A stretch of DNA of 64,000 nt from Phytohabitans maris (GTDB lineage Bacteria > Actinomycetota > Actinomycetes > Mycobacteriales > Micromonosporaceae): NCBI RefSeq assembly GCF_031085175.1, contig NZ_JAVHUY010000056.1:1-64000 (forward strand), written 5' to 3'. Below the pieces are notes generated by a model, which was not told the DNA's origin, searched no databases, and worked only from the letters and a program-made list of their open reading frames with translations. Shown here piece after piece: positions 1 through 64,000 of the stretch. Within the stretch, counting starts at the first letter, position 1. The number at the start of each line of letters is the position of its first letter. The position numbers were made by a program, and so were the translations under genes.

Positions 1-30
1 AAGTCGCTAGGAGTCCACTGAATAATGGTG
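1..30 (+). repeat. Left terminal inverted repeat of the IS
   Basis: The first 12 bases (AAGTCGCTAGGA) are identical to the complement of 1918-1929. After a 5-base mismatch block the CTGAATA block also matches. This is what defines the left end; a few further bases could lie before the window. Confidence 0.8.
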
Positions 31-55
31 GGCATGTCTTCCGTCCTGGTCTGTA

Positions 56-1753
56 TTGATATGTGAAGATGTTTGGGTGCAGGGTGTAGAGCGTGCTGAC
101 CGGCGGCTGTTGGACGCGGCCGCTCTGGTCGGTCATCTGGTTCCGGCCGGGAGCATGTACGCGTTTCTGGCGGACTGTCGGGGTCGGGTGTTCCCGGACG
201 AGTTGTTCGCGGATCTGTTCCCATCGGCCAAGGGGCGGCGGTCGATCCCGGGGTCGGTGGCGGCGTCGATTTTGACGTTGCAGACGTTGTTGGACTACTC
301 CGACGCGGAGGCTGCCGAGGCGGCCCGGTGTGACCTGCGGTGGAAGGTCGCCTGCGGGCTGGCGTTGGACGACAAGGGGTTCCACCCGTCGACGTTGACG
401 TACTGGCGGCGCCGGTTGGCGAACTCGGATCGCCCGTACCGGGTCAACGACGCGGTCCGGCAGGTGGTCGAGGCGACCGGGATTCTGCGCGGACGGCGGC
501 GGCGGGCGGTCGATTCCACGATCCTGGACGACGCGGTCGCCACCCAGGACACCATCACCCAACTGATCGCCCAGATCCGCCGGGTGGCCCGGGTGGTGCC
601 CGGCGCTGCGGAGCAGATCGCGGCCGTGTGTGGCGGGCACGACTACAGCCGGCCGGGAAAGCCGGACATCGACTGGGACGACCCGGATGCCAAACAGGCC
701 CTGGTTTCGACGCTGGTCAACGACGCCAACAACCTGGTCGCGGCGCTGGCCGAGGCGAAGCTCGACGAGCCCGCGCAGCAGGCGGTCGCGCTGTTGGCGT
801 TGGTGGCCGGGCAGGACGTGGAACCGGCCGACGGCTCCGATGGCACTGACGGGCGGTGGCGGATCGCCCGCAAGGTCGCCGAAGACCGGGTCATCTCCAC
901 CGTTGACCCACAGGCCCGACACACCCGCAAGTCGCCGCAGGCCCGCCGGGACGGCTACCGCGCCCACATCGCCGCCGAGCCGGACACCGGCATCATCACC
1001 GACGAACAACTCACCAAAGCCTGCGGACCTGACAACGCCGACGCCGCCGTCGCGCAACAATTCCTCGCCAACGGCCCCACCAACACCAACAGCGAACCCA
1101 ACAGCGACAGCGACAGCGAACCCAACACCACAGCCGGCGTCGGCGACGACGACACCGGGCCCGAGCAGCCCACCGGCCGCCCAGACCAGACCGCTCAGGA
1201 ATGGTACGGCGACTGCGCCTACGGCACCGGCGACCTACGCAACGCCCTCGACCAGGCCGGACACACCGCGATCATCAAACCCAAACCATCGCAATCCCCG
1301 ATCCGGGGCGGCTTCACCATCGACGACTTCACCGTCAACACCGACCAGCAGACCGTCACCTGCCCAGCCGCACACACCCGACCGATCAGCCCGGCCACCC
1401 GCACCGCCGACTTCGGCACACGGTGCCGCACCTGCCCACTACAGACCCGGTGCACCAAATCCAAGACCGGCCGCAAGATCGTACTCAACGAACACGACGC
1501 CCTACTACGCCAAGCCCGAGCCGACTGGCGAACCGACCCCACCCTCCGCGACCGCTACCGCCGACACCGACCCAACATCGAACGCGTCATCGCCCAAGTA
1601 GCCAGCCGCGGCCGACGCCGACTCAAACTGCGCTACCACGGCATCCACGCCAACCACACCTGGCTCAAACAACGCACCGCCGCACTCAACCTCCGCAACC
1701 TGATCAACCGCGGCCTGCACTGGACCAACGGATGGACCCTCGCCACCAGCTGA
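56..1753 (+). CDS. IS1182 family transposase
   Basis: DDE transposase of 565 residues that catalyses cut-and-paste or replicative movement of the surrounding element. The N-terminal third carries the family's helical DNA-binding region (around residues 40-110, with YSDAEAAEAARCDLRWKVA). Catalytic acidic residues are visible in RAVDSTILDDA (about 149-159), WYGDCAYGTGDL (about 382-393) and RPNIERVIAQ near the C-terminus. A CRTCPLQTRCT cysteine cluster precedes the last block, as is common in IS1182 proteins. The frame opens at a TTG at 56; a later in-frame start is possible because no strong ribosome site is evident. The central segment (about 340-380) is low-complexity, rich in N, S, D and T. 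No stop or frameshift is seen. Confidence 0.88.
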   Translation: MICEDVWVQGVERADRRLLDAAALVGHLVPAGSMYAFLADCRGRVFPDELFADLFPSAKGRRSIPGSVAASILTLQTLLDYSDAEAAEAARCDLRWKVACGLALDDKGFHPSTLTYWRRRLANSDRPYRVNDAVRQVVEATGILRGRRRRAVDSTILDDAVATQDTITQLIAQIRRVARVVPGAAEQIAAVCGGHDYSRPGKPDIDWDDPDAKQALVSTLVNDANNLVAALAEAKLDEPAQQAVALLALVAGQDVEPADGSDGTDGRWRIARKVAEDRVISTVDPQARHTRKSPQARRDGYRAHIAAEPDTGIITDEQLTKACGPDNADAAVAQQFLANGPTNTNSEPNSDSDSEPNTTAGVGDDDTGPEQPTGRPDQTAQEWYGDCAYGTGDLRNALDQAGHTAIIKPKPSQSPIRGGFTIDDFTVNTDQQTVTCPAAHTRPISPATRTADFGTRCRTCPLQTRCTKSKTGRKIVLNEHDALLRQARADWRTDPTLRDRYRRHRPNIERVIAQVASRGRRRLKLRYHGIHANHTWLKQRTAALNLRNLINRGLHWTNGWTLATS

Positions 1754-1899
1754 CCAGCCACCACCGGGCCCGAAGACACCACCACAGAGCCCACCAAGCG
1801 ACCCCCGCAGCGCCCACACCCGCACCACCACCCCCCCCCGACCCAACCAACCCACCGGCAGCCAAACCCAGGCACCCACCCCACCGCCAACCTCAAGAA

Positions 1900-1929
1900 C
1901 GCCGATATTCAGCGCCTTCCTAGCGACTT
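1900..1929 (-). repeat. Right terminal inverted repeat of the IS
   Basis: Complement of the left end. It ends CCTAGCGACTT at 1929, directly followed by the palindrome arm GCGGGAGCTTCGATCAC. Confidence 0.8.
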
Positions 1930-1947
1930 GGCGGGAGCTTCGATCAC
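1923..1947. repeat. Half of an interrupted palindromic repeat
   Basis: CGACTTGGCGGGAGCTTCGATCAC equals the right arm of the intact palindromes at 21576-21629 and 24685-24738 apart from one or two bases. The left arm is absent because the insertion sequence abuts it. This indicates insertion of the element into this repeat. Confidence 0.7.
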
Positions 1948-1965
1948 CGGCGGGGGGTGCGGCGC

Positions 1966-2472
1966 TCAGCTCAGCATGGAGAGGTCACGGACCAGGGCCC
2001 GGGCCTGGCGGCGCCCGCCGGCGTTCCGGGCGAAGGAGTCGGCCGGCACCACGACCACCGGGCAGGAGGCGTGCGCGGCGCAGTACCGGGCGGTCGACGG
2101 CCGGAACAGCCGCCGCCACCAGCGCCGCTGGGACGTACCGACGAAGAGCGTGTCGTTGTCGCGGTAGGCGTAGTCGACCAGGGCCCGCCACGGCCGCCCG
2201 GTGACCGGGGTGATGACCACCGGCACGTCCTCGGGGAGGGCGCCCATCGCCGCGCCGAACACGGCCACCGCCTCGGCCCGTGCCTGCTGGTCGATCTCGC
2301 CGGCGCAGCCGGTTGCGCCGCCCTGCCAGGAGGAGTCGCAGCTCCACACCCGTACGGCGTGCAGCGCGACCCCGCGCCGGCGGGCCTCGGCGACCGCGAG
2401 GCGCAACGCCCGCAGGCCGGCGAACGAGCCGTCCACTCCGGCGATGACCCGTCCCGCGTTCTCGCGTCGCAT
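1966..2472 (-). CDS. Universal stress protein, single domain
   Basis: Single-domain UspA-fold protein of 168 residues. It opens with the first beta strand GRVIAGVDGSFAGLRAL and ends with the strand ASCPVVVVP that closes the fold. The nucleotide loop reads GTSQRRWWRRLFRPST instead of the usual G-x2-G-x9-G-S/T, so the second glycine is lost and ATP binding is doubtful. The start is supported by GGAGGGGG six bases upstream on the minus strand. It is divergent from the next stress-protein gene across a 340-bp gap that contains a tandem repeat. It belongs by content to the dormancy-type island. The exact cellular role of this paralogue cannot be read from sequence. Confidence 0.85.
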   Translation of the reverse strand: MRRENAGRVIAGVDGSFAGLRALRLAVAEARRRGVALHAVRVWSCDSSWQGGATGCAGEIDQQARAEAVAVFGAAMGALPEDVPVVITPVTGRPWRALVDYAYRDNDTLFVGTSQRRWWRRLFRPSTARYCAAHASCPVVVVPADSFARNAGGRRQARALVRDLSMLS

Positions 2473-2504
2473 GGCATCCCCCTCCAGGGCTGTCTTCCGG
2501 TTCC

Positions 2505-2646
2505 TCGGCGGGCCGCCTCTCCGGCGGGCCTTGATCTTCGGCGGGCCGCGGCGGGCCCAGTTGTTCGGCGGGCCGTGGCGGGTCCGGTTCCTGGGCGGGC
2601 CACGGCGGGCCCGGTTCTCCGGCGGGCCGCGGCGGGCCTCGAGTGG
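2505..2646. repeat. 27-bp GC-only tandem repeat array
   Basis: Four consecutive 27-bp units begin at 2539, 2566, 2593 and 2620, each built on CGGCGGGCC-GCGGCGGGCC followed by a seven-base spacer. Two truncated units precede them at 2505 and 2522. The array lies between the divergent stress-protein genes, just upstream of the start codon at 2472. One plus frame is open and would encode GGPRRA-type repeats, but it has no plausible start and is not called as a gene. Confidence 0.75.
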
Positions 2647-2740
2647 ACGCTAAGGCGGCGGCCGGACGGGGACACAGAGGCGGAGGGCCCGGGACCGCAG
2701 GACGACGGTCCGGCCGGGTCGCCGAAGGTCACCCGGGGCG

Positions 2741-2755
2741 CTGACCATCGGCCCT
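2741..2755. promoter_or_regulatory. Degenerate DosR-like box
   Basis: CTGACCATCGGCCCT resembles the GGGACC(N3)GGCCC pattern seen elsewhere in the window, with the first GG altered. It lies 57 bp before the start codon at 2813, the same spacing as the boxes before 7027 and 24849. Confidence 0.4.
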
Positions 2756-2812
2756 ACAGCGGACGCCCGCGCGGGGTTACGTTCCACAGTAGAGAGTCAG
2801 CTGGAGGGCGCC

Positions 2813-3685
2813 ATGACCACCTATCCCATCATCGTCGGGTACGACGGCTCCGCGGGCGCGCACGCCGCCCTCCGCTGGGCGCTGGACGAAGGCTCGCGCA
2901 CGGGTGCGCCGGTCACGGTCATGTTCGTGTTCGAGTGGCTGGCGGTCGCCGGACCGATCGCGCCCGGGCCGCGCAACTGGCCGGACCACGGCGCCCGCGA
3001 CGACGCGCAGAAGATGGTCGACGCGGCGGTGACCCAGGCGTTCCAGACCCATCCGCGGGTGGCCGTGACCGGCGAGGTCGTCGGCGGCTCCGCCGCGATC
3101 ATCCTGCAGGAACGCTCGCGCGAGGCGCGCCTGATGGTGCTCGGCAGCCGGGGCCACGACGGCTTCGCCGAGCTCCTGCTCGGCTCCACCACGGTCGCCG
3201 TCTCGGCGCACGCGCACTGCCCCGTGGTCGTGGTGCGCGGCGAGGAGCCCGGCGGCGGTCCCGTGATCGCCGCCGTGGACGGCTCCGACTGCGCCCTGCT
3301 CGCGCTGGAGTACGCGTTCGAGCAGGCCGCGGCGCGCGACACCGGCCTGCGGGTGCTCCGCGCCTGGCAGCCGCCCGCGCCCCGCTGGCGCCCGCCGGAG
3401 TACGACCTGGAGGAGCAGGCCACGGCCGAGCGGGTCGAGCTCGACGAGCTGCTGGCGAGCTGGCGCGTCAAGTACCCGGCGGTCGACGTGGCGGTCGACG
3501 TGCTGGCCGGCCCGACCGGGCGGGTCCTGGTCGACGCGACCCGCGGCGCCCAGCTGGTGGTCGTCGGCTCCCGCGGTCGTGGCGGGTTCCGCGGCCTGCT
3601 GCTCGGCTCGGTCAGCCAGCAGCTGCTGCACCACGCCCACTGCCCCGTGGCGGTGGTCCGGGAGCTGCCCGCGCTGGCCGGCTGA
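2813..3685 (+). CDS. Universal stress protein, tandem two-domain
   Basis: Two UspA domains in 290 residues (about 1-145 and 150-290), the architecture of mycobacterial Rv2623/Rv2005c. Each domain keeps the ATP-binding loop G-x2-G-x9-G-S: GSRGHDGFAELLLGST in the first and GSRGRGGFRGLLLGS in the second. Each ends in the strand HCPV[VA]VVR. The start is preceded by CTGGAGGGC at a good distance. It heads a plus-strand run with the DUF1876, Acg and acyltransferase genes; the 64-bp gap to the next start allows co-transcription. Rv2623-type proteins bind ATP and slow growth in hypoxia in mycobacteria. A similar role here is inferred from homology and neighbours. Confidence 0.92.
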   Translation: MTTYPIIVGYDGSAGAHAALRWALDEGSRTGAPVTVMFVFEWLAVAGPIAPGPRNWPDHGARDDAQKMVDAAVTQAFQTHPRVAVTGEVVGGSAAIILQERSREARLMVLGSRGHDGFAELLLGSTTVAVSAHAHCPVVVVRGEEPGGGPVIAAVDGSDCALLALEYAFEQAAARDTGLRVLRAWQPPAPRWRPPEYDLEEQATAERVELDELLASWRVKYPAVDVAVDVLAGPTGRVLVDATRGAQLVVVGSRGRGGFRGLLLGSVSQQLLHHAHCPVAVVRELPALAG

Positions 3686-3749
3686 GCCGCGCCGTGGTCC
3701 GGGCGGCAGGCCCGCCGCAGACCGGCCGAGAGGTCCGAGGAGGTCCGAC

Positions 3750-4019
3750 ATGACCGCGATGAAGCGCTGGAACGTGGAGATCCTGATCGGCGAGGTGGAC
3801 AACCGCACCTACGCCGAGGCGCAGCTCTACGACGAGATCCGGGACGACCTGGTCGGCACCGGCCAGGCGCGGCTGCGCCCGCAGGAGCCGGACATCCCCG
3901 AGATCGGCGACGAGATCGCGGCCGCCCGCGCCCTCTCGGACCTGGGCCACCGCCTGCTGGCCACCGCCGCCGGCGACCTGGAAGAGGCCACCCACGACCA
4001 CGTGAGCCTGGAGCGCTGA
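3750..4019 (+). CDS. DUF1876 (Rv1738-like) protein
   Basis: Small protein of 89 residues matching the DUF1876 family: KRWNVEILIGEVDNRT at the N-terminus, then an arginine-rich strand, then PEIGDEIAAARALSDLGHRLL. The best-known member, Rv1738 of Mycobacterium tuberculosis, is strongly DosR-induced and has been compared structurally with ribosome-hibernation factors. The start is fixed by AGGAGG at 3738-3743, six bases before the ATG; the longer upstream frame would run into the preceding stress-protein gene. It lies between that gene and acg with a 3-bp gap to the latter. A role in translational slowdown during hypoxia is inference from the family. Confidence 0.88.
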   Translation: MTAMKRWNVEILIGEVDNRTYAEAQLYDEIRDDLVGTGQARLRPQEPDIPEIGDEIAAARALSDLGHRLLATAAGDLEEATHDHVSLER

Positions 4020-4022
4020 GCG

Positions 4023-5009
4023 ATGGCCGGCCGAGTGCGGCGCATACCGCGGCTCTCCGTGGACACAGTGGACGAGTGCCTGCTCGCCGCCGTCGCGGCA
4101 CCGTCCATCCACAACACCCAGCCCTGGTTCTTCCGCCTGCGCGGGCGGGAGATCGAGGTGTGGGCGGACCGGGAGCGGCAACTGTCCATCCTGGACCCGA
4201 CCGGGCGGCAGATGTACATCAGCGTGGGTGCCGCGATCTTCAACCTGCGGCTCGCGCTGCTCGCCCACGGCCGGATACCGGTGCTGCGGCTGCTCCCCGA
4301 GCCCGGCCGCCGCGAGCTCGCGGCCCGGATCCAGGCCGGCCCGACGACCGCGCCGAGCCCCACGGCGGCGGTGCTGGCGGCCGCGATCGCACGGCGGCAC
4401 ACCAACCGGCACCCGTTCGCCGCCGCAGCCGTGCCCTGGCCGGTGCTGGACGACCTGATCGGGGCGGCCGCCGTGGAGGGCGCCCGGCTCACCGTCGCCG
4501 ACCCGATCGTCCGCGACGCGATCCTCTCGCTCACCGCCACCGCGAACGAGATCTTCGGCCGGAGCGACTACTACCACGCCGAACTGGACGCGTGGACCGG
4601 CGGCGGGCCGGACCGGCGCGACGGCGTACCGGCGTACGCGTACCCGCCCCGGGACGTGGGCGGGCGGCTGCCGCTGCGGCACTTCGGGCCCTCGCCCGAG
4701 GTGGCCGCGTTCGAACGGCGCCCCACGCTCATCCGGCTGTCCACCCACGACGACACCCCGTACGACTGGATCCGGGCCGGGCAGGCGCTGCAGCGGGTAC
4801 TGCTCACCGCCACCACGCGCCGGCTGGCCGCCTCCCCGGTCAACCAGGCCCTCGAACTCGCCGAGCTGCGCCGGCTGGTCAGCGGCCAGGGGTACGCCCA
4901 GATGGTGCTCCGCATCGGGTACGCCGACCCGGCCCTCGGCACCCCGCGCCGCGCCCTGTTCGACGTCCTCGACCGCGGCGCCGCCCCGGTACCGGCGGGA
5001 CAGCGATGA
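4023..5009 (+). CDS. Acg-family nitroreductase-like FMN protein
   Basis: 328 residues of the Acg (Rv2032) family, a duplicated nitroreductase-like fold. The signature SIHNTQPW (about residues 28-35) and the RRHTN/HPF and AGQALQRVLL segments are typical. Mycobacterial Acg binds FMN but lacks nitroreductase activity and is a hallmark DosR target. It follows the DUF1876 gene after 3 bp and overlaps the acyltransferase start by ATGA, so it is clearly in the same operon. A paralogue lies at 22670-23680. The flavin-sequestering role is known for the family only; nothing here shows a substrate. Confidence 0.9.
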   Translation: MAGRVRRIPRLSVDTVDECLLAAVAAPSIHNTQPWFFRLRGREIEVWADRERQLSILDPTGRQMYISVGAAIFNLRLALLAHGRIPVLRLLPEPGRRELAARIQAGPTTAPSPTAAVLAAAIARRHTNRHPFAAAAVPWPVLDDLIGAAAVEGARLTVADPIVRDAILSLTATANEIFGRSDYYHAELDAWTGGGPDRRDGVPAYAYPPRDVGGRLPLRHFGPSPEVAAFERRPTLIRLSTHDDTPYDWIRAGQALQRVLLTATTRRLAASPVNQALELAELRRLVSGQGYAQMVLRIGYADPALGTPRRALFDVLDRGAAPVPAGQR

Positions 5010-6364
5010 GCCCCACCCGGCTGAGCGCGGTCGACATGATCAACTTGGCGGTCGAGACGCCCTCGACCCCGATGGCGATCGGCGCCGTACTGCTGCTGGA
5101 CGGCGACGCGCTGCCGGACGCCGGCGGCCCCCGCACGCTCTCCGCGATCCGCCGGGCGGTCGAGAGCCGGCTGGTCGCCGCGCCCCCACTGCGCCAGGTC
5201 ATCCGCCCCGCCGGCCCGCTCGCCGGACGGCCGGTCTGGGTGGACGACCCGGCGTTCGACCTCGACCGGCACGTGCTGCGGGCGCTGGCACCGCCGCCGG
5301 GCGACGAGGCGGCCCTGCTGCGGCTGGCCGCCCGGCTGATGCGCGGGGTGCTGGACCGCCGGTACCCGCTGTGGCGGATCTGGGTCGTGACCGGCCTGGC
5401 CGGCGGCCAGGTCGCGGTCGTCGTCAAGCTGCACCACGTCCTCGCCGACGGGCTCGCGGCGATCCAGCTGGTCCTGTCGACCGTCGGCGCGGTCCCGGCG
5501 GACGGTCCCGGAGCCGACCGGCAGTGGCTGCCGGCACCCGCGCCGACCTGGGGCGAGCTGGTGGCGGACCGGGCCCGCGGCTGCCTCGCCGCGCTGCGCC
5601 GGCGCCCCCGCCGCCCGAGCCCGGCGCGGCGGGACGGCCTGCGTACCTTCGCCGCGCTGCGGCACGCCGCCCGGCTCTCCCTGAACGCCCCGGTCGGCCC
5701 GCGCCGCCGCCTGGCCGTGCTGCGGATCGACCTGGCCGAGGCGAAGCGGGTCGCGCACCGCCACGGCGGCAAGGTCAACGACGTCGTGCTGAGCCTCGCG
5801 ACGGGCGGCGTACGGTCGCTGCTGCACGCCCGGGGCGAGCCGGTCAAGGGGCTGTCGCTGCACACGACCGTCGCCATGTCCCTGCGCACGCCCGGCCAGG
5901 AGGCCGAGGGCGGCAACCGCGCCGGCGGCGTCGTCGTCCGGCTGCCCGCCGGGGAGGCCGACCCGCGCGTACGGCTGACGCTGGTCGCGGCCGAGTCCGC
6001 GCGGGCCAAGCGCGGGCAGCCGCCGACCGCCGGCAACGCGCTGCTGGTGTGGCTGGCCCGGCTCGGCCTGGCCGGATACCTCAGCCGCCACCAGCACATG
6101 GTCCACTTCGTGGAGAGCAACATCGCCGGCCCACCCGCGCCGGTCCAGGCGTTGGGCGCGCCGGTGCTGGACGTGGTGCCGATCGGCAACCTCGCCGGCA
6201 ACCTCGGCGTCTCGTTCCTGGCCCTGTCCTACGCCGGCCGGCTGGTCATCACCGTCCAGGCCGACGCCGACCGCTTCCCCGACCTACCGGTCCTGGTGGC
6301 CGGCATTCGGCGCGAATGGGCCGTCCTGAACGCCGGGTCACCCGGGTCGGCGGCCGCCGCCTAG
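5006..6364 (+). CDS. Wax ester synthase/diacylglycerol acyltransferase
   Basis: 452-residue WS/DGAT enzyme that transfers acyl groups from acyl-CoA to diacylglycerol or fatty alcohol and makes storage lipid. The catalytic HHxxxDG motif is present as HHVLADG at residues 143-149. The N-terminus (LSAVDMINLAVETPSTPMAIG) and the C-terminal SNIAGPP block also fit. The ATG overlaps the stop of the Acg gene (ATGA), so translation is coupled. Mycobacterial Tgs1 is DosR-controlled and makes triacylglycerol in hypoxia; the operon here suggests the same use. The family is about 450-480 residues, so the protein is full length. Confidence 0.9.
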   Translation: MSPTRLSAVDMINLAVETPSTPMAIGAVLLLDGDALPDAGGPRTLSAIRRAVESRLVAAPPLRQVIRPAGPLAGRPVWVDDPAFDLDRHVLRALAPPPGDEAALLRLAARLMRGVLDRRYPLWRIWVVTGLAGGQVAVVVKLHHVLADGLAAIQLVLSTVGAVPADGPGADRQWLPAPAPTWGELVADRARGCLAALRRRPRRPSPARRDGLRTFAALRHAARLSLNAPVGPRRRLAVLRIDLAEAKRVAHRHGGKVNDVVLSLATGGVRSLLHARGEPVKGLSLHTTVAMSLRTPGQEAEGGNRAGGVVVRLPAGEADPRVRLTLVAAESARAKRGQPPTAGNALLVWLARLGLAGYLSRHQHMVHFVESNIAGPPAPVQALGAPVLDVVPIGNLAGNLGVSFLALSYAGRLVITVQADADRFPDLPVLVAGIRREWAVLNAGSPGSAAAA

Positions 6365-6461
6365 TGTCCCAGCCGGCGCCTCCGGCCGCTGGTCACCCGG
6401 GCCTTTGTGGCCACGGCACCGGGAGAGCTTTCCGGGCTGGGGGCACCGCCGCCCCGCGGCG

Positions 6462-6538
6462 GGGATGGGCACCAGCGGTACTCCAGATACCTTATGGGGC
6501 CGCCATAACGTACTTCTGGTACCGCTGGTGCCCATCCC
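6462..6538. terminator. Long inverted repeat, probable bidirectional terminator
   Basis: Arms of about 36 bases begin GGGATGGGCACCAGCGGTAC and end TTATGG, around a 5-base loop (GGCCG). The first 20 bases of each arm pair perfectly and the inner part has a few mismatches. The element sits between convergent genes ending at 6364 and 6587. It could also be a small mobile palindrome; no second copy was noticed in the window. Confidence 0.6.
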
Positions 6539-6586
6539 GGCGGCCGGGCGCGCCATCCACCGCGGCCGTTCGCAGACCTGCCGCGA

Positions 6587-6862
6587 TCACACACCGTCGC
6601 CCTTGCCCCGGGTGCTTTCCAGGGTCGCCAGGCGCCGGCGGTACTCCTCGTCGTCGATCTCGCCGCGGGCGTACCGCTCGGCGAGCACCCGCCGGGCCGT
6701 GAACGTGGCCAGCCGCGGCTGGCTCTCGCCGGCCGGCTCGTCGCGACGCAGCCACCGGTAAAGCAGGACGCCACTGCCGATCAGGACGCCCCAGAAAAGC
6801 ACCATGTTGAGGGCCATGGCGGCGTATCCCCAGCCGCTCATGCCGTGGTCGAACCAGTACAT
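6587..6862 (-). CDS. Small membrane protein with SHOCT domain
   Basis: 91 residues with one N-terminal membrane helix (about 11-38, ALNMVLFWGVLIGSGVLLY) and a C-terminal short SHOCT motif (RRVLAERYARGEIDDEEYRRRLATL). SHOCT segments are short oligomerisation modules found at protein ends; the function of this protein is unknown. I placed the start at the ATG at 6862 (MYWFDHGMSGWGY), which begins just before the membrane helix and has GGGGAG upstream. The frame stays open further upstream, but that would run through the box at 6958. It is convergent with the acyltransferase and divergent from the stress protein at 7027. Confidence 0.75.
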   Translation of the reverse strand: MYWFDHGMSGWGYAAMALNMVLFWGVLIGSGVLLYRWLRRDEPAGESQPRLATFTARRVLAERYARGEIDDEEYRRRLATLESTRGKGDGV

Positions 6863-6957
6863 CGCTGTCACGCTCCCCTGGGTTCCGGGACGCCGGCGCA
6901 CTGTCAGACTGCGCCGGCCGGTACGCGCGGCACAGGGCCGCATGGCGCGTGTCCGGC

Positions 6958-6970
6958 GGGCCGTTGGCCC
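6958..6970. promoter_or_regulatory. DosR-like box
   Basis: GGGCCGTTGGCCC is a near-perfect palindrome of the same class as the boxes at 13051 and 24777. It ends 56 bp before the start codon at 7027. Confidence 0.5.
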
Positions 6971-7026
6971 TGTCCCCCGGGCGCCCCAGCGGAGCACCCT
7001 TGAAGGAGAAGGGCGGGAGGTGCCCG

Positions 7027-8349
7027 ATGCCACGCGAGCCCGTACGTGAGATCGTCGCCGGCATCGACGGATCGGCCGGCGCCACCGCCGCGCTGGACCT
7101 GGCCGCCGCCGAGGCGGCCCTGCGCTCGGCCCCGCTCACCCTCGTACACGTCACCGCCGGCGACCGGTCGGGCGCCCTGCCGGACGCGGTCGCGCGGGTA
7201 CGGGCCACGCGTCCCGACCTCACCGTCCACGCCGAACGGCTCGGCGGCGACCCGGCGACCGCGCTCGCGTCCCGCTCGGCCGGCGCGAGCCTCCTCGTGC
7301 TCGGGCACGACGCCTACCGCCGCGGCCGGCGGGGCGCGCCACACACCACCGGCTCGGTCGCCGCGACCCTGCTCGGGCTCGCCACCGTGCCGGTCCTCGT
7401 CTGCCCCGAGAGCCCCGCGAGCGCCCACGGCGCGGGCCACCCGGCCACCGCAGGCGCAAGCGGGCCGGCCGCCGGCACCATCGGCGCGAGCGGGCCGGTC
7501 ATCGGCACCATCGGCGCGAGCGGGCCGGTCGCCGGCACCATCGGCGCGAGCGGGCCGGTCGCCGGCACCATCGGCGCGAGCAGGCCGGTCGCCGGGACCA
7601 TCGGCGCGAGCAGGCCGGTCGCCGGGACCATCGGCGCGAGCAGGCCGGTCGCCGGGACCATCGGCGCGAGCAGGCCGGTCGCCGGGACCATCGGCGCGAG
7701 CAGGCCGGTCGCCGGGACCGTCGGCGCGAGCAGGCCGGTCGCCGGGACCGTCGGCGCGAGCGGGCCGGTCGCCGGCTTGAGTGGCACGGGTCTGAGCGCG
7801 ACCGGCGGCGCGGGTGACGTGGTCGTCGGGGTCGACGGGACGCCCGGTTCGGGGGCGGCGCTGCGGTTCGGCTTCGCGGAGGCGGACCTGCGGCACGCCT
7901 CGCTGACCGCGATTCACCTCTGGCCGTCGGCGGACGACCAGAGCCCGAGCGGCCTGAGCGCGAGCAGCCAGGTCCCGGGCGACCGGAGCCCGGGCGGCGA
8001 GAGCCCGAGTGGGCGGAGCCCGGGCGGCCAGAGCCCGAGCCACTGGAGCACGAGCGGCCCGCGCCCGGACGGGCGGAGCACGAGCTTCCCGGGCCCGGAC
8101 GGGCGGAGCGCGGACGGGCTGAGCGCGGCGGAGGGGGCGTTCCTCGACCTGCTGGAGACCTGGTCCGCCAAGTACCCGGACGTTCCCGTCCGGCTGGCGG
8201 TCCGGCACGGCCTGGACGCGGCGATCGTGCTGGCCGCCGCGTCCCGTTCCGCGCGGCTCGTGGTGGTCGGCGGGCTGGCCGGGCCGGCCCTGTCGGCGCT
8301 GGTCACCCGGGCGGCGTGCCCCGTCGCGGTCATCCCCGCGACGGCTTGA
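7027..8349 (+). CDS. Two-domain universal stress protein with repeat linker
   Basis: 440 residues. The first UspA domain (about 1-135, starting EIVAGIDGSAGATAAL and ending TVPVLVCPE) is followed by a linker made of eleven 10-residue units (GASGPVAGTI type, residues 143-252). The second UspA domain (about 260-440) carries an S/G/P-rich insertion at about 300-365 and ends CPVAVIPA. Neither domain keeps the full G-x2-G-x9-G-S loop; the second is visibly shortened there (VVGGLAGPALSALVTRA). The start at 7027 has GGGAGG eight bases upstream. The linker is a coding minisatellite and could vary in length between strains. ATP binding is unlikely, and a scaffold role is only a guess. Confidence 0.82.
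   Translation: MPREPVREIVAGIDGSAGATAALDLAAAEAALRSAPLTLVHVTAGDRSGALPDAVARVRATRPDLTVHAERLGGDPATALASRSAGASLLVLGHDAYRRGRRGAPHTTGSVAATLLGLATVPVLVCPESPASAHGAGHPATAGASGPAAGTIGASGPVIGTIGASGPVAGTIGASGPVAGTIGASRPVAGTIGASRPVAGTIGASRPVAGTIGASRPVAGTIGASRPVAGTVGASRPVAGTVGASGPVAGLSGTGLSATGGAGDVVVGVDGTPGSGAALRFGFAEADLRHASLTAIHLWPSADDQSPSGLSASSQVPGDRSPGGESPSGRSPGGQSPSHWSTSGPRPDGRSTSFPGPDGRSADGLSAAEGAFLDLLETWSAKYPDVPVRLAVRHGLDAAIVLAAASRSARLVVVGGLAGPALSALVTRAACPVAVIPATA
7453..7782 (+). repeat. Coding minisatellite, eleven 30-bp units
   Basis: Eleven 30-bp direct repeats in phase with the reading frame. Units 5-10 carry an arginine codon (GASRP) and the others glycine (GASGP). Several adjacent units are nearly identical, which points to recent slippage or unequal crossing-over. 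There are no unique spacers. Confidence 0.95.
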
Positions 8350-8684
8350 AGCCGGACGCGAAGCGCTGAGGGCGCAGAGGGCGCCCACCGCCCGCGAAAG
8401 CGCAGAGGGCGCGCCACGGCGCAAAGCGCAGGGCCCATGGTCCGACACAATGCCTATCACGTGAATTCGATCAAGGTCAGGCGACTGTGCACCACGGACG
8501 ACCGGGACGGACGCCTCCTCGATCGGCAGCTCCAGACACGCAGGCGCCGATCCCGACGCGGCCCGCCCTCAGAAGCGGGACCGCTCCGCGCCGCCTAACG
8601 CCGATTGCGGGCCAACGATCACCGGTCACACCCGAGCCGACCGCCCTCCCCCATGGTCGGCACCGCGAGATCAGCCCAAGCCGG

Positions 8685-8735
8685 GGATCGTGGTACCTGG
8701 CTGTACCTCCAGCTACAGCCAACTACCACGATCCG
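8685..8735. repeat. Palindromic dispersed repeat, copy 1
   Basis: GGATCGTGGTACCTGGCTGT ... CTACCACGATCC forms a hairpin with an inner CTGTACC...GCTACAG stem. A related copy in the other orientation lies at 54840-54885, and a shorter hairpin with the same 11-bp arms is at 8812-8859. Confidence 0.6.
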
Positions 8736-8811
8736 CACGAGCCAACCAACCCCCCGAGGGGCACACCGACCCCGACCCCGAGTTCACCGCTCACAGCGAA
8801 CCATCCCAGCA

Positions 8812-8859
8812 GATCGTGGTACGGATCCGCCCGCGCAGGGGCGGTTGTGTACCACGATC
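8812..8859. repeat. Hairpin with GATCGTGGTAC arms
   Basis: Perfect 11-bp arms GATCGTGGTAC and GTACCACGATC around a 26-base GC-rich loop. The arms are the same as in the larger palindrome at 8685-8735. Confidence 0.55.
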
Positions 8860-8963
8860 TCGACGGCCACCCGGTGGTGTCCGGCACGGCCCACCCGGGC
8901 CGGTTCAACGGGCTGGGGTTCCTGAGCGTGCCCACGCTCACGGCCTTGATCGAATTCGGGTGA

Positions 8964-9026
8964 GTGGCATTGGGTCCGGATCGTCGCTCCCGCGGCCTCG
9001 CCCTCCGCGCTTGGTCGCGGTCACCC
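8964..9026. repeat. Dispersed intergenic repeat, copy A
   Basis: TGGCATTGGGTCCGGATCGT, then GCTCCCGCGG and CTTGGTCGCGG, is shared in blocks with 12060-12138 and, for the first block, with 55141-55195. It lies outside any gene. Confidence 0.45.
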
Positions 9027-9214
9027 CGCTTCGACCCGGTCCGCCGGGTTGTCGACGTGCCCCGTTTGTGCGTGCAGCTCGAGAGCTCCGCGCACAACAC
9101 GCCTCGGGTCCGGCGACAGCGCGGGAAACCCGCGCGGACCCAGGCAGCCGATGCGCGAGCGCAGAGACGCGGCGGCCGCGCGGCCGCCGCGTCCCGGGAG
9201 CGGACCAGGATCGA

Positions 9215-10255
9215 TCAGCCGTGCGACAGGACGACCTTGAGCGCGCCCGTCTCCGCCGGCTTGGCGAAGACGTCGTACGCGGCCATGAAGTCGTCCAGCG
9301 CGAACCGGTGCGTGATCATGTGGCCGACGTCGAGCTGGCCGGCGGCGAGCATGGTGAGCAGGGTCGGCGTCGAGTACGTGTCGACCAGGCCGGTCGTGAT
9401 CGTGATGTTCTTGATCCAGAGCTCCTCGAGGTGGAGCAGGGCCGGCTTGCCGTGCACGCCGACGTTCGCCACGTGGCCGCCGGGGCGCACGAGCGTCGTG
9501 CAGGCCTCGAACGACGCCGGCGAGCCGACCGCCTCGATGACGACGTCCGCGCCGAGCCCGCCGGTGATCGCCTGGACCACCTCGCGGGGGTCCTCGTCGG
9601 CGTTGACCGCGACGTCCGCCCCGAACTGCTTGGCCGCCTGCAGCCGGCTCGCCGCCTTGTCGACGGCGATGACGTGCGACGGTGAGTACAGCTTGGCGGT
9701 CAGGATCGCGGCCAGGCCGATCGGGCCGACCCCGACCACCACGACCGTGTCGCCGGGGCGCACCTTGCCGTTGAGGACGCCCACCTCGTACGACGTGGGG
9801 AGGATGTCGGCGAGCATGACGGCGGCCTCGTCGGTGACGTTCGCCGGGAGCCGGTAGGTGGACAGGTCGGCGAACGGCAGCCGGGCGTACCGCGCCTGCA
9901 CGCCGTCGACCCGGTGGCCGAGGATCCAGCCGCCGCCGCCCAGGCACTGCCCGTAGCTGCCGGCGCGGCAGTAGCGGCACACCCCGCACGCGGAGACGCA
10001 GGAGGCCAGGACGCGGTCGCCACGGTTGAGGCCGGTGACGCCGGTGCCGGTGTCGACGACGGTGCCGACCGCCTCGTGCCCGAGGATGCGGCCGGGCTCG
10101 ACCGCCGGTACGTCGCCGGCCAGGATGTGCAGGTCCGTGCCGCAGATCGTCACGGTGTCGACCTCGATGATGGCGTCGCGGGGATCGCTGATGGTGGGGT
10201 CGGGGACCTCGGTCCAGGACCTCTGCCCGGGCCCACCGTAGACGAGTGCTTTCAT
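9215..10255 (-). CDS. Zinc-dependent alcohol dehydrogenase
   Basis: 346-residue medium-chain dehydrogenase that oxidises an alcohol or reduces an aldehyde with NAD(P). GHEAVG carries the catalytic zinc ligands, the four-cysteine structural zinc lobe is C-x2-C-x2-C-x7-C (SACGVCRYCRAGSYGQC region), and the Rossmann loop is VGVGPIGL. Substrate cannot be told. The start at 10255 (MKALVYGGPG) is the family start and has GGAGGG upstream on the minus strand. A near-perfect DosR-type palindrome lies 76 bp upstream. Confidence 0.9.
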   Translation of the reverse strand: MKALVYGGPGQRSWTEVPDPTISDPRDAIIEVDTVTICGTDLHILAGDVPAVEPGRILGHEAVGTVVDTGTGVTGLNRGDRVLASCVSACGVCRYCRAGSYGQCLGGGGWILGHRVDGVQARYARLPFADLSTYRLPANVTDEAAVMLADILPTSYEVGVLNGKVRPGDTVVVVGVGPIGLAAILTAKLYSPSHVIAVDKAASRLQAAKQFGADVAVNADEDPREVVQAITGGLGADVVIEAVGSPASFEACTTLVRPGGHVANVGVHGKPALLHLEELWIKNITITTGLVDTYSTPTLLTMLAAGQLDVGHMITHRFALDDFMAAYDVFAKPAETGALKVVLSHG

Positions 10256-10331
10256 GAGTGCCCTCCAATCGTCTTCCCTCAAGCTGCGCCGGTCCGGGAA
10301 CGCGGTGCAGGGCCGGCCCGTACCCCGGCGG

Positions 10332-10347
10332 CGGGACCAAAGTCCCG
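10332..10347. promoter_or_regulatory. DosR-like box, best match in window
   Basis: CGGGACCAAAGTCCCG differs from the mycobacterial consensus core GGGACTWWAGTCCC at one central base. It lies 76 bp upstream of the alcohol dehydrogenase start on the minus strand and 40 bp past the end of the corA remnant. Confidence 0.65.
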
Positions 10348-10386
10348 ACCCGCCGCCTCCAGACCGCCCGAAGGCAAAACGAAGGG

Positions 10387-11033
10387 CTACAGCCAGCCGC
10401 GACGTTTGAATGCCACGTAGAGGGCGCCGCAAACGACCGCCATGAGGCCGAGCGACATCGGGTAGCCGGCGGCCCACTCCAGCTCCGGCATGTGCCGGAA
10501 GTTCATCCCGTACACGGTGCCGATGAGGTTGGGTGCGAAGAGGATCGCGGCCACCGCCGTCGCGTGGTCCGCCACGTCGCGCAGGTCCAGCAGCGGGCGC
10601 GCGGCCCGCTGGAACTCGATGACCTCGCGGGAGAGCTGGTAGATGCGGCGGGACACGCCCGGGTCGCCGAGGAAGACCTGGGTCTCGATCTCGTCGATGT
10701 CGTTCCGCAGGCCGGCCACGACCGGGCGTACCCGTCGACGACGCGGTCCAGGATCGCGTAGAGGACGGCCTCGGGACCGTGCGCGAGCAGGTGGATCTCG
10801 CCGAACCCGAACTCCTCGGCGATCGCCAGCAGCTGCGCCTCCGGCGGCTGGTAGAGGCCGATCCAGGCCATCGCGCCGGGCAGCTCGCGCCACCGCCGGT
10901 ACGCGCCGGTCAGGTCGGGGCCGCTGGCCACCCGGCGCCCGTCCCGGTAGATCGCCGCGTCCACGAAGGACTGCGGGGCGGCCGGGGCGGGGACGCGCCG
11001 GGGCGGATCCTGCTGTCCAGCATCGGGCGTCAC
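10387..11033 (-). pseudogene. Degenerate corA Mg2+/Co2+ channel remnant
   Basis: The C-terminal CorA hallmark is intact: first membrane helix AAILFAPNLIGTVYGMNF with the GMN selectivity motif, then YPMSLGLMAVVCGALYVAFKRRGWL. The rest is broken. A one-base deletion near 10734 shifts the frame between VVDGYA and PVVAGLRNDIDEIE. The soluble part also appears to have lost pieces: EEFGF joins directly to GEIHLLA, and RPLLDLRDVADHATAV joins directly to the membrane helix, where CorA proteins have about 50-60 more residues at each point. The total is about 215 codons against 300-370 in the family. A GTG at 11033 overlaps the stop of the upstream stress-protein gene. Sequencing error could explain the shift but not the deletions. 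Confidence 0.75.
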
Positions 11034-11911
11034 GCCGTCGCGGGCCGGACCACCGCGACCGGGCAATCCGCGTGGTGCAGCAGGGCCTGGCTGACCGAGC
11101 CGAGCAGCAGCCCGGCGAACCCGCCCCGGCCGCGCGCGCCGACGACGACCAGCTGGGCGCCCTGCGACTGCGCGACCATCGCCCGGGCCGCGCGGCCGTG
11201 CACGACCCGGTGCCCGACCAGCAGGTCCGGGTAGCGCTCGGTGAGGCCCGCGGTCGCCTCGAACAGCAGCCGGGACTCCTCCTCGGCGACCTGCTCGGGG
11301 TCGTACACCAGCGGCAGCATGTCGCCGGGCCCGGTCGAGCTGGGCCCGCTCCAGACGTGCACGGCGCGCAGGTCGGTCTTGCGCAGCACGGCCTCCTGCG
11401 CCGCGAACGCGACCGCCCGGTTCGAGTTGGGCGAGCCGTCCACGCCGACGACGACCGGCCCGTTCTCCCGGGGCGCGCCGCGGGCGACCAGCACCGGGCA
11501 GGCCGCGTGGGCGGCGACCTGCACGCCCACCGAGCCGACCAGCAGACCGGTGAACCCGCCGAGGCCGCGGGCCCCGAGCACCAGCGCGTAGGCGTGCCGC
11601 GACTCGCCGACCAGGACGGCCGCGACGCCGCCGGTGACCACCTCGCCGGAGGCCCGCACCCTCGGGTCGCACCCCTCGGCGCAGGCCAGGGCGTCGCGGA
11701 CGATCTGCTCCGCGTCGTTGCGCAGCCCGCCCTCCGGCGGGCCGTAGGGCGACGGGCCGAGCGGCACGCGCAGCAGCGGCCAGACGAACCCGTGCACCAC
11801 CCGCAACGGCCGATCCCGCTCCACCGCGGTCCGGACCGCCAGAGCCACCGCGGCGGTACTCGCCGCCGAGCCGTCGACACCGACGACCACCGGAGCTGTC
11901 ATGACGTCCAC
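11030..11911 (-). CDS. Universal stress protein, tandem two-domain
   Basis: 293 residues with two UspA domains (about 5-145 and 152-293). Both ATP loops are complete: GARGLGGFTGLLVGS and GARGRGGFAGLLLGS, and both domains end CPV[LA]V[AV]R. Start alternatives are 11911 (MDVMTAP) and 11902 (MTAPVVVG); GGGGGTGGACGTC upstream allows either. The stop overlaps the corA remnant start (GTGA). A DosR-like half-perfect box lies 66 bp upstream. Confidence 0.92.
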   Translation of the reverse strand: MDVMTAPVVVGVDGSAASTAAVALAVRTAVERDRPLRVVHGFVWPLLRVPLGPSPYGPPEGGLRNDAEQIVRDALACAEGCDPRVRASGEVVTGGVAAVLVGESRHAYALVLGARGLGGFTGLLVGSVGVQVAAHAACPVLVARGAPRENGPVVVGVDGSPNSNRAVAFAAQEAVLRKTDLRAVHVWSGPSSTGPGDMLPLVYDPEQVAEEESRLLFEATAGLTERYPDLLVGHRVVHGRAARAMVAQSQGAQLVVVGARGRGGFAGLLLGSVSQALLHHADCPVAVVRPATA

Positions 11912-11977
11912 CCCCTCACACCCCCAGCGTGCGCGACGTCGCGTTGATCAAGCAGGGCCGGTCGGCCCCGCCCCGCC

Positions 11978-11993
11978 GGGACCGAAGGCACCC
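11978..11993. promoter_or_regulatory. Degenerate DosR-like box
   Basis: GGGACCGAAGGCACCC keeps GGGACC and a trailing CCC but with two extra bases. It lies 66 bp upstream of the stress-protein start at 11911. Confidence 0.35.
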
Positions 11994-12059
11994 AACACCG
12001 ATCCGCTCCGCCCGACCCGCGCTCAAGTTACCCCCGGAAACCGGGTCGAAAGGCGAGAA

Positions 12060-12138
12060 TCCGGGCTACCGCGACGTCCGCCGTGGTCCAGACCGTTGCT
12101 CCCGCGGCCGCACCCGCCGCGGCTGGTCGCGGCCAGCC
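12060..12138. repeat. Dispersed intergenic repeat, copy B
   Basis: CGGGCTACCGCGACGTCCGC, then CGTGGTCCAGACC and GCTCCCGCGG, matches the complement of 55141-55195 in its first part and 8964-9026 in its second. It sits in the gap between two minus-strand genes. Confidence 0.45.
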
Positions 12139-12163
12139 CTTTTCCGCCCGCGGCGGAAAGGCG

Positions 12164-12325
12164 TCAGACGGCCGGGCCGGCGGCGCGCTGGTCGGCGCGG
12201 GCGGAACGGGTCGCGGTGCGTCCGTAGTAAAGGGAGCGGGCCGTCCAGAAGTGGGACTCGTGGGGGTTGCGCCGGGCGACCTCCTGGTAGTGCCACGCCA
12301 GGCTGAGCGCCTCGCGACTGGACAT
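12164..12325 (-). CDS. Small hypothetical protein
   Basis: 53 residues, starting MSSREALSLAWHYQEVARR. I do not recognise the family. The call rests on a strong ribosome site, GGAGGAGG, seven bases before the ATG at 12325, and on a non-repetitive, helix-prone sequence (residues 2-35) rich in W, Y, H and R. It sits between the FMN-barrel protein and the stress protein, all on the minus strand. It may be a small member of the stress island. Confidence 0.55.
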   Translation of the reverse strand: MSSREALSLAWHYQEVARRNPHESHFWTARSLYYGRTATRSARADQRAAGPAV

Positions 12326-12390
12326 GCCGCAACCTCCTCCACTGTGGACTCGTACGCCGGTCGGCATAGGGAGCGCCGCGTCAACGGCGG

Positions 12391-12891
12391 TCACTCCCTT
12401 CCGGCGACCGGGACCCGCGCGCGGGCCAGGGCCGGTACCCGCATCCGCGCCAGCGGCACGCCGACGCCGTACGTGACGAAGTGGCCGCGTGGCACGATCT
12501 CGACGAGGCAGGCGCTGGTCCGGCGCTCCGGCGGCAGCAACGGGCCAAGCTCGCCGGCCAGCGGGCCGGGCGGCAGCGCGCCGGCCGGGTGCACGATCGC
12601 GGTCGCGGCGAAGCTGATCGTCGCCGGCGGGATCGGCAGGAGCAGCGCCATGAGGCCGCCGCGGCGCACCGGCACGGTGACCGCGACGTCCCCGTTCACG
12701 GCGATGTGGCGGGCCTTCCAGCTGTCCTCGGCGACGGCCGCGTACATCTTGCGGTCGACCAGGCGGTAGACCACGCCGCTCGAGCGTGGCTCGCCCCTGG
12801 GGGTGGTGTAGCTCAGGACCGCGAACGAGGCCTTGGCGAGCGTGTCCCAGACCAGCTCGCGGGCGCCGTGGCGTTCGGCGACTGTCGACAC
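12391..12891 (-). CDS. Pyridoxamine 5'-phosphate oxidase-like FMN split-barrel protein
   Basis: 166 residues of the FMN-binding split-barrel superfamily: ELVWDTLAKASFAVLSYTTPRGEPRSS is the first strand pair, and YAAVAEDSWKARHIAVNGDVAVTVPV the flavin-edge segment. Members reduce nitro compounds, F420 or flavins, or bind heme. DosR-regulated relatives exist in mycobacteria. The start at 12891 is a GTG with GGGAGG five bases upstream. It is divergent from narG; two DosR-like boxes lie in the 285-bp gap. Confidence 0.8.
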   Translation of the reverse strand: MSTVAERHGARELVWDTLAKASFAVLSYTTPRGEPRSSGVVYRLVDRKMYAAVAEDSWKARHIAVNGDVAVTVPVRRGGLMALLLPIPPATISFAATAIVHPAGALPPGPLAGELGPLLPPERRTSACLVEIVPRGHFVTYGVGVPLARMRVPALARARVPVAGRE

Positions 12892-12969
12892 GGGGTACCT
12901 CCCTGCTCTCGCTCTCGACGGTGCGCCTTCGCGACCTTGACCGGTCAGGAGCGGTCGACCCCGGCGCGG

Positions 12970-12983
12970 GGGCCGAACGTCCC
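12970..12983. promoter_or_regulatory. DosR-like box
   Basis: GGGCCGAACGTCCC, 78 bp upstream of the FMN-barrel gene on the minus strand. Together with the box at 13051 it occupies the divergent promoter shared with narG. Confidence 0.5.
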
Positions 12984-13050
12984 GGACGGCGGCGCGGGCC
13001 GTCGCACGGCGTCCCGCGGGCGCGCCAGGGGGCCGCGGCCCGATCTGGTC

Positions 13051-13064
13051 GGGACCTTTGGCCC
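13051..13064. promoter_or_regulatory. DosR-like box
   Basis: GGGACCTTTGGCCC, 112 bp upstream of the narG start. It keeps the two GGG/CCC arms and the A/T-rich centre of the consensus. Confidence 0.55.
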
Positions 13065-13176
13065 TTCGGCTGCGGCCCGCTGCCGCACACCATGTTCCTG
13101 GCGTGTTTCGTTCCGGTTGCGTCCTGACGATGCCTCGGCGAAGATCGGGATCAAGAGTACATTTCGGGGAGGTGCG

Positions 13177-16100
13177 ATGGCGGTCGACGAGCGGCCGACC
13201 GCGACCGGCGGGGCTGGGCGCGCGCTGCTCGCTCTCGGCGGCCTCGTGCGTCGGGCCGAGGTGTCGCCGGACGGGCGGGCGCTGTACCAGATCGGCGGGC
13301 GCGATGCGGACACCTTCTACCGCGACCGCTGGTCGTACGACAAGGTGGTGCGCTCGACGCACGGCGTCAACTGCACCGGTTCCTGCTCGTGGAAGGTGTA
13401 CGTCAAGGACGGCATCATCACGTGGGAGGCGCAGCAGACCGACTACCCCTCGGTCGGCCCGGACCGCCCGGAGTACGAGCCGCGCGGCTGCCCGCGGGGT
13501 GCGGCTTTCTCGTGGTACACGTACTCCCCGACCCGGGTGCGCTACCCGTACGCGCGCGGCGTGCTGGTCCAGATGTACCGGGAGGCGAAGGCGCGGCTCG
13601 GCGACCCGGTCGCGGCGTGGGCCGACATCCAGGGCGACCCGGAGCGCCGCCGCGCCTACCAGCGGGCCCGGGGCAAGGGCGGCCTGGTGCGGGTGGCCTG
13701 GGACGAGGCACTCGAGATGGTCGCCGCCGCCCACGTGCACGCCATCAAGGAGTACGGCCCGGACCGGGTGGCCGGCTTCTCCCCGATCCCGGCGATGTCG
13801 ATGGTGTCGCACGCGGCCGGCGCCCGGTTCGTCTCGCTGATCGGCGGGGCGATGCTGTCGTTCTACGACTGGTACGCCGACCTGCCGGTCGCCTCGCCGC
13901 AGGTGTTCGGCGACCAGACCGACGTGCCCGAGTCCGGCGACTGGTGGGACGCGGCGTACCTGATGCTCTGAGGCTCGAACGTGCCGGTGACCCGGACGCC
14001 GGACGCCCACTGGATGGCCGAGGCCCGCTACCGCGGGCAGAAGGTCGTCGTGGTCAGCCCGGACTACGCCGACAGCGTGAAGTTCGCCGACGAGTGGCTG
14101 CCCGCCGCGCCGGGTACCGACGGTGCCCTCGCCATGGCGATGGGGCACGTCATCCTCAAGGAGTTCTTCGTCGACCGGGTCACGCCGCGGTTCGTCGACT
14201 ACGTGACCCGCTACACCGACCTGCCGTACCTGGTCACCCTGGTCCCGGGCGCGGACGGCGCGCTGCGGCCGGGGAAGTTCCTGACCGCGGCGGACCTGGG
14301 CGAGACGGACCGGGAGGCGGCCTTCCGGCCGGTCGTGTGGGACGGGGCGACGAACGCCGCGGCCGTGCCGAACGGCTCGCTCGGCCACCGGTACGCCGAG
14401 GCCGGAGTGGGGCGGTGGAACCTCGACCTCGGCGACCTCCGCCCGACACTGTCGTGTGTGGAGGGTGCGGACGGCGAGGCGGTCGAGGTCGAGCTCCCCC
14501 GGTTCGACACCACGCCGGCCGGGGTGCTGCGCCGCGGCGTGCCCACGCGGCGGGTCGCGGGCCACACCGTCACCACCGTCCACGACCTGATGCTCGCGCA
14601 GTACGGCGTGGCCCGCGCCGGGCTGCCCGGGCGGTGGCCGTCGTCCTATCAGGACGGTGACGAGCCGTACACGCCGGCGTGGCAGGAGCCGATCACCGGG
14701 GTACCGGCCGCCGCGTGCGCCCGGATCGCCCGGGAGTTCGCCGACAACGCCGACCGGTCGGGCGGCCGTTCGATGATCATCATGGGCGCGGGCACCAACC
14801 ACTGGTTCCACTCCGACACCATCTACCGGGCGATGCTCGCGCTGACCACGCTGACCGGCTGCCAGGGCGTCAACGGCGGCGGCTGGGCGCACTACGTCGG
14901 GCAGGAGAAGTGCCGGCCGGTCACCGGCTGGGCGCAGCTCGCGTTCGGGCTGGACTGGTCGCGCCCACCCCGGCAGATGATCGGCACCGCCTACTGGTAC
15001 CTGCACACCGACCAGTGGCGCTACGACACGTACGACGCCGGCGTGCTGGCCAGCCCCACCGGGGACGGGCGGTTCGCCGGGCGGCACACCGCGGACCTGC
15101 TCGCCCAGTCCGCACGGCTCGGCTGGATGCCGAGCATGCCGACGTTCGACCGCAACCCGCTCGACGTGGCCGACGAGGCCCTGGCCGAGCGCCCCGACGA
15201 CCCGGCGTCCTATGTGGACGAGGCGCTACGGGGCGGCCGGCTCGGCTTCGCCGGCCAGGATCCGGACGCGCCGGAGAACTGGCCGCGGGTCCTCACCGTC
15301 TGGCGGGCCAACCTGCTCGGCTCGTCGGCCAAGGGCAACGAGTACTTCCTGCGTCACCTGCTCGGCACCGACGCCTCCCTGCGCGCCGCCGAGGCCGCCC
15401 CGGAGCAGCGACCGTCCGATGTGGTCTGGCGTGACGCGGCGCCGGAGGGAAAGCTCGACCTGCTGCTGTCGCTGGACTTCCGGATGACCTCCACCACCCT
15501 CTTCTCCGACGTGGTGCTGCCGGCCGCGACCTGGTATGAGAAGCACGACCTGTCCAGCACGGACATGCACCCGTTCGTGCACGCGTTCACGCCGGCGATC
15601 GCCCCGCCGTGGCAGACCCGCACCGACTTCGCCGCGTTCCACGCCCTGGCCCGCGCCTTCTCCGACCTCGCCGCCACCCACCTGGGCGTACGCAAGGACC
15701 TGGTCGTCGTGCCGCTGCTGCACGACACGCCGGACGCGCTCGCGACGCCCGGCGGGGTGGTCCGGGACTGGGCGGACGGCGGCACGATGCCGAAGTTCGT
15801 CGTGGTGGAACGGGACTACGGCGCGGTCGCCGACAAGATGGCCGCCCTCGGTCCGCTGCTGGACCGGCTGGGCACCACCACCAAGGGCGTCACCGTCGAC
15901 GTCAACCCCGAGATCCAGACGCTCGCCCGCACCAACGGGGTGGTCGACGGCCGGCCCCGCCTGGACACCGACGTCCGGGCCGCCGAGGCGATCCTGGCCC
16001 TCTCCGGCACGACCAACGGCCGGGTCGCCACCGCCGGCTTCCACTTCCTGGAACGGCGTACCGGCACCGCCCTCGCCGACCTCGCCGCCGAGCACGAGGG

Positions 16101-16830
16101 CAAGCGGATCACGTTCGCCGACACGCAGTCCCGCCCGGTCCCGGTCATCACCAGCCCGGAGTGGTCGGGCAGCGAGACCGGCGGCCGCCGCTACTCCCCG
16201 TTCACCATCAACACCGAACGGCTCAAGCCCTGGCACACGCTGACCGGCCGGCAGCACTTCTTCCTCGACCACGACTGGATCCACGAGGCCGGCGAGGCGC
16301 TGCCGGTCTTCCGCCCGCCGCTGGACATGCACGCGCTCTTCGGCGAGCCGAGGCTGGGCGCCACCGGCGAGCTGGAGATCACCCTGCGATACCTGACGCC
16401 GCACTCGAAGTGGTCCATCCACTCCGAGTACCAGGACAACCTGATCATGCTGACGCTGTCGCGGGGCGGGCCGACGATCTGGATCAGCGAGGCGGACGCC
16501 GCCCGCATCAGGGTGCGCGACAACGAGTGGGTCGAGGCGGTCAACCGCAACGGCGTGGTCGTGGCGCGCGCGGTGGTGTCGCACAAGATGCCCGAGGGGA
16601 CCGTCTACATGTACCACGCCCAGGAGCGGGTGGTCGACGTGCCGAAGGCGGAGGCGTCCGGCCGGCGCGGCGGCATCCACAACTCGCTCACCCGGCTGCT
16701 GGTCAAGCCCACCCACCTCGTCGGCGGGTACGCGCAGCTGTCGTTCGCGTTCAACTACCTGGGGCCGACCGGCAACCAGCGCGACGAGGTCACCGTGATC
16801 CGCCGGCGGAGCCAGGAGGTGGAGTACTGA
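13177..16830 (+). pseudogene. narG: Respiratory nitrate reductase alpha subunit, interrupted by TGA
   Basis: Full-length NarG (1217 codons) in one frame apart from a TGA at 13969-13971, codon 265. The sequence around it reads WDAAYLML-stop-GSNVPVTRTPDAH; in NarG this position is tryptophan (xWGSN), so TGG to TGA is the simplest change. The [4Fe-4S] ligands His62, Cys66, Cys70 and Cys105, and the molybdenum ligand Asp231 (YDWYADLP), are upstream of the stop. Most of the molybdopterin-binding part is downstream. The start has GGGGAGG five bases before the ATG. A GTG at 13981 could restart translation but has only a weak ribosome site. NarG is the catalytic subunit that reduces nitrate with quinol electrons through NarH and NarI. 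Confidence 0.9.
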
Positions 16831-18476
16831 TGCGCGTCATGGCCCAGATGGCGATGGTGATGAACCTCGACAAGTGCATCGGCTGCCACACCTGCTCGGT
16901 CACCTGCAAGCAGGCGTGGACCAACCGCTCCGGCGTCGAGTACGTCTGGTTCAACAACGTGGAGACCCGCCCCGGGCAGGGATACCCGCGGACCTACCAG
17001 GACCAGAAGCGGTGGCAGGGCGGCTGGGTGCGCACCAGGCGGGGCCGGCTCAAGCCCCGCTCCGGCGGCCGGGTCAAGCGGCTGCTCTCCATCTTCGCCA
17101 ACCCGAAGCTGCCGTCCATCCAGGACTACTACGAGCCCTGGACCTACGAGTACGAGCACCTGCTGACCGCGCCGGCCGGCGACCAGACCCCGGTCGCCCG
17201 CCCCACGTCGCTGATCACCGGCAAGCAGACCCGGATCACCTGGTCGGCCAACTGGGACGACTCCCTGGCCGGCGGCAACGAGACGGCCGGCGGCGACCCC
17301 ATCCTGGCCCGGGTCTCCGAGCAGGTGCGGCAGGAGTACGCCAAGGCGTTCATGTTCTTCCTGCCCCGCATCTGCGAGCACTGCCTCAACCCGTCCTGCG
17401 CGGCGTCCTGCCCCTCCGGCGCGATCTACAAGCGCACCGAGGACGGGATCGTCCTGGTCGACCAGGACGACTGCCGGGGCTGGCGGATGTGCGTGACCGG
17501 CTGCCCGTACAAGAAGATCTACTTCAACCACCGCACCGGCAAGGCCGAGAAGTGCACCTTCTGCTTTCCCCGGGTGGAGATCGGCATCCCGACCGTCTGC
17601 TCCGAGACCTGCGTCGGCCGGCTGCGGTACATCGGCCTGATGCTCTACGACGCGGACGCCGTGGCCCGGGCCGCCGCCGTGGCGGACGAGACCGACCTGT
17701 ACGCCGCGCAGCGCTCGGTCTTCCTCGACCCGCACGACCCGCGGGTGGCCGAGGCGGCGCGGCGCTCCGGCATCCCCGAGGACTGGATCGACGCCGCCCG
17801 CCGCTCGCCGGTCTGGGACCTGATCATGCGGTACGAGGTCGCCCTGCCGCTGCACCCCGAGTACCGCACGATGCCGATGGTCTGGTACATCCCGCCGCTC
17901 TCCCCGGTCGTGGACGTGCTGCGCGACACCGGCCACGACGCGGAGGACGCCGGCAACCTCTTCGGCGCCGTCGACGCGCTGCGCATCCCGGTGGAGTACC
18001 TGGCCGAGCTCTTCACCGCGGGCGACACCGCGCCGGTGACCGCGGTGCTGCGCCGGCTCGCGGCGATGCGCGCGTACCAGCGGCGGGTCAACCTCGGCGA
18101 GCCGCCGGACGAGTCGATCGCCACCGGCGTGGGGATGACCGGGCAGCGGATCCAGGACATGTACCGGCTCCTCGCGATCGCCAAGTACGACGAGCGGTAC
18201 GTGATCCCCGCCGCGCACGCCGAGGCCGCCGCCGGGCTGGAGGAGCTCGCCACCGGGTGCAGCCTCGACTACGAGGGCGGGCCGGGCATGGGCGGCACCG
18301 GGCCGTTCGGCGAGTCGTCCGGCCGGTACGAGCCGGTCGCGGTGGAGAACTTCCACGCGCTGCGCTCCCGGCAGACCGCGGACTCGCCGGCCCGGGTCAA
18401 CCTGCTCAACTGGGACGGCAAGGGCCGGCCGGAAGGGCTGTTTCCGCCGCGGCGCGACGAGGAGGAGCGGCCGTGA
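16830..18476 (+). CDS. narH: Nitrate reductase beta subunit, Fe-S protein
   Basis: 548 residues. It carries electrons from the NarI hemes to NarG through four iron-sulfur clusters. Cysteine sets are visible: C16-x2-C-x2-C-x3-C (CIGCHTC), CEHCLNPSCAASC, then CRGWRMCVTGC and KCTFCF...CSETC. The tryptophan in CRGWRMC replaces a cysteine and gives the [3Fe-4S] cluster typical of NarH. The ATG shares its A with the narG stop (TGATG). No damage is seen. The protein is full length, so it looks functional although narG is interrupted. Confidence 0.95.
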   Translation: MRVMAQMAMVMNLDKCIGCHTCSVTCKQAWTNRSGVEYVWFNNVETRPGQGYPRTYQDQKRWQGGWVRTRRGRLKPRSGGRVKRLLSIFANPKLPSIQDYYEPWTYEYEHLLTAPAGDQTPVARPTSLITGKQTRITWSANWDDSLAGGNETAGGDPILARVSEQVRQEYAKAFMFFLPRICEHCLNPSCAASCPSGAIYKRTEDGIVLVDQDDCRGWRMCVTGCPYKKIYFNHRTGKAEKCTFCFPRVEIGIPTVCSETCVGRLRYIGLMLYDADAVARAAAVADETDLYAAQRSVFLDPHDPRVAEAARRSGIPEDWIDAARRSPVWDLIMRYEVALPLHPEYRTMPMVWYIPPLSPVVDVLRDTGHDAEDAGNLFGAVDALRIPVEYLAELFTAGDTAPVTAVLRRLAAMRAYQRRVNLGEPPDESIATGVGMTGQRIQDMYRLLAIAKYDERYVIPAAHAEAAAGLEELATGCSLDYEGGPGMGGTGPFGESSGRYEPVAVENFHALRSRQTADSPARVNLLNWDGKGRPEGLFPPRRDEEERP

Positions 18477-19075
18477 ACGAGCGGGCCGTGGCCGCGAAGG
18501 CGGCCTCGCTGCTGCTGCGCTACCCGGACCCGGAGGTGCTCGCGGCGCTGCCGGCGGTGGTGGCCGCCCTCGACGAGCTGCCCGGGCGGCTCGCCACCCC
18601 CCTCGCCGCGGTCGCCGCCCACCGCGCCGCCGCCGACCCGATCCGGCTCGCCGCCGAGTACGTGGAGACGTTCGACTTCCGCCGCCGGTGCGCGCTGCAC
18701 CTGACGTACTACACCCACGGCGACACCCGCGCCCGCGGGCCGGCCCTCGCCGGCTTCGCCGCGGCGTACCGCGCCGCCGGGCTGGCCGTGACCGGTGGCG
18801 AGCTGCCCGACTACCTGCCCGCCGTGCTCGACCTCGCCGCCGCGCACGGCAGCGGCTGGGACCTGCTCGGCGGGCACCGCGTCGGCCTGGACCTGCTGGT
18901 GTCGGCGCTGGAGCGGGACCGGTCCGTCTACGCCCACGCGGTGCGGGCGGTACGCCTGCTGCTCCCCCCGCCCACGCCCGCCGACCTCGCCGCCGCGGCG
19001 GGACTGGCCCGCGGCGGCCCGCCGGTCGAGCGGGTCGGCCTCCAGCCGTACACCCCCACCGGAGGGCGCCCGTGA
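18473..19075 (+). CDS. narJ: Nitrate reductase assembly chaperone
   Basis: 200 residues of the NarJ/TorD-like helical chaperone family, which helps insert the molybdenum cofactor into NarG before membrane docking. The family segment EYVETFDFRRRCALHLTYYTHGDTR is present at about 62-86. GTG start overlapping the narH stop (GTGA), and the next gene overlaps in the same way, so all four nar subunits are translationally coupled. Confidence 0.92.
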   Translation: MNERAVAAKAASLLLRYPDPEVLAALPAVVAALDELPGRLATPLAAVAAHRAAADPIRLAAEYVETFDFRRRCALHLTYYTHGDTRARGPALAGFAAAYRAAGLAVTGGELPDYLPAVLDLAAAHGSGWDLLGGHRVGLDLLVSALERDRSVYAHAVRAVRLLLPPPTPADLAAAAGLARGGPPVERVGLQPYTPTGGRP

Positions 19076-19920
19076 ACACCCTGCTCTGGGTCATCGTGCC
19101 GTACCTGTCCCTCGCGGTCTTCGCCGGCGGGCTGGTCTGGCGGCGCCGCTACGACAAGTTCGGCTGGACCACCCGCTCTTCCCAGCTGTACGAGAGCGCG
19201 GTACTGCGCTGGGGCAGCCCGCTGTTCCACTTCGGAGTGTTGATGGTCCTCGTCGGACACGTCGGCGGCCTGCTGGTGCCGAAGTCGTGGACCGAGGCGG
19301 CCGGGATCAGCGAGCACGCCTACCACCTCATGGCGGTCTTCATCGGCACGGTGGCCGGGCTCTGCACGCTGATCGGCATGGCCATCCTCATCCTGCGCCG
19401 CCGGCTGACCGGCCCGGTCTTCGCCGCCACCACCCGCAACGACAAGGCCATGTACGCGGTCCTCGCCACGGTCATCCTCCTCGGGCTCTGGGCCACGCTC
19501 CGCGCCAACGTCGCCGGCGACGGCTACGACTACCGGGAGACCGTCTCGCCCTGGTTCCGGTCGCTGTTCTACCTCCGCCCCGACCCCGAGGTCATGGCCG
19601 CGGTGCCGACCACCTTCCAGGTCCACGTGCTGGCCGCGTTCGCGCTGTTCGCGTTCTGGCCGTTCACCCGCCTCGTGCACGCGTTCAGCGCGCCGGTCGG
19701 CTACCTCACCCGCCCGTACGTGGTGTACCGCGGCGGCGGCCCCCGCGGGGGGCGGCGCGGGGGGGGGGGCGGGGGGGGGCGGGTTCCGGGGGGACCCCCC
19801 ACCCGGGGCGCGGCCCCGCAAGGCGCCCCCCCCCCCCCGCCCCGCGGCGGCCCCGCCCCCCCCCCCCGGCGCGGGGGGCCCCGCCCCGCCCCCCCCCCCG
19901 GCTGGGAGAGGCTCCGGTGA
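19072..19920 (+). CDS. narI: Nitrate reductase gamma subunit, cytochrome b
   Basis: 282 residues; five membrane helices oxidise menaquinol and pass electrons to NarH. Probable heme ligands are His53 and His63 in one helix pair and His185 and His203 in another; the 18-residue spacing of the last two equals that of E. coli NarI His187/His205. The protein looks normal to residue 220 (RPYVVYR). Residues 221-282 are translated from an almost pure G/C homopolymer patch and are G-, P- and R-rich with no family similarity. The stop overlaps the narK start. The core should fold; the tail is suspect. Confidence 0.85.
   Translation: MNTLLWVIVPYLSLAVFAGGLVWRRRYDKFGWTTRSSQLYESAVLRWGSPLFHFGVLMVLVGHVGGLLVPKSWTEAAGISEHAYHLMAVFIGTVAGLCTLIGMAILILRRRLTGPVFAATTRNDKAMYAVLATVILLGLWATLRANVAGDGYDYRETVSPWFRSLFYLRPDPEVMAAVPTTFQVHVLAAFALFAFWPFTRLVHAFSAPVGYLTRPYVVYRGGGPRGGRRGGGGGGGRVPGGPPTRGAAPQGAPPPPPRGGPAPPPRRGGPRPAPPPGWERLR
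19732..19905. repeat. Anomalous G-run/C-run patch at the narI 3' end
   Basis: About 175 bp with only a handful of A or T. The first part is dominated by G runs (up to ten) and the rest by C runs (up to about thirteen). The composition is unlike the flanking GC-rich coding sequence. Base-calling or assembly degeneration is the likeliest cause; real slippage or a G-quadruplex-forming tract is the alternative. The frame stays open across it and ends in a normal GTGA overlap with narK. Confidence 0.8.
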
Positions 19921-21119
19921 GCACCGCGAAGCCGGGGCGCGCCACGCTCAACCTGGTCCTGGCCACCGTCGGCTTCCTGGTCTGCTTCTGGGCGTGGGCG
20001 CTGGTCAGCCCGCTCGGCCCCGGGCTCAAGGACCGGCTGGGGCTGAGCTTCGCCGCCCAGTCGTTCCTCGTCGCGGTGCCGGTCGTGGTCGGCTCGCTGG
20101 GGCGCATCCCGGTCGGCGCGCTCACCGACCGGTTCGGCGCCCGGCTGATGTTTCCCGCGGTCAGCCTCGCCACCGTCGTACCGGTGCTGGTGCTCGCGTA
20201 CGTCCAGGACTCCTACGCCGCGCTCGTCGTGGCCGGCTTCTTCCTCGGCATCGGCGGGACCTCCTTCGCGGTCGGGGTGCCGCTGGTCTCCGGCTGGTAC
20301 CCGCCGGCGCGGCGCGGCTTCGCCCTCGGCGTCTTCGGCGTCGGCATGGGCGGCACCGCGATCTCCAACTTCACCACCGTGCGCCTCGGCGACGCGTACG
20401 GCGAGAAGACGCCGTTCTTCATCGTCGCCGCCGCGCTCGTGGCGTACGCGGCGGTGGCGGCGGCGCTGGTGCGGGACGCGCCCGGGCAGCGGGCCGGCGG
20501 CTCGGCGCTGCGCCGCACCGCCGCGGTGGCCCGGCTCGGCGTCACCTGGCAGCTCTGCTTCCTCTACGCGGTCGGCTTCGGCGGGTTCGTCGCGTTCAGC
20601 GTCTACCTGCCCGCGTACCTGCGCACCGCGTACGACCTGTCCACGAACGACGCGGCGCTGCGCACGGCCGGCTTCGTCGTGCTGGCCGTGGCCGCCCGGC
20701 CCGCCGGTGGCTGGCTCTCCGACCGGCTGCATCCGGTGCCGGTGCTGGTGGCCTGCTTCGGCGGCGTCGCCGGGCTCGCGGTGGTACAGGCGTTCCAGCC
20801 ACCCCTGGTACCGGTGGGCACCGCCGCGTTCCTGGGGATGGCGGCGTTCCTGGGCGCCGCGAGCGGCGCGGTCTTCGCCCTCGTCGGGAAGGTCGCCCCG
20901 GGCGACAAGGTGGGCGCGGTCACCGGTGTCGTCGGCGCCGCCGGCGGCCTCGGCGGCTTCGTCCCGCCCCTGGTCATGGGCTGGGTGTACGGGATCGAGG
21001 ACTCCTACGCGATCGGCCTGATGCTGCTGTCGGACGTGGCGCTCGCCGCCGCCGTCTACACCGCCGTCAAGATGGCCGGGCTGGCCCGACCCTGCTCCGG
21101 GACCGCCACGGCCGGTTGA
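19917..21119 (+). CDS. narK: Nitrate/nitrite transporter, MFS
   Basis: 400 residues, about twelve membrane helices of the NarK/NasA branch of the major facilitator family. The family block GIGGTSFAVGVPLVSGWYPP (about 108-127) and the glycine-rich GVGMGGTAISNF segment are seen. It imports nitrate and/or exports nitrite for the reductase encoded just upstream. GTG start with GTGA overlap to narI. In mycobacteria narK2 is DosR-controlled, consistent with the box before narG. Confidence 0.93.
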   Translation: MSTAKPGRATLNLVLATVGFLVCFWAWALVSPLGPGLKDRLGLSFAAQSFLVAVPVVVGSLGRIPVGALTDRFGARLMFPAVSLATVVPVLVLAYVQDSYAALVVAGFFLGIGGTSFAVGVPLVSGWYPPARRGFALGVFGVGMGGTAISNFTTVRLGDAYGEKTPFFIVAAALVAYAAVAAALVRDAPGQRAGGSALRRTAAVARLGVTWQLCFLYAVGFGGFVAFSVYLPAYLRTAYDLSTNDAALRTAGFVVLAVAARPAGGWLSDRLHPVPVLVACFGGVAGLAVVQAFQPPLVPVGTAAFLGMAAFLGAASGAVFALVGKVAPGDKVGAVTGVVGAAGGLGGFVPPLVMGWVYGIEDSYAIGLMLLSDVALAAAVYTAVKMAGLARPCSGTATAG

Positions 21120-21450
21120 GTCCACACAGGACCGCCGGGACCTCCGCGTGGTCGCCCCGGGTGCGGACGCTCTCCACCCGGCCGCGCCGGAACGCGTACC
21201 CGGGGCAGCCCCCGGCGATCGACCGCACCAGGCGCTCCGGGTCCGGGCGGCGCACGACCTGGTACCGGTACCGGCCCAGCGGCACCACGCCGCCGGCGCC
21301 GCCCGCGTGCACCCGGACCCGGTCGTAGGAGCGGGCCGCCGCCACGTCGAGCAGCCCGGTGCGGGCCGTCCAGTACCCCCAGCTGGCGGCCGGGTCGGCG
21401 GGCGCGGGGTCGTCCACGACCAGGACGGAGCGGTCCAGGTCCACGGTCAT
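21067..21450 (-). CDS. Hypothetical protein
   Basis: 127 residues starting MTVDLDRSVLVVDDPAP. I recognise no family. Support comes from AGGGGGG about six bases before the ATG at 21450 and from a non-repetitive sequence (GVVPLGRYRYQVVRRPDPERLVRS). The 3' end overlaps narK on the other strand by about 53 bp, and its last 25 residues look like read-through, so the original gene may have been shortened. Confidence 0.45.
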   Translation of the reverse strand: MTVDLDRSVLVVDDPAPADPAASWGYWTARTGLLDVAAARSYDRVRVHAGGAGGVVPLGRYRYQVVRRPDPERLVRSIAGGCPGYAFRRGRVESVRTRGDHAEVPAVLCGLNRPWRSRSRVGPARPS

Positions 21451-21575
21451 GCCAACCCCCCTCGCTCAGCCGCATCCTGCTGCCCGCCGCGCGGGTTCGG
21501 GCAGGGCCGCAAGCCCGACCACGACGGGCCCTGCGCATCTACGCCGCCGCAGCGCCGGGTGCTCAGCCTGCGCCG

Positions 21576-21629
21576 GTGATCGAAGCTCCCCCGAAGTCGT
21601 TCTAACGACTTGACGGGAGCTTCGATCAC
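21576..21629. terminator. Palindromic bidirectional terminator/repeat, copy 2
   Basis: Outer arms GTGATCGAAGCTCCC and GGGAGCTTCGATCAC pair perfectly; inner arms AAGTCGTT/AACGACTT pair around TCT. It lies between two minus-strand genes. A diverged copy is at 24685-24738, and half of another adjoins the insertion sequence at 1923-1947. A terminator is likely from shape, but repetition also suggests a dispersed palindromic element. Confidence 0.7.
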
Positions 21630-21646
21630 CCTGACGCTGAAGATCT

Positions 21647-22081
21647 TCAGGCGGCGAGGAGCGCGACCAGGTCGGTGCCGGTGACGATGCCCAGCGGGTA
21701 GCCGTCGGTGTCGGCGACGGCGACCGCGTCGGTGCCGGTCGCGCGCATGAAGCGGGCGACGTCCAGGATGGTGGCGAGCGGCCCGACCACGGCCGGTCGC
21801 GTCGCCAGCGTCGAGGCCACCCGGCGCACCGGGAGCGAGGCCGGGTCGCGGGCCCACTCGGCGGCGATCGCGCGGTCGGAGAGGACGCCGGCGCACCGGC
21901 CGTCGCGGTCGACGGCGACGAGGTGGCGGTGGTGCAGCCGGACCATCGCGCGGAGCGCGTCGTCGAGCGGCGCGTCCGCCGGGATCGTGTCCACCGGATC
22001 GCTCATCACGTCCGCGGCGAGCCGCGCGGTCAGCCTCCGGGTGGGACGGATGGGTGGCGGTGCGACGTAGACGGCCTTCAT
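21647..22081 (-). CDS. CBS-pair domain protein
   Basis: 144 residues with two CBS domains (about 24-78 and 85-142). The first has ADVMSDPVDTIPADAPLDDALRAM; the second ends GYPLGIVTGTDLVALLA. CBS pairs bind adenosine nucleotides and sense energy state. DosR-controlled Hrp1 (Rv2626c) of mycobacteria has this architecture and size. The start at 22081 has GGGGGTGAGCCACC upstream. Divergent from the GerW-like gene. Confidence 0.85.
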   Translation of the reverse strand: MKAVYVAPPPIRPTRRLTARLAADVMSDPVDTIPADAPLDDALRAMVRLHHRHLVAVDRDGRCAGVLSDRAIAAEWARDPASLPVRRVASTLATRPAVVGPLATILDVARFMRATGTDAVAVADTDGYPLGIVTGTDLVALLAA

Positions 22082-22174
22082 GGTGGCTCACCCCCGGGGA
22101 GGGATCGGATTGACCCACCGTGAGCGTGCGCGGGGCGGCAGGATACGGGGCAGAGCCCGAATACCCGGGTGTCC

Positions 22175-22188
22175 GGGCCGTCCGGCCC
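22175..22188. promoter_or_regulatory. Weak DosR-like box
   Basis: GGGCCGTCCGGCCC is a perfect palindrome resembling the boxes at 6958 and 12970, but GC-only at its centre. It lies 64 bp before the start at 22253 and 94 bp from the start at 22081. Chance occurrence is quite possible in this composition. Confidence 0.3.
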
Positions 22189-22252
22189 CGCCGGCCCCGG
22201 AGGCCGCGGGTCAGGATGGGAGGCGCTGGTCCAACTCCAGGAGGTGGAGAGC

Positions 22253-22618
22253 ATGACCGACACGACCACGAGAACGCTGGAGCTGCTGGAGAGGGTGCGC
22301 GGCGGCATGACCGCGGGCGCGGTGGTCGGGGAGCCGATCGTCCAGGACGGCATCACCGTCGTCCCGGTCGCCCGGGTCTCCGGCGGCGGGGGTGGCGGCG
22401 GCGGAAGCGGGCCGGGCGCGGACGGCCGGGAGGGCAACGGCACCGGCGCCGGGTTCGGGCTGTCGTCGCGCCCGGTGGGGGCGTTCGTCATCAAGGACGG
22501 CACGGTCAAGTGGCGGCCGGCGGTCGACGTCAGCCGGATCATCCTCGGCGGACAGGTCGTCGCCGTCGTCGCGCTGCTGACCATCCGCGCGATCGTCAAG
22601 GCACGGCACCGGTCCTGA
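22253..22618 (+). CDS. GerW (YtfJ) family spore protein
   Basis: 121 residues. N-terminal ERVRGGMTAGAVVGEPIVQDGITVVPVARV and the following glycine-rich turn, then GFGLSSRPVGAFVIKDG, match the GerW/YtfJ family of sporulation proteins common in Bacillus and actinomycetes. The C-terminal VVAVVALLTIRAIVKA is hydrophobic and could be membrane-associated. AGGAGG stands eight bases before the ATG at 22253. Function in actinomycetes is poorly defined. It lies 51 bp before the second Acg-type gene. Confidence 0.8.
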   Translation: MTDTTTRTLELLERVRGGMTAGAVVGEPIVQDGITVVPVARVSGGGGGGGGSGPGADGREGNGTGAGFGLSSRPVGAFVIKDGTVKWRPAVDVSRIILGGQVVAVVALLTIRAIVKARHRS

Positions 22619-22669
22619 CGTTTCCGGCGTTTCGCCGCTGCCGGCGGGCGTCGCGGGTACGTTGGCGCT

Positions 22670-23680
22670 ATGGCTGGCGGCTTCGGTGCGGCAGCGGACG
22701 AGGCCACACGGCTCAGGGCGGCCGCCATGGCGGCGGGGCGGGCCCCGTCGATCCTGAACACCCAACCCTGGCGGTGGCGGCTGCGCGGCGACGAGCTCGA
22801 CCTGTACGCGGTCCGCTCGCGGCGGGTCGACTCGATCGACCCGGAGGGGCGGCTGCTGACGGTGAGCTGCGGCGCCGCGCTGCACCACGCCCGGGTGGCG
22901 CTCGCCGCGGCGGGGCGCGAACCGGCCGTGACCAGATGTCCCGATCCCGGCGACCCGGACCTGCTCGCCCGGATGCGGGTGGCCGGGCCGCACGAGGTAC
23001 GGCCGGAGGACCGCGACGACGAGCGGAGCATCGGGCGGCGGCGCTCGGACCGGCGCCCGTTTCCGGCGACCGAGCCGGTGCCGGACGAGACGCTCGCCGC
23101 GCTGGAGGCGGCCGCCACCGGCGAGGGCGCGTGGCTGCACCGGGTCGGCCCCGAGCAGATCGCCTTCCTGGTCACCGCCGGGGAGGGCGCGGCGAGCATC
23201 CAGGGCCGGGACGAGGCGTACTCGTCGGACCTGCACGCGTGGACCCGGCGCGGGCACGCCAGCGGCGAGGGCGTACCGCCGGAGACCGTGGTGTCGCCGA
23301 CCGAGCGGCGGGTACCGCTGCGCGACTTCACGCTGGACGGCGAGTCGCTGCTGGAGCCCGGGTACGGCGACGACCGGTACGCGCAGTACCTCATCGTCGC
23401 GACCGACGGCGACCGGCCGCTCGACTGGCTGCGGGCCGGCGAGGCGGTCAGCGCCGTGTGGCTCGCCGCCACGTCCCGGGGCCTGGCCGGCTCGGCGATG
23501 AGCGACGTCGTCGAGGTGCCCGGCGCCCGCGCGCTCCTGACCGGGCTGCTGGACCGGCACGGGTACCCGCAGCTCGTGCTCCGCTTCGGCCTGGACATGC
23601 AGCAGCGCCGGCCGCCGGCGAGCCCCCGGCAGCCGCCGGCCAGCACGATCGAGATCGGGGACGGCGCCGCGCAGCCCTGA
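22670..23680 (+). CDS. Acg-family nitroreductase-like FMN protein, second copy
   Basis: 336 residues with the Acg signature SILNTQPW (about 27-34), RRRSDRRPF and the second-half AGEAVSAVWLAA/YPQLVLRFG segments. It is a paralogue of 4023-5009, with clearly diverged sequence, so not a recent duplication. A DosR-like box lies just after its end and probably serves the following stress-protein gene. FMN binding is expected from the family. Confidence 0.88.
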   Translation: MAGGFGAAADEATRLRAAAMAAGRAPSILNTQPWRWRLRGDELDLYAVRSRRVDSIDPEGRLLTVSCGAALHHARVALAAAGREPAVTRCPDPGDPDLLARMRVAGPHEVRPEDRDDERSIGRRRSDRRPFPATEPVPDETLAALEAAATGEGAWLHRVGPEQIAFLVTAGEGAASIQGRDEAYSSDLHAWTRRGHASGEGVPPETVVSPTERRVPLRDFTLDGESLLEPGYGDDRYAQYLIVATDGDRPLDWLRAGEAVSAVWLAATSRGLAGSAMSDVVEVPGARALLTGLLDRHGYPQLVLRFGLDMQQRRPPASPRQPPASTIEIGDGAAQP

Positions 23681-23689
23681 ACCGGGACC

Positions 23690-23703
23690 GGGCCGAAGGT
23701 CCC
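23690..23703. promoter_or_regulatory. DosR-like box
   Basis: GGGCCGAAGGTCCC (complement GGGACCTTCGGCCC), 87 bp upstream of the start at 23791. Confidence 0.55.
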
Positions 23704-23790
23704 CCGCACTGAGTCTGGCCGGCCCTGCCGCCGCGTCGCGGGGTGTCGGCACGGTGAAGAGCACCGACGTCGGAGAGCTTTGGAGCGACC

Positions 23791-24657
23791 ATGACCCTGC
23801 ATTCCATCGTTGTCGGCTACGACGCCTCCCCGGACGCCGAGTCCGCCCTCGAGTGGGCGCTGGACGAGGGCGCCCGCACCGGGACCGCCGTCACGCTGGT
23901 GTACGCCGTCGAGTGGCGGGCGGTCGCCGGACCCATCGGCCTGGCCCCGGCCGTCTGGCCCGACGACAGCGTGCGGGAGGCGGCGGAGAAGTTCATCGCC
24001 ACCGCCCTGGCCCGCGCCCGCGAGTCGTACCCGGGCGTGTCGGTCTCCGGCACGGTCGCGACCGGTGGCTCCGTCGCGGTACTCGTCGAGATGTCACGCC
24101 AGGCCCGCCTGGTGGTCCTCGGCCGTCGCGGGCACGGCGGCTTCGCCGGCCTGCTGGTCGGGTCGACCAGCGTCGCGGTGTCGGCGCACGCGCACTGCCC
24201 GGTCGTCGTCGTCCGGGGTGGGCAGGCACCGGTCGGCGGGCCGGTCGTCGTCGGGTTCGACGGCTCGGACTGCGCGCAGCTCGCCGTGGAGTTCGGGTTC
24301 GCCGAGGCGGCCCGGCGCGGCGTGGAGCTCCGGCTGGTCCAGGCCTGGACCCCGCCACCGCCGCGGTGGCAGCCGGTCGAGTTCGACCTCGACCAGGAGG
24401 TCGCGCGGGAGCGGGCCGGGCTGCAGGAGGTGGCCGCCGGCTGGCAGGACAAGTACCCCGAGGTGCCGGCGACCGTCCACGTCGTCGCGGGTCCGCCCGC
24501 CGAGGCGCTGATCGGGGCGAGCCAGGGCGCCCAGCTCGTGGTGGTCGGCTCCCGGGGGCGGGGTGGCTTCCGCGGCCTGCTGCTGGGCTCGGTGAGCCAG
24601 CAGCTGCTGCACCACGCGCACTCCCCCGTCGTGGTAATCCGGCAGCTTCCCGCCTAG
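23791..24657 (+). CDS. Universal stress protein, tandem two-domain
   Basis: 288 residues, two UspA domains (about 1-142 and 148-288). Both ATP loops are complete: GRRGHGGFAGLLVGST and GSRGRGGFRGLLLGS. It is clearly a close paralogue of 2813-3685 (shared EWALDEGARTGT and LLGSVSQQLLHHAHSP-type segments). The start at 23791 (MTLHSIVVGYD) has GGAG about eight bases upstream. Followed by a palindromic terminator at 24685. Confidence 0.93.
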   Translation: MTLHSIVVGYDASPDAESALEWALDEGARTGTAVTLVYAVEWRAVAGPIGLAPAVWPDDSVREAAEKFIATALARARESYPGVSVSGTVATGGSVAVLVEMSRQARLVVLGRRGHGGFAGLLVGSTSVAVSAHAHCPVVVVRGGQAPVGGPVVVGFDGSDCAQLAVEFGFAEAARRGVELRLVQAWTPPPPRWQPVEFDLDQEVARERAGLQEVAAGWQDKYPEVPATVHVVAGPPAEALIGASQGAQLVVVGSRGRGGFRGLLLGSVSQQLLHHAHSPVVVIRQLPA

Positions 24658-24684
24658 CCGGCGTCCCGCGCCGGACCCGCGCCG

Positions 24685-24738
24685 GTGATCGAAGCTCCCC
24701 TCATGTCGTTCCAACGACGTGAAGGGAGCTTTGATCAC
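24685..24738. terminator. Palindromic bidirectional terminator/repeat, copy 3
   Basis: GTGATCGAAGCTCCC pairs with GGGAGCTTTGATCAC (one G-T), with an inner TCGTT/AACGA stem. Same family as 21576-21629. Confidence 0.7.
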
Positions 24739-24776
24739 CGTGTGAGCCGTGCGGGCCCAGGGGTCCCGTCCGGTTC

Positions 24777-24790
24777 GGGACCTTCGCCCC
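24777..24790. promoter_or_regulatory. DosR-like box
   Basis: GGGACCTTCGCCCC, preceded by TTC as in the mycobacterial consensus flank. It ends 58 bp before the ATG at 24849, which supports that start over the ATG at 24792 directly next to the box. Confidence 0.55.
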
Positions 24791-24848
24791 TATGCCGCCG
24801 GCCTGCCCCGCACCAGTCTTTGACCGGACGCGTGTACCGAGGGAGACC

Positions 24849-25601
24849 ATGCTGAAAGCCAGGACTGTGCCGGGGCCAGCCGCCGGCGTCGACGTGCGGG
24901 TGCGCGGGCGGGTGGCGCCGGGCGATCTGGACCGCGCCGCGCAGGCGGTCGGCGCGGTCGTGTCGGGGTACGGGCTCGACCTCTCCGCCGTGCGCGTGCG
25001 GCTCTCCGGCGCCGAGCCGGCCCTGGTCCAGGTCAACCTCCGGGTGGCCGGCGCACCGGCCCGGATCCAGATCCCCGGGCATTCGGTCCGGTCGGCGATC
25101 GCCGCGGCCGCCACCCGGCTCGACCGGCAGATCGGCCGGCTCACCACCGCGTGGCAGCCCTGGCCGTGGCCGGACCCGGAGCGGCGCACGCTAGGCTTTC
25201 CCGGGCCGGGCACGGTCGTCCGGTCGAAGGCCTACCGGCTGCACGTCGGGATGCCCTGCCAGGCCGCGTCGTTCATGAATGCGATGGATTACGACGTCAT
25301 GATGTACACCGACGCCGAGACCGGGGAGGACGCGATCGTCTACCGGGCCGGTCCGACCGGGCTGTGCCTGTGCCGGCAGCGCAGCATGCACCCGCCGTCG
25401 CTGCCGGTGACGCTGCCGCTGACGGTCAACCCGCGCAAGGTGCCCAGCCTCACCGTGACACGGGCCGCGGCGCGTCTCGCGGAGGGCTGGCTGCCGTTCG
25501 TCTTCTTCACCGACGGGGCCACCGGGCGCGGAAACCTGCTCTACCGGCGGTACGACGGCGACCTCGGCCTTATCGCACCCGCCGCGGGAAACCGCCTATA
25601 G
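24849..25601 (+). CDS. Long HPF-like ribosome hibernation protein (Rv0079-like)
   Basis: 250 residues. The N-terminal part (about 13-100, VDVRVRGRVAPGDLDRAAQAV ... AAATRLDRQIGRL) follows the HPF/S30AE N-domain pattern. It is followed by two copies of the S30AE C-terminal domain: about 140-180 (NAMDYDVMMYTDAETGEDAIVYR) and about 200-247 (LAEGWLPFVFFTDGATGRGNLLYRRYDGDLGLI). The C-domain normally dimerises 70S ribosomes; a tandem copy is the form seen in DosR-regulated Rv0079. The start has GGGAG upstream and fits the box at 24777. The ribosome-silencing role is inferred from the family. Confidence 0.82.
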   Translation: MLKARTVPGPAAGVDVRVRGRVAPGDLDRAAQAVGAVVSGYGLDLSAVRVRLSGAEPALVQVNLRVAGAPARIQIPGHSVRSAIAAAATRLDRQIGRLTTAWQPWPWPDPERRTLGFPGPGTVVRSKAYRLHVGMPCQAASFMNAMDYDVMMYTDAETGEDAIVYRAGPTGLCLCRQRSMHPPSLPVTLPLTVNPRKVPSLTVTRAAARLAEGWLPFVFFTDGATGRGNLLYRRYDGDLGLIAPAAGNRL

Positions 25602-25629
25602 AAACACCTCCTTATCAGACTTGAAACAC

Positions 25630-25655
25630 GGCCCGGGAAGTGGGATCCCCGGGCC
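25630..25655. terminator. Hairpin terminator
   Basis: GGCCCGGG and CCCGGGCC arms around AAGTGGGATC, 28 bp after the HPF-like gene. There is no long T tract. Confidence 0.5.
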
Positions 25656-25816
25656 ATTTCCGCGTGCATTCCCAGCGTATTCCGAGGCAATTCCGGGCAG
25701 CTGGAACGCACCTTAAGTTCTGCATAGGAAATGCCTATTTCTGGTTGTTCCGGATGGACCGCGACGAGCGCGCGCAATACCGTTCTCCCAGCTTTCGAGT
25801 CAGGAGGACGACACAT

Positions 25817-26557
25817 ATGCGCACGGGACGATCCGCGGCTGCCAGGTCGCGCCGGTCGGCGGCTTTCCTCGCCGGTCTGGTCCTCGGGACGCTCGGCGTG
25901 CTCGCCATGCCGGCACCCGCCCAGGCCGCGCCGGACACGCCGCTCACCGCCGCGGACAAGAACCTGCTGTCCGCGGTCCGCCTCGCCGGGCTCTGGGAGA
26001 TGCCCGCCGGCAACATGGCCGCCAAGAAGGGCGGCGATGCCCGGGTACGCGAGGTTGGTGCGGAGATCGCCAAGCAGCACGCCCAGCTCGACAAGCTGGT
26101 GGTGGACGCGGCGAACAAGGTGAACTTCCAGCTTCCCGACGAGCCCAACGCCGACCAGCAGGGCTGGCTGGCGGAGATGGAGGAGGCGACGGCGGGCGCC
26201 GAGTTCGACCAGGTCTTCGTCGACCGGCTGCGGGCCGCGCACGGCAAGGTCTTCCCGGTCATCGCCGGCGTCCGCTCCGGTACCCGCAACGACGTGGTGC
26301 GCAAGCTGGCCCAGGACGCGAACGGCTTCGTCCTCGACCACCTGGAGCTGCTGGAGAGCACCAACCTGGTGCGCTTCTCCGACCTGCCCGAGCCCACCGA
26401 CCAGTCGGCCCCGGCCGCCGACCGCGGCTGGCTCGGCAACGCCATCGCCACCGGCTCGGCCGGCAGCGACCGGGTACCGCCGAGCACGATCTGGATCGTC
26501 CTGGTCGCCGTCCTCGTGGCCGGCGGGTTCACGGTGCGCAAGATGCGCCGCAAGTGA
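25817..26557 (+). CDS. Secreted DUF4142 protein with C-terminal anchor
   Basis: 246 residues. A twin-arginine-containing signal region (about 1-38, ending APAQAAPDT) is followed by a ferritin-like DUF4142 helical domain (about 45-185). A polar linker, a membrane helix (about 222-240, STIWIVLVAVLVAGGFTV) and a basic tail (RKMRRK) complete it. AGGAGG lies nine bases before the ATG. The upstream 215 bp is relatively A/T-rich for this genome and probably holds the promoter. DUF4142 function is not established. Confidence 0.85.
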   Translation: MRTGRSAAARSRRSAAFLAGLVLGTLGVLAMPAPAQAAPDTPLTAADKNLLSAVRLAGLWEMPAGNMAAKKGGDARVREVGAEIAKQHAQLDKLVVDAANKVNFQLPDEPNADQQGWLAEMEEATAGAEFDQVFVDRLRAAHGKVFPVIAGVRSGTRNDVVRKLAQDANGFVLDHLELLESTNLVRFSDLPEPTDQSAPAADRGWLGNAIATGSAGSDRVPPSTIWIVLVAVLVAGGFTVRKMRRK

Positions 26558-26756
26558 CCCGGTCCCGCCCGCGAGCGTGACCGTCCGCCCTACCGGAGGG
26601 GGCGATCGGCCCTGATCGGGGCCGGCGCCCCCCGCGGATCCCCGTTTCCGGGACGAACCACCCGGCAGCCCGCACGCGGCCCGCCGCCGCCGGACCGCGA
26701 TCGAACCATGTCAGCGGCTCCACGATGGACCCGCTTGCGTTCGTTCGCTACAGTTC

Positions 26757-26774
26757 GTTCAGCATCTACTGAAC
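26757..26774. promoter_or_regulatory. Operator-like palindrome before the GbsR gene
   Basis: GTTCAG-N6-CTGAAC, 13 bp before the start at 26787, embedded in GTTCGTTCGCTACAGTTCGT repeats. Position suggests autoregulation by the GbsR/MarR protein. Confidence 0.45.
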
Positions 26775-26786
26775 GCCGACGGGTGT

Positions 26787-27290
26787 GTGATGGCGGAGCC
26801 GACGCGGAGTGAGCGCGAGTTCGTCGAGCGGATCGGCATGTTCTTCGAGACGCTCGGCACCGCGCGGATGATGGGCCGCATCTACGGCTGGCTCATGATC
26901 GCCCCGCAGCCCCGGCAGTCGATCACCGAGCTGGCCGCCGCGCTCGGCGCGAGCAAGGCGTCGATCAGCACCGTCATCCGCCAGTTGGAGCTGGGGCAGC
27001 TGGTGGAGCGGGTGCCGGTGCCCGGCTCGCGGCAGCACCATTACCAGCTCAGGTCCGGCGGCTGGGCGCACATCCTGCGGGCCCGGGTGGCCCGGCTGCG
27101 CCCCGGCATCGAGGCGGCCCAGTTCGGCCTGACGATCGTCGGCGACGACCGGCCGGGGCAGCGCGAGCGGCTGTACGAGCTGATGGACTTCTTCGACTTC
27201 GTCGGCGTGGAGTACGGCGAGGAGCACGTGCGCCGCTGGGAGGAGTACGCGAAGCAGGGCCGGGACCGGCGGGCCGGTGAGCGGTCGTGA
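26787..27290 (+). CDS. GbsR/MarR family transcriptional regulator
   Basis: 167 residues; winged helix-turn-helix at about 45-105 (SITELAAALGASKASISTVIRQLELGQLVERVPVPGSR). The leading helix ERIGMFFETLGTARMMGRIYGWLMI and the C-terminal dimer helix are typical of the GbsR-type group. Start either GTG 26787 or ATG 26790. It is followed by an ABC exporter pair at 27470, a common arrangement in which the regulator controls the exporter; that link is inferred from position. Confidence 0.85.
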   Translation: MMAEPTRSEREFVERIGMFFETLGTARMMGRIYGWLMIAPQPRQSITELAAALGASKASISTVIRQLELGQLVERVPVPGSRQHHYQLRSGGWAHILRARVARLRPGIEAAQFGLTIVGDDRPGQRERLYELMDFFDFVGVEYGEEHVRRWEEYAKQGRDRRAGERS

Positions 27291-27469
27291 ACGCCGAAGC
27301 AGGCGCCCCGCGGGCCCGGATGCGCTGCTCCTGCGCCGCCGCGCGCAAGGCGGACTCCGACCCGCCGCGCTGACCGGCTTTCCCTCTCACCCACGCGGCT
27401 CCTCATCCTTCGCGTCGCGCGACGCCGCGCGCCGCTCCCCCTTCGCCGTTCTCTCCACAGTGGAGCGTC

Positions 27470-28396
27470 ATGAACGCACAGAACGAGCTGGCGATCGACG
27501 TCGCCGGCCTGACCAAGTCATTCGGCCGCGCCAAGGCCCTCGACGGACTCGACCTGGCGGTGGCCTCCGGCCAGGTGCACGGCTTCCTCGGCCCCAACGG
27601 CAGCGGCAAGACCACCACGATCCGGATCCTGCTCGGGCTGCTGCGCGCCGACGGCGGTACCGTGCGCATGCTCGGCGGCGACCCGTGGCGCGACGCGGTC
27701 GCCCTGCACCGCCGCCTGGCGTACGTGCCCGGCGACGTCAACCTCTGGCCGAACATCACCGGCGGGGAGGTGATCGACCTGCTCGGCCGGATGCGTGGCG
27801 GCCTCGACCGCGCCCGCCGCGACGAGCTGCTGGAGCGGTTCGACCTCGACCCGCGCAAGAAGGCCCGCACCTACTCCAAGGGCAACCGGCAGAAGGTCGC
27901 CCTGGTCGCCGCACTCGCCTCCGACGCCGAGCTGCTGCTGCTCGACGAGCCCACCTCCGGCCTGGACCCGCTGATGGAGGCGCAGTTTCAGCAGTGCATC
28001 CACCAGGTCAAGCGGGAGGGGCGCACGGTGCTGCTCTCCAGCCACATCCTGGCCGAGGTCGAGGCGCTCTGCGACCGGGTCAGCATCATCCGGCTCGGCC
28101 GCACCGTCGAGAGCGGCACGCTGGGCGAGCTGCGCCACCTCACCCGCACCTCGATCGCGGTCGAGACGGCCCGCCCGCTGGCCGGGATCGACGCCCTGCC
28201 CGGCGTACACGACCTGGTCCTGGAGGACCATCACGCCCGGTTCGACGTGGACACCGCCGAGCTCGACACGGTCGTGCAACGGCTGGCACCGCTCGGCGTG
28301 CGGAGCCTGACGAGCACCCCGCCGACGCTGGAGGAGATGTTCCTGCGGCACTACGGCGACGAGGAGACCTCCGGCGCGAAGGCGACGGCGTCATGA
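27470..28396 (+). CDS. ABC exporter ATP-binding protein
   Basis: 308 residues, CcmA/DrrA-type ATPase. Walker A is GPNGSGKTT at 41-49, the signature region is [11 protein letters not shown], Walker B is [13 protein letters not shown] and the switch histidine is in LLSSHIL. The C-terminal 80 residues are the usual accessory domain. It energises the permease encoded immediately downstream (ATGA overlap). The substrate is unknown; the permease type suggests a polyketide-like compound or lipid. Confidence 0.93.
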
Positions 28397-29970
28397 CCGG
28401 CGCCGGCGGGCTGCTGCGGTTCATGCTGCGGCGGGAACGGTTCGCGCTGCCCTGGTGGCTGCTCGGCGCCACGCTGCTGATCCTGGTCCAGTCAACGCAG
28501 AGCCAGGGCCTCTACGACTCGGCCGAGGACCTGGCCAACCTGCGCCAGACCATCGGCGGCAACACGGCGGCGGTCGCGATGAGCGGGCCCACCCACCTGC
28601 TGGAGAACATCGGCGGCGAGGTGGTGTTCGAGATCTTCGCGTTCGCGTCCATCGTGATCGCGCTGATGAACATGTTCCTGGTCGGCCGGCACACCCGCGC
28701 CGACGAGGAGACCGGCCGCGCCGAGCTGGTCCGCTCGGCCCGGGTCGGCCGGGACGCCACGCTCGCCGCCGCGCTCGCCCTGGCCGGGCTGGCCGACCTG
28801 GCCGTCGGGCTGCTGGCGTTCGCGGCGGCCGCCGGCACCGGCCTGCCGGCCGCCGGCTCGGCGCTGTTCGGGGCGGCGCTCGCCGCCGTGGGCATGGTGT
28901 TCGCCGCGCTCACCGCCGTCGCGATGCAGGTCTTCGAGAGCGCCCGAGCCGGGTACGGCGCGGTGGCCCTCGCCCTCGGCGCCGCGTTCGCGCTGCGCGC
29001 GGCGGGCGACACCGGCAACGCCGCCTTCTCGTGGGCCTCGCCGATCGGCTGGGGCCAGCGCACGTTCCCGTACGTGGACGACCGGTGGTGGCCGCTGGCC
29101 GTCCCGGTCGCGGTGGCCGCGCTCCTCGGCGCGGTGGCGATGGCGCTGCTGGGGCGGCGCGACTTCGCCGCGGGGCTGGTCCAGCCTCGGCCGGGACGGG
29201 CGACCGCCACGGCGGCGCTGGGCTCCCCGCTCGGCCTGGCCTGGCGGCTGCAACGCGCCGCGCTCGCCGGCTGGGCGGCCGGCCTTTTCCTGCTCGGGGT
29301 CGCCTACGGCTCGATCGGCGACAGCATCGAGCAGTACGTGGAGGACAACCCGCAGGTGGCCGAGGTCCTGCCCGGCGGCGCGGCGGACATCGTCGACTCG
29401 TACCTGTCCTTCACCGTGGTGACGCTGGCGCTGATCACCGCCGCGTACGCGGTCGTCACCGCCCTGCGGGCGCGGGGCGAGGAGACGTCCGGGCGGACCG
29501 AGCCGGTGCTGGCCACCGCGACCAGCCGGGCCGGGTGGCTGGCCAGCCATCTGAGCGTCGCCGTGCTCGGCAGCGCGGTGGTGCTGGCCGCGGCCGGGTT
29601 CGGCGAGGGCCTCGCGTACGGGCTCACCGTCTCCGACGCCGGGCAGGTCCCGCGCCTGGTCGGTGTCGCGCTCGGCTACCTGCCGGCCGTGCTGCTGGTC
29701 GCCGCGGTCGCGGTCCTCGGCATCGGCCTGCTGCCCCGGGCCGCCGCCGCGGTGGCCTGGGTGGTGGTCGCCTACTGCGCGGTGATCGCCCTGTTCGCCG
29801 ACTCGTTCGACGTCCCGGAGTGGATGCGGCGCGGCTCGCCGTTCGCGCACACGCCGCTGGCGCCGCTGGACCCGCTCACCGCCACGCCGCTGGTCGTCCT
29901 CGCCGTGATCGCGGTGGCGCTCGCCGCCGGCGGCTACGCCGGCCTGCGCCGCCGCGACCTGGGCTACTGA
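28393..29970 (+). CDS. ABC exporter permease (polyketide-export type)
   Basis: 525 residues with about twelve membrane helices in two six-helix halves, the layout of the COG3559 (TnrB3-like) permeases. The N-terminal [26 protein letters not shown] and the arginine-rich segment [24 protein letters not shown] are characteristic. The ATG overlaps the ATPase stop. It forms an exporter with that ATPase. The substrate cannot be named. Confidence 0.88.
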
Positions 29971-29997
29971 CCGGAGCGCACGGCATGTGCCCCGGAG

Positions 29998-30768
29998 GTG
30001 TGCGGCATGCGTGATGGGCGCGTGCGGTTCGAGGTCTGCGTGGACGGCACGGAGGGCGTGCTCGCCGCGCAGGCCGCCGGCGCTGACCGGGTCGAGCTCT
30101 GCGCCGCCCTGTCCGAGGGCGGCCTGACCCCCAGCGCCGGCGCGGTCGCCACCGCCCTCGACGTCGCCACCGTCGACGTCCACGTGCTCGTCCGCCCGCG
30201 CGGCGGCGACTTCGTCTACGACCGCCACGAGATCCGGGCGATGTGCCGCGACGTCGAGGCCGTGGCGGCGGCCGGCGCGCGGGGCGTCGTGATCGGCGCG
30301 CTCACCCCGGACGGCGACGTCGACACCGCCACCTGCCGCCGGCTCGTCGCCGCGGCGGCCGGGCTCTCCGTGACGTTCCACCGCGCGTTCGACATGGCGC
30401 GGCGCCCGCACGAGGCGCTCGCCGCCGTCGCCGACCTCGGCGTCGACCGGCTGCTGACCTCCGGGCAGGAGGCGACCGCGCTGGCGGGCGCGGCGCTGAT
30501 CGCCGAGCTCGTCGCCGCCGCCGGCGACCGCCTCACGGTGATGCCGGGCGCCGGCGTGACCGCCGGCAACGTGCGGCGCCTGCTCGACCTGACCGGCGCG
30601 CGCGAGGTGCACTTCACCGCGCGGGCCACAGTGGACAGTCCGGCCCGGCACCGCAACCCGCGCGTCACGATGGGCGGCGGCACCACCGGCGAGTACGCCC
30701 GGCGCCGCACCAGCCGGGCCGCGATCGAGGCGCTGATCGCGGCCGCCCACCGGGACGCCCCGGCCTGA
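29998..30768 (+). CDS. cutC: CutC family protein
   Basis: 256 residues, TIM-barrel CutC family. Conserved segments: FEVCVDGTEGVLAAQAAGADRVELCAALSEGGLTPS at the N-terminus, VLVRPRGGDFVYDRHE, TFHRAFDMA, LLTSGQEATAL and VMPGAGVTAGNV. Named for copper homeostasis in E. coli, though the biochemical role is unsettled. The start is either GTG 29998 or ATG 30007; GGAGG lies upstream. It does not seem part of the ABC exporter operon in function. Confidence 0.9.
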   Translation: MCGMRDGRVRFEVCVDGTEGVLAAQAAGADRVELCAALSEGGLTPSAGAVATALDVATVDVHVLVRPRGGDFVYDRHEIRAMCRDVEAVAAAGARGVVIGALTPDGDVDTATCRRLVAAAAGLSVTFHRAFDMARRPHEALAAVADLGVDRLLTSGQEATALAGAALIAELVAAAGDRLTVMPGAGVTAGNVRRLLDLTGAREVHFTARATVDSPARHRNPRVTMGGGTTGEYARRRTSRAAIEALIAAAHRDAPA

Positions 30769-30935
30769 CCCCGGCCCCACCGCGCAGGGTCAGGGGCCCT
30801 GCCAGCGGTGCGGGCCGGACCGGTCCAGGCCGGCCGGGAAGGCGTCCACGACGTGGGTGTCGCTCCCGGTCGGTCGGGCGGCCTGCCGGGTCGAGGCCCC
30901 TGGCGGGCACCGCGGCGCCCGCCAGGGGGATGCGG

Positions 30936-33900
30936 TCAGGTGCCGATGCCGGAGCGGCGGGCGGCGTCGACCAGTGCGGTCACGTCCTCGGCGGAGAGCC
31001 GGCCGTCGACCCGGAGGGCGTTGGCCTTGGCCGTGACGAACTCGACGTACGCCGCGTTGCTCGCCCACTCGCGGTCCCGCGGGTTCAGCACGTCGGTGTA
31101 CGTGCAGCCGTCGCCGAGATCGCCGTTGGCGACGCCGCTGTTGGCGTACCCGAGCCAGACCTTCCACCGCTTGTCGGAGCCGGGGCAGGCGTCCGGCTGG
31201 ATGGTGACGATGACCTTGCCGACCTCGGAGCGGTTGCCGGCCAGGTCGATCGCCCGGTACTTGACCACGTGCCGGCCGGGCGCGCCGACCGTGACCGGGC
31301 TCTTGTACCGGGTCCACGCCTCGCCGTCGACCGCGTACTGCAGCACCCGTACCCCGGAGCCGTCGCCGTCGTCGCCGGTGAGCGTGACGGTGACCGGGGT
31401 GTGGTAGGTGCGGTCGTCGTCCCCGTTGGGTCGCTCCGGGTCGACGGCCGCCCGCGCCACCGGGGCGGTGGTGTCCGCCGGGGGCCGCACGGTCAGCGTG
31501 AGTACCGCCGGGTTGTGGTCGGCGACCTTGTGCCCGTCGGTGCCGAACCGGTCGGCGTAGTCGGTGTTGATCGGCGCGTACCGGAAGTCCGCCACCGCCG
31601 CGTCCAGCCCGTCGGTGACCAGCACGTGGTCCAGCGTCTGGAACACGCCCTGGTAGTGCGAGCTGTACCGGGTCTCCTCCGGCGCCCGCCCCCACAGGTT
31701 GGTCAGGCTCGAGCCGGTCTGCAGCGTGGTGAGCGGCTGCTCGTACTCGAACTGGTTGAGGTCGCCGAGCACGACGACCTGCCGGCCGGCGTCCTCCATC
31801 GCCTTCACCTGGTCGCGCAGGCGGGTCGCCTGCTGCTGCTGGCAGGCGCCGGAGGCACCCGAGCCGCCCTTGGACTTGAAGTGGTTGTTGACGATGGTGA
31901 ACTGCTTGCCGCCGGCCGTCACGTCCAGCGCGAGCGGCGGGCGGTCGTACGCCAGGCCCGAGTCGTCGCAGCCCGGCGTGGACTTGTCGAACTGGCGCAG
32001 GTTGGCGACGCTGACGCCGTCCCGGACCAGGTAGCCGACGTCGATGCCGCGCGAGTCGTTCCCCTCCAGCAGGTGCGCGCTGTAGCCGCCGAGCGTGGCC
32101 GCCAGGTCCTGCAGCACGGCCAGGTTGTACACCTCCTGGACCGCGACGATGTCGGGCCGCTGGAGCAGCTCGACCGAGGCGGCCAGCCGGGCCTTCTTCT
32201 GCGCGTACTCGGCGGCGGAGACCGGCGACAGGTCCAGCTCGACGCCGACCGGAAAGTAGTTGAGCACGTTGTAGGAGACGATCCGCAGCTGCCCGGGCTG
32301 GGCCGGGGCGAGCGCGTACGGGAACGGGGTGGGCCCGTCGACGACCTGCGGCAGGGCGCCGGGCTGCGGGTACAGCTTGTAGTGGCTGTACGAGAAGCCG
32401 AGCGGGCCGGTCGCCCCGCGTACCTCGTCGAAGAGGTCGGCGGTCACGTAGGTGCTCGACGGCGCGGCCGGCTTGTACGGGTTGGCCGGGTTGCCGGCGC
32501 CGGCGTCCGCGTCGAGCGCGAGCAGCGCGGCCGGCACCGCCTCGCCCTGGGTGATGCGGTCCCGGTTGGTGCCCGGGGTGACGAAGAGCTCGCCGAACTT
32601 GTTGGTGCCACCGGCGTTGGCGGTGCCGACCGGGAGCGTGACCCGCATGTTCTCCAGCGACTCGTAGTACGCCCGGGCCGCGCCCTGCGACTCGGCGCGG
32701 GCCTGGTCGACCGTGACCGCCGCCGGCACCGGGGCGGTACCCACCTTGGTCGGCTCCTGCCCGATCTGCTCGGCGATCTCGGTCAGGTTGAACTTCTCCT
32801 TGGCCTGGCCGGTCACCCGCACCACGTCGCCGGGCCGGTAGTTGGCGGGGTTGTCCACGTACCCGACGAAGACGCCCTCGGAGGTGTCCGCGTTGCCGTC
32901 GTCGTCGGCGGCGAGGGACTGCACGAAGATGCCCCGGTCCTCCGGGTACGTGCGGTCGTAGTCCGCGCCCACCTCGTCGTCGATGCCGGTGACCACGCCC
33001 TGGATGGTGACCGTCTGGCCGGAGATCGGCGTGCTGGCGCCGGCCCCCTGTACCGCGCTGATCAGGGTGTAGTCCCGCGGCCCGCCGCCGGCGCTGGAGC
33101 GCGGGGTGCGCGGGCCGGCGGTGAAGTCGGCGGCGTTGTCGCCGGTGTCCCGGGTGCGGCTCACCGACTGGTCGGCGGCGTGCGGCGCGGCCGGCGTGCC
33201 CTCGCCGCAGCCGGCGATCGCCGACAGCGCGACCGAGTCGACGGCCACCGGCGGGTCGGCGGTGGTGTCCGTGATCAGCACGCCCCCGTCATCGACGATG
33301 TCGCCGTCGAACGTGCCGTCCGGCGCCTGCCCGGCGGCGGTCAGCCCGGCCGCGGCGGCTGTGTTGGCGAAAAGCAGGTGCCCGCCGGGCGGGAGGCTGC
33401 CGCTCAGCGCGCGCAGCTGGCGGCGCTCCGCGCCAGGGGCGCAGGCCCACAGCACCAGGCCGCTCAGGTCCTGCGCGGTGGTGCCGGGGTTGCGCAGCTC
33501 CACCCACTCGTCCGCGGCACCCTGCGGGCCGCGGGTGGCCAGCTCGTTGACCTTCACCTGGTACGACGGCCCGCCCGGCCCCTCGTCGACGCCGCCCTTG
33601 GTCAGCTCGACGTCGTCGAAGTAGCTGGTCATGTTCGGGAACGGCGAGGCCGCCTTGCGGTCCTGCAGGTTGCCGACCCGCACCGCGGTGACGGTGTAGT
33701 CGCTCAGCCCGAACTTCGCCGCGATGTCGGCGTCCAGGTCACGGCTGGCCGAGATCCACGTGCCGCTGCCGCTGAACTGCTCGCCGATCACGTACTTGAC
33801 GTTCGCCGAGTCCTGCGGGCTGCCCGTGTAGTCGGTCCGCGAGCCCATGTTGAAGTACCGCAGCTTGTAGGTCTGCCCGCCGGAGGTGAGCTGCACCTCG

Positions 33901-34337
33901 CCGAACGCGCCGGCCCAGTTGGCCGAGCGGGAGTCGGCGTAGAACGTCTGCACGGCGTCGTAGCTGAACCACAGGTCGTCCGCCGCGGGGACGGAGACCG
34001 CCTGCTCCACGCCCGCGCCGAGCAGGCCCATGGCGGAGCCGACCTGCCAGAACACCTCCAGCGCGAAGGCGCCGTCCGGTACCGGGGCCGGCGGCGGGTA
34101 CTGGCCGGCCGCGTCGAAGGTCTGGGTCACCAGCCGGAACGGGCTGGTCTCGTTCTCCAGCAACACCTGCTGCCAGCCGGTGGGCTGGGCCGCGTTGCCG
34201 CCGGGCTGCTCGAAACTCGGGTTCAGCAGGTATTCGGTGACGGCCTCCGCCGCCCTTGCCGGTACCCCCGGTGCCGCGACGGCCACCGCCGCGACCAGGG
34301 CAACGGCGCCGGCGAGCCGGCGTCGCACGAACCGCAT
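30936..34337 (-). CDS. Secreted ExeM/NucH-like multidomain nuclease
   Basis: 1133 residues. Signal peptide (1-29) and a lectin-like N-terminal module (about 36-250) come first. A lamin-tail domain (about 258-400, VKVNELATRG...DEWVELRN) and an OB-fold nucleic-acid module (about 422-520) follow. The endonuclease/exonuclease/phosphatase domain (about 685-950) has catalytic segments LRIVSYNVLNYF, VAVQEVYN, NNHFKSKGG and VLGDLNQFEYE. An Ig-like module (about 955-1050) precedes a short C-terminal domain. It should hydrolyse extracellular DNA or RNA and fits the ExeM/NucH plan with an extra C-terminal part. The start at 34337 has GGAGGACACTCAG upstream. The gap 30769-30935 holds only GC-rich hairpins. 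Confidence 0.9.
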   Translation of the reverse strand: MRFVRRRLAGAVALVAAVAVAAPGVPARAAEAVTEYLLNPSFEQPGGNAAQPTGWQQVLLENETSPFRLVTQTFDAAGQYPPPAPVPDGAFALEVFWQVGSAMGLLGAGVEQAVSVPAADDLWFSYDAVQTFYADSRSANWAGAFGEVQLTSGGQTYKLRYFNMGSRTDYTGSPQDSANVKYVIGEQFSGSGTWISASRDLDADIAAKFGLSDYTVTAVRVGNLQDRKAASPFPNMTSYFDDVELTKGGVDEGPGGPSYQVKVNELATRGPQGAADEWVELRNPGTTAQDLSGLVLWACAPGAERRQLRALSGSLPPGGHLLFANTAAAAGLTAAGQAPDGTFDGDIVDDGGVLITDTTADPPVAVDSVALSAIAGCGEGTPAAPHAADQSVSRTRDTGDNAADFTAGPRTPRSSAGGGPRDYTLISAVQGAGASTPISGQTVTIQGVVTGIDDEVGADYDRTYPEDRGIFVQSLAADDDGNADTSEGVFVGYVDNPANYRPGDVVRVTGQAKEKFNLTEIAEQIGQEPTKVGTAPVPAAVTVDQARAESQGAARAYYESLENMRVTLPVGTANAGGTNKFGELFVTPGTNRDRITQGEAVPAALLALDADAGAGNPANPYKPAAPSSTYVTADLFDEVRGATGPLGFSYSHYKLYPQPGALPQVVDGPTPFPYALAPAQPGQLRIVSYNVLNYFPVGVELDLSPVSAAEYAQKKARLAASVELLQRPDIVAVQEVYNLAVLQDLAATLGGYSAHLLEGNDSRGIDVGYLVRDGVSVANLRQFDKSTPGCDDSGLAYDRPPLALDVTAGGKQFTIVNNHFKSKGGSGASGACQQQQATRLRDQVKAMEDAGRQVVVLGDLNQFEYEQPLTTLQTGSSLTNLWGRAPEETRYSSHYQGVFQTLDHVLVTDGLDAAVADFRYAPINTDYADRFGTDGHKVADHNPAVLTLTVRPPADTTAPVARAAVDPERPNGDDDRTYHTPVTVTLTGDDGDGSGVRVLQYAVDGEAWTRYKSPVTVGAPGRHVVKYRAIDLAGNRSEVGKVIVTIQPDACPGSDKRWKVWLGYANSGVANGDLGDGCTYTDVLNPRDREWASNAAYVEFVTAKANALRVDGRLSAEDVTALVDAARRSGIGT

Positions 34338-34483
34338 CTGAGTGTCCTCCGTGGATCAATAGTTGATCTGGACGAGGGCAGCAAAGCGGCACCGCATGGC
34401 GGCAACGTGAACAACGCCGGGACGCCGACCTACAGCTACTACACGCTCAGGCCCGAACCCGCTCTGTTACGACATCCCCCCGC

Positions 34484-35731
34484 TCAGGCGGCGTCGTGCC
34501 GCCGGCCGCCGGTCTCGGCGGCGAGGGCGGCCACCGCGCGGTCGATGTCTTCGCCGGTGCTGCCGAGGCCGAAGCTGATCCGCAGCAGGGCCGCCGGCCC
34601 GGTGCCGCAGTCGCCGCCCGGTGCGGCCGCGACGCCGGCCAGGCGGCGGGTGAACGGGTGCGCGCAGAACTGCCCGGCCCGCACCCCGACGCCGTGGTCG
34701 GCACCGAGCCGCTCGGCGACCGCGGCGACGTCGTGCCCGGGCAGCGCGACCGAGACGATGCCGACCCGCGGGTGGCCGGGGTCGAAGAGGCTCACCGGCA
34801 CCGCCGCCGGTACCGCCGCCAGCCCGGCCAGCAGCCGCTCCAGCAGCTCCCGCTCGTGCGCGTGCAGCGCCTCCCGGTCGGCGTCGGCGATCGCCTCGCA
34901 CACGGCGGCGAGCGAGGCGGCGCCGAGCAGGTTGGGCGTACCGCCCTCGTGGCGCGCCGGGCCGGTCGCCCAGGTCACGTCGCCGGCGCGGTCGCCCACC
35001 GCGGCGCTCGCGCCCCCGCCGCGCAGGTACGGCTCGGCCGCGTCCAGCCAGTCCGCCCGGCCGACCAGCACGCCGGCGCCGAACGGGGCGTACAGCTTGT
35101 GCCCGGAGAACGCCAGGTAGTCGGCGCCCAGGGCGTCCATGTCGACCGGCCGGTGCGGGGCGAGCTGGGCCGCGTCGACGACCACCCGGGCGCCGTACCC
35201 GCGGGCGACGTCGGCGAGGCGGCGTACCGGCCAGAGCTCGCCGGTGACGTTGCTGGCGCCGGTCACCGCGAGCACCGCCGGCCCGGCGATCCCGGCCAGC
35301 GCCCGGTCGAGCAGGTCGGCGGCGGCGTCCGGGTCGGGTGGCGCCGGCAGGCGTACCGGGTCCGGCCAGGGCAGCAGGTTGGCGTGGTGCTCCCCGTCGA
35401 AGACCACCGTCGTGGTGCCGGGCGGCAGGGCGCGGGCCAGCAGGTTGAGCGCGTCGGTCGTGTTGCGGGTGAACACGACCGCGTCGCCGGCCCGCGCGCC
35501 GGCGAAGTCGCCGACCGCCTGCCGGGCCCGCTCGTACTCCAGAGTGGACCTGCCGGAGCGCACCCCGGCGCCGCGGTGGACGCTGCCGTACCAGGGCAGC
35601 AGCCGCTCCACGGCCTCGGCCGCGACCCGGGCACAGGGGGCGGACGCGGCGTAGTCGAGGTGGGCGAAGCGCACGGTCGCACCGGAACGCAGCCGGACGG
35701 GCAGATCGGCGCCGACGATGTCGAGCGTCAT
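34484..35731 (-). CDS. Class V aminotransferase (cysteine desulfurase-like)
   Basis: 415 residues of fold-type I PLP enzyme. The PLP lysine is probably Lys212 in SGHKLYAPFGAG, the phosphate-binding segment is TRNTTDALN and the pyridine-stacking region is DGEHHANLLPW. Cysteine desulfurases and isopenicillin-epimerase-like enzymes share this fold; a catalytic cysteine loop may be GQFCAHPF near 360. A SAM-IV riboswitch in its leader ties it to sulfur amino-acid metabolism. GGAGG lies seven bases before the ATG, within reach of riboswitch control. The reaction is not certain. Confidence 0.85.
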   Translation of the reverse strand: MTLDIVGADLPVRLRSGATVRFAHLDYAASAPCARVAAEAVERLLPWYGSVHRGAGVRSGRSTLEYERARQAVGDFAGARAGDAVVFTRNTTDALNLLARALPPGTTTVVFDGEHHANLLPWPDPVRLPAPPDPDAAADLLDRALAGIAGPAVLAVTGASNVTGELWPVRRLADVARGYGARVVVDAAQLAPHRPVDMDALGADYLAFSGHKLYAPFGAGVLVGRADWLDAAEPYLRGGGASAAVGDRAGDVTWATGPARHEGGTPNLLGAASLAAVCEAIADADREALHAHERELLERLLAGLAAVPAAVPVSLFDPGHPRVGIVSVALPGHDVAAVAERLGADHGVGVRAGQFCAHPFTRRLAGVAAAPGGDCGTGPAALLRISFGLGSTGEDIDRAVAALAAETGGRRHDAA

Positions 35732-35745
35732 GAGGAGACCTCCGC

Positions 35746-35865
35746 GGGCTCACGCTTACCCGCGGCGCGGCTCGGCCGCGGGCCTGGTCGTCACCCGGGG
35801 CACCCCACCGTGAACACGAGGGTTGCCGGCCAGCGAGCCGGGGCTTGGCGCTGGCGCTCTTGACC
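35746..35865 (-). ncRNA. SAM-IV riboswitch
   Basis: On the minus strand, reading from 35865, the aptamer begins GGTCAAGAGCGCCAGCG. The conserved core runs CCAAGCCCCGGC, then GCTGGCCGGCAACCC, then GGTGGGGTGCCCCGGGTGA, then CGACCAGG. A GC hairpin and the pseudoknot strand GGGTAAGCGTGAGCCC follow. This matches the published SAM-IV aptamer of actinobacteria almost base for base in the core. It ends 15 bases before the ATG at 35731, so S-adenosylmethionine probably blocks the ribosome site. The assignment is from memory of the family and was not run through a covariance model. Confidence 0.9.
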
Positions 35866-36027
35866 GCTGCTGATGTTACCGCACCATCCGGTGTCGAGAA
35901 TTGGCCGCCCCGGTTACCCACAAAGTGGGAAGCTTCCCCGCTGCCGTACCGAAGTCCGGGTTTCAGCCGTTGCGCGTCTAGGGGTCATCGCTTCCCCACC
36001 ATGGGCAACCAACCGGAGGTTTGATTC

Positions 36028-37374
36028 ATGACGACGGCCACCCGCCGCCGCATCTCCCGCACGGGCCGCCGCATCGGGGCCGCGACCGCCGCGCTGCTGG
36101 CCGTGGCCGCACCCACCACGCTGGCCGGGCCCGCCCCGGCGGCGTCCGCGGCCGCCCGGTCCGACTGCGCCGACGCCCGGTTCACCGCCCGCTCCGTGGC
36201 GGACCTGCTCAAGCTCAGCGTCCTGGACGTCGACCCGCTCGGGCTGGACCTGCCGGCCCTGCTCGACGCCCGCCTCGGCGCCGCGCGAGGCGAGGCCGAC
36301 AGCACCGCGAAGCCGTACAAGACGTCCGCGCAGGCCACCTACGCCGACGCCAAGCTGCTCGGCCAGCAGCTGCCCGGCCTGCCGGTGCCGACCGCGGTGG
36401 CCAGCCAGCAGGCGCCCCGGTCGACCGAAGGGGCCGCGGCCAAGGCCCTCGGCCCGCACGAGGTGTCGCTCGGCTCGTTGAAGGCGGCCGGGCTGCTCGA
36501 CGTCGACCTCGGCAAGTCGACGGCCGAGGCCCACTGGGAGGACGCGTACCGGTGCGGCCGGACCGGGCCGCTGACCCGCTCGTCGACCACGCTCGCCGAC
36601 GTCAAGGTGCTCGGCGGCGGCGGGACGGTCCCGGCGATGCAGGCGGTCACCCGGGGCACCGGGGCCGCGAGGAAGACCAGCCTGGTCCGGCTCGGCCCGA
36701 GCATCGCCGCCCAGACCACGACGGACGTCGTACCCCTGGGTCGTGACCGGACCGGGGTGGCCGCCGGCGCGGGTGCCGCGCTGACCGACCTGTCGCTGTT
36801 CGCCGGCACCGCCCAGGAGATCTCGGTCAAGGTCGTCACCCAGCCGAAGCTGATCGCGGTGGCCAGCGGCTCGGCCAAGGACTCCGTGGTCAGCTACCAG
36901 CCCGCGGTCCTGAAGGTCACCGCGGCCGGCCAGCCGGTGGCGAACCTCGACTCCGCCGGCACCAGCGTCTCGCTGGACCTCTTCGGGCGGCTGGCACCGG
37001 GCTACAGCACCGCCCGCCGGGGCAGCTCGCTGCTGACCGTGCGGCTGTCCCTCGGCGACCTGCGGCAGGAGGTCACCGACCGCAAGGTCACGGCCGAGGC
37101 GGCCAGCCTCCGCCTCGAAGTGCGGCTCGGCTACGCGCGCCTGCTCGACCTGGCCATCGGATACCTGGCCGTCGAGGCCACGGCACCGGTCATGCGGGCC
37201 GCGCCGCCGCCCACCGACCGTTCGGACGGCGGCTCGGGCGGCTCGGACGGCACGCTGGCGGTGACCGGCGCGAAGACCGCCGCCGTCGCCGGTGTCGGTG
37301 GTGGCCTGCTCGCCACCGGTGCCGTCGTCCTCCTGCTCGCCCGGCGGCGGCGCGTGCGGCTCACCGTCGAGTGA
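36028..37374 (+). CDS. Sortase-anchored (LAxTG) surface protein
   Basis: 448 residues. It opens with a basic, alanine-rich signal peptide (1-43). A long domain of unknown function (about 45-385) contains a Cys pair (Cys47 and a later CGR). A Ser/Gly-rich linker, the sorting signal LAVTG, a hydrophobic helix (VAGVGGGLLATGAVVLLLA) and a basic tail (RRRRVRLTVE) follow. This is the class E-type sorting signal of actinomycetes. GGAGG stands nine bases before the ATG. It may belong to the SCO1860-like group; that is not certain. Confidence 0.82.
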   Translation: MTTATRRRISRTGRRIGAATAALLAVAAPTTLAGPAPAASAAARSDCADARFTARSVADLLKLSVLDVDPLGLDLPALLDARLGAARGEADSTAKPYKTSAQATYADAKLLGQQLPGLPVPTAVASQQAPRSTEGAAAKALGPHEVSLGSLKAAGLLDVDLGKSTAEAHWEDAYRCGRTGPLTRSSTTLADVKVLGGGGTVPAMQAVTRGTGAARKTSLVRLGPSIAAQTTTDVVPLGRDRTGVAAGAGAALTDLSLFAGTAQEISVKVVTQPKLIAVASGSAKDSVVSYQPAVLKVTAAGQPVANLDSAGTSVSLDLFGRLAPGYSTARRGSSLLTVRLSLGDLRQEVTDRKVTAEAASLRLEVRLGYARLLDLAIGYLAVEATAPVMRAAPPPTDRSDGGSGGSDGTLAVTGAKTAAVAGVGGGLLATGAVVLLLARRRRVRLTVE

Positions 37375-37423
37375 CCCGGCGCGCCCCGGCGCGCGACGAT
37401 CCCCGGGCGGATGCCGGCGCCGT

Positions 37424-37816
37424 CTACTCAGGACGGTGGTCCGGCTCCCCCGGGGTGATCGAGAGCAGGTAGAGGCGGTCGCTGAGGTCGCGGGCGAGGC
37501 CGGCCAGGTCGGCGTGCTCGCCGAGGCCGAACAGGCCCATCGCGCAGTGCAGCCCGGCCACCAGCATCGCGCCGTGCTCGCCCCAGAGCGAGCGGTGCCG
37601 GACGATCCGGAGGGCGACCGCGCCCAGGTGCGACCGGACCGCGATCCGGTCGACGTCCGGCTGGCGCAGCGTGGGCAGCAGGCCGGTGTCGATGGCGCGG
37701 CACACCTCCCAGGCCGCCGCCTGCGCCGGCGTCATCCTGGCCGGCGCCCGCCTGGACCTCAGCACGAGCACCGGCCGGGCCCGGCGCCGCCGCACGGGTG
37801 GGCGGCGCCCGGTCAT
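37424..37816 (-). CDS. Conserved hypothetical partner of the ArsR regulator
   Basis: 130 residues, with a basic N-terminal tail (about 1-28) and a helical body, AAWEVCRAIDTGLLPTLRQPDVDRIAVRSHLGAVALRIVRHRSLWGEHGAML...DLSDRLYLLS. No known family is recognised. A clear paralogue is at 43143-43472. The ATG overlaps the ArsR stop (ATGA), so the two are co-translated. The same partner lies beside the duplicated ArsR leader on the other side of the gas-vesicle genes, so a role in that regulation is likely. Confidence 0.75.
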   Translation of the reverse strand: MTGRRPPVRRRRARPVLVLRSRRAPARMTPAQAAAWEVCRAIDTGLLPTLRQPDVDRIAVRSHLGAVALRIVRHRSLWGEHGAMLVAGLHCAMGLFGLGEHADLAGLARDLSDRLYLLSITPGEPDHRPE

Positions 37817-38172
37817 GCCGCCCGCTCCTGCGCGCCGCCCGGCTCCGCCGGCTCGTCGCGGAGCGCGTCGAGCAGCTCGGCCTGGCTCGCCAGCAGCCCG
37901 GTCAGGAAGCTGCGCGCCGCACCCATCAGCTCGGCCACGTCCGGGCCGGCGAGGGCGTAGAGGACGGTGTTGCCCTCCCGGGTCGAGGTCACGATCCCGG
38001 CCCGGCGCAGCACCGCGAGCTGCTGGGACAGGCTCGACGCCTCGATCTCGACCGCGCCGAGCAGGTCTCGCACCTGCAGCGGCCCGTCACCCAGCAGCTC
38101 GAGCACCCGGATCCGGACCGGATGTCCCAGCGTCCGGAAGAACTCGGCCTTGGCCTGGTACAGCGGAACCAT
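37813..38172 (-). CDS. ArsR family transcriptional regulator
   Basis: 119 residues. Winged helix-turn-helix at about 10-80: FFRTLGHPVRIRVLELLGDGPLQVRDLLGAVEIEASSLSQQLAVLRRAGIVTSTREGNTVLYAL. No metal-binding CxC motif is visible, so it is not a classical metal sensor. I use the ATG at 38172 (MVPLYQAKAEF) because the duplicated copy at 43075 starts at exactly this residue; an upstream in-frame ATG at 38193 is possible. The palindrome TTGAAGAN2TCTTCAA at 38203-38218 is the probable operator. It probably controls the gas-vesicle cluster, because the same palindrome precedes it. Confidence 0.88.
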   Translation of the reverse strand: MVPLYQAKAEFFRTLGHPVRIRVLELLGDGPLQVRDLLGAVEIEASSLSQQLAVLRRAGIVTSTREGNTVLYALAGPDVAELMGAARSFLTGLLASQAELLDALRDEPAEPGGAQERAA

Positions 38173-38202
38173 CACACCACTCCGGACAGACACGCGACGC
38201 GA

Positions 38203-38218
38203 TTGAAGACCTCTTCAA
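38203..38218. promoter_or_regulatory. ArsR operator candidate
   Basis: TTGAAGACCTCTTCAA, a perfect palindrome with a two-base centre, 31 bp upstream of the ArsR start. A sister site is at 43026-43041. Confidence 0.7.
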
Positions 38219-38300
38219 ATGCATCATTCCACATACGTGTCCGCGGAGTGGCCCGGGCCACCGCGCGGCCCCGGGCCGTCGGGGCCGCCGGCGCCGGCCG

Positions 38301-39257
38301 CTACCGCACGAAGTGACCCGGGCCGTACACCTGCCAGGTGGTCGTCTTCGGGTCGCGGATCGACTGGTACGGCACCCGGAAGCGGAACGCCTGGCTGGTC
38401 GTCCGCTTGATCGCCCAGAGCGTCGAGCGGCTGCCCGCCCGGTCCCAGGCTATGCCCTGGCCCTCGACGCCGGGCAGCGCCACGGTGGCGACCCACTCCA
38501 GCTCGCCGCCGGCCTGGGGCAGCCGCATGACGTACGCCTCGCCGAGGTCGTGGCCGGTCAGCCAGAGCCGCCCGTCCGGACCCCACGAACCGCCGGAGTT
38601 GCTCATCGGCTTGAAGCGGTCGAGGATCGGCTTCGGGATCGTCCAGGACTCGACCACCTGGAAGTCGTCGTCGAGCTTGACGACCTGCGTGTTGTACGTG
38701 CCGCCGTAGGGCTCGGTCTGCCCGCTCGGCACGATGTCGTAGTTGGCGAACCCGGCCCACCACGCGCCGTCGTACCGGTCGAGCCAGGTGAGCGAGCCGC
38801 GGAAGATGCCGAAGCTGTACGTGTGGACGTGCCGCATGGTCCGGGTGTCGAAGACCTCGACCGAGCTCTCCATCGGGGAGTCGGAGTAGTTGGAGTGCGC
38901 GGCGTAGAGCTTGCCGCCGACCACGACGCCGCTGTCCATGTGGATCATCGGACCGCCGCTCTCGGCCGCGAACTGGAGCAGCGGCTGGCCGGTGGCCCGG
39001 TCGTGCTTGGTGACGCGCCGGTTGTCGACCACGTAGAAGTAGCGGTCGTCCACGGCGACGCCCTGGTTGGCGTCGAAGGTGTCGTAGGTGCGGTCGAGCG
39101 TGGCCGTGAAGACCGGCGGCTCGGCGGCGGCCGCCACCGGCACCTCCGCGGCCCGCGGTGCGGCGCCGGCCGGAGCCAGCGACCCGGCGAGCGCGAGTGC
39201 CCCGGCGGCGGCCGCGGCCGCCACGCCGGCGACGATCCTGGTACGTGCGGTGAGCAT
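38301..39257 (-). CDS. Secreted propeller-like protein of unknown function
   Basis: 318 residues. Signal peptide (about 1-32, MLTARTRIVAGVAAAAAAGALALAG). The mature part has repeated aspartate- and tyrosine-rich strands (VDDRYFYVVDNRRVTKHDRATGQPL, VFDTRTMRHVHTYSFG, WAGFANYDIVPSG, WGPDGRLWLTGHDLG) that look like a six-bladed propeller without a named family. The start at 39257 has GGGAGGG four bases upstream; a longer reading from 39353 lacks a ribosome site. Confidence 0.75.
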   Translation of the reverse strand: MLTARTRIVAGVAAAAAAGALALAGSLAPAGAAPRAAEVPVAAAAEPPVFTATLDRTYDTFDANQGVAVDDRYFYVVDNRRVTKHDRATGQPLLQFAAESGGPMIHMDSGVVVGGKLYAAHSNYSDSPMESSVEVFDTRTMRHVHTYSFGIFRGSLTWLDRYDGAWWAGFANYDIVPSGQTEPYGGTYNTQVVKLDDDFQVVESWTIPKPILDRFKPMSNSGGSWGPDGRLWLTGHDLGEAYVMRLPQAGGELEWVATVALPGVEGQGIAWDRAGSRSTLWAIKRTTSQAFRFRVPYQSIRDPKTTTWQVYGPGHFVR

Positions 39258-39644
39258 GCGTCCCTCCCACAAGTTGATCTCGTAGGAGACGTTGTCGGAC
39301 TCACCTCTCCGCGAGTCGACGCCATCACGACCAGCCGGTGAACCGCCATCCAACCCCTAGCCAGGCCGCGCCTTCGGACAACGGCGACGCCCGGAGGCCT
39401 TGCCCCGCCGCGGGGCCCGGCGTCGCGGTGTCGCTCGCCACCGGCTGACCGGCCGGACGTCGGTCCGATGTAGAGCCGCGACCCGGCGGGCCGGTACGCT
39501 GACCGCGACCGGTGCCGGTGGCGGCTGCCCCGTCCGGCGCGCGGTTGGGCTGGCGACCGGCTATCTCCCCCCGGAGGCCGGTCGTCCGCTCAGGGGGTCG
39601 GGGTGGCGCCGTCCTCGGCCGCAGGATGCCGGGCGCCCCGCAGG
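39258..39644. other. Intergenic stretch without recognised features
   Basis: 387 bp between the secreted propeller-like gene's start and the 3' end of the gas-vesicle operon. No gene, strong hairpin or repeat was recognised. The part near 39258-39310 should hold the promoter of the secreted protein. Confidence 0.5.
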
Positions 39645-39884
39645 TCACCGACCGCCGGACTGCGACCGCTCCAGCCGGTCGAGCAGCTCCTCCTCGGCCG
39701 CGTCGAACTCCGCCTCGCTGATCCGGCCCGACTCCAGCAGCAGCGCCAGCTCGCGGAGCCGGGCCCGGACCAGCGCCGGGTCGCCGTGCTCCCGCTCGGC
39801 CGCCTCGGCCACCTTGCCGGCCACCCACGCGACGCCGCGCACCGGTGCCAGCGGCAGCGTCACCAGGCCGGTGAGCAGACCCAC
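39645..39884 (-). CDS. gvpG: Gas vesicle protein GvpG
   Basis: 79 residues with the GvpG pattern: LPLAPVRGVAWVAGKV at the N-terminus, then a charged coiled region ending SGRISEAEFDAAEEELLDRLE. GvpG is an accessory factor needed for assembly. It is the last gene of the minus-strand gas-vesicle operon, 6 bp after a gvpF/L gene. Confidence 0.85.
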   Translation of the reverse strand: MGLLTGLVTLPLAPVRGVAWVAGKVAEAAEREHGDPALVRARLRELALLLESGRISEAEFDAAEEELLDRLERSQSGGR

Positions 39885-39890
39885 AGCCGT

Positions 39891-40655
39891 TCACCCGCCG
39901 GCCGGGACGGTGAAGCTGTACGGCGGCAGCGGGCCGAACGCGTGCACCCGGCACCGGCCGTCCAGGTCGCCGTCGAGGCGCGCCACCTCGGCCAGCACCG
40001 CGTCCAGCCGGTCGTCCGCGACCAGCAGGCTCACGTTGAGCGCGCAGCCGGCCACCTCCGGACCGGCCGACTCGCGCACGGCCAGCGGGCGCAGGGCGCG
40101 CAGCACCCGGTCCGCGTCCAGCGCCGCGCGGGCGCGCAGGGCCGCGGCGACCGCCTCACCCAGGCGCAGCCGGTCCGGGTACGAGCGGGTGGCGCGGCCG
40201 CGCAGCTGGCGTACCGCCGGGTCCTGCTCCGCGACCAGCCGCACCATGACCTCCTCGTCCGGTACCACCTTGACGTTGACCTCGGCGCGGCCGGTGACCT
40301 GCGCGAGGGCGTCGAGGTGGCGGCGGGCGCCACGGACCAGCTCGGCCCGGAGCCGCCCGCCGTCCGGCGCCACCACGCCGAACCGCATCGGCAGCACCGG
40401 CCCCATCCGCCAGACCCGCTCCAGCACCCGCTGGTGGGCCAGCAGGTCGCGGCGGCGGGCGCGCGGCCGGGGCGGGGCCGGTCCGACCACCGCCGCGAGG
40501 GCGCCCGCCCGCACGAGCCGGACGCCCGCGTCGCGCTCGCGTTCCCCGGCCGGGTCGTCCCCGGCGGGGGCCGGATCCGGCTTGCCGGGCGGGTCGGGCG
40601 GCTGGAACGGGTGGTCCGCCGCCACGATCCCGAAGACGTACACCGCCCCGCTCAC
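39891..40655 (-). CDS. Gas vesicle protein GvpF/GvpL, copy 2
   Basis: 254 residues of the GvpF/GvpL family. The start is GAVYVFGIV, the conserved centre is [22 protein letters not shown] and the C-terminal domain has [11 protein letters not shown]...FGPLPPYSF. Accessory or minor wall protein that may help prevent premature GvpA aggregation. The ATG overlaps the gvpA stop (ATGA). It is a paralogue of 41515-42315. Confidence 0.87.
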
Positions 40656-40981
40656 CGGGAGCTCCGCGCCCGTGCCCGGGTCTGCGGTTCGGGCTCGGTC
40701 AGCCCCTGCGGGAGCGCCGGTGGCAGCGCGGCGACCAGCTCCTCGCGGGCCTGCCGCTGCGCCAGCTCCAGCTGGCCGAGCGCCGCCGCGTACCTCAGAA
40801 ACGTGTCGACGCTGGCGATCACGACCCGCACCTCCACGCGCAGGATCTCGATCCCGATCAGCGACACGCGGACGAAGGCGTCGATGACGATACCTTTGTC
40901 GAGGATCAGCTCCAGGGTGTCGTAGAGGCTGCCCGACCGCCCCGCCGGCGCCATCGGCGCCGCCTGTGCCATGACCGTCAT
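40652..40981 (-). CDS. gvpA: Gas vesicle structural protein GvpA
   Basis: 109 residues. The GvpA core ([51 protein letters not shown], about 19-69) is well kept; this is the amphipathic rib protein of the vesicle wall. The tail (70-109) is P/R/Q-rich. GGGAAGGAGC lies upstream of the start. It lies 19 bp after the GvpJ-GvpK fusion. Of the two GvpA-type genes here this one looks most like the main wall protein. Confidence 0.85.
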
Positions 40982-41000
40982 GTCATGCTCCTTCCCTTTG

Positions 41001-41522
41001 TCACACTCGCGTTGTCACGGCGCCGCCGACCATCTCGGCGAGCGCCTCGGTCTGCTCCTCCAGCGACATCAGCGCGCGGCCCAGCCGTTCCACCTCGGTC
41101 GCGGAGAGCTCGCCGGCCTCCATCCGGGCCAGCGCCAGGCGTTCCAGCAGCCGGCGGACGAGGTCGACGACGGCGAGGACGAGCCCGGCGAGGCCGGCAC
41201 GCGGGGTGCCCGCCGGTGCCGCCTGGCCCCAGTCCCGGAGCGCTGGTCCGCGGGCCGGTGTCACCGGGGCGCACGGCCACGGCGCCGGTGCTTCCACCGG
41301 GCGCGCCGGGCGCGGGTCCGCCACCGCGGGGGCCGCTCCGCGACCGCCCGGTGCGGGTTGGCCCGCCGTGGCGGTGAGCATCAGGCGCAGGTCCAGGCGC
41401 GCCAGGTCCACGCCGGCCAGGGTGAGCACCACGCTGCCGTCCGCCACGAGGCCGGTGCGGACGAGGCGTTCCAGCGCGTCCACCAGCGCGCCGTCGTCCA
41501 AGGCGAGCCGCCGGTCAGCCAT
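41001..41522 (-). CDS. GvpJ/S-GvpK fusion protein
   Basis: 173 residues with two gas-vesicle domains. Residues 8-50 ([41 protein letters not shown]) match the GvpA-like core of GvpJ/GvpS. Residues about 108-168 ([46 protein letters not shown]) match GvpK. The two are joined by a Pro/Ala-rich linker (54-105). In Streptomyces clusters gvpS/gvpJ and gvpK are separate adjacent genes, so this is a fusion. The start overlaps the upstream gvpF/L end by 8 bp. Both domains look complete. Confidence 0.8.
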
Positions 41523-42315
41523 CCCGCCCGCCCCGGTCCATCACCTGCGCGGCGCTCGGCCGCTCGGCTTCCACGGGCGGGTCGGGGCGCGCGAGGCCGC
41601 GCTGGGCGAAGTGGAAGGGCGCGCGGGGTCCGTCGAGGTCCAGCCGCAGCCCGGCCCCGGAGACCGGGCCACGCAGGCCGTCGGCGGCCCGGTGGAAGGC
41701 CTCCTCGTCCGCGCGCCGCACCAGGCAGACGAACCGCGCCACGCCGTCCACCTCGTACGTGTCCCGGGCGTGCCGGGCCAGCGTGTCCCGTACGAGGCCG
41801 GCCGCCAGCCGGCGCCGCTCCCCCGTCTCCTGGCGCCGGCGCGCCCGGGCCCGGCGCCGCAGCATCCAGGCCGTGCCGTCCAGCGGTTCGCCGTCCGAAG
41901 TGGACGGATCCGGAGCCGGTGGATCGGCCGCCGCCAGCCGTACCTCCCACTCGCCCGCCCCGGCGACCGCGGCGAGCCCGGCGCGCAGCCGCTCCCGGAA
42001 CGCCGACAGCATCACCACGACGTCGGCCTCGCTCGCGCACACCGCGCCGAACCGCACGGGCAGCACCGGAGCCCTGGCGAACACGTCCTCGACGACCCGG
42101 TGGTGCGCCCGCAGCGCGCCGGCCAGCCAACCGTCCTCGCGCAGGTCGGGTCGTTCCCGGGCGGCGCGGAAGCCGGCCAGCTCCACCGGCGAGGTCACCG
42201 CGGCCAGGCCGGCCGACGGCACCACCCGCACCGGTACGCCGTCGATGCCGACCACTGTGTCCACAGTGGAGGCGTCCGGCTCGTCCAGCACGGCGTAGAC
42301 GTACCAGCCGCCCAT
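41515..42315 (-). CDS. Gas vesicle protein GvpF/GvpL, copy 1
   Basis: 266 residues. GGWYVYAVLDEP start, then DGWLAGALRAHHRVVEDVFARAPVLPVRFGAV in the centre, then a C-terminal domain (FVCLVRRADEEAFHRAAD) typical of GvpF/L. The ATG shares its A with the upstream stop (TGATG). It is paralogous to 39891-40655 with clear divergence, matching the usual presence of one GvpF and one GvpL. Confidence 0.87.
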   Translation of the reverse strand: MGGWYVYAVLDEPDASTVDTVVGIDGVPVRVVPSAGLAAVTSPVELAGFRAARERPDLREDGWLAGALRAHHRVVEDVFARAPVLPVRFGAVCASEADVVVMLSAFRERLRAGLAAVAGAGEWEVRLAAADPPAPDPSTSDGEPLDGTAWMLRRRARARRRQETGERRRLAAGLVRDTLARHARDTYEVDGVARFVCLVRRADEEAFHRAADGLRGPVSGAGLRLDLDGPRAPFHFAQRGLARPDPPVEAERPSAAQVMDRGGRDG

Positions 42316-42617
42316 CACGCCTCCGCCCGGCTCGACGCGGGCAGCGCCAGCGACCGCTCCAGGCGTTCCACAGTGGAGCGGAGCTCGCTGTTCTCCCGTG
42401 CCAGGGCGCCGCTGGTCAGGAACGCGTCCCGGGTCCACCAGTCGATGCCCATCTCCCGGGCGGTGTCGACCGAGACGACGAGCAGCCGTACCTTCAGGCT
42501 CAGCAGCTCCACGTCCAGGACGCTCACCATGATGTCACCGGCGACGACGATTCCCTTGTCCAGCACCCGTTCCAGGATGTCGGCGAGCGACTCGCCCGAC
42601 CCCGCCGGCGCCATCAC
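42315..42617 (-). CDS. GvpA/GvpJ family gas vesicle protein
   Basis: 100 residues. Core LADILERVLDKGIVVAGDIMVSVLDVELLSLKVRLLVVSVDTAREMGIDWW (about 11-61) is GvpA-like but differs from canonical GvpA in the second half, closer to GvpJ/GvpS-type minor components. A short coiled tail (about 74-90) follows. Co-translated with gvpO and gvpF/L by overlapping stops and starts. I cannot decide between minor and major wall protein. Confidence 0.75.
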   Translation of the reverse strand: MMAPAGSGESLADILERVLDKGIVVAGDIMVSVLDVELLSLKVRLLVVSVDTAREMGIDWWTRDAFLTSGALARENSELRSTVERLERSLALPASSRAEA

Positions 42618-42919
42618 AGCTCACCCGCCTCGGATCGCGCGTACCGGCGCACCCGCCGGAACGACACGACGTCGCCGCCGGCGTCGGTGTCCACTTCGTA
42701 CGTCGCCAGGAGGCTCGTGGACTGCGGCACCCGTTCCAGCTCGACAATCTCCACGCGCATTCGCCAACCACCATCCGAACGGGCGAGCTCCGACACCGAC
42801 ATCGCCGGGGATCCGGTCAGCTGCGACAGCTGCTCCATCGCCGTGCGGGAAACCGCTACCAGCCCGCCCGTCACCGTGGTCCGCTCGTCAACCATCTGAG
42901 CACACCCCGTATTCATCAC
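42614..42919 (-). CDS. gvpO: Gas vesicle protein GvpO
   Basis: 101 residues. The family part is about 22-97: AMEQLSQLTGSPAMSVSELARSDGGWRMRVEIVELERVPQSTSLLATYEVDTDAGGDVVSFRRVRRYAR, typical of actinobacterial GvpO. First gene of the operon. Start options are 42919 or 42916 (MNTGCAQ) and 42895 (MVDERTT); ribosome sites are weak for all, so the extent of the first 8 residues is uncertain. An ArsR-type operator at 43023-43044 lies about 105 bp upstream. Confidence 0.82.
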   Translation of the reverse strand: MMNTGCAQMVDERTTVTGGLVAVSRTAMEQLSQLTGSPAMSVSELARSDGGWRMRVEIVELERVPQSTSLLATYEVDTDAGGDVVSFRRVRRYARSEAGEL

Positions 42920-43022
42920 TGGTTGCCCCTAGTACGCACACCCCACCGGGGTGGATGACGGCGGTGGGTTCACCCGATCGGGGTTGCGCGGCCACGGCCA
43001 GGCGGGGACGGATAGAATGACG

Positions 43023-43044
43023 CAATTGAAAAGGTCTTCAATTG
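43023..43044. promoter_or_regulatory. ArsR operator candidate between gvpO and the duplicate module
   Basis: The core TTGAAAAGGTCTTCAA (43026-43041) differs from the site at 38203 at two positions and is extended by CAA/TTG on each side. It lies between divergent genes (gvpO minus, leader ORF plus), so one regulator could control both. Confidence 0.65.
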
Positions 43045-43074
43045 CACCGTCCACCGGCGGCTGGGGAGAGCGCG

Positions 43075-43146
43075 ATGGTTCCGTTGTACCAGGCCGAGCC
43101 GGAGCCACCGGTGGGGCGCCAGCCCCGACGCGGGCCGCGACGGTGA
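43075..43146 (+). pseudogene. ArsR remnant reduced to a 23-codon leader
   Basis: A 23-codon frame, MVPLYQAEPEPPVGRQPRRG and three more residues, whose first seven residues equal the start of the intact ArsR (MVPLYQAKAEFF). It has GGGGAGAG upstream at a good distance, and its TGA overlaps the GTG of the next gene (GTGA). The upstream operator region is also homologous. The simplest history is duplication of the operator-arsR-partner module followed by deletion of nearly all of arsR. It may now act as a coupling leader peptide. Confidence 0.6.
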
Positions 43147-43472
43147 CGGCACCGGCGCAGTCCACTGCGTGGGAGGCGTACCGCGTGGTGACCGACGGGC
43201 TGCTGCCGGCCCTGCGCGGCGGCGCGGTCGACAGCGGCGCGGTCCGCTCGCAGCTCGGCGCGGTGGCGGCACGGATCGAGCGGTACTCACCGCTGTGGGG
43301 CGAGCACGGGCCCATGCTCCTGGCCGCGCTGCGCTGCGCGATGGGGCTCTACCGCGCCGGTGACCGCGACGAGCTCACCGTCCTCGCGCACGCCATGGGA
43401 GACCGGCTGTACCTGCTCTCCGCCAGCCCCGGCCGGCGCCGCCACCCCAGCGACGAGCCGGCTCCGCCGTAG
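43143..43472 (+). CDS. Paralogue of the ArsR-partner protein
   Basis: 109 residues. AQSTAWEAYRVVTDGLLPALRGGAVDSGAVRSQLGAVAARIERYSPLWGEHGPMLLAALRCAMGLYRAG...MGDRLYLLSASPG aligns along its length with 37424-37816. No known family is recognised. The GTG at 43143 overlaps the leader stop; the frame is open further upstream but that part overlaps the leader. It lies beside the gas-vesicle operon and divergent from it. Confidence 0.65.
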   Translation: MTAPAQSTAWEAYRVVTDGLLPALRGGAVDSGAVRSQLGAVAARIERYSPLWGEHGPMLLAALRCAMGLYRAGDRDELTVLAHAMGDRLYLLSASPGRRRHPSDEPAPP

Positions 43473-43615
43473 CGCGGGTGGGCGAGGACGACCGGGTCGA
43501 TCCGGAGCGGTGTGGGAGGTTTGGGCCGTTACGGCGATCGACAGTGGCACACGCGTCGATAGAGTGGAAGCAGTCCGTCCACATAGCGCCGTGCGCGTCC
43601 GTATGGGAGATCGTC

Positions 43616-43735
43616 ATGCGTCTGCGAATCATGGTCCTGACCGTCGCCGCCGCCCTGGGCGCCGCCGCCGTGGCCGCCGTCCTCGGCCTCGGCCAGGCCG
43701 CGTCGCTCCTGGCCGGATACACCTGGTCCAACTGA
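43616..43735 (+). CDS. Small membrane or secreted peptide
   Basis: 39 residues, MRLRIMVLTVAAALGAAAVA then VLGLGQAASLLAGYTWSN. Two basic residues, then one hydrophobic helix, then a short polar end. GGGAG stands six bases before the ATG. It is too short for homology judgement; it could be a single-pass peptide. Not recognised. Confidence 0.4.
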   Translation: MRLRIMVLTVAAALGAAAVAAVLGLGQAASLLAGYTWSN

Positions 43736-44089
43736 CCTGACGCCGGCCGCCTGGAGCGGCCGCTCGACGACGGCACTCCGCGGCCGCCGGCCCGCGGCGG
43801 GGCGCGGCCCGACCGCGCCCATCCGGGCCTCCGGCCGGCCGGCGGTCCAGGTGCTGGCGCGCGTTGGTCCAGGTCGCGCGTTGGTCCAGGTCAGGTGCTC
43901 CCTCCGGGGCGTGTGCCGCGCCGGCCAGCCAGGGGTCGGGCGGCCGCTCGGGGGATGTGGCCGGTCGGGGCGGGTTGCGACGATGGCGCCCACGGGGGCC
44001 CGCGGCCGTCGGCAGATGTGGAGAGACAAGCAGTGAGCACTGACTCGGGCTGGAGCGACTAGGAGCGGACCCGGCGCACCCGCGACCTC
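43736..44089. other. Intergenic stretch with a short tandem repeat
   Basis: 354 bp with no supported gene. At 43859-43892 a 17-bp unit (GCGCGTTGGTCCAGGTC) occurs twice in tandem. No promoter or hairpin stands out. Confidence 0.5.
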
Positions 44090-44527
44090 ATGTCCGGGCT
44101 CAGCGCGGTGGTCACGCCGTACGTGCTGGCCGGGCGGCTGGTGCAGATGCGGCGCCAGGGGCCGCGGTTCGCCTGCCCGCGCTGCCAGGGCATGGACGCC
44201 GACGAGACGGTCGTGACGTACTGCCGGCGCTGCGGCGACCGGCGCGGTGAGACGGCGCTGCGGGTGTGTACCACCTGCCAGTTCGACTTCCGCGGCCTGC
44301 TGCCGGCCGGGCAGCGGGTGTGGCGCCCGCGGCCGGCCGCCGCGACACTGCCGCCCGCGCCAGAGGCGCCCGCCCCCGAACCGTCCGCGCCGCCCGCCTC
44401 CACCCCGGCAGCGGCCGACCCGCCGCCGGCCGAGTGGCCCTCGGCCCCCGGACCGGCGGCGTTCCCGCCGCCGGCGCCGGCCTCCCACCCGGGCGACGAC
44501 GAGCTGCCGCCGCGCCCGCCGTCCTGA
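44090..44527 (+). CDS. Zinc-ribbon protein with proline-rich tail
   Basis: 145 residues. The first half has three CxxC knuckles (ACPRCQG, YCRRCGD, VCTTCQF, residues about 29-66), enough for one or two zinc ribbons. The second half (about 75-145) is a P/A-rich tail. No family name is offered. The ribosome site is weak, so the start could be internal. Zinc binding is inferred from the cysteine spacing only. Confidence 0.6.
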   Translation: MSGLSAVVTPYVLAGRLVQMRRQGPRFACPRCQGMDADETVVTYCRRCGDRRGETALRVCTTCQFDFRGLLPAGQRVWRPRPAAATLPPAPEAPAPEPSAPPASTPAAADPPPAEWPSAPGPAAFPPPAPASHPGDDELPPRPPS

Positions 44528-44638
44528 CCGCGTCGACCCGCGTCACCCGTACCACCACACCCTGGCTCCGAACCCGGTGGCCGGCACCACCTCGCCGGCC
44601 ACTTCGCGCATCTCCAGCCCGTCGAACCCTAGCCAAGG

Positions 44639-44659
44639 ATTGTAGGGCAATCATACAAT
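44639..44659. promoter_or_regulatory. GntR-type operator, site 1
   Basis: 21-bp palindrome of the form ATTGTA-N9-ACAAT: ATTGTAGGGCA then ATCATACAAT. The same 21-bp site occurs at 51917, 58456 and 59305. It lies about 75 bp upstream of the promoter of the IclR gene. The surrounding 100 bp is markedly A/T-rich for this genome. Confidence 0.7.
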
Positions 44660-44716
44660 CATGGCACTCAGGGGCACCCTGGCGCATCCCCGAGATTTAA
44701 CTTTCGAGAAGTAAGG

Positions 44717-44766
44717 CGGAAATATCTCCGGACCCTTGACATGCCTCGGGATGCAGCACCTAGATT
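44717..44766 (+). promoter_or_regulatory. Promoter of the IclR gene with possible IclR operator
   Basis: TTGACA at 44736-44741 and TAGATT at 44761-44766 (19-bp spacing) form a housekeeping-like promoter 72 bp before the ATG at 44839. Directly upstream, GGAAATATCTCC (within 44717-44731) is a short palindrome of the kind bound by IclR regulators, so autoregulation is plausible. Confidence 0.5.
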
Positions 44767-44838
44767 CCCCTGTACCGGATAGTCGGATGGCCGCCCCGGA
44801 ATGAGGGACGGCACCGGACAGGCGAAGGAGGGGCGCGC

Positions 44839-45582
44839 ATGGAGATCGCCAGCGGGGACCTCCAGGTGGTGGCCCGGGTCGTCCAGCTGCTCCGGCTGCT
44901 CGCGGCCAACGAGACGATCGACCTGGTCTCGGCCGCCGAGGAGCTGGGCGTCGGCAAGTCGACCGCTCACCGGTACCTCGCCTCGATGGAAAACCACGGC
45001 CTGTTGCAGCGCCGCGACCGCAACCGGTACGAGTTCGGGGTCCTCCTCGCCGAGCTGGGCACGATGGCCCTGTCCCGGCTCGGGGTGCTCGCGCTGGCCC
45101 GGCCGGTGATGGAGCAGATCAGTGTGAGCATCCGGCACACGGTCGTGCTCAGCGTGTGGAACGGCACCTGTGCCGTGGTGGCGCAGGTGCGCGAGGACAG
45201 CAGCCGTACGGCACACGTGTCGATCACGGTCGGCAGCCAGCTCGGGCCGAACGCCGCCCAGTCGGTGGTCTTCTGGGCCTTCCGGGACCAGTCGTTCTAC
45301 CGGTTCCGCGAGGGCGCACCACCGGTGAACGCGACCGAGGCGGAGCTCGCGGAGGTACGCCGGACCGGGATCGCCTTCCGCAAGAGCCCCCGCGAGGGGG
45401 TCAGCGCCGTGGCGACCGCGGTGCGCAACCCGGCCGGACAGGTGGTCGCGACGCTCGCCGTCGTCGACATCGCACAGTTCGTACCGGAGGAGATCGACAG
45501 CCCGGTGGCGCGCGCCCTGCTGGCGGGCGCCGAGACGATCAGCCGGCGCATGGTCAGTCCGCTCGACGGCGGAGTGGACTGA
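44839..45582 (+). CDS. IclR family transcriptional regulator
   Basis: 247 residues. Winged helix-turn-helix at about 5-65 (VVARVVQLLRLLAANETIDLVSAAEELGVGKSTAHRYLASMENHGLLQRR) followed by the GAF-like effector domain (about 80-245, with HTVVLSVWNGTCAVVAQV and EGVSAVATAVRNPAGQVVATLAV). GGAGG lies upstream of the ATG. It stands 119 bp before the ABC importer and most likely controls it in response to the imported compound or a degradation product. Confidence 0.9.
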   Translation: MEIASGDLQVVARVVQLLRLLAANETIDLVSAAEELGVGKSTAHRYLASMENHGLLQRRDRNRYEFGVLLAELGTMALSRLGVLALARPVMEQISVSIRHTVVLSVWNGTCAVVAQVREDSSRTAHVSITVGSQLGPNAAQSVVFWAFRDQSFYRFREGAPPVNATEAELAEVRRTGIAFRKSPREGVSAVATAVRNPAGQVVATLAVVDIAQFVPEEIDSPVARALLAGAETISRRMVSPLDGGVD

Positions 45583-45700
45583 CGCGGGCCGGAGCGCTCC
45601 GGTGCCAAGCCGGAGCGGGCAGGCGGGACGGCACCGGCGGCGGCCACCGTCCCGGATTCACCATGCGCGTGAGTGAGCGATCCGAGAAAAGGCGATAGAG

Positions 45701-46750
45701 ATGAAGAGATACCGCTTCTTCACAGTGATGACGGTCGGTGCCCTGCTGATCTCGGCCTGCGGCGTGGGCGGCGACTCCGGCGGCTCCACCGACAAGACGC
45801 TGACCTGGGCCAGCACCGGCGGCCAGTTCCAGGAAGACGAGAAGAAGGCGCTGCAGGAGCCCTTCACCACGAAGACCGGCACCACGTTCACCAACATCAG
45901 CCCGGCCGAGCAGGCGCAGGTGCGCACGATGGTGTCGTCCGGAAAGACCATCTGGGACCTGGCGAACATGAGCTGGATCTACGCCGGCGCGTACTGCGGC
46001 GAGCTCTTCGAGAAGCTGGACGACCCGGCCCTGGACCGGAGCAAGTTTCCGCCGGGGACGACCGGCGACTGCTTCGTGCCGACCTACCGGTACGCCAACA
46101 TCTTCAGCTACAACGCCGACATGTACCCCGGGGCGAAGCCCACCAGGATCCAGGACTTCTTCGACGTGAAGCGGTTCCCGGGCAAGCGGGTCGTCTACGA
46201 CTACCCGAAGGCCGGGCTCTTCGAGGCCGCGCTGGTCGCCGACGGGGTGGCGCCCGACAAGGTCTACCCCCTCGACCTCGACCGGGCGTTCAAGAAGATC
46301 GACACCATCAAGGGCTCGCTGGTCTTCGCCTCCAGCTACGGCGCGATCCAGCAGATGCTGGTGGACAAGCAGGCCAGCATGGTCCTCACCGTGACCGCGC
46401 GGACCATCGTCTCGGCGCAGAGCGGCGCCAACCTGGTGCCGGTCTGGGACTTCAACACGACCGACATCGGCGTGCTGGTCATCCCGAAGGGCGCGCCGCA
46501 CAAGCAGCTCGCCCAGGAGATGCTCGCGTTCGTCACCGAGCCCGAGCAGGCCGCCGCGTACGCCAGGCTGACCGGCACGGCGCCGGCCCGGCCCGAGGTC
46601 GACCTCGACTCGATCGGGTACACCGACCAGCAGAAGAAGTTCAACGCCTTCCTGCCGGACCGCGGTACCACCGTCGAGCAGGACAAGCAGTGGTGGATCG
46701 ACAACACCGACGCGCTGGTCAAGCGCTGGACGAGCTGGAAGGTTGGCTGA
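45701..46750 (+). CDS. ABC importer substrate-binding lipoprotein (PotD-like)
   Basis: 349 residues. Lipoprotein signal with lipobox LISAC (Cys20), then an extracytoplasmic binding protein of the spermidine/putrescine type (DKTLTWASTGGQFQEDEKKAL at the start, ANMSWIYAGAYCGELFEKLD, and C-terminal QQKKFNAFLPDRGTTVEQDKQWWIDN). It captures the ligand for the fused permease encoded next. The ligand need not be a polyamine; the catabolic neighbours suggest a carboxylic or cyclic compound. Confidence 0.88.
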   Translation: MKRYRFFTVMTVGALLISACGVGGDSGGSTDKTLTWASTGGQFQEDEKKALQEPFTTKTGTTFTNISPAEQAQVRTMVSSGKTIWDLANMSWIYAGAYCGELFEKLDDPALDRSKFPPGTTGDCFVPTYRYANIFSYNADMYPGAKPTRIQDFFDVKRFPGKRVVYDYPKAGLFEAALVADGVAPDKVYPLDLDRAFKKIDTIKGSLVFASSYGAIQQMLVDKQASMVLTVTARTIVSAQSGANLVPVWDFNTTDIGVLVIPKGAPHKQLAQEMLAFVTEPEQAAAYARLTGTAPARPEVDLDSIGYTDQQKKFNAFLPDRGTTVEQDKQWWIDNTDALVKRWTSWKVG

Positions 46751-46755
46751 CGAGC

Positions 46756-48471
46756 ATGTCCGCGCCGACAGCCACGGCCGGGGCGCCCACCACGGGGCGC
46801 CCCGCGCCGGCCTGGGTCGGCAGGGCGTACGCCAGCGGGTGGCTGCTCCTGCTCCCCTCGCTGGTCGCCCTGGTGGTCCTCTTCGTGGTGCCCCTGGCGA
46901 GCATCGTCGTCGACAGCTTCACCGAGCCCTCCACCGGCCTGGGCAACTACAGCTCGCTGTTCACCGACGGGTACACGATCCGGGTGCTGAGCAGGACGCT
47001 GCTCGTCGCGCTCGTGGTCTCCGTGGTGGGGGTGCTGCTGGCCTACCCGTACGCGTACGCCATGACCCTGGTCGGCCCGACGATGCGGGCCGTACTGGTG
47101 ACCGTCGTGCTCATCCCGTTCTGGACGAGCATGCTGGCGCGCAACTTCGCCTGGATGGTCCTCATGCAGGACGGCGGGGTGATCCAGGACATGCTGCGCC
47201 CGTTCGGGCTGGGCGACGTCACGCTGCTGGGCACCACGCTCGCGGTCGCCATCTCGATGACCCAGGTGCTCCTGCCGTTCCTGGTGCTGCCGATGTACAG
47301 CGCGATGGAGCAGATCGACGGGCGGCTGCTGGCGGCCGGGCAGAGCCTCGGCGCGCCGCGGACCCGCGCGTTCCGCCGGATCTACCTGCCGCTGTCCACC
47401 CCGGGCGTGGTCGCCGGCATGTCCCTGGTCTTCGTGCTGGCGCTCGGCTTCTACGTCACGCCGGCCCTGCTCGGCTCCACCCGGACCGCGATGATCGCCC
47501 AGGTGATCAACGTGCGTACCAAGGAGCTGCTCGACTTCGGCGGCGCCGGCGCGATGGGCATGTTCCTGCTCGCGGTCACGCTCGTCGTGCTCGGCCTCAG
47601 CCGCCGCGTCGCGGGGCGGAACGTCGCGGCCGTCGCCGCCGGCGGCCAGCCGGCGCGCACCCGCGCCAGCGGGGAGCGGTCCTCGAACGTCCGGCCGTGG
47701 CTCAAGGCGCACACCACGGTCGTCGCGATCCTGCTCGCCGCGCCGACGCTCGTGGTCATCCCGATGAGCTTCTCGTCCGCGCAGACCTTCCGGTTTCCGC
47801 CGGACGGCTGGTCGTTGCGCTGGTACCGGGAGCTGTTCACCTCGCCGGAGTGGATCGCCGCGATCCTCAACTCGCTCCAGGTGGGGATCTTCACCGCGCT
47901 GTTCGCGACGGTGCTCGGCACCACCGCGGCGTTCGGCCTGACGCGGCTGCGCCCGCGCGCACGCGGCGCCCTCAACGGGTTCCTGCTCTCGCCGATGATC
48001 GTCCCGCACATCCTCGTCGCCCTGGTGGTCTTCTCCGCGTTCCTGCGGCTGGGCCTCAACGGCACGCTCATCGGCATCATCCTGGCCCACACCGCGCTGG
48101 CCGTACCGTTCGTGGTCATCGCGGTCACCGCCCGGCTGCAGGGGATGGACCGGCGGCTGAGCAGCGTGGCGGCGAGCCTCGGCGCGAGCCCGGTCTCGGT
48201 GTTCCGCCGGGTGACCCTGCCCCTCGTCATGCCGGGCATCCTCTCCGGCGCCGTCCTGGCCTTCGTGACGTCGCTGGACGAGGTCGTCATCGCCCTGTTC
48301 CTGCAGGCGCCGGGGGCGATCACGCTCCCGGTCCAGATGTTCAACAGCGTCACCGTACAGATCGACCCGACGATCTCCGCCGCGTCGAGCCTGATGGTCG
48401 TGCTGGTCAGTGTCCCCATCCTGCTCGCCCAGGTCGCCGGCGCGCGACGCGGCAAGGGAGGTACCCGGTGA
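46756..48471 (+). CDS. Fused ABC permease (PotB-PotC type in one chain)
   Basis: 571 residues carrying two complete permease halves. The first (about 25-300) has six membrane helices and the EAA loop EQIDGRLLAAGQSLGAPRTRAFRRIYLPLSTPGV. The second (about 320-565) has six helices and the loop QGMDRRLSSVAASLGASPVSVFRRVTLPLVMPGI. In most polyamine-type importers these are separate potB and potC genes. The ATG at 46756 lies 5 bp after the binding-protein stop. The stop overlaps the ATPase start (GTGA). Confidence 0.9.
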   Translation: MSAPTATAGAPTTGRPAPAWVGRAYASGWLLLLPSLVALVVLFVVPLASIVVDSFTEPSTGLGNYSSLFTDGYTIRVLSRTLLVALVVSVVGVLLAYPYAYAMTLVGPTMRAVLVTVVLIPFWTSMLARNFAWMVLMQDGGVIQDMLRPFGLGDVTLLGTTLAVAISMTQVLLPFLVLPMYSAMEQIDGRLLAAGQSLGAPRTRAFRRIYLPLSTPGVVAGMSLVFVLALGFYVTPALLGSTRTAMIAQVINVRTKELLDFGGAGAMGMFLLAVTLVVLGLSRRVAGRNVAAVAAGGQPARTRASGERSSNVRPWLKAHTTVVAILLAAPTLVVIPMSFSSAQTFRFPPDGWSLRWYRELFTSPEWIAAILNSLQVGIFTALFATVLGTTAAFGLTRLRPRARGALNGFLLSPMIVPHILVALVVFSAFLRLGLNGTLIGIILAHTALAVPFVVIAVTARLQGMDRRLSSVAASLGASPVSVFRRVTLPLVMPGILSGAVLAFVTSLDEVVIALFLQAPGAITLPVQMFNSVTVQIDPTISAASSLMVVLVSVPILLAQVAGARRGKGGTR

Positions 48472-49589
48472 AAACCTCGATAGCCCGGCCAGCGGCGCCG
48501 GAGGCGACGTCGATCAGCGCCAGCGGCGGCCGGGTCGAGCTGGTGGACCTCAGCAAGCGGTACGGGAACGGCGAGCCGCCCGCGGTCGACGACATCAGCC
48601 TCGACATCGAGCCGGGCGAGTTCATCACCCTGCTGGGCCCCAGCGGCTCGGGCAAGACCACGACGCTCAACATGATCGTCGGGTTCACCGAGCCGACCTC
48701 GGGGCGCATCCGGCTGGGCGGCCGGGACATCTCCCGGATGCCGCCGCACAAGCGCAACTTCGGCATGGTCTTCCAGAACTACGCGCTCTTCCCGCACCTG
48801 ACCGTGGCGCAGAACGTGGCCTTCCCGCTCCGCGAGCGGAAGGTGTCCACAGTGGAGACAACGCGGCTGGTGGGCGAGGCGCTGGACCTGGTCGACCTGG
48901 GCGGCATGGAAAACCGCCGCCCGCACGAGCTCTCCGGCGGCCAGCAGCAGCGGGTGGCGCTGGCCCGCGCCGTGGTCTTCTCCCCCAGCGTGCTGCTGCT
49001 CGACGAGCCGCTCAGCGCCCTGGACCGCAAGCTCCGGCAGTCGCTCCAGCGGGAGATCAAGCGGCTGCACAAGGAGCTGGGGCTCACGTTCGTGTTCGTC
49101 ACGCACGACCAGGACGAGGCGATGACGCTCTCCGACCGGATCGCCATCTTCGACCGCGGCCGGATCGTCTCGGTCGGCACTCCCGCCGACCTCTACCACC
49201 GGCCGGCGAACCAGTTCGTCGCGCGGTTCCTGGGCGAGTCCAACGTCTTCGCCGGCCGCTACCGGGGGACGGACGTCTACGAGTGGCACGATCGCAAGTG
49301 GACGGTCACCGAGCAGCGGTACGGCGCCGAGGAGCGGGCGCTGGTCGTACGGCCGGAGCGGGTGGGCGTCGCCCTCGACGAGGAGTCCGTGCCGCCCGGC
49401 CGCAACGCCGCGCCCGCGGTGGTCACCGACGTCTCGTTCTACGGCACCTACTACCGGATCGAGCTGGCCTACGGCGACGGGGCGGTCGGCTGTGCGGTGC
49501 TGCCGGTCGGCGCCCCGGCGGCCGTCGACCCGGGCGCCGCGGTGGTCGCCCACTGGCGCCCCGAGGACCAGGTCCTGGTATCCGAGTGA
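48468..49589 (+). CDS. ABC importer ATP-binding protein (PotA-like)
   Basis: 373 residues. Walker A GPSGSGKT at 57-64, Q-loop VFQNYALFPHLTV, signature LSGGQQQRVALARA, Walker B LLLDEPLSALD and switch histidine FVTHDQDEA. The C-terminal TOBE-type regulatory part (about 275-373) is present. It powers the fused permease. GTG start overlapping the permease stop; GGGAGG stands six bases upstream. Confidence 0.93.
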   Translation: MKTSIARPAAPEATSISASGGRVELVDLSKRYGNGEPPAVDDISLDIEPGEFITLLGPSGSGKTTTLNMIVGFTEPTSGRIRLGGRDISRMPPHKRNFGMVFQNYALFPHLTVAQNVAFPLRERKVSTVETTRLVGEALDLVDLGGMENRRPHELSGGQQQRVALARAVVFSPSVLLLDEPLSALDRKLRQSLQREIKRLHKELGLTFVFVTHDQDEAMTLSDRIAIFDRGRIVSVGTPADLYHRPANQFVARFLGESNVFAGRYRGTDVYEWHDRKWTVTEQRYGAEERALVVRPERVGVALDEESVPPGRNAAPAVVTDVSFYGTYYRIELAYGDGAVGCAVLPVGAPAAVDPGAAVVAHWRPEDQVLVSE

Positions 49590-49634
49590 ACGCACACCGT
49601 ACGACCGGAGGAAACCGAGCGTGAGGAAGTCAGC

Positions 49635-50576
49635 ATGACCGTGGACAGCTACCCCTTCGACCCCGAGGCGGACACCGACCGGAAGGTGCCCGACGAGGAG
49701 GCGGACCGGCTCCTCGTCGGCGCGGTAGACCTGCACCAGCACCCCGGCCCGAGCCCGTTCCCCCGCCGGATGAGCATCCTCGACGCGGCCCGCGACGCCG
49801 CCGGGGCGGGCTTCCGGGCGATCGTGGCCAAGTCCCACCACCACAGCATGGTCACCGACATCCTGGCCCTGCGGACGGCCGGCCTGGCGGAGCTGCCGAC
49901 CGAGGTGTACGGCGGGATCGCGCTCAACCGCACCGTCGGCGGCCTGAACCCGTACGCGGTGGAGCTCGCCCTGCGGATGGGCGGCCGGATGGTGTGGTTT
50001 CCCACGCTCTCCTCCGCCGCCCATGTGCACCACCACGAGCAGCACGACACCGGCTTCCCCACGGCCGAGGTGGACCTGCGCACCAACGAGATCATCTCGA
50101 TCCTCGACGAGCGGGGCGCGGTGCTCCCCGAGGTGCGCGACATCCTCTCCGTCATCGCGGCCGAGGACGCCGTGCTGACCTGCGGCCACCTGGGCGTCAC
50201 CGAGTCGCAGGCGCTGATCGACGCCGCGCTGGCGGCGGGTGTCCGGCGCATCCTGGTCAACCACCCGTGCTTCGTGGTCGGCGCCTCGGTGGAGCAGGCG
50301 GCGGCCTGGGCGCGGCAGGGCGTCCACATCGAACACTGCGCGGTCATGTACTTCGGCCACCCGGAACGCCGGCGGGACCTGGGCGAGCTGCTCTCGTTCA
50401 TCAAAGCGGTCGGCGTCGAGCGGACGGTCATCTCCTCGGACTCGGGGCAGAAGAACAACCCGCTGCCGGTGACCCTCTACCGCCGGGCCGCCCGCGGGCT
50501 GCTCGACGCCGGCGTGGCCGAGGAGGACATCCGGCGGCTGGTCGGGACGAACGCGGCGGGGCTGCTCCTGAAGTGA
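49635..50576 (+). CDS. DUF6282 amidohydrolase-like protein
   Basis: 313 residues. Metal-dependent hydrolase pattern: VDLHQHPGPSPFPRR near 31, AKSHHHSMVTD near 70, the histidine-rich HVHHHEQHD near 135, and CGHLGVTESQ and NHPCF further on. This fits the DUF6282 family; the reaction is not established. A paralogue is at 51978-52913. It follows the importer with a 45-bp gap, in the same direction, so probably one operon. It may act as a lactonase or amidase on the imported compound; that is inference. Confidence 0.75.
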   Translation: MTVDSYPFDPEADTDRKVPDEEADRLLVGAVDLHQHPGPSPFPRRMSILDAARDAAGAGFRAIVAKSHHHSMVTDILALRTAGLAELPTEVYGGIALNRTVGGLNPYAVELALRMGGRMVWFPTLSSAAHVHHHEQHDTGFPTAEVDLRTNEIISILDERGAVLPEVRDILSVIAAEDAVLTCGHLGVTESQALIDAALAAGVRRILVNHPCFVVGASVEQAAAWARQGVHIEHCAVMYFGHPERRRDLGELLSFIKAVGVERTVISSDSGQKNNPLPVTLYRRAARGLLDAGVAEEDIRRLVGTNAAGLLLK

Positions 50577-50587
50577 CGCCGCACCGC

Positions 50588-51319
50588 TCAGCGGGCGACG
50601 TAGCCGCCGTCGACGCTCAGGATCGTACCGGTGATGCCGGCCGACTCGGGCGCGGCGAGGAAGACGATCGCGCGGGCCACCTCGTCGGGCGTGGACATGC
50701 GCCCGATCGGGTGGTTGCCCAGCGTGACCGCCAGGCTCGCGGCGGGATCCGGGTCGGCCGCCCGCGCCTCGTCCATGAACCCGGTGTCGACCGCGCCCGG
50801 CGCGACCGCGTTGACCCGTACGCCACGGGCGGCGTACTCGATCGCGAGCTGGCGGGTCAGCTGGACGATGGCGCCCTTCGTCATCGCGTACACGCTCTGG
50901 TTGGGCACGCCGATCAGCCCGGAGATCGAGGCGGTGTTGACGACGCAGCCACGGGTCTCGGTCAGCGCCGGCAGGGCCGCGCGGGTGAACCGGAACACCG
51001 GCCGCACGTTGACCGCGAAGAGCGCGTCGAAGTCGCCGTCGCTAGTGTCCAGGATGGGCCGGCGCAGAAACCGGGCGGCGTTGTTGACCAGCAGGTCGAG
51101 CCGGCCGAACTCGCCCGTCGCCCGGCCGATCGCGGCGGCCGGCGTCGGGTCGGCGGTGACGTCGGCGGCCATCGGCACCACCCAGCCGCTCTCGGCCAGG
51201 TCGGCCACCGCGGGTGAGACGTCGACCGCGACGACCCGGTACCCGGCGGCCCGCAGCCGCTCCACCACGCTGCGCCCGATGCCCCGGGCCGCGCCGGTCA
51301 CGACGGCGGTCAGCTCCAT
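50588..51319 (-). CDS. Short-chain dehydrogenase/reductase
   Basis: 243 residues. Cofactor motif TGAARGIG (8-15), NNAA motif in LDLLVNNAARF, catalytic Ser in NTASISG and the YxxxK pair in SVYAMTKGA, and C-terminal GTILSVDGGY. It oxidises a hydroxyl or reduces a ketone with NAD(P). The start at 51319 has GGAGATGAGG upstream. It is convergent with the DUF6282 gene and downstream of the flavoprotein in the minus direction. Confidence 0.92.
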   Translation of the reverse strand: MELTAVVTGAARGIGRSVVERLRAAGYRVVAVDVSPAVADLAESGWVVPMAADVTADPTPAAAIGRATGEFGRLDLLVNNAARFLRRPILDTSDGDFDALFAVNVRPVFRFTRAALPALTETRGCVVNTASISGLIGVPNQSVYAMTKGAIVQLTRQLAIEYAARGVRVNAVAPGAVDTGFMDEARAADPDPAASLAVTLGNHPIGRMSTPDEVARAIVFLAAPESAGITGTILSVDGGYVAR

Positions 51320-51336
51320 GTCCTCATCTCCTTCGC

Positions 51337-51882
51337 CTAGCTGGACCCTCGTGCCACCACTCCGGCCGCGTCCAGCGCGGCGGCCCACGGAAACGAGTCG
51401 ACCCGCCCATCGCCGGTCCCGGGCGGGTGCGGCTGCCACCGCCCCGGACCGAAGACGACCCGGACGCCCTCGGCGCGCAGCGACTCCACCGCCGCGCGGA
51501 ACGGCGCGCGGGCCGCGAAGGCCGAGTGCACGAACGGCAGCACCGCGACGGGGAGGCCGCGCCCGATGGCCTCGGCGACGCTACCCAGGGCGTAGTTGTC
51601 GCTGACGCCGAGCGCCAGCTTGCAGACGGTGTTGTAGGTGGCCGGCGCGACCACGACCGCGTCCGGCGGCGCCGGGCGGACCGGCGCCGGCCGGTGCACG
51701 ACGCGCACCGGGCCGCCGGCGAGCGCCTCGAACGCCGGCAGGTCCAGGAAGGCCACCGCCGCCGGCGTGGCGACCACCTCGACCGCCCATCCGCGGGCCC
51801 GGGCCAGGTCGACCAGCCGGTGCGCCCGTGGAGCCGGGGCCGCCGCGCAGACCACGGCCGTGACGGCAGGAGGGTTTGCCAT
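51337..51882 (-). CDS. HFCD-type flavoprotein
   Basis: 181 residues. Flavoprotein family (phosphopantothenoylcysteine-decarboxylase fold): AVVCAAAPAPRAHRLVDLARARGWAVEVVATPAAVAFL at the start, DAVVVAPATYNTVCKLALGVSDNYALG in the centre. The N-terminal part of Dfp and UbiX-like proteins share this fold. The start at 51882 (MANPPAV) has GGGGGACGG upstream; a longer reading would run through the operator at 51917. It may be a cofactor-handling or decarboxylase protein for the pathway. Confidence 0.75.
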   Translation of the reverse strand: MANPPAVTAVVCAAAPAPRAHRLVDLARARGWAVEVVATPAAVAFLDLPAFEALAGGPVRVVHRPAPVRPAPPDAVVVAPATYNTVCKLALGVSDNYALGSVAEAIGRGLPVAVLPFVHSAFAARAPFRAAVESLRAEGVRVVFGPGRWQPHPPGTGDGRVDSFPWAAALDAAGVVARGSS

Positions 51883-51916
51883 ACCGTCCCCCCTGTTGAC
51901 CTCGAAGGCTGCGAGG

Positions 51917-51937
51917 ATTGTAGAATCGTCATACAAC
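51917..51937. promoter_or_regulatory. GntR-type operator, site 2
   Basis: ATTGTAGAATC then GTCATACAAC, 21 bp, in the divergent gap between the flavoprotein (51882, minus) and DUF6282 gene 2 (51978, plus). Confidence 0.75.
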
Positions 51938-51977
51938 TTGTGTCAACGAGAGCCCGGCCGGGGCGGACGAGGTGCCG

Positions 51978-52913
51978 ATGACCGAACCGACGCGCGACCT
52001 GCTCCCGGCGGCGCTGCCGGAGGGGTTCGACCGGCTGCTGCGCGGCGCGATCGACGTACACGTCCACGGCCAGCCCGACCTGTCCGCCGCGCTGGCCAAC
52101 CGCGGCGCCGACCTCGACGTGGCACGGCTGGCGCACGCGTACGGCCTCTCCGGCTGGGTCCTCAAGTCGCACCTGTGGTCCACGATGGACCGTGCCAGCC
52201 ACCTCCAGCGGGCGATGGCGGAGACCGGGTTCGCGGTGTACGGCAGCATCACCCTCAACCCGCCGGTCGGCGGCCTGGAGCCGAGCGTGGTCGAGCTCGC
52301 CGCCGCGCACGGCGCGCGGGTGGTGTTCCTGCCGACCTGGGGCGCCGCCGCCGACGCCGAGCGCGACGGCTACATCGCGATGCTGCTGCGGCGCGTCTCG
52401 CCCGCCTTCGCCGACTACCACGCCCGCAGGGCGATCGCGCTCCGCGAGCCCTCCGGAGCCCTCTGCGGCCGGGCCCGCGCGGTGGTCGACGCCTGCCACG
52501 CGCTCGGCCTCGCGCTCGCCACCGGCCACGCCTCGCTCGCGGAGAGCCGCGCGGTCGCCGCGTACTGCGCCCAGATCGGGCAGCGGCTCCTCGTCACCCA
52601 TCCGCTGCACTACACGAGGGACCCGGTGGAGCTGCGCGAGTTCGTCGACATGGGGGCGTACGTGGAGTTCGCCAACGCGCCACTGGTGCACCCGGACGGG
52701 CACCTGACGATCCGGGACGTCCACGAGGCACTGGCCGCGGTCGGGCCGGAGCGGGCGATCCTCACCACCGACGTCTTCTCCCGCTGGGTGCCGCCCGAGC
52801 CGGAGTGCCTGCGCATGTTCGTCGAGCAGCTCGCCTACCTCGGCTGGACCGCCGAGCAGATCGCCACGATGGTGGCCACCAACCCGCGCGCGTTTCTAGG
52901 AGTACCGGCATGA
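51978..52913 (+). CDS. DUF6282 amidohydrolase-like protein, second copy
   Basis: 311 residues. IDVHVHGQPDLSAALANRGADLD near 25, LKSHLWSTMDRASHL near 62, GHASLAESRAV and THPLHY in the second half and TTDVFSRW near 270 give the metal-hydrolase pattern shared with 49635-50576. Start at 51978 (MTEPTRD), with an alternative at 51972. The stop overlaps the next gene (ATGA). First gene of a plus operon with a CMD protein and an MBL hydrolase. Confidence 0.75.
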   Translation: MTEPTRDLLPAALPEGFDRLLRGAIDVHVHGQPDLSAALANRGADLDVARLAHAYGLSGWVLKSHLWSTMDRASHLQRAMAETGFAVYGSITLNPPVGGLEPSVVELAAAHGARVVFLPTWGAAADAERDGYIAMLLRRVSPAFADYHARRAIALREPSGALCGRARAVVDACHALGLALATGHASLAESRAVAAYCAQIGQRLLVTHPLHYTRDPVELREFVDMGAYVEFANAPLVHPDGHLTIRDVHEALAAVGPERAILTTDVFSRWVPPEPECLRMFVEQLAYLGWTAEQIATMVATNPRAFLGVPA

Positions 52914-53482
52914 GAGTGGACGGCGTCGACCCCGCGGAGATGACCGACGAGCAGCGGGCGCTGTACGACTGGTACGCCACCGGGCCGCGGGCCGCGCCGG
53001 ACAGCCCGTTCCGGCTCGTCGACGCGGAGGGCAGGCTGCAGGGGCCGCCCGCGGTCTGGATCCTCAGCCCCACCTTCGGCCACGCCCTGCAGAAGATCGG
53101 CGGGGCGGTCCGGTTCGGCTCGCGGCTGCCCGCCCGCGCCTGCGAGATCGCGATCCTGCTCGTCGGCCACCACCACCGCAGCGCCTTCGAGCTGTACGCG
53201 CACGAGCGCGCCGGAGCGGCCGCCGGGCTGACCGAGGCCGACCTGGCGGCGCTGGCCGAGGGGAAGGAGCCGGCCGGGATGTCCGATGTGGAGGCTTGCG
53301 CGTTCCGTACCACGCGGCGGATCCTCGACCGCGGCACGCTGGACGACGGCGAGTTTCGCGACGCGGCCGGCATCCTCGGCGAGGCGGGGCTGTTCGAGCT
53401 GGTCACGATCGTCGGCTACTACACGATGGTCGCGTTGCAGCTCGCCGTCTTCGACGTCCGGCCGGCGGCGGTCGAGCCGTGA
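52910..53482 (+). CDS. Carboxymuconolactone decarboxylase family protein
   Basis: 190 residues of the AhpD/CMD helical fold: FGSRLPARACEIAILLVGHHHRSAFELYAHERAGAAAGLTEADLAAL is the core. The usual CxxC of AhpD is absent, so a peroxidase role is unlikely; decarboxylase or lactone-handling roles are possible. ATGA overlap on the 5' side and GTGA overlap on the 3' side tie it to its neighbours. Confidence 0.82.
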   Translation: MRVDGVDPAEMTDEQRALYDWYATGPRAAPDSPFRLVDAEGRLQGPPAVWILSPTFGHALQKIGGAVRFGSRLPARACEIAILLVGHHHRSAFELYAHERAGAAAGLTEADLAALAEGKEPAGMSDVEACAFRTTRRILDRGTLDDGEFRDAAGILGEAGLFELVTIVGYYTMVALQLAVFDVRPAAVEP

Positions 53483-54324
53483 ACTGGTCCATCTGGATCC
53501 TCGAGTACGGCTTCGTCGACCGGTTTCCGGCCAGCAACCTCTTCGCCGCCCAGCCGAACGAGGGGCACCGGCGGATGCCGTACTGCTTCGGGCTGCTGCG
53601 CTCGGCGGAACGCTGCGTGCTGGTGGACACCGGCTTCGCCGACCCGGCCACGTACGAGCGGCTCACCGCCAAGTACGGGCGCACGCGCTGGCGCGCCCCG
53701 GTCGACGTGCTCGCCCGGGTGGGGGTCGCCGCCGAGGATGTCGACACGATCCTGTTGACCCACAACCACTTCGACCACGCCGGCTGCGTCGACGCGTTTC
53801 CCGCCGCGCACGTCTGGATCCAGCGGCGCGAGATCGAGTGCTACCAGGCCGCCGCCGCCCGCCCCGCCCGGTTCGAGTTCCTGACCCGGTCCTGCCAGGC
53901 CGACCTGCCGGAGCGGCTGGCCGCGCGCCCGGCGACGCTGGTCGACGGCACCGCCGAGGTGGCCCCCGGCGTCGAGCTGCGCCCCGCCCACGACACCCAC
54001 ACCGCCGGCTCGCAGCTGGTCGCGGTCACCAACGACGCGGACGGGACGTGGGTATTCGCCGGCGACAACGTGTACAGCTACGAAAACCTCGAAGGCATCC
54101 GCCACGACGGCGTCCTCGCCCCGATCGCGATGACCACCGGCAGCGCCACCGCCTGGCTCGACTTCGCCGACGCCCTCCTGACCAGCGTCGGCGGCGACAC
54201 CCGCCGAGTCCTCCCCTTCCACGAGGCCGCCGTCTGGGACCGCTTCCCCTCGTCCCCAGTGGACGGTGACCTTCACGTCGCCGAGATCTCGCTCGCCGCC
54301 GGCCACCCCAGCATCCTGCGCTAG
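53479..54324 (+). CDS. Metallo-beta-lactamase fold hydrolase
   Basis: 281 residues. Metal motif HNHFDH at 95-100, upstream LVDTGF, and later residues in HDTHTAGSQ and AGDN. It resembles lactonases of the AHL-lactonase/glyoxalase II superfamily. Substrate unknown; in this cluster it may open a lactone made by the nearby Baeyer-Villiger-type enzyme, which is inference. GTG start overlapping the CMD stop (GTGA). Last gene of this operon. Confidence 0.88.
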   Translation: MNWSIWILEYGFVDRFPASNLFAAQPNEGHRRMPYCFGLLRSAERCVLVDTGFADPATYERLTAKYGRTRWRAPVDVLARVGVAAEDVDTILLTHNHFDHAGCVDAFPAAHVWIQRREIECYQAAAARPARFEFLTRSCQADLPERLAARPATLVDGTAEVAPGVELRPAHDTHTAGSQLVAVTNDADGTWVFAGDNVYSYENLEGIRHDGVLAPIAMTTGSATAWLDFADALLTSVGGDTRRVLPFHEAAVWDRFPSSPVDGDLHVAEISLAAGHPSILR

Positions 54325-54360
<36 letters not shown>

Positions 54361-54839
54361 CCGCCCGCCGCGGGCCGCCCGCCGCGGGCCGGCGGCCGCC
54401 GGCCCGATCCGCAAGACCCGACCAAGACCCCAAAGACAGACGTGCCCCGGTCCGCCTCAGCTGCGGACCGCACGCTCCCGCGGGCACCGCGCCGGCCGGC
54501 GGCGAGCTGGCGCTCGCCGAGCCCCCCGGCCGCCGCTGCGAGCCCCGCGCGACAAGCCATTAGCCCACGCCCCCTCGCCCTACCGCCCCACCCACGCGCA
54601 CCCGCCGCTCAAACCACCCACTCACACGCCCGCCTCTCAAGCTGCCCCGCCGACGCCAGCCCCTCAAGCGCCCAACCACACAGCCGCCTCCCAGACCACC
54701 CCGCCCACGCGACCAGCCAAGCTGCCCCCCGGGCGGGCGGATTGGTACCGCGGCCTGCGGGGACGGTCCGCTGTTGAGCAGTGAGCTCGGGAGTCGAGAT
54801 CGGGTGCGTCCCTTGATCGGTATCGGGGTCGGGTCGCCC

Positions 54840-54885
54840 GTGCGGATCGTGGTACCTGGCCGTAGCTGGAGGTACAGCCAGACAC
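54840..54885. repeat. Palindromic dispersed repeat, copy 2
   Basis: GCGGATCGTGGTACCTGGCC followed by GTAGCTGGAGGTACAGCCAG matches 8685-8735 in inverted orientation. Similarity continues weakly on the upstream side (GAGCTCGGG and GGTCGGG blocks), so a longer ancestral element is likely. Confidence 0.55.
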
Positions 54886-54921
54886 CACTCATGGGACCGT
54901 CCCAGGAGCAGATCCGAAGCC

Positions 54922-54968
54922 GATCTAGAACGTTTAGGGCTCTATATCCGCCCTAAGCGTTCTAGATC
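54922..54968. terminator. A/T-rich inverted repeat, probable terminator
   Basis: GATCTAGAACGTTTAGGGC and GCCCTAAGCGTTCTAGATC pair over 19 bases with one mismatch around TCTATATCC. It lies between the convergent MBL and monooxygenase genes. Unusually low GC for the region. Confidence 0.55.
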
Positions 54969-55140
54969 CACAACCATCGAGAGCAAGGCGACGCCTGCGG
55001 GGCGGATATGCCAACCGTGCAGGGCGAGACCGCGGGACCACGAAACGCGCGTTTCGCGAGCGCGGTCCGGCCCAACGCCACCCCCACCCACCTGCTCAAG
55101 GCTGCCACATGGGCGGCCTACCTTCATGATCAAGTCACGG

Positions 55141-55195
55141 TGCGTGCCATTGGGTCCAGACCACGGCGGGCATCGCGGTAGCCCGCGATTTGGCG
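55141..55195 (-). repeat. Dispersed intergenic repeat, copy C
   Basis: On the minus strand CGGGCTACCGCGATGCCCGC then CGTGGTCTGGACCC matches 12060-12100. On the plus strand GTGCCATTGGGTCC matches 8964-8980. Confidence 0.45.
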
Positions 55196-55250
55196 GGTCC
55201 ACGGCGCGAGTGGGCCGCGGGCCGGGCGCCACACGCGGACCCGGGGCGGC

Positions 55251-56711
55251 TCAGGCGCGGGTCCGCAGTCCCCAGCGGGCGAGGAGGCGGGTGGCCAGGG
55301 CGTAGGCGAGGTGGCCGCCGGGCCATTGGGTCACGTTGTGGCCGGCGGGGTCGTGGTAGTAGTTGTGGCAGCCGGACTCCATGGCCGAGGCGCTGGTGGC
55401 GAGCTTGCGGTCGACCCAGGCGACGAAGCGGCGGGCGGCGGCGGGTGAGGTGTCGATGCTGCGCCGGCGGCTTCGGGCCAGGCGGCGCACGGCGCCGGCG
55501 ACGACCTCGGCCTGCCGTTCCAGCTGGGCGATGATGGAGACGCCACCGTTGGTGTTGGGGCCGTAGAGGATGAAGAAGTTGGGAAAGCCGGGCACGGTGA
55601 TGCCCATGAAGGCGCTGGCACGTTCGCGCCAGGCGTCGTGGATGCTGCGGCCGTCGCGGCCTTTGACGTCGATGCTGGCGAGAAACCTGGTCGGCTGGAA
55701 GCCGGTGCTCAGGACGAGCACGTCGATCTCGCGGGCGGTGCCGGTCGCGTCGACCACGCCGGTCGGGGTCACCCGGGTCACGGCGTGCGGCACGAGCTCG
55801 ACGTTGTCGCGGTTGAGCGACGGGTAGAACGTCGAGGAGATGACCGGCCGCTTGCAGCCCCACGGGTAGTCGGGCGTCACGGCCGCGCGGGTGGCCGGGT
55901 CGTCGATGCTGCCGGCGATGAACCGGTGGCAGATCTCGCGCATCCGTCGCTGGCGGCGGGAGCCGGCGTCGTACCCCTTGAACCGCCGGTTGCCCTGGTG
56001 GAAGACCCAGGCCCGGTGGGCGCGCTGGGCGAGTGGCACGTTCCGGTACCACCAGCGCTCGCGCGGGGTGAACTCCCGCTCGTGCTTCGGCTCGATCCAG
56101 CCCGGCTCGCGCTGGAAGACGTAGACCTGGCCGGCGGTGGGGGCGATCGCGGGCACGACCTGTACGGCGGTCGACCCGGTGCCGACCACCGCCACCGACT
56201 TGCCGGTGAGGTCGTGCTCCTCCCAGCGGGAGGTGTGGAAGCACGGGCCGGCGAAGGTGTCCAGCCCGGGCCACTCGGGGTAGCGCGGCACGTTGAGCAG
56301 GCCGAGCGCGGAGACGACGACGTCGAACTCGGCGCTGTCACCGTGCTCTGTGGACAGTACGTAGCGGTTGCTCGACTCCTCCCAGACCAGGTCGGTGACC
56401 CGGGTGTTCAGGCGGATGTGCGGGGCGAGCCCGAAGCGCTCGACCACGTGCTCGGCGTAGGCCAGCAGCTCCGGCTGGGTGGCGTGGGTGCGTGGCCAGT
56501 CGTACTTGAGGAAGGAGAACGAGTAGGCGTGCGAGTGCACGTCGACCTCGCAGCCGGGGTAGCGGTTGTCGAACCACGTGCCGCCGATCCCGGCCGACTG
56601 CTCGAAGATGACGAACGTGGCCGGGGTGCGCCGGAGCTTGACCGCGGCCGCGATCCCGCCCAGGCCGGCGCCGATGATGGCGACCCGGATGGGCGTGCCG
56701 TCGCGGCTCAT
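55251..56711 (-). CDS. Flavin monooxygenase, Baeyer-Villiger type
   Basis: 486 residues. FAD motif IGAGLGGIAAAVKL (14-27), second Rossmann motif VVGTGSTAVQVVPAIA, and a fingerprint FAGPCFHTSRWEE close to the FxGxxxHxxxWP motif of Baeyer-Villiger enzymes but with Glu in place of Pro. The DNRYPGCEVDVHSHAYSFSF segment is typical of this group. It would insert oxygen next to a carbonyl to make an ester or lactone. The ATG overlaps the upstream cupin gene stop (ATGA). Confidence 0.88.
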   Translation of the reverse strand: MSRDGTPIRVAIIGAGLGGIAAAVKLRRTPATFVIFEQSAGIGGTWFDNRYPGCEVDVHSHAYSFSFLKYDWPRTHATQPELLAYAEHVVERFGLAPHIRLNTRVTDLVWEESSNRYVLSTEHGDSAEFDVVVSALGLLNVPRYPEWPGLDTFAGPCFHTSRWEEHDLTGKSVAVVGTGSTAVQVVPAIAPTAGQVYVFQREPGWIEPKHEREFTPRERWWYRNVPLAQRAHRAWVFHQGNRRFKGYDAGSRRQRRMREICHRFIAGSIDDPATRAAVTPDYPWGCKRPVISSTFYPSLNRDNVELVPHAVTRVTPTGVVDATGTAREIDVLVLSTGFQPTRFLASIDVKGRDGRSIHDAWRERASAFMGITVPGFPNFFILYGPNTNGGVSIIAQLERQAEVVAGAVRRLARSRRRSIDTSPAAARRFVAWVDRKLATSASAMESGCHNYYHDPAGHNVTQWPGGHLAYALATRLLARWGLRTRA

Positions 56712-57625
56712 CGGCCGGCCGGGGCCGGGTAGTCGTCGGCGTTGAAGACCCAGCCCTCCATGGCGGAGAAGTCGAACCGCGGCGGCGAGAAGACGTCGAT
56801 GAGGTGGTTGGTGCCGGCGCCGACCGCCTCGCTGGTGTGCAGGGACGGCGGCGGGATCACGGTGACGGCCGGGGCGAGGACGGTCTCGTGCTCGTCTTCG
56901 CGCCAGTGGGCCCGGTTGGTGGTCCACGGCCAGCGGATGTGGTGCACGTACTCCCCCGCCAGCACGATCGAGCACTGCTCGAAGTCGTCGTGCTTGTGCG
57001 GCGAGAGCTTGGCCGGGTCGCGCGGGCCCTGCTTGGCGTCGATGAAGTTGACCATGAAGGTGGTGCACCGGTACAGCCGGAACGGCGGGTTGGACAGCGG
57101 CGGCACGGTCAGGTCGTAGCTGCGCACGCGGTAGCCGCCGACCGGCTCGGGCCAGGGCCGGAAGGGCGGGATGTTCTCGTGCGGCTCGGCGTAGGAGCCG
57201 GCGTTCGCGGCGAGCGCGGCGACGTCGTCCGAGCGGGTGGTCAGCAGCCGCAGCACGCGACCCTGCCCGGTGACGGTCACCGTGCTGTCGCCGGGCGGGA
57301 CCACGAGCATCGTACGGCCGCTCGCGGCCACCTCCTCGCCGGGCGCCTCGACCCGGGCGGCGAGCGCGTCGTCGGCGAGCAGCACCACGTACTCGTCAGG
57401 CTGCCCGGTGCGGCTGAACGTGGCCGTACCGTCCACTTCGGAGTATCCGACCACGAAGTTCTGCCCGCGGGCGTACCAGGTCGACACCTCCCCGGTCTTC
57501 TCCGCCGGCGCCAGGTCGCGAAACTTGACGTGCTCGGAGCCGGAGAACCGCTCCGGTGCCGGCGCGGTCGCGGTCGCCGTGCTCGACGGCAGGGTGGAGC
57601 GCAGGTCGGTGGAGTCGTACGCCAT
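56708..57625 (-). CDS. Cupin-fold protein, unknown function
   Basis: 305 residues. The C-terminal half is a cupin barrel with metal-type residues in LSPHKHDDFEQCSIVLAGEYVHHIRWPW (about 207-234) and a later HTSEAVGAGTNHL. The N-terminal half (about 35-140) also has beta-rich cupin-like character, so it may be a bicupin. Start at 57625 with GAAGGGGACC upstream. Co-translated with the monooxygenase. Isomerase or dioxygenase roles are possible. Confidence 0.7.
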   Translation of the reverse strand: MAYDSTDLRSTLPSSTATATAPAPERFSGSEHVKFRDLAPAEKTGEVSTWYARGQNFVVGYSEVDGTATFSRTGQPDEYVVLLADDALAARVEAPGEEVAASGRTMLVVPPGDSTVTVTGQGRVLRLLTTRSDDVAALAANAGSYAEPHENIPPFRPWPEPVGGYRVRSYDLTVPPLSNPPFRLYRCTTFMVNFIDAKQGPRDPAKLSPHKHDDFEQCSIVLAGEYVHHIRWPWTTNRAHWREDEHETVLAPAVTVIPPPSLHTSEAVGAGTNHLIDVFSPPRFDFSAMEGWVFNADDYPAPAGR

Positions 57626-57646
57626 CTGGTGGTCCCCTTCGGAGAG

Positions 57647-58423
57647 TCAGCCGCCGATGCCGGCGACGACGGACGCCGCGGCGGACCTCAGCAGGCTGGT
57701 GTCGTTGCTGACCATCACGTACCGGTAGCCGCGGTCGGCGGCCGCCCGCGCCTGCGCGGGGGTCTGCACGGCGGTGCCGGCCGGCACCCCGCGCTCCCCG
57801 GCGGCGCCCAGCAGCGTGTCGACGAGCTTCTGCAGCACGGGGTCGGACTCCGGCAGGCCGGAGGAGAGCTGGAGGTCGCCCATGCCGAGGAAGACGCCGT
57901 TGAGCCCGTCGACGGCGAGGATCTCCTCGACCGCCTCGATCGCGGACCGGTCTTCCAGCTGGACGGCGCGCATGACGTCCTCGTCGCCGAAGCGCAGGTA
58001 CTCCGCGCGCGGGGTGCCGCCCCACCGGCCGGCGCGGGAGGTGATGCCCATGCCCCGGTCGCCGCCGGGCGAGAAGAGCATCTGCCGCACGGCCGCGGCC
58101 GCCTCGGCGGCGGAGGTCACCCGCGGCACCAGGATGCCGTCGACGCCGGTGTCGAGCAGCCGCTGGAGGTAGGCGCCGCTGCGGTCGGGGACGCGGACCA
58201 GGACCGACATGCCGGCGCCCTGCGCGACCACCGTCGCCTGGTAGGCGAAGTCGAACGTCAGCGGCGCGTGCTCCTGGTCGATCACGACGAAGTCGAACCC
58301 GGCGTCGGCCAGGATCTCCACCGGCGCCAGCGCGGGGATCTTCACCCAGGTGCCGACCAGGCACCGGTCCGCCTCCGCCAGCCGTCGAGCGAACCCCGAA
58401 CGGGGCTTTTCCACCGCGCTCAT
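57647..58423 (-). CDS. HpcH/HpaI aldolase family protein
   Basis: 258 residues of the class II pyruvate-type aldolase family. LVGTWVKIPALAPVEILADAGFDFVVIDQEHAPLTFD has the catalytic and metal-region residues, VDGILVPRV and QLEDRSAIEAVEEILAVDGLNGVFLGMGDL follow. It cleaves a 2-keto-4-hydroxy acid or adds pyruvate to an aldehyde. GAGGAG lies four bases before the ATG. The GntR-type operator at 58456 lies 33 bp upstream of its start, so it heads a minus operon with the cupin and monooxygenase. Confidence 0.9.
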   Translation of the reverse strand: MSAVEKPRSGFARRLAEADRCLVGTWVKIPALAPVEILADAGFDFVVIDQEHAPLTFDFAYQATVVAQGAGMSVLVRVPDRSGAYLQRLLDTGVDGILVPRVTSAAEAAAAVRQMLFSPGGDRGMGITSRAGRWGGTPRAEYLRFGDEDVMRAVQLEDRSAIEAVEEILAVDGLNGVFLGMGDLQLSSGLPESDPVLQKLVDTLLGAAGERGVPAGTAVQTPAQARAAADRGYRYVMVSNDTSLLRSAAASVVAGIGG

Positions 58424-58455
58424 GACGCTCCTCACGAGGGGTTTTGGTCCGCAAG

Positions 58456-58476
58456 ATTGTAGCATCGTCATACGAT
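58456..58476. promoter_or_regulatory. GntR-type operator, site 3
   Basis: ATTGTAGCATC then GTCATACGAT, 21 bp, between the aldolase operon (minus) and the GntR gene (plus). Confidence 0.75.
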
Positions 58477-58585
58477 CTGGAACAACCTGGCGGCGCCCCG
58501 ACGCGGCTGTCGGCCGGCCGGCCTCCGCTGGGTACGATGTCAGGCACAACCGGTCACATGAGCGTGTGGACAAGGGAGGGCGGCG

Positions 58586-59263
58586 GTGACACGAGTCAAT
58601 GCGTTGCGTGTCGAGCGGACCCCGGCTCTCATCCGCTCGCAGGTGGTGGAAAACCTGCGGCAGGCGATCCTCGACCGCCGCCTCGCGCCGGGGCAGCGCC
58701 TGATCGAGCGCGAGCTGGTGGAGCTCACCGGCGTCTCCCGCACCAGCGTCCGCGAGGCGCTGCGCGAGCTCGCCGCCGAGGGGCTGGTCACCGCGATCCC
58801 CAACCGGGGCACCGTCGTCACGAGCGTCAGCGCCGAGGAGGCGCGCCAGCTCTACCAGGTCCGCTCGGTGCTGGAGGCGCTCGCCGGCCGGCTCTTCGTC
58901 GAGCACGCCAGCCCGGTGCAGCGCAAGGCGCTGGTCCGCGCGCTGGAGCGGATCGAGCGCTTGACCGCCAAGGGTTCGCCGGTCCTGGCGGCCAAGGACG
59001 CCTTCTACGACGTGCTGTTCGAGGGCGGCGGCAACGACGCGCTCCGGTCGGTCGTCGGCAGCCTGCACGCGCGGGTGAGCGTGCTGCGGTCGCTGTCGCT
59101 GTCGGTGCCGGGCCGCCTCGAGCACAGCACCAAGGAGCTGCGCGCGATCGTCGACGCCGTCCAGGCGGGCGACGCCGACGCCGCGGCCGCGGCCTGCGCC
59201 CGGCACGTCGAGGAGGCCGGCCGCGCCGGGCTGATCGCCCTCTCCGAGCAGGACGGGGCGTAG
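58586..59263 (+). CDS. GntR family regulator, FCD-type
   Basis: 225 residues. Winged helix-turn-helix at about 12-75 (ALIRSQVVENLRQAILDRRLAPGQRLIERELVELTGVSRTSVREALRELAAEGLV) and an FCD helical effector domain (about 85-215, with YQVRSVLEALAGRLF, DAFYDVLFEGGGND and HVEEAGRAG). GTG start with GGGAGG six bases upstream. FCD regulators usually sense organic acids. Its gene lies between operator sites 3 and 4, making it the most likely binder of the 21-bp palindrome. Confidence 0.92.
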   Translation: MTRVNALRVERTPALIRSQVVENLRQAILDRRLAPGQRLIERELVELTGVSRTSVREALRELAAEGLVTAIPNRGTVVTSVSAEEARQLYQVRSVLEALAGRLFVEHASPVQRKALVRALERIERLTAKGSPVLAAKDAFYDVLFEGGGNDALRSVVGSLHARVSVLRSLSLSVPGRLEHSTKELRAIVDAVQAGDADAAAAACARHVEEAGRAGLIALSEQDGA

Positions 59264-59304
59264 CCCTCCACCTCACCGCGAGCCCCTTCCGCCCGGCCTG
59301 TCGG

Positions 59305-59325
59305 ATTGTATGATGGTCGGACATT
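59305..59325. promoter_or_regulatory. GntR-type operator, site 4
   Basis: ATTGTATGATG then GTCGGACATT, 21 bp, 22 bp before the ATG at 59347. The left half is the best match to the consensus; the right half is weaker. Confidence 0.7.
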
Positions 59326-59346
59326 GAGATGGGATGGGAGCGGTCC

Positions 59347-59772
59347 ATGAGTGATGACGAGAGCCGACTCGATCGCGGCATCCGGGTCCGGCGCGAGGTG
59401 CTCGGCGATTCACACGTGGATCGCTCGATGGCACAGGCCACCGACTTCACCCGGGTGGTGCAGGAGTACGTGACGGCGAGCTGCTGGGGCGACGTCTGGT
59501 CCCGGCCCGGGCTCGACCGGCGCACCCGCAGCCTGCTCAACCTCGCGATGCTGACCGCGCTCAACCGTCCACACGAGTTCTCGGTGCACGTGCGCGGCGC
59601 CCTCCGCAACGGCTGCACCCAGGCCGAGATCCAGGAGGTCCTGCTGCAGACCGCCGCGTACTGCGGGGCGCCGGCGGCCCTGGAGTCGTTCCGCCTCGCC
59701 GAGCGGGTCATCGAGCAGGTGCGCCAGGAGGCGGCCGTCGACGGTGAACCGGTCGGGGTCACCACCGCGTGA
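59347..59772 (+). CDS. 4-carboxymuconolactone decarboxylase-like protein
   Basis: 141 residues, PcaC-like: RREVLGDSHVDRSMAQATDFTRVVQEYVTASCWGDVWSRPGLDRRTRSLLNLAMLTALNRPHEFSVHVRGALRNGCTQAEIQEVLLQTAAYCGAPAALESFR is close to true carboxymuconolactone decarboxylases, including length. It may decarboxylate a lactone acid. GGGAG lies before the ATG at 59347. The 3' end overlaps the ThDP enzyme gene (GTGA). Confidence 0.88.
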   Translation: MSDDESRLDRGIRVRREVLGDSHVDRSMAQATDFTRVVQEYVTASCWGDVWSRPGLDRRTRSLLNLAMLTALNRPHEFSVHVRGALRNGCTQAEIQEVLLQTAAYCGAPAALESFRLAERVIEQVRQEAAVDGEPVGVTTA

Positions 59773-61451
59773 GCCGCCGCACCGGTGCCCGGGTCGTCGC
59801 GGACATGCTCGACGGCTACGGCGTCACCCACGTCTTCCTGGTGCCGGCGATCCTCCGCCGCACCCTGGCCGAGCTCGAACTGCGCCACCCGCACATCCAC
59901 CGGGTGGTCACGCACGGCGAGAAGGCCGCCGCCTACATGGCCGACGGCTACGCCCGGGTGACCGGCCGGCCCGGTGTCGCGGCGGCCCAGGTGGTCGGCG
60001 CGCTGAACCTCGCCGCCGGCCTCCGCGAACCCTTCCTGGCCGGCTCCCCCGTCGTCGCGCTGACCGGCGGCCGGTTGCCGGCGACCAAGTTCCGCCACGT
60101 GTACCAGGAGATCGACGACCTGCCCGCGTTCGAGCCGGTGACCAAGTTCAACGGCACGGTCGACGACGCCGGCCGGTTTCCCGACATGCTCCGGCACGCG
60201 TTCCGGGTGGCCACCACCGGCTCCCCCGGCCCGGTACACCTGCAGATCCAGGGCAACGAGGGGCAGCTCGACGCGGAGGAGACCGACGCCGAGCCGATCG
60301 TGGAGCCGGCCTTCGCCCGGGTGCCACCGGTCCGCCCGGCTCCCGACGACGAGAGTGTCGCGGCGGTGCTGCGGCTGCTGGCCGAGGCGGAGCGGCCGGT
60401 CATCGTGGCCGGTGGCGGCGTACGCGCCTCCGGCGCCGGTGCCGAGCTCGTCGCGCTGGCCGAGGCGCTGCGCGTCCCGGTGGCGACCTCCGCGAACGGC
60501 AAGGACACCATCCCCGGTACCCATCCGCTCTCGGCCGGCGTGGTCGGCTCGTACTCGCGCGAATGCGCCAACCAGGTGGTGGCCCGCGCCGACCTGGTCT
60601 GCTTCGTCGGCACCGCGACCGGCGGCATGACCACGCACTTCTGGGCGGTACCGCCGATCGGCACGCCCGCGGTCCAGATCGACATCGAGCCCTCCCGGCT
60701 CGGCCGCAACTACCCGCTGCGGGCCGCCGTCGCCGCCGACGCCAAGGCCGCGCTCGCCCGCATGCTCGCCCTCGCCGTCCATCATGGACGGCCGGACCGC
60801 ACGGCGTGGCTCTCCGAAGTGGACGACGCGAAGGCGGCCTGGCGGGCCCGTTACCGCGAGGTGCTCACCAGCGATGCCGTGCCCATCCGCCCCGAACGCC
60901 TCTGCGCCGAGCTGACCGCCGCCCTCCCGGCCGACGCCGTGCTCGTGGTCGACACCGGGCACGCCGGCATGTGGATGGCCCAGTTCCACGACATCACCGC
61001 GCCGGCGCAGAGCTACCTGCGCACCGCCGGCCACCTCGGTTGGGCGTTCTCCGCCGGCATCGGCGCCAAGTGCGGCGCGCCCGACCGGCCGGTGGTGGCG
61101 TTCACCGGCGACGCCGGCTTCTACTACCACCTCGGCGAGGTCGAGACCGCCGTCCGCCGCCGGGTCAACCTCGTCACCGTCGTCAACAACAACCACGGCG
61201 GCAACCAGAGCAAGCGCGGCTTCGACCGGGCGTACGGCGGCCAGGCCACCGACCGCTCCCGCGAGCTCTGGACCTACCAGGACGTGGACTTCGCCCGCGT
61301 CGCGCGGGAGATGGGCGCCCTCGGCATCCGCGTCGACCGTCCCGGCGACCTCGCGGGCGCGCTCGACCGCGCACTCTCCGCCGGCCGTCCGGTCGTGGTC
61401 GACGTCCACACCGACATCGGCGTGGTCGCTCCCCTGCCGGTCAGCCGGTGA
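59769..61451 (+). CDS. Thiamine-diphosphate enzyme, acetolactate synthase-like
   Basis: 560 residues. The catalytic glutamate is Glu51 in THGEKAAAYMADGYAR. A middle FAD/DHS-like domain (about 195-330) is followed by the ThDP-binding motif GDAGFYYHLGEVETAVRRRVNLVTVVNNN (about 445-474). It makes or breaks C-C bonds next to a carbonyl. The sequence groups loosely with acetolactate synthase and 2-keto acid decarboxylases, but key substrate residues cannot be assigned. GTG start overlapping the CMD gene. Confidence 0.88.
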   Translation: MSRRTGARVVADMLDGYGVTHVFLVPAILRRTLAELELRHPHIHRVVTHGEKAAAYMADGYARVTGRPGVAAAQVVGALNLAAGLREPFLAGSPVVALTGGRLPATKFRHVYQEIDDLPAFEPVTKFNGTVDDAGRFPDMLRHAFRVATTGSPGPVHLQIQGNEGQLDAEETDAEPIVEPAFARVPPVRPAPDDESVAAVLRLLAEAERPVIVAGGGVRASGAGAELVALAEALRVPVATSANGKDTIPGTHPLSAGVVGSYSRECANQVVARADLVCFVGTATGGMTTHFWAVPPIGTPAVQIDIEPSRLGRNYPLRAAVAADAKAALARMLALAVHHGRPDRTAWLSEVDDAKAAWRARYREVLTSDAVPIRPERLCAELTAALPADAVLVVDTGHAGMWMAQFHDITAPAQSYLRTAGHLGWAFSAGIGAKCGAPDRPVVAFTGDAGFYYHLGEVETAVRRRVNLVTVVNNNHGGNQSKRGFDRAYGGQATDRSRELWTYQDVDFARVAREMGALGIRVDRPGDLAGALDRALSAGRPVVVDVHTDIGVVAPLPVSR

Positions 61452-61456
61452 CCTCT

Positions 61457-62212
61457 TCAGTCGGGGGTGCGGGACAGCTCCTCGGCGAGGATGGGGACGG
61501 CGGTGGTGGCGGCGTGGATGCCGATGACGCTGGCGATCTCCAGCACCTCGACGATCTCCTCGGTGGTGGCGCCGAGGCGGATGGCGTTGCGCATGTGGAG
61601 TTTCAGTCCGGGCGCGTACAGGTGGGTGGCCGCGGCGTCGAAGGCGATGTAGACGAACTCCTTGACCTTCGGCTCCAGGACGCCGGTCTTCCAGGGTACG
61701 GAGGAGAACTCGACGTACGCCTCGAACAGTTCGGGGTCGAGCTCCAGCAGGCCGTCCCAGAACTCGTGCCAGTACCCGCGGTTCTTGGTGAACTCGGCCT
61801 TGAGCCGCTCCTGCCGGTCGGACAGCGGTGCCGGGCCGGTGCGCAGCCCCTCCTCCTCCAGCACCTCGATGAGCAGCGGGATGCCGATGTTGCAGGCGTG
61901 GATGCCCAGCGTGCTGGTCAGCTCCAGCACCTCCATCAGCTCGGCCGCGGTGGCGCCGAAGGCGAGGGCGGCGCGGACGTGCTGGCGGACGCCGGGCGTG
62001 TACATGTGGGTGGCGGCCGCGTCGACGGCGATGTAGACGAACTCCTTGACCTTCGGGTCGAGGTGGTTCTTGCGCCAGGGTACGGCCGACCAGTTCAGGT
62101 ACGCGCGCAGGAAGGCGGGGTCGAGCTCGAGGATCCGTTCCCAGGTGTCGCTCCAGGTGGAGCGGACCGCGATGAACTCGTCCTTGATCTGCTGCTGTTC
62201 GGCGGTCAGCAC
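61457..62212 (-). CDS. Tandem carboxymuconolactone decarboxylase-domain protein
   Basis: 251 residues made of two CMD domains that are clearly repeats of one another. First: DPKVKEFVYIAVDAAATHMYTPGVRQHVRAALAFGATAAELMEVLELTSTLGIHACNIGIPLL. Second: EPKVKEFVYIAFDAAATHLYAPGLKLHMRNAIRLGATTEEIVEVLEIASVIGIHAATTAVPIL. A single-domain precursor duplicated in frame. GTG start with GGGAGTGG upstream, overlapping the dehydrogenase stop by 7 bp. The function may be as a dimer-like decarboxylase or lactone-binding protein. Confidence 0.85.
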   Translation of the reverse strand: MLTAEQQQIKDEFIAVRSTWSDTWERILELDPAFLRAYLNWSAVPWRKNHLDPKVKEFVYIAVDAAATHMYTPGVRQHVRAALAFGATAAELMEVLELTSTLGIHACNIGIPLLIEVLEEEGLRTGPAPLSDRQERLKAEFTKNRGYWHEFWDGLLELDPELFEAYVEFSSVPWKTGVLEPKVKEFVYIAFDAAATHLYAPGLKLHMRNAIRLGATTEEIVEVLEIASVIGIHAATTAVPILAEELSRTPD

Positions 62213-63102
62213 GGGCCACTCCCTTGTCGGTGTCCGTCGGTCTTCGTCCGCGCCGCCAGCCAGGCGGCGACCTCGGTGTGGTCGGCGTCCGGGGGCAGCG
62301 CCTCGGCCGCGTCCGCCCAGGCCGCCACCGCGGCGGCGGAGACCGCGGCCGGCGTGCCGGTCGACTCCTGCAGGCCCAGGGCGATGCCCATGTCCTTGAG
62401 CATCAGGCGCAGGCCGAAGCCGGAGTCGTAGGTGCCGGGCAGCACGAACTTCGGCCACTTGGTCTCGGTCGAGCCGCTGCGGCCGCTGGAGGCGTTGACG
62501 ATGTCGAGCATCACCCGCGGGTCGAGCCCGAACGCCTGCCCGGCCAGCAGCGCCTCCGAGGCGACCATGAGGTGGGCGGCGGACATCAGGTTGTTGAGCG
62601 CCTTGACGGCGTGGCCGGCGCCGACCACCTCGCCGGCGTGCACCACGTTCGCGCCGAGCACGGCGAAAAACGGACCCAGCTTCGTGAACGCCGCCGCGGG
62701 TCCGCCCACCATGATGGTCAGCGTGCCGGCCTGGGCGCCGGAGACGCCGCCGGAGACCGGTGCGTCCACCAGCGTGACGCCGCGCTCGGCGGCGGTGGCG
62801 GCGAGCGCGCGGGTGCGGTTGGGGTCGGAGGAGCTCATGTCGACCAGCAGCGTGCCCGGGGCGAGCCGGTCGAGGAGGCCGTCGCCGAGCAGGACCCGTT
62901 CGACGACCGCGGAGTCCGGCAGCATGAGCAGCACGGTGTCCGAAGTGGACACGTCCGTCACCGTGCCGGCGACGGTCGCGCTGCCGGCGAAGCGCTCGCG
63001 GGCGGCCGGCGCGACGTCGTACACGCAGAGGTCGTGGCCGGCCGCGACGAGCCGCCGCGCCATCGGCCCGCCCATGTTGCCGAGCCCGACGAAGCCGATC
63101 AT
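62206..63102 (-). CDS. 3-hydroxyisobutyrate dehydrogenase-like enzyme
   Basis: 298 residues of the beta-hydroxyacid dehydrogenase family. NAD(P) motif GFVGLGNMGGPMA (3-15), substrate motif DAPVSGGVSGAQAGTLTIMVGG (about 113-134), and catalytic lysine in GAGHAVKALNN. It oxidises a 3-hydroxy acid or reduces a semialdehyde acid. The ATG overlaps the cupin stop (ATGA). A second enzyme of the same family is encoded upstream at 63476-64000. Confidence 0.92.
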   Translation of the reverse strand: MIGFVGLGNMGGPMARRLVAAGHDLCVYDVAPAARERFAGSATVAGTVTDVSTSDTVLLMLPDSAVVERVLLGDGLLDRLAPGTLLVDMSSSDPNRTRALAATAAERGVTLVDAPVSGGVSGAQAGTLTIMVGGPAAAFTKLGPFFAVLGANVVHAGEVVGAGHAVKALNNLMSAAHLMVASEALLAGQAFGLDPRVMLDIVNASSGRSGSTETKWPKFVLPGTYDSGFGLRLMLKDMGIALGLQESTGTPAAVSAAAVAAWADAAEALPPDADHTEVAAWLAARTKTDGHRQGSGPC

Positions 63103-63476
63103 GCCTGGTACTCCTCGTCGGTCACCGCGTCGCGCCACGCGGTCTGGCCCAGCGAGATCGCCAGGTGCACCAGGTACGTCTCCGGGCCGCCGCCGTGCCA
63201 GTGCGTCTCGCCGGGCGGCACCCACACGGTGTCGCCCGGGTGCAGCGCCCGCGGTACCCCGCCGGCCGGGCAGATCAGCCCGGCGCCGGCCGTGACGACC
63301 AGGATCTGGCCCTGCTCGTGGGTGTGCCAGTAGGTCCGGGAGCCGGGCGCGAAGAAGACGCTCGCGATCGTGACGTCCGGCCCGGACCGCAGCGGGTCGG
63401 CGAACACCGTACCGGTGAACGTGGCCGTGCGCCGCTCGGACGGCAGCCGGTCGGCGTTTCCGCGAACGATCTCCAT
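63099..63476 (-). CDS. Small cupin protein
   Basis: 125 residues. A single cupin barrel with metal ligands likely in YWHTHEQGQILVVTAGAG (about 49-66) and in GDTVWVPPGETHWHGG (about 82-97). Similar proteins occur beside dehydrogenases in carboxylic acid degradation. The stop overlaps one dehydrogenase gene and the start overlaps the stop of the other (TGATG), so it is held between two paralogues. Confidence 0.88.
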   Translation of the reverse strand: MEIVRGNADRLPSERRTATFTGTVFADPLRSGPDVTIASVFFAPGSRTYWHTHEQGQILVVTAGAGLICPAGGVPRALHPGDTVWVPPGETHWHGGGPETYLVHLAISLGQTAWRDAVTDEEYQA

Positions 63477-64000
63477 CAGCGCTCCTCCACCGTGTGCAGC
63501 CGGACCCCGCCGGCGACGTCTCCGATCGCGTCGACCACGCGGTTGCTGATCTGGTCGGCGTACCCGAGGTTGTTGGCGAGCCCGAACGCGGCGAGCGGCC
63601 CGGACGCCGACAGCGAGGGCACGCCGAGCCGGGCGAGGCAGTCGACGTACAGCGTGACGTCCTTGGTCATCAGCGCGTTGGTGAGCCCGCCCTCCAGGTA
63701 GTCGCCCTTGACGATGTGCGGGAACCGGTTGAGCGTGGCGAAGTTGACGCCGCTGCTGGCGTTGAGGACGTCGAGCACCTGGGCCAGGTCGAGGCCGGCC
63801 CGCTTCGCCGCCACCATCACCTCGGCGGTCGCGGCGAGGCTGATCGCGTTGAGGAAGTTGTTGAGCACCTTCGTCGTGTGCCCGGCCCCCGGCTGTCCCA
63901 TGTGGACGACGGTGCTGGCGAAGGCGGCGAAGACCGGTTCCACCGTGGAGAGTGCCTCCGGCGAGCCGCCGACCATGATGGTGAGCGTGCCCCGCTCCGC
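63476..64000 (-). CDS. 3-hydroxyisobutyrate dehydrogenase-like enzyme, partial
   Basis: The C-terminal 174 codons of a second beta-hydroxyacid dehydrogenase. The reading frame runs open past the window edge (AERGTLTIMVGGSPE at the edge), so the N-terminal Rossmann part is missing. The catalytic lysine region is GAGHTTKVLNN, followed by LNASSGVNFATLNRFPHIV. It is clearly paralogous to 62206-63102. Confidence 0.9.
   Translation of the reverse strand, partial: AERGTLTIMVGGSPEALSTVEPVFAAFASTVVHMGQPGAGHTTKVLNNFLNAISLAATAEVMVAAKRAGLDLAQVLDVLNASSGVNFATLNRFPHIVKGDYLEGGLTNALMTKDVTLYVDCLARLGVPSLSASGPLAAFGLANNLGYADQISNRVVDAIGDVAGGVRLHTVEER

Follow-up and report, generated by a model that had tools for sequence, protein, structure and literature searches.

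Targets of DosR in Mycobacterium tuberculosis are scattered, and narGHJI is not known to belong to the core of that regulon. The M. tuberculosis DosR (DevR) system resembles the locus described here in its regulator, in the GAF domain of its sensor and in its box core as quoted in PMC2947987, and mycobacterial RafH is reported to be induced by hypoxia through DosR (PMC10799931). In Streptomyces coelicolor, the OsdK/OsdR regulon at SCO0167-SCO0219 has DosS/DosR orthologues and, as far as the main text of PMC5069765 describes it, shares further features with the present locus: a box with the same half-sites and spacing, and the surroundings of OsdR, which include usp, a nitroreductase-family gene, a zinc-type ADH, a PPOX gene, a nitrate transporter and narG2H2J2I2. 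The same source predicts OsdR boxes ahead of narG2, usp and osdR, and names an “anaerobic paradox”: despite their many anaerobic genes, Streptomyces and relatives fail to grow in the absence of oxygen (PMC5069765).

The window, that is the whole 64,000-nucleotide stretch of Phytohabitans maris DNA that was analysed, carries between positions 1,966 and 25,601 an island (Table 1) that is very probably the effector half of a dormancy regulon of this DosR/OsdR type. Characteristic DosR targets (Usp, Acg, DUF1876, TAG synthase, CBS, RafH) are all present in it. We take its genes to include homologues of the DosR-regulon genes Rv2623, Rv1738, Rv2032/acg, tgs1, hrp1, narK2 and Rv0079; the Usp at 2813 is presumably Rv2623-like and the CBS-pair protein hrp1-like, both by architecture, and the WS/DGAT presumably tgs1-like. 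The HPF-like protein has RafH as its sole PDB match (8whx, E 5e-26), over residues 8-242 of 244, and its role here is predicted to be that of RafH/Rv0079. In the Usp-like protein at 7027, 30-bp tandem repeats lie between the second and third partial Usp matches. The gene list of the original prediction stands for five Usp proteins, DUF1876, two Acg proteins, WS/DGAT, the CBS pair, zinc ADH, the HPF-like protein, NarHJI and a NarK-like protein, but its FMN-barrel protein is a weak call, with zero Pfam matches, and its narG is split. Its description of the organism as a spore-former has a weak YtfJ/GerW match as its basis and is tentative.

Table 1. Features of the island and its left border, in window positions (boxes are predictions, with matrix scores).
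Feature	Position	Strand	Remarks
Insertion sequence, DDE_Tnp_1_6 transposase (ORF 155-1753)	1..1947	+	Pfam
Universal stress protein, single domain	1966..2472	-	PF00582
Universal stress protein (usp2), tandem domains	2813..3685	+	PF00582; no good DosR box upstream
DUF1876 / Rv2632c-like protein	3750..4019	+	PF08962; best solved relative Rv1738 (4wpy, E 4e-17)
Acg-family FMN oxidoreductase	4023..5009	+	NF047509, E 5e-85
WS/DGAT wax ester synthase / diacylglycerol acyltransferase	5006..6364	+	PF03007, PF06974
SHOCT-domain protein	6587..6862	-	PF09851; homologue in island of congener G031
Usp-like protein	7027..8349	+	three partial Usp matches
Zinc alcohol dehydrogenase (ADH)	9215..10255	-	PF08240, PF00107; 87% identity to G031 island ADH
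DosR box CGGGACCAAAGTCCCG	10332..10347	.	upstream of ADH; 17.2
CorA, C-terminal fragment only	10387..10719	-	PF01544, 238-292 of 292
Universal stress protein, tandem domains	11030..11911	-	PF00582
DosR box AGGGCCGGTCGGCCCC	11954..11969	.	upstream of Usp 11030..11911; 11.7; missed by original prediction
Possible FMN-binding PPOX-type protein, weak	12391..12891	-	TIGR03666/TIGR03618 matches below cut-off
DosR box	12969..12984	.	between PPOX-like gene and narG; 14.2
DosR box CGGGACCTTTGGCCCT	13050..13065	.	between PPOX-like gene and narG; 16.5
narG, interrupted by in-frame TGA	13177..16830	+	TIGR01580 on 13981-16830
narH	16830..18476	+	PF14711, PF13247
narJ	18473..19075	+	PF02613
narI	19072..19920	+	PF02665
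narK-like nitrate/nitrite transporter	19917..21119	+	PF07690; TIGR00886 E 4e-55, below NCBIfam cut-off
CBS-pair protein	21647..22081	-	PF00571
DosR box	22174..22189	.	between divergent CBS and YtfJ genes; 10.9
YtfJ/GerW-like protein, weak match	22253..22618	+	PF09579
Acg-family FMN oxidoreductase	22727..23680	+	NF047509; 2ymv, E 2e-36
DosR box	23689..23704	.	upstream of Usp 23791..24657; 13.7
Universal stress protein, tandem domains	23791..24657	+	PF00582
DosR box CGGGACCTTCGCCCCT	24776..24791	.	upstream of RafH-like gene; 15.8
RafH-like ribosome hibernation factor (Rv0079-type)	24867..25601	+	PF16321

Boxes were scored with a matrix made from dosR-upstream sites of other genera (22 non-congener loci), chosen by the plain palindrome GGGNC-N4-GNCCC, so that the matrix is not a de novo motif. 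A matrix built on 25 S. coelicolor sites from the literature gave four matches in the island and one elsewhere in the window (26598) at a score of at least 11; at a score of at least 12 it gave four in ten other loci and none in L001, although that locus carries dosR, and the same-family matrix was therefore used. The box at 11954..11969 is the top match (18.35) of the matrix built on those S. coelicolor (OsdR) sites. A pattern with the wrong spacing, GGGNCCNNNNGGNCCC, was discarded (33 sites, none in the window and one in the tail of contig C48).

Six of the nine sites originally proposed hold up (10332, 12970, 13051, 22175, 23690 and 24777; scores 10.9-17.2), but three do not: at 6958 the spacer lacks one base and the score is 7.5, and 2741 and 11978 score below 6. 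The fixed distance of 56-58 bp from the start codon does not hold either: the seven boxes in the window centre 62.5-119.5 bp from the nearest start as called in the present analysis. The letters of CGGGACCTTTGGCCCT are found unchanged upstream of a PPOX gene in the congener G031. Although it has the clearest M. tuberculosis counterparts, the usp2-DUF1876-acg-WS/DGAT operon has no good box (best score 6.9); because of this, WS/DGAT and its operon would belong to the regulon by gene content alone.

Enrichment was measured in a 40-kb test set (C48 tail plus island) against 283 kb of other loci, a control that was hand-picked, several loci for carrying Usp genes, and that for the final counts includes window positions 25.7-27.3 kb, with two plain sites. 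By itself the plain palindrome is not convincing as a specific signal, because its reversed form is likewise enriched (16 in the 40 kb versus 25 in the 283 kb) and first-order Markov resamples hold nearly as many sites (5.8, with 8 in the island itself); at its frequency across the whole genome (460 sites in 9.87 Mb), 1.1 would be expected in the island. The strict core, a palindrome with an A/T centre which, written with N for H, corresponds to the DosR box quoted in PMC2947987, occurs seven times in the 40 kb and once in the control (reversed, one and none); of its 44 sites genome-wide, seven fall in these 40 kb, where 0.18 would be expected, and eight sites inspected elsewhere adjoin genes without regulon homologues. 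The matrix, at a score of at least 12, matches eight times in the 40 kb and three times in the control (P 7e-6), one of the three being upstream of a chromosomal acg; reversed, it gives none and four. It does not, then, match as often elsewhere, and by both measures boxes stand upstream of targets above chance, with the exception of the operon just described. Across the family, 25 of 35 loci have an exact palindrome in the 300 bp preceding dosR, versus 89 of 1022 other genes; it is absent in the other ten, including that of G031.

The regulator and sensor expected of a DosR-like regulon are encoded in the genome: dosS and dosR, both open, lie tail to tail at the end of contig C48, and dosR itself has a box upstream. 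The best PDB match of dosR (L001:7225-7866) is DevR (3c3w, E 9e-74), and DosR is a single match in its own genome at E 1e-55 or better; it has D8, D9, D54, T82, K104, K179, K182 and N183, which we take to be functional residues. DosS has the architecture GAF-GAF-HisKA_3-HATPase. Its first GAF domain best matches the DevS GAF structures and 2vzw, presumably DosT (E 3e-51 to 6e-46), and has H at position 149 and Y at position 171, which we take to be the heme His and the distal Tyr; judged from its sequence, it is a DosS-type heme-GAF histidine kinase. A second GAF-HisKA_3 candidate was seen on contig C27.

Before dosS is an operon-like run with transhydrogenase and 2-oxoacid:ferredoxin oxidoreductase genes (Pnt-Por), and beside dosR the C48 tail carries CBS, acg, usp and acg genes and then an insertion sequence. 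The first 1923 bp of the window's insertion sequence are identical to the C48 end (an exact overlap), suggesting that C48 adjoins the window; C44 is the other possible continuation of C48, and comparison of the insertion-sequence flanks gave no decision on which contigs join. Other copies of the insertion sequence were seen too. The original idea of one island must in any case be given up: the regulators are on C48, a second box-rich cluster with cytochrome bd, pyruvate formate-lyase and phosphoketolase is on contig C34, and an acg with a box is on contig C7, which also has a syntenic locus without dosSR. The boxes of the C34 cluster include one at C34:153574, which separates an acg from a PPOX gene, and one at C34:157155, which precedes pflB. 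In G031, dosR, nar, ADH, Usp, Acg and CBS genes are together on one contig, C3 (70,560 bp, with no overlap of 16 bp or more between its ends), regulator and targets being contiguous; an intact dosR lies in this target cluster and a decayed one beside dosS.

Boxes occupy the region that separates narG from the gene divergent to it, but the assembled narG consists of two ORFs in one frame (13177-13971 and 13981-16830) separated by a TGA at 13969-13971, so that as assembled there is no intact NarGHI catalytic subunit and the proposed coupling of nitrate respiration to the regulon is not supported. This position is open in 80 of 80 relatives with both flanks aligned (81 examined), and the genome has no second NarH at E 1e-60 or better. 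A general Nar-DosR coupling was rejected: Usp, Acg or DUF1876 genes occur in the examined flank of just 17 of 80 narH loci, and boxes upstream of narG in 11 of 79, versus 79 of 1044 other genes. One possibility is that the regulon is decaying and the island as a whole no longer works in this strain. The narG stop would fit this, as would the CorA fragment, the absence of dosSR at the syntenic C7 locus and, if C48 joins C52, the insertion sequence splitting regulator from island; however, dosR and dosS are open, other broken island genes were not noticed in an unsystematic look, and an error in assembly or base calling could account for the narG stop. We regard decay as unlikely.

Another possibility, which we consider quite improbable, is a horizontally transferable hypoxia module of the kind in the original prediction, here taken as a genomic island or plasmid with its own regulator. 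The patchy distribution of narH (two of six genus genomes) could be read in this way, as could the position of dosR, on the island contig in G031 and beside an insertion sequence here. Among 72,556 plasmid records, 37 hold a DosR homologue (E 1e-40 or better), and some of the 37 are the size of a chromosome. In one 926-kb Streptomyces record DosR (341764-342408) is about 2 kb from a nar match (344195). Against this, dosR of the two island genomes forms one clade with that of three congeners (support 0.987), dosS identity is at genus level, and the closest NarH relatives are Micromonosporaceae: among the cargo genes traced (dosR, dosS, acg4 and NarH), none appears foreign. G+C is 0.748 in the island, near the 0.734 of the rest of the window and the 0.725 of other sampled loci (250 kb). 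The scanned proteins, which represent some of the genes but not all, included no integrase and no conjugation protein. A plasmid location in this genome is not supported; pieces of the right flank have matches dispersed over the main contigs of congeners.

One could also see here a general cluster of stress genes outside DosR control, with GC-rich palindromes that are there incidentally. This view draws on the commonness of the plain palindrome in such DNA, on the equal enrichment of its reversed form in the island and on the key operon without a good box, but is very hard to reconcile with the strict-core and matrix counts, reversed controls included, and with the boxes upstream of dosR across the family.

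If the island is the effector half of a DosR-type regulon, DosS would sense falling oxygen or rising NO and phosphorylate DosR, both encoded on C48, and phosphorylated DosR would bind GGGNC-N4-GNCCC boxes and turn on its targets. Carbon would then be stored as lipid by WS/DGAT and ribosomes parked by the RafH-like protein; the Acg, Usp and CBS proteins would hold FMN or nucleotide ligands, and ADH and Nar would maintain electron flow. The C34 cluster could add cytochrome bd, pyruvate formate-lyase and phosphoketolase.

More tentatively, and with slightly more doubt than confidence, we suggest that DosR in Micromonosporaceae reaches beyond dormancy: it may command an anaerobic energy programme in which these supposedly strict aerobes, while parked, would gain ATP from a fermentation that yields acetate, formate and ethanol, the regulator itself being mobile (in the present genome dosSR is gone from a seat that it still has in a congener, and G031 has its intact dosR among targets). 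Tied to DosR by boxes and linkage are phosphoketolase, pyruvate formate-lyase and its activase, an ATP-yielding-type acyl-CoA synthetase fused to a GNAT domain, 2-oxoacid:ferredoxin oxidoreductase, transhydrogenase, cytochrome bd and ADH. If in a family related to Streptomyces one oxygen/NO switch does also drive a high-affinity oxidase along with fermentation and the ATP-yielding formation of acetate, the anaerobic paradox would become testable in soil bacteria, and work on mycobacterial dormancy would gain a non-pathogen comparison with a larger, clustered regulon. The differing positions of dosR among close species are a natural experiment on regulon-regulator clustering.

We know of no Pfl or phosphoketolase branch in the M. 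tuberculosis DosR regulon. As to published links between DosR and fermentation, PMC11876180 has PFOR just in a reference title among the parts consulted, the consulted portions of the acetylation review PMC6456759 make no such link, fermentation terms are absent from those of PMC10034137, and main-text passages of PMC2947987 place Xfp in Rhodococcus equi without tying it to a DosR box. Unlike the OsdR regulon, the assembled island is separated from its regulators by a contig break at the insertion sequence. The cluster here has WS/DGAT, DUF1876 and RafH-like genes that the consulted main text of PMC5069765 does not name; Pnt-Por lies before dosS, and Pfl, Xfp and Cyd are in another cluster, the same main text making no mention of phosphoketolase, pyruvate formate, cytochrome bd, ferredoxin or transhydrogenase. 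This is a regulon of a known kind with variant content, whose Streptomyces equivalent (OsdR) is already published; here the DosR-type switch may reach fermentation genes as well.

The contig that begins with the window (C52) measures 66,849 bp, in a genome of 9.87 Mb in 95 contigs. With genes called by codon bias and named from Pfam, NCBIfam and PDB sequences, the gene list behind the original prediction, a DosR-like regulon in a single transferable island (1966..25601), stands overall; its FMN-barrel call is weak, and an in-frame TGA (13969-13971) breaks the narG reading frame, with 949 open codons downstream. This position is open in all 80 relatives aligned at both flanks (81 were examined, 80 named loci plus the congener G031, and one did not align at both), and the TGA is either a nonsense mutation or an assembly error. 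NarH has a single match genome-wide at E 1e-60 or better, so no second NarGHI was found; its closest named relatives, among the best 80 matches listed, are from Micromonosporaceae. In one Usp-like gene, near-identical 30-bp units, each giving a 10-residue repeat, follow one another at about 7470-7775 between partial Usp domains, and the C-terminal fragment of a CorA-type transporter (10387-10719) adjoins the ADH gene.

A search for dosR and dosS homologues, proposed as a check on the regulon, located both on another contig, C48. DosR has a full-length match to DevR; in DosS, the closest matches to the first GAF domain are 2vzw (presumably DosT) and DevS structures, and this domain carries His at position 149 and Tyr at 171, taken here to be the heme ligand and the distal residue. 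The last 1923 bp of C48 are the first 1923 bp of the window, an insertion sequence (IS) with a DDE transposase. Because the IS also starts contig C44 and, reversed, C48 itself, there are two IS copies, and two joins are possible from sequence alone. Gene content favors joining the C48 tail to the window: none of its gene types were seen by eye in the first 16 kb of C44, and in G031 dosR, CBS, usp, acg, ADH, GAPDH and narGHJI-narK lie together on a single 70.6-kb contig. About 40 short repeats across the genome match the outer 24-31 bp of the IS; the element may lie within a palindromic repeat or use one as its target.

Features of the regulator region, predicted boxes and dosR seats (P. maris unless stated)
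Feature	Coordinates	Content
IS at contig ends	window 1-1947; C48 67770-69710; C48 1-1923 (reversed); C44 1-1949	
C48 tail, toward the IS		CRP-like cNMP-binding protein, GAPDH, DUF1876, PntAA, PntAB, PntB (by eye and position); PorG, PorA, PorB, GltD-like Fe-S flavoprotein with PorD-like end; dosS, dosR, CBS-BON, acg, usp, acg
Plausible predicted boxes, window	10332, 11954, 12969, 13050, 22174, 23689, 24776	matrix score at least 10
Plausible predicted boxes, C48	53484, 63924, 64714	matrix score at least 10
Second box cluster	C34:145001-168500 (L210, L211)	cytochrome bd (CydA by Pfam; CydB by eye, no Pfam match), two Acg, ABC ATPase (by eye), P-type cation ATPase, PPOX protein, radical-SAM protein placed as pyruvate formate-lyase (Pfl) activase, PflB with glycyl-radical domain, acyl-CoA synthetase with GNAT domain, short HPF, CBS protein, phosphoketolase, zinc ADH
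Emptied G057-type seat	C7:142345-145861 (L205)	acg retains predicted box, score 14.5
G031 dosR remnant	G031 C1:688873-690750 (L209)	decayed dosR tail to tail with open dosS

How much of the palindrome signal could be compositional? The plain form (GGGNC-N4-GNCCC) has 8 sites in the island and 460 across the genome, whose rate predicts 1.1 for the island (P 2e-5). Even so, the evidence from this form is weak, since first-order Markov resamples give 5.8, spacers of 5 and 6 are likewise raised in island intergenic DNA, and the reversed pattern is also enriched: 16 in the 40.0 kb that the C48 tail and the island make up together vs 25 in 282.6 kb of control DNA from the same genome, compared with 11 and 13 for the forward pattern. 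Forward sites in the 40 kb are intergenic in 9 of 11 cases and reversed sites in 6 of 16. Unlike the plain form, the strict core (A/T center) is specific, with 7 in the 40 kb (0.18 expected from 44 genome-wide) vs 1 in the control, and 1 and 0 when reversed; it is the DosR box as quoted in PMC2947987, with N replacing H. An additional strict-core site lies just outside the island at 26599, and two adjacent plain sites (26599-26631) stand there upstream of a MarR-like gene.

A family sample of 35 dosR loci (34 genomes, 29 genera) was chosen by hand from 100 of the 121 genomes with a match, mostly one per genus with long contigs. At 25 of these, the 300 bp upstream of dosR contain an exact palindrome, vs 89 of 1022 other genes; G031 is among the ten without one. 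The 35 sites from the sample's 22 non-congener loci gave a matrix, which is not de novo because the plain palindrome picked its sites. At scores of at least 12 it finds 8 matches in the 40 kb vs 3 in the control (reversed matrix, 0 and 4), and one of those three, upstream of acg on C7, may be a real target. At a score of at least 10 there are 15 matches in the 40 kb, 10 plausible as predicted boxes; four of the others are repeats within the Usp linker and one is within a C48 gene. Several results count against the predicted regulon. Two of the nine sites first proposed (2741 and 11978) fail matrix scoring, and the supposed fixed spacing of 56-58 bp is lost with the start codons called here. 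The operon with the closest resemblance to DosR targets of M. tuberculosis, usp2-DUF1876-acg-WS/DGAT, lacks a good box (best matrix score 6.9), and the site upstream of the repeat-bearing Usp scores 7.5, its spacer one base too short. Eight strict sites (C12 and C22, two each; C30, C45, C50, C81), examined among the 32 outside the island, C34 and 26599, adjoin genes without island homologues. Boxes scoring at least 10 precede 11 of 79 narG vs 79 of 1044 other genes, and Usp, Acg or DUF1876 occur in the fetched flanks, some cut by contig ends, of only 17 of 80 named narH loci.

A single island is contradicted by a second cluster of predicted boxes on C34, with four of the 44 strict-core sites (152-168 kb) and seven matrix boxes of at least 12.7 within 147.5-168.2 kb, a stretch picked for those four sites. 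Phosphoketolase (xfp) matches occur in the fetched flanks of 11 of the 35 dosR loci, which come from 9 genera and include two loci of a single genome; a box accompanies 7 of these matches, a figure without a background count; assuming two xfp copies per 8 Mb, P is about 3e-14, a guide only, since the loci share ancestry. Also near dosR in the 35 loci are acyl-CoA synthetase (6), cation ATPase (5), Pfl (4), cytochrome bd (2) and Por-Pnt (1). Linkage and predicted boxes together appear to tie DosR to fermentation in this family.

In the congeners G057, G103 and G091, dosS, dosR and acg are kept together. The G057-type seat is present on C7 of P. maris, its flanking blocks 81-89% identical in DNA, with dosSR absent and a GAF protein in place; the dosSR DNA on C48 is 86-90% identical to that of G057. 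In G031, dosS lies on its contig C1 beside a shredded dosR, and the island contig carries an intact dosR; the DNA around this dosS fails to align with the G057 seat, so the two may be different places. The dosR genes of the five congeners in the tree form one clade (support 0.987, poor within), and this, with the changed positions, makes the regulator native to the genus, though it has moved; for the regulator, import from outside, as a transferable module would have it, is not supported. The gene before the G031 remnant resembles phosphoketolase by eye. G103 has, besides its intact pair on C1, a second, partial dosR and, elsewhere, a split dosS, both on its C2. On a Streptomyces plasmid record (NZ_CP023408.1, 926 kb; 341764-350908), a DosR homologue and narGHJI are about 2 kb apart.

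The literature covered, passages of main texts with few subscription journals among them, showed no published connection between DosR and phosphoketolase, PFOR or Pfl. The nearest known counterpart is the S. coelicolor OsdKR system (PMC5069765), which groups the same regulator and box with the nar operon and stress genes in a single region; there OsdK/R induces NarG2 under hypoxia, as stated in PMC9739842. Given this likeness, the window represents a further instance of an already known regulon. It differs from OsdKR, as far as those texts describe it, in that its cluster includes RafH-like, WS/DGAT and DUF1876 genes, Pnt-Por genes precede dosS, Pfl, Xfp and Cyd form a cluster, and dosR has another seat.
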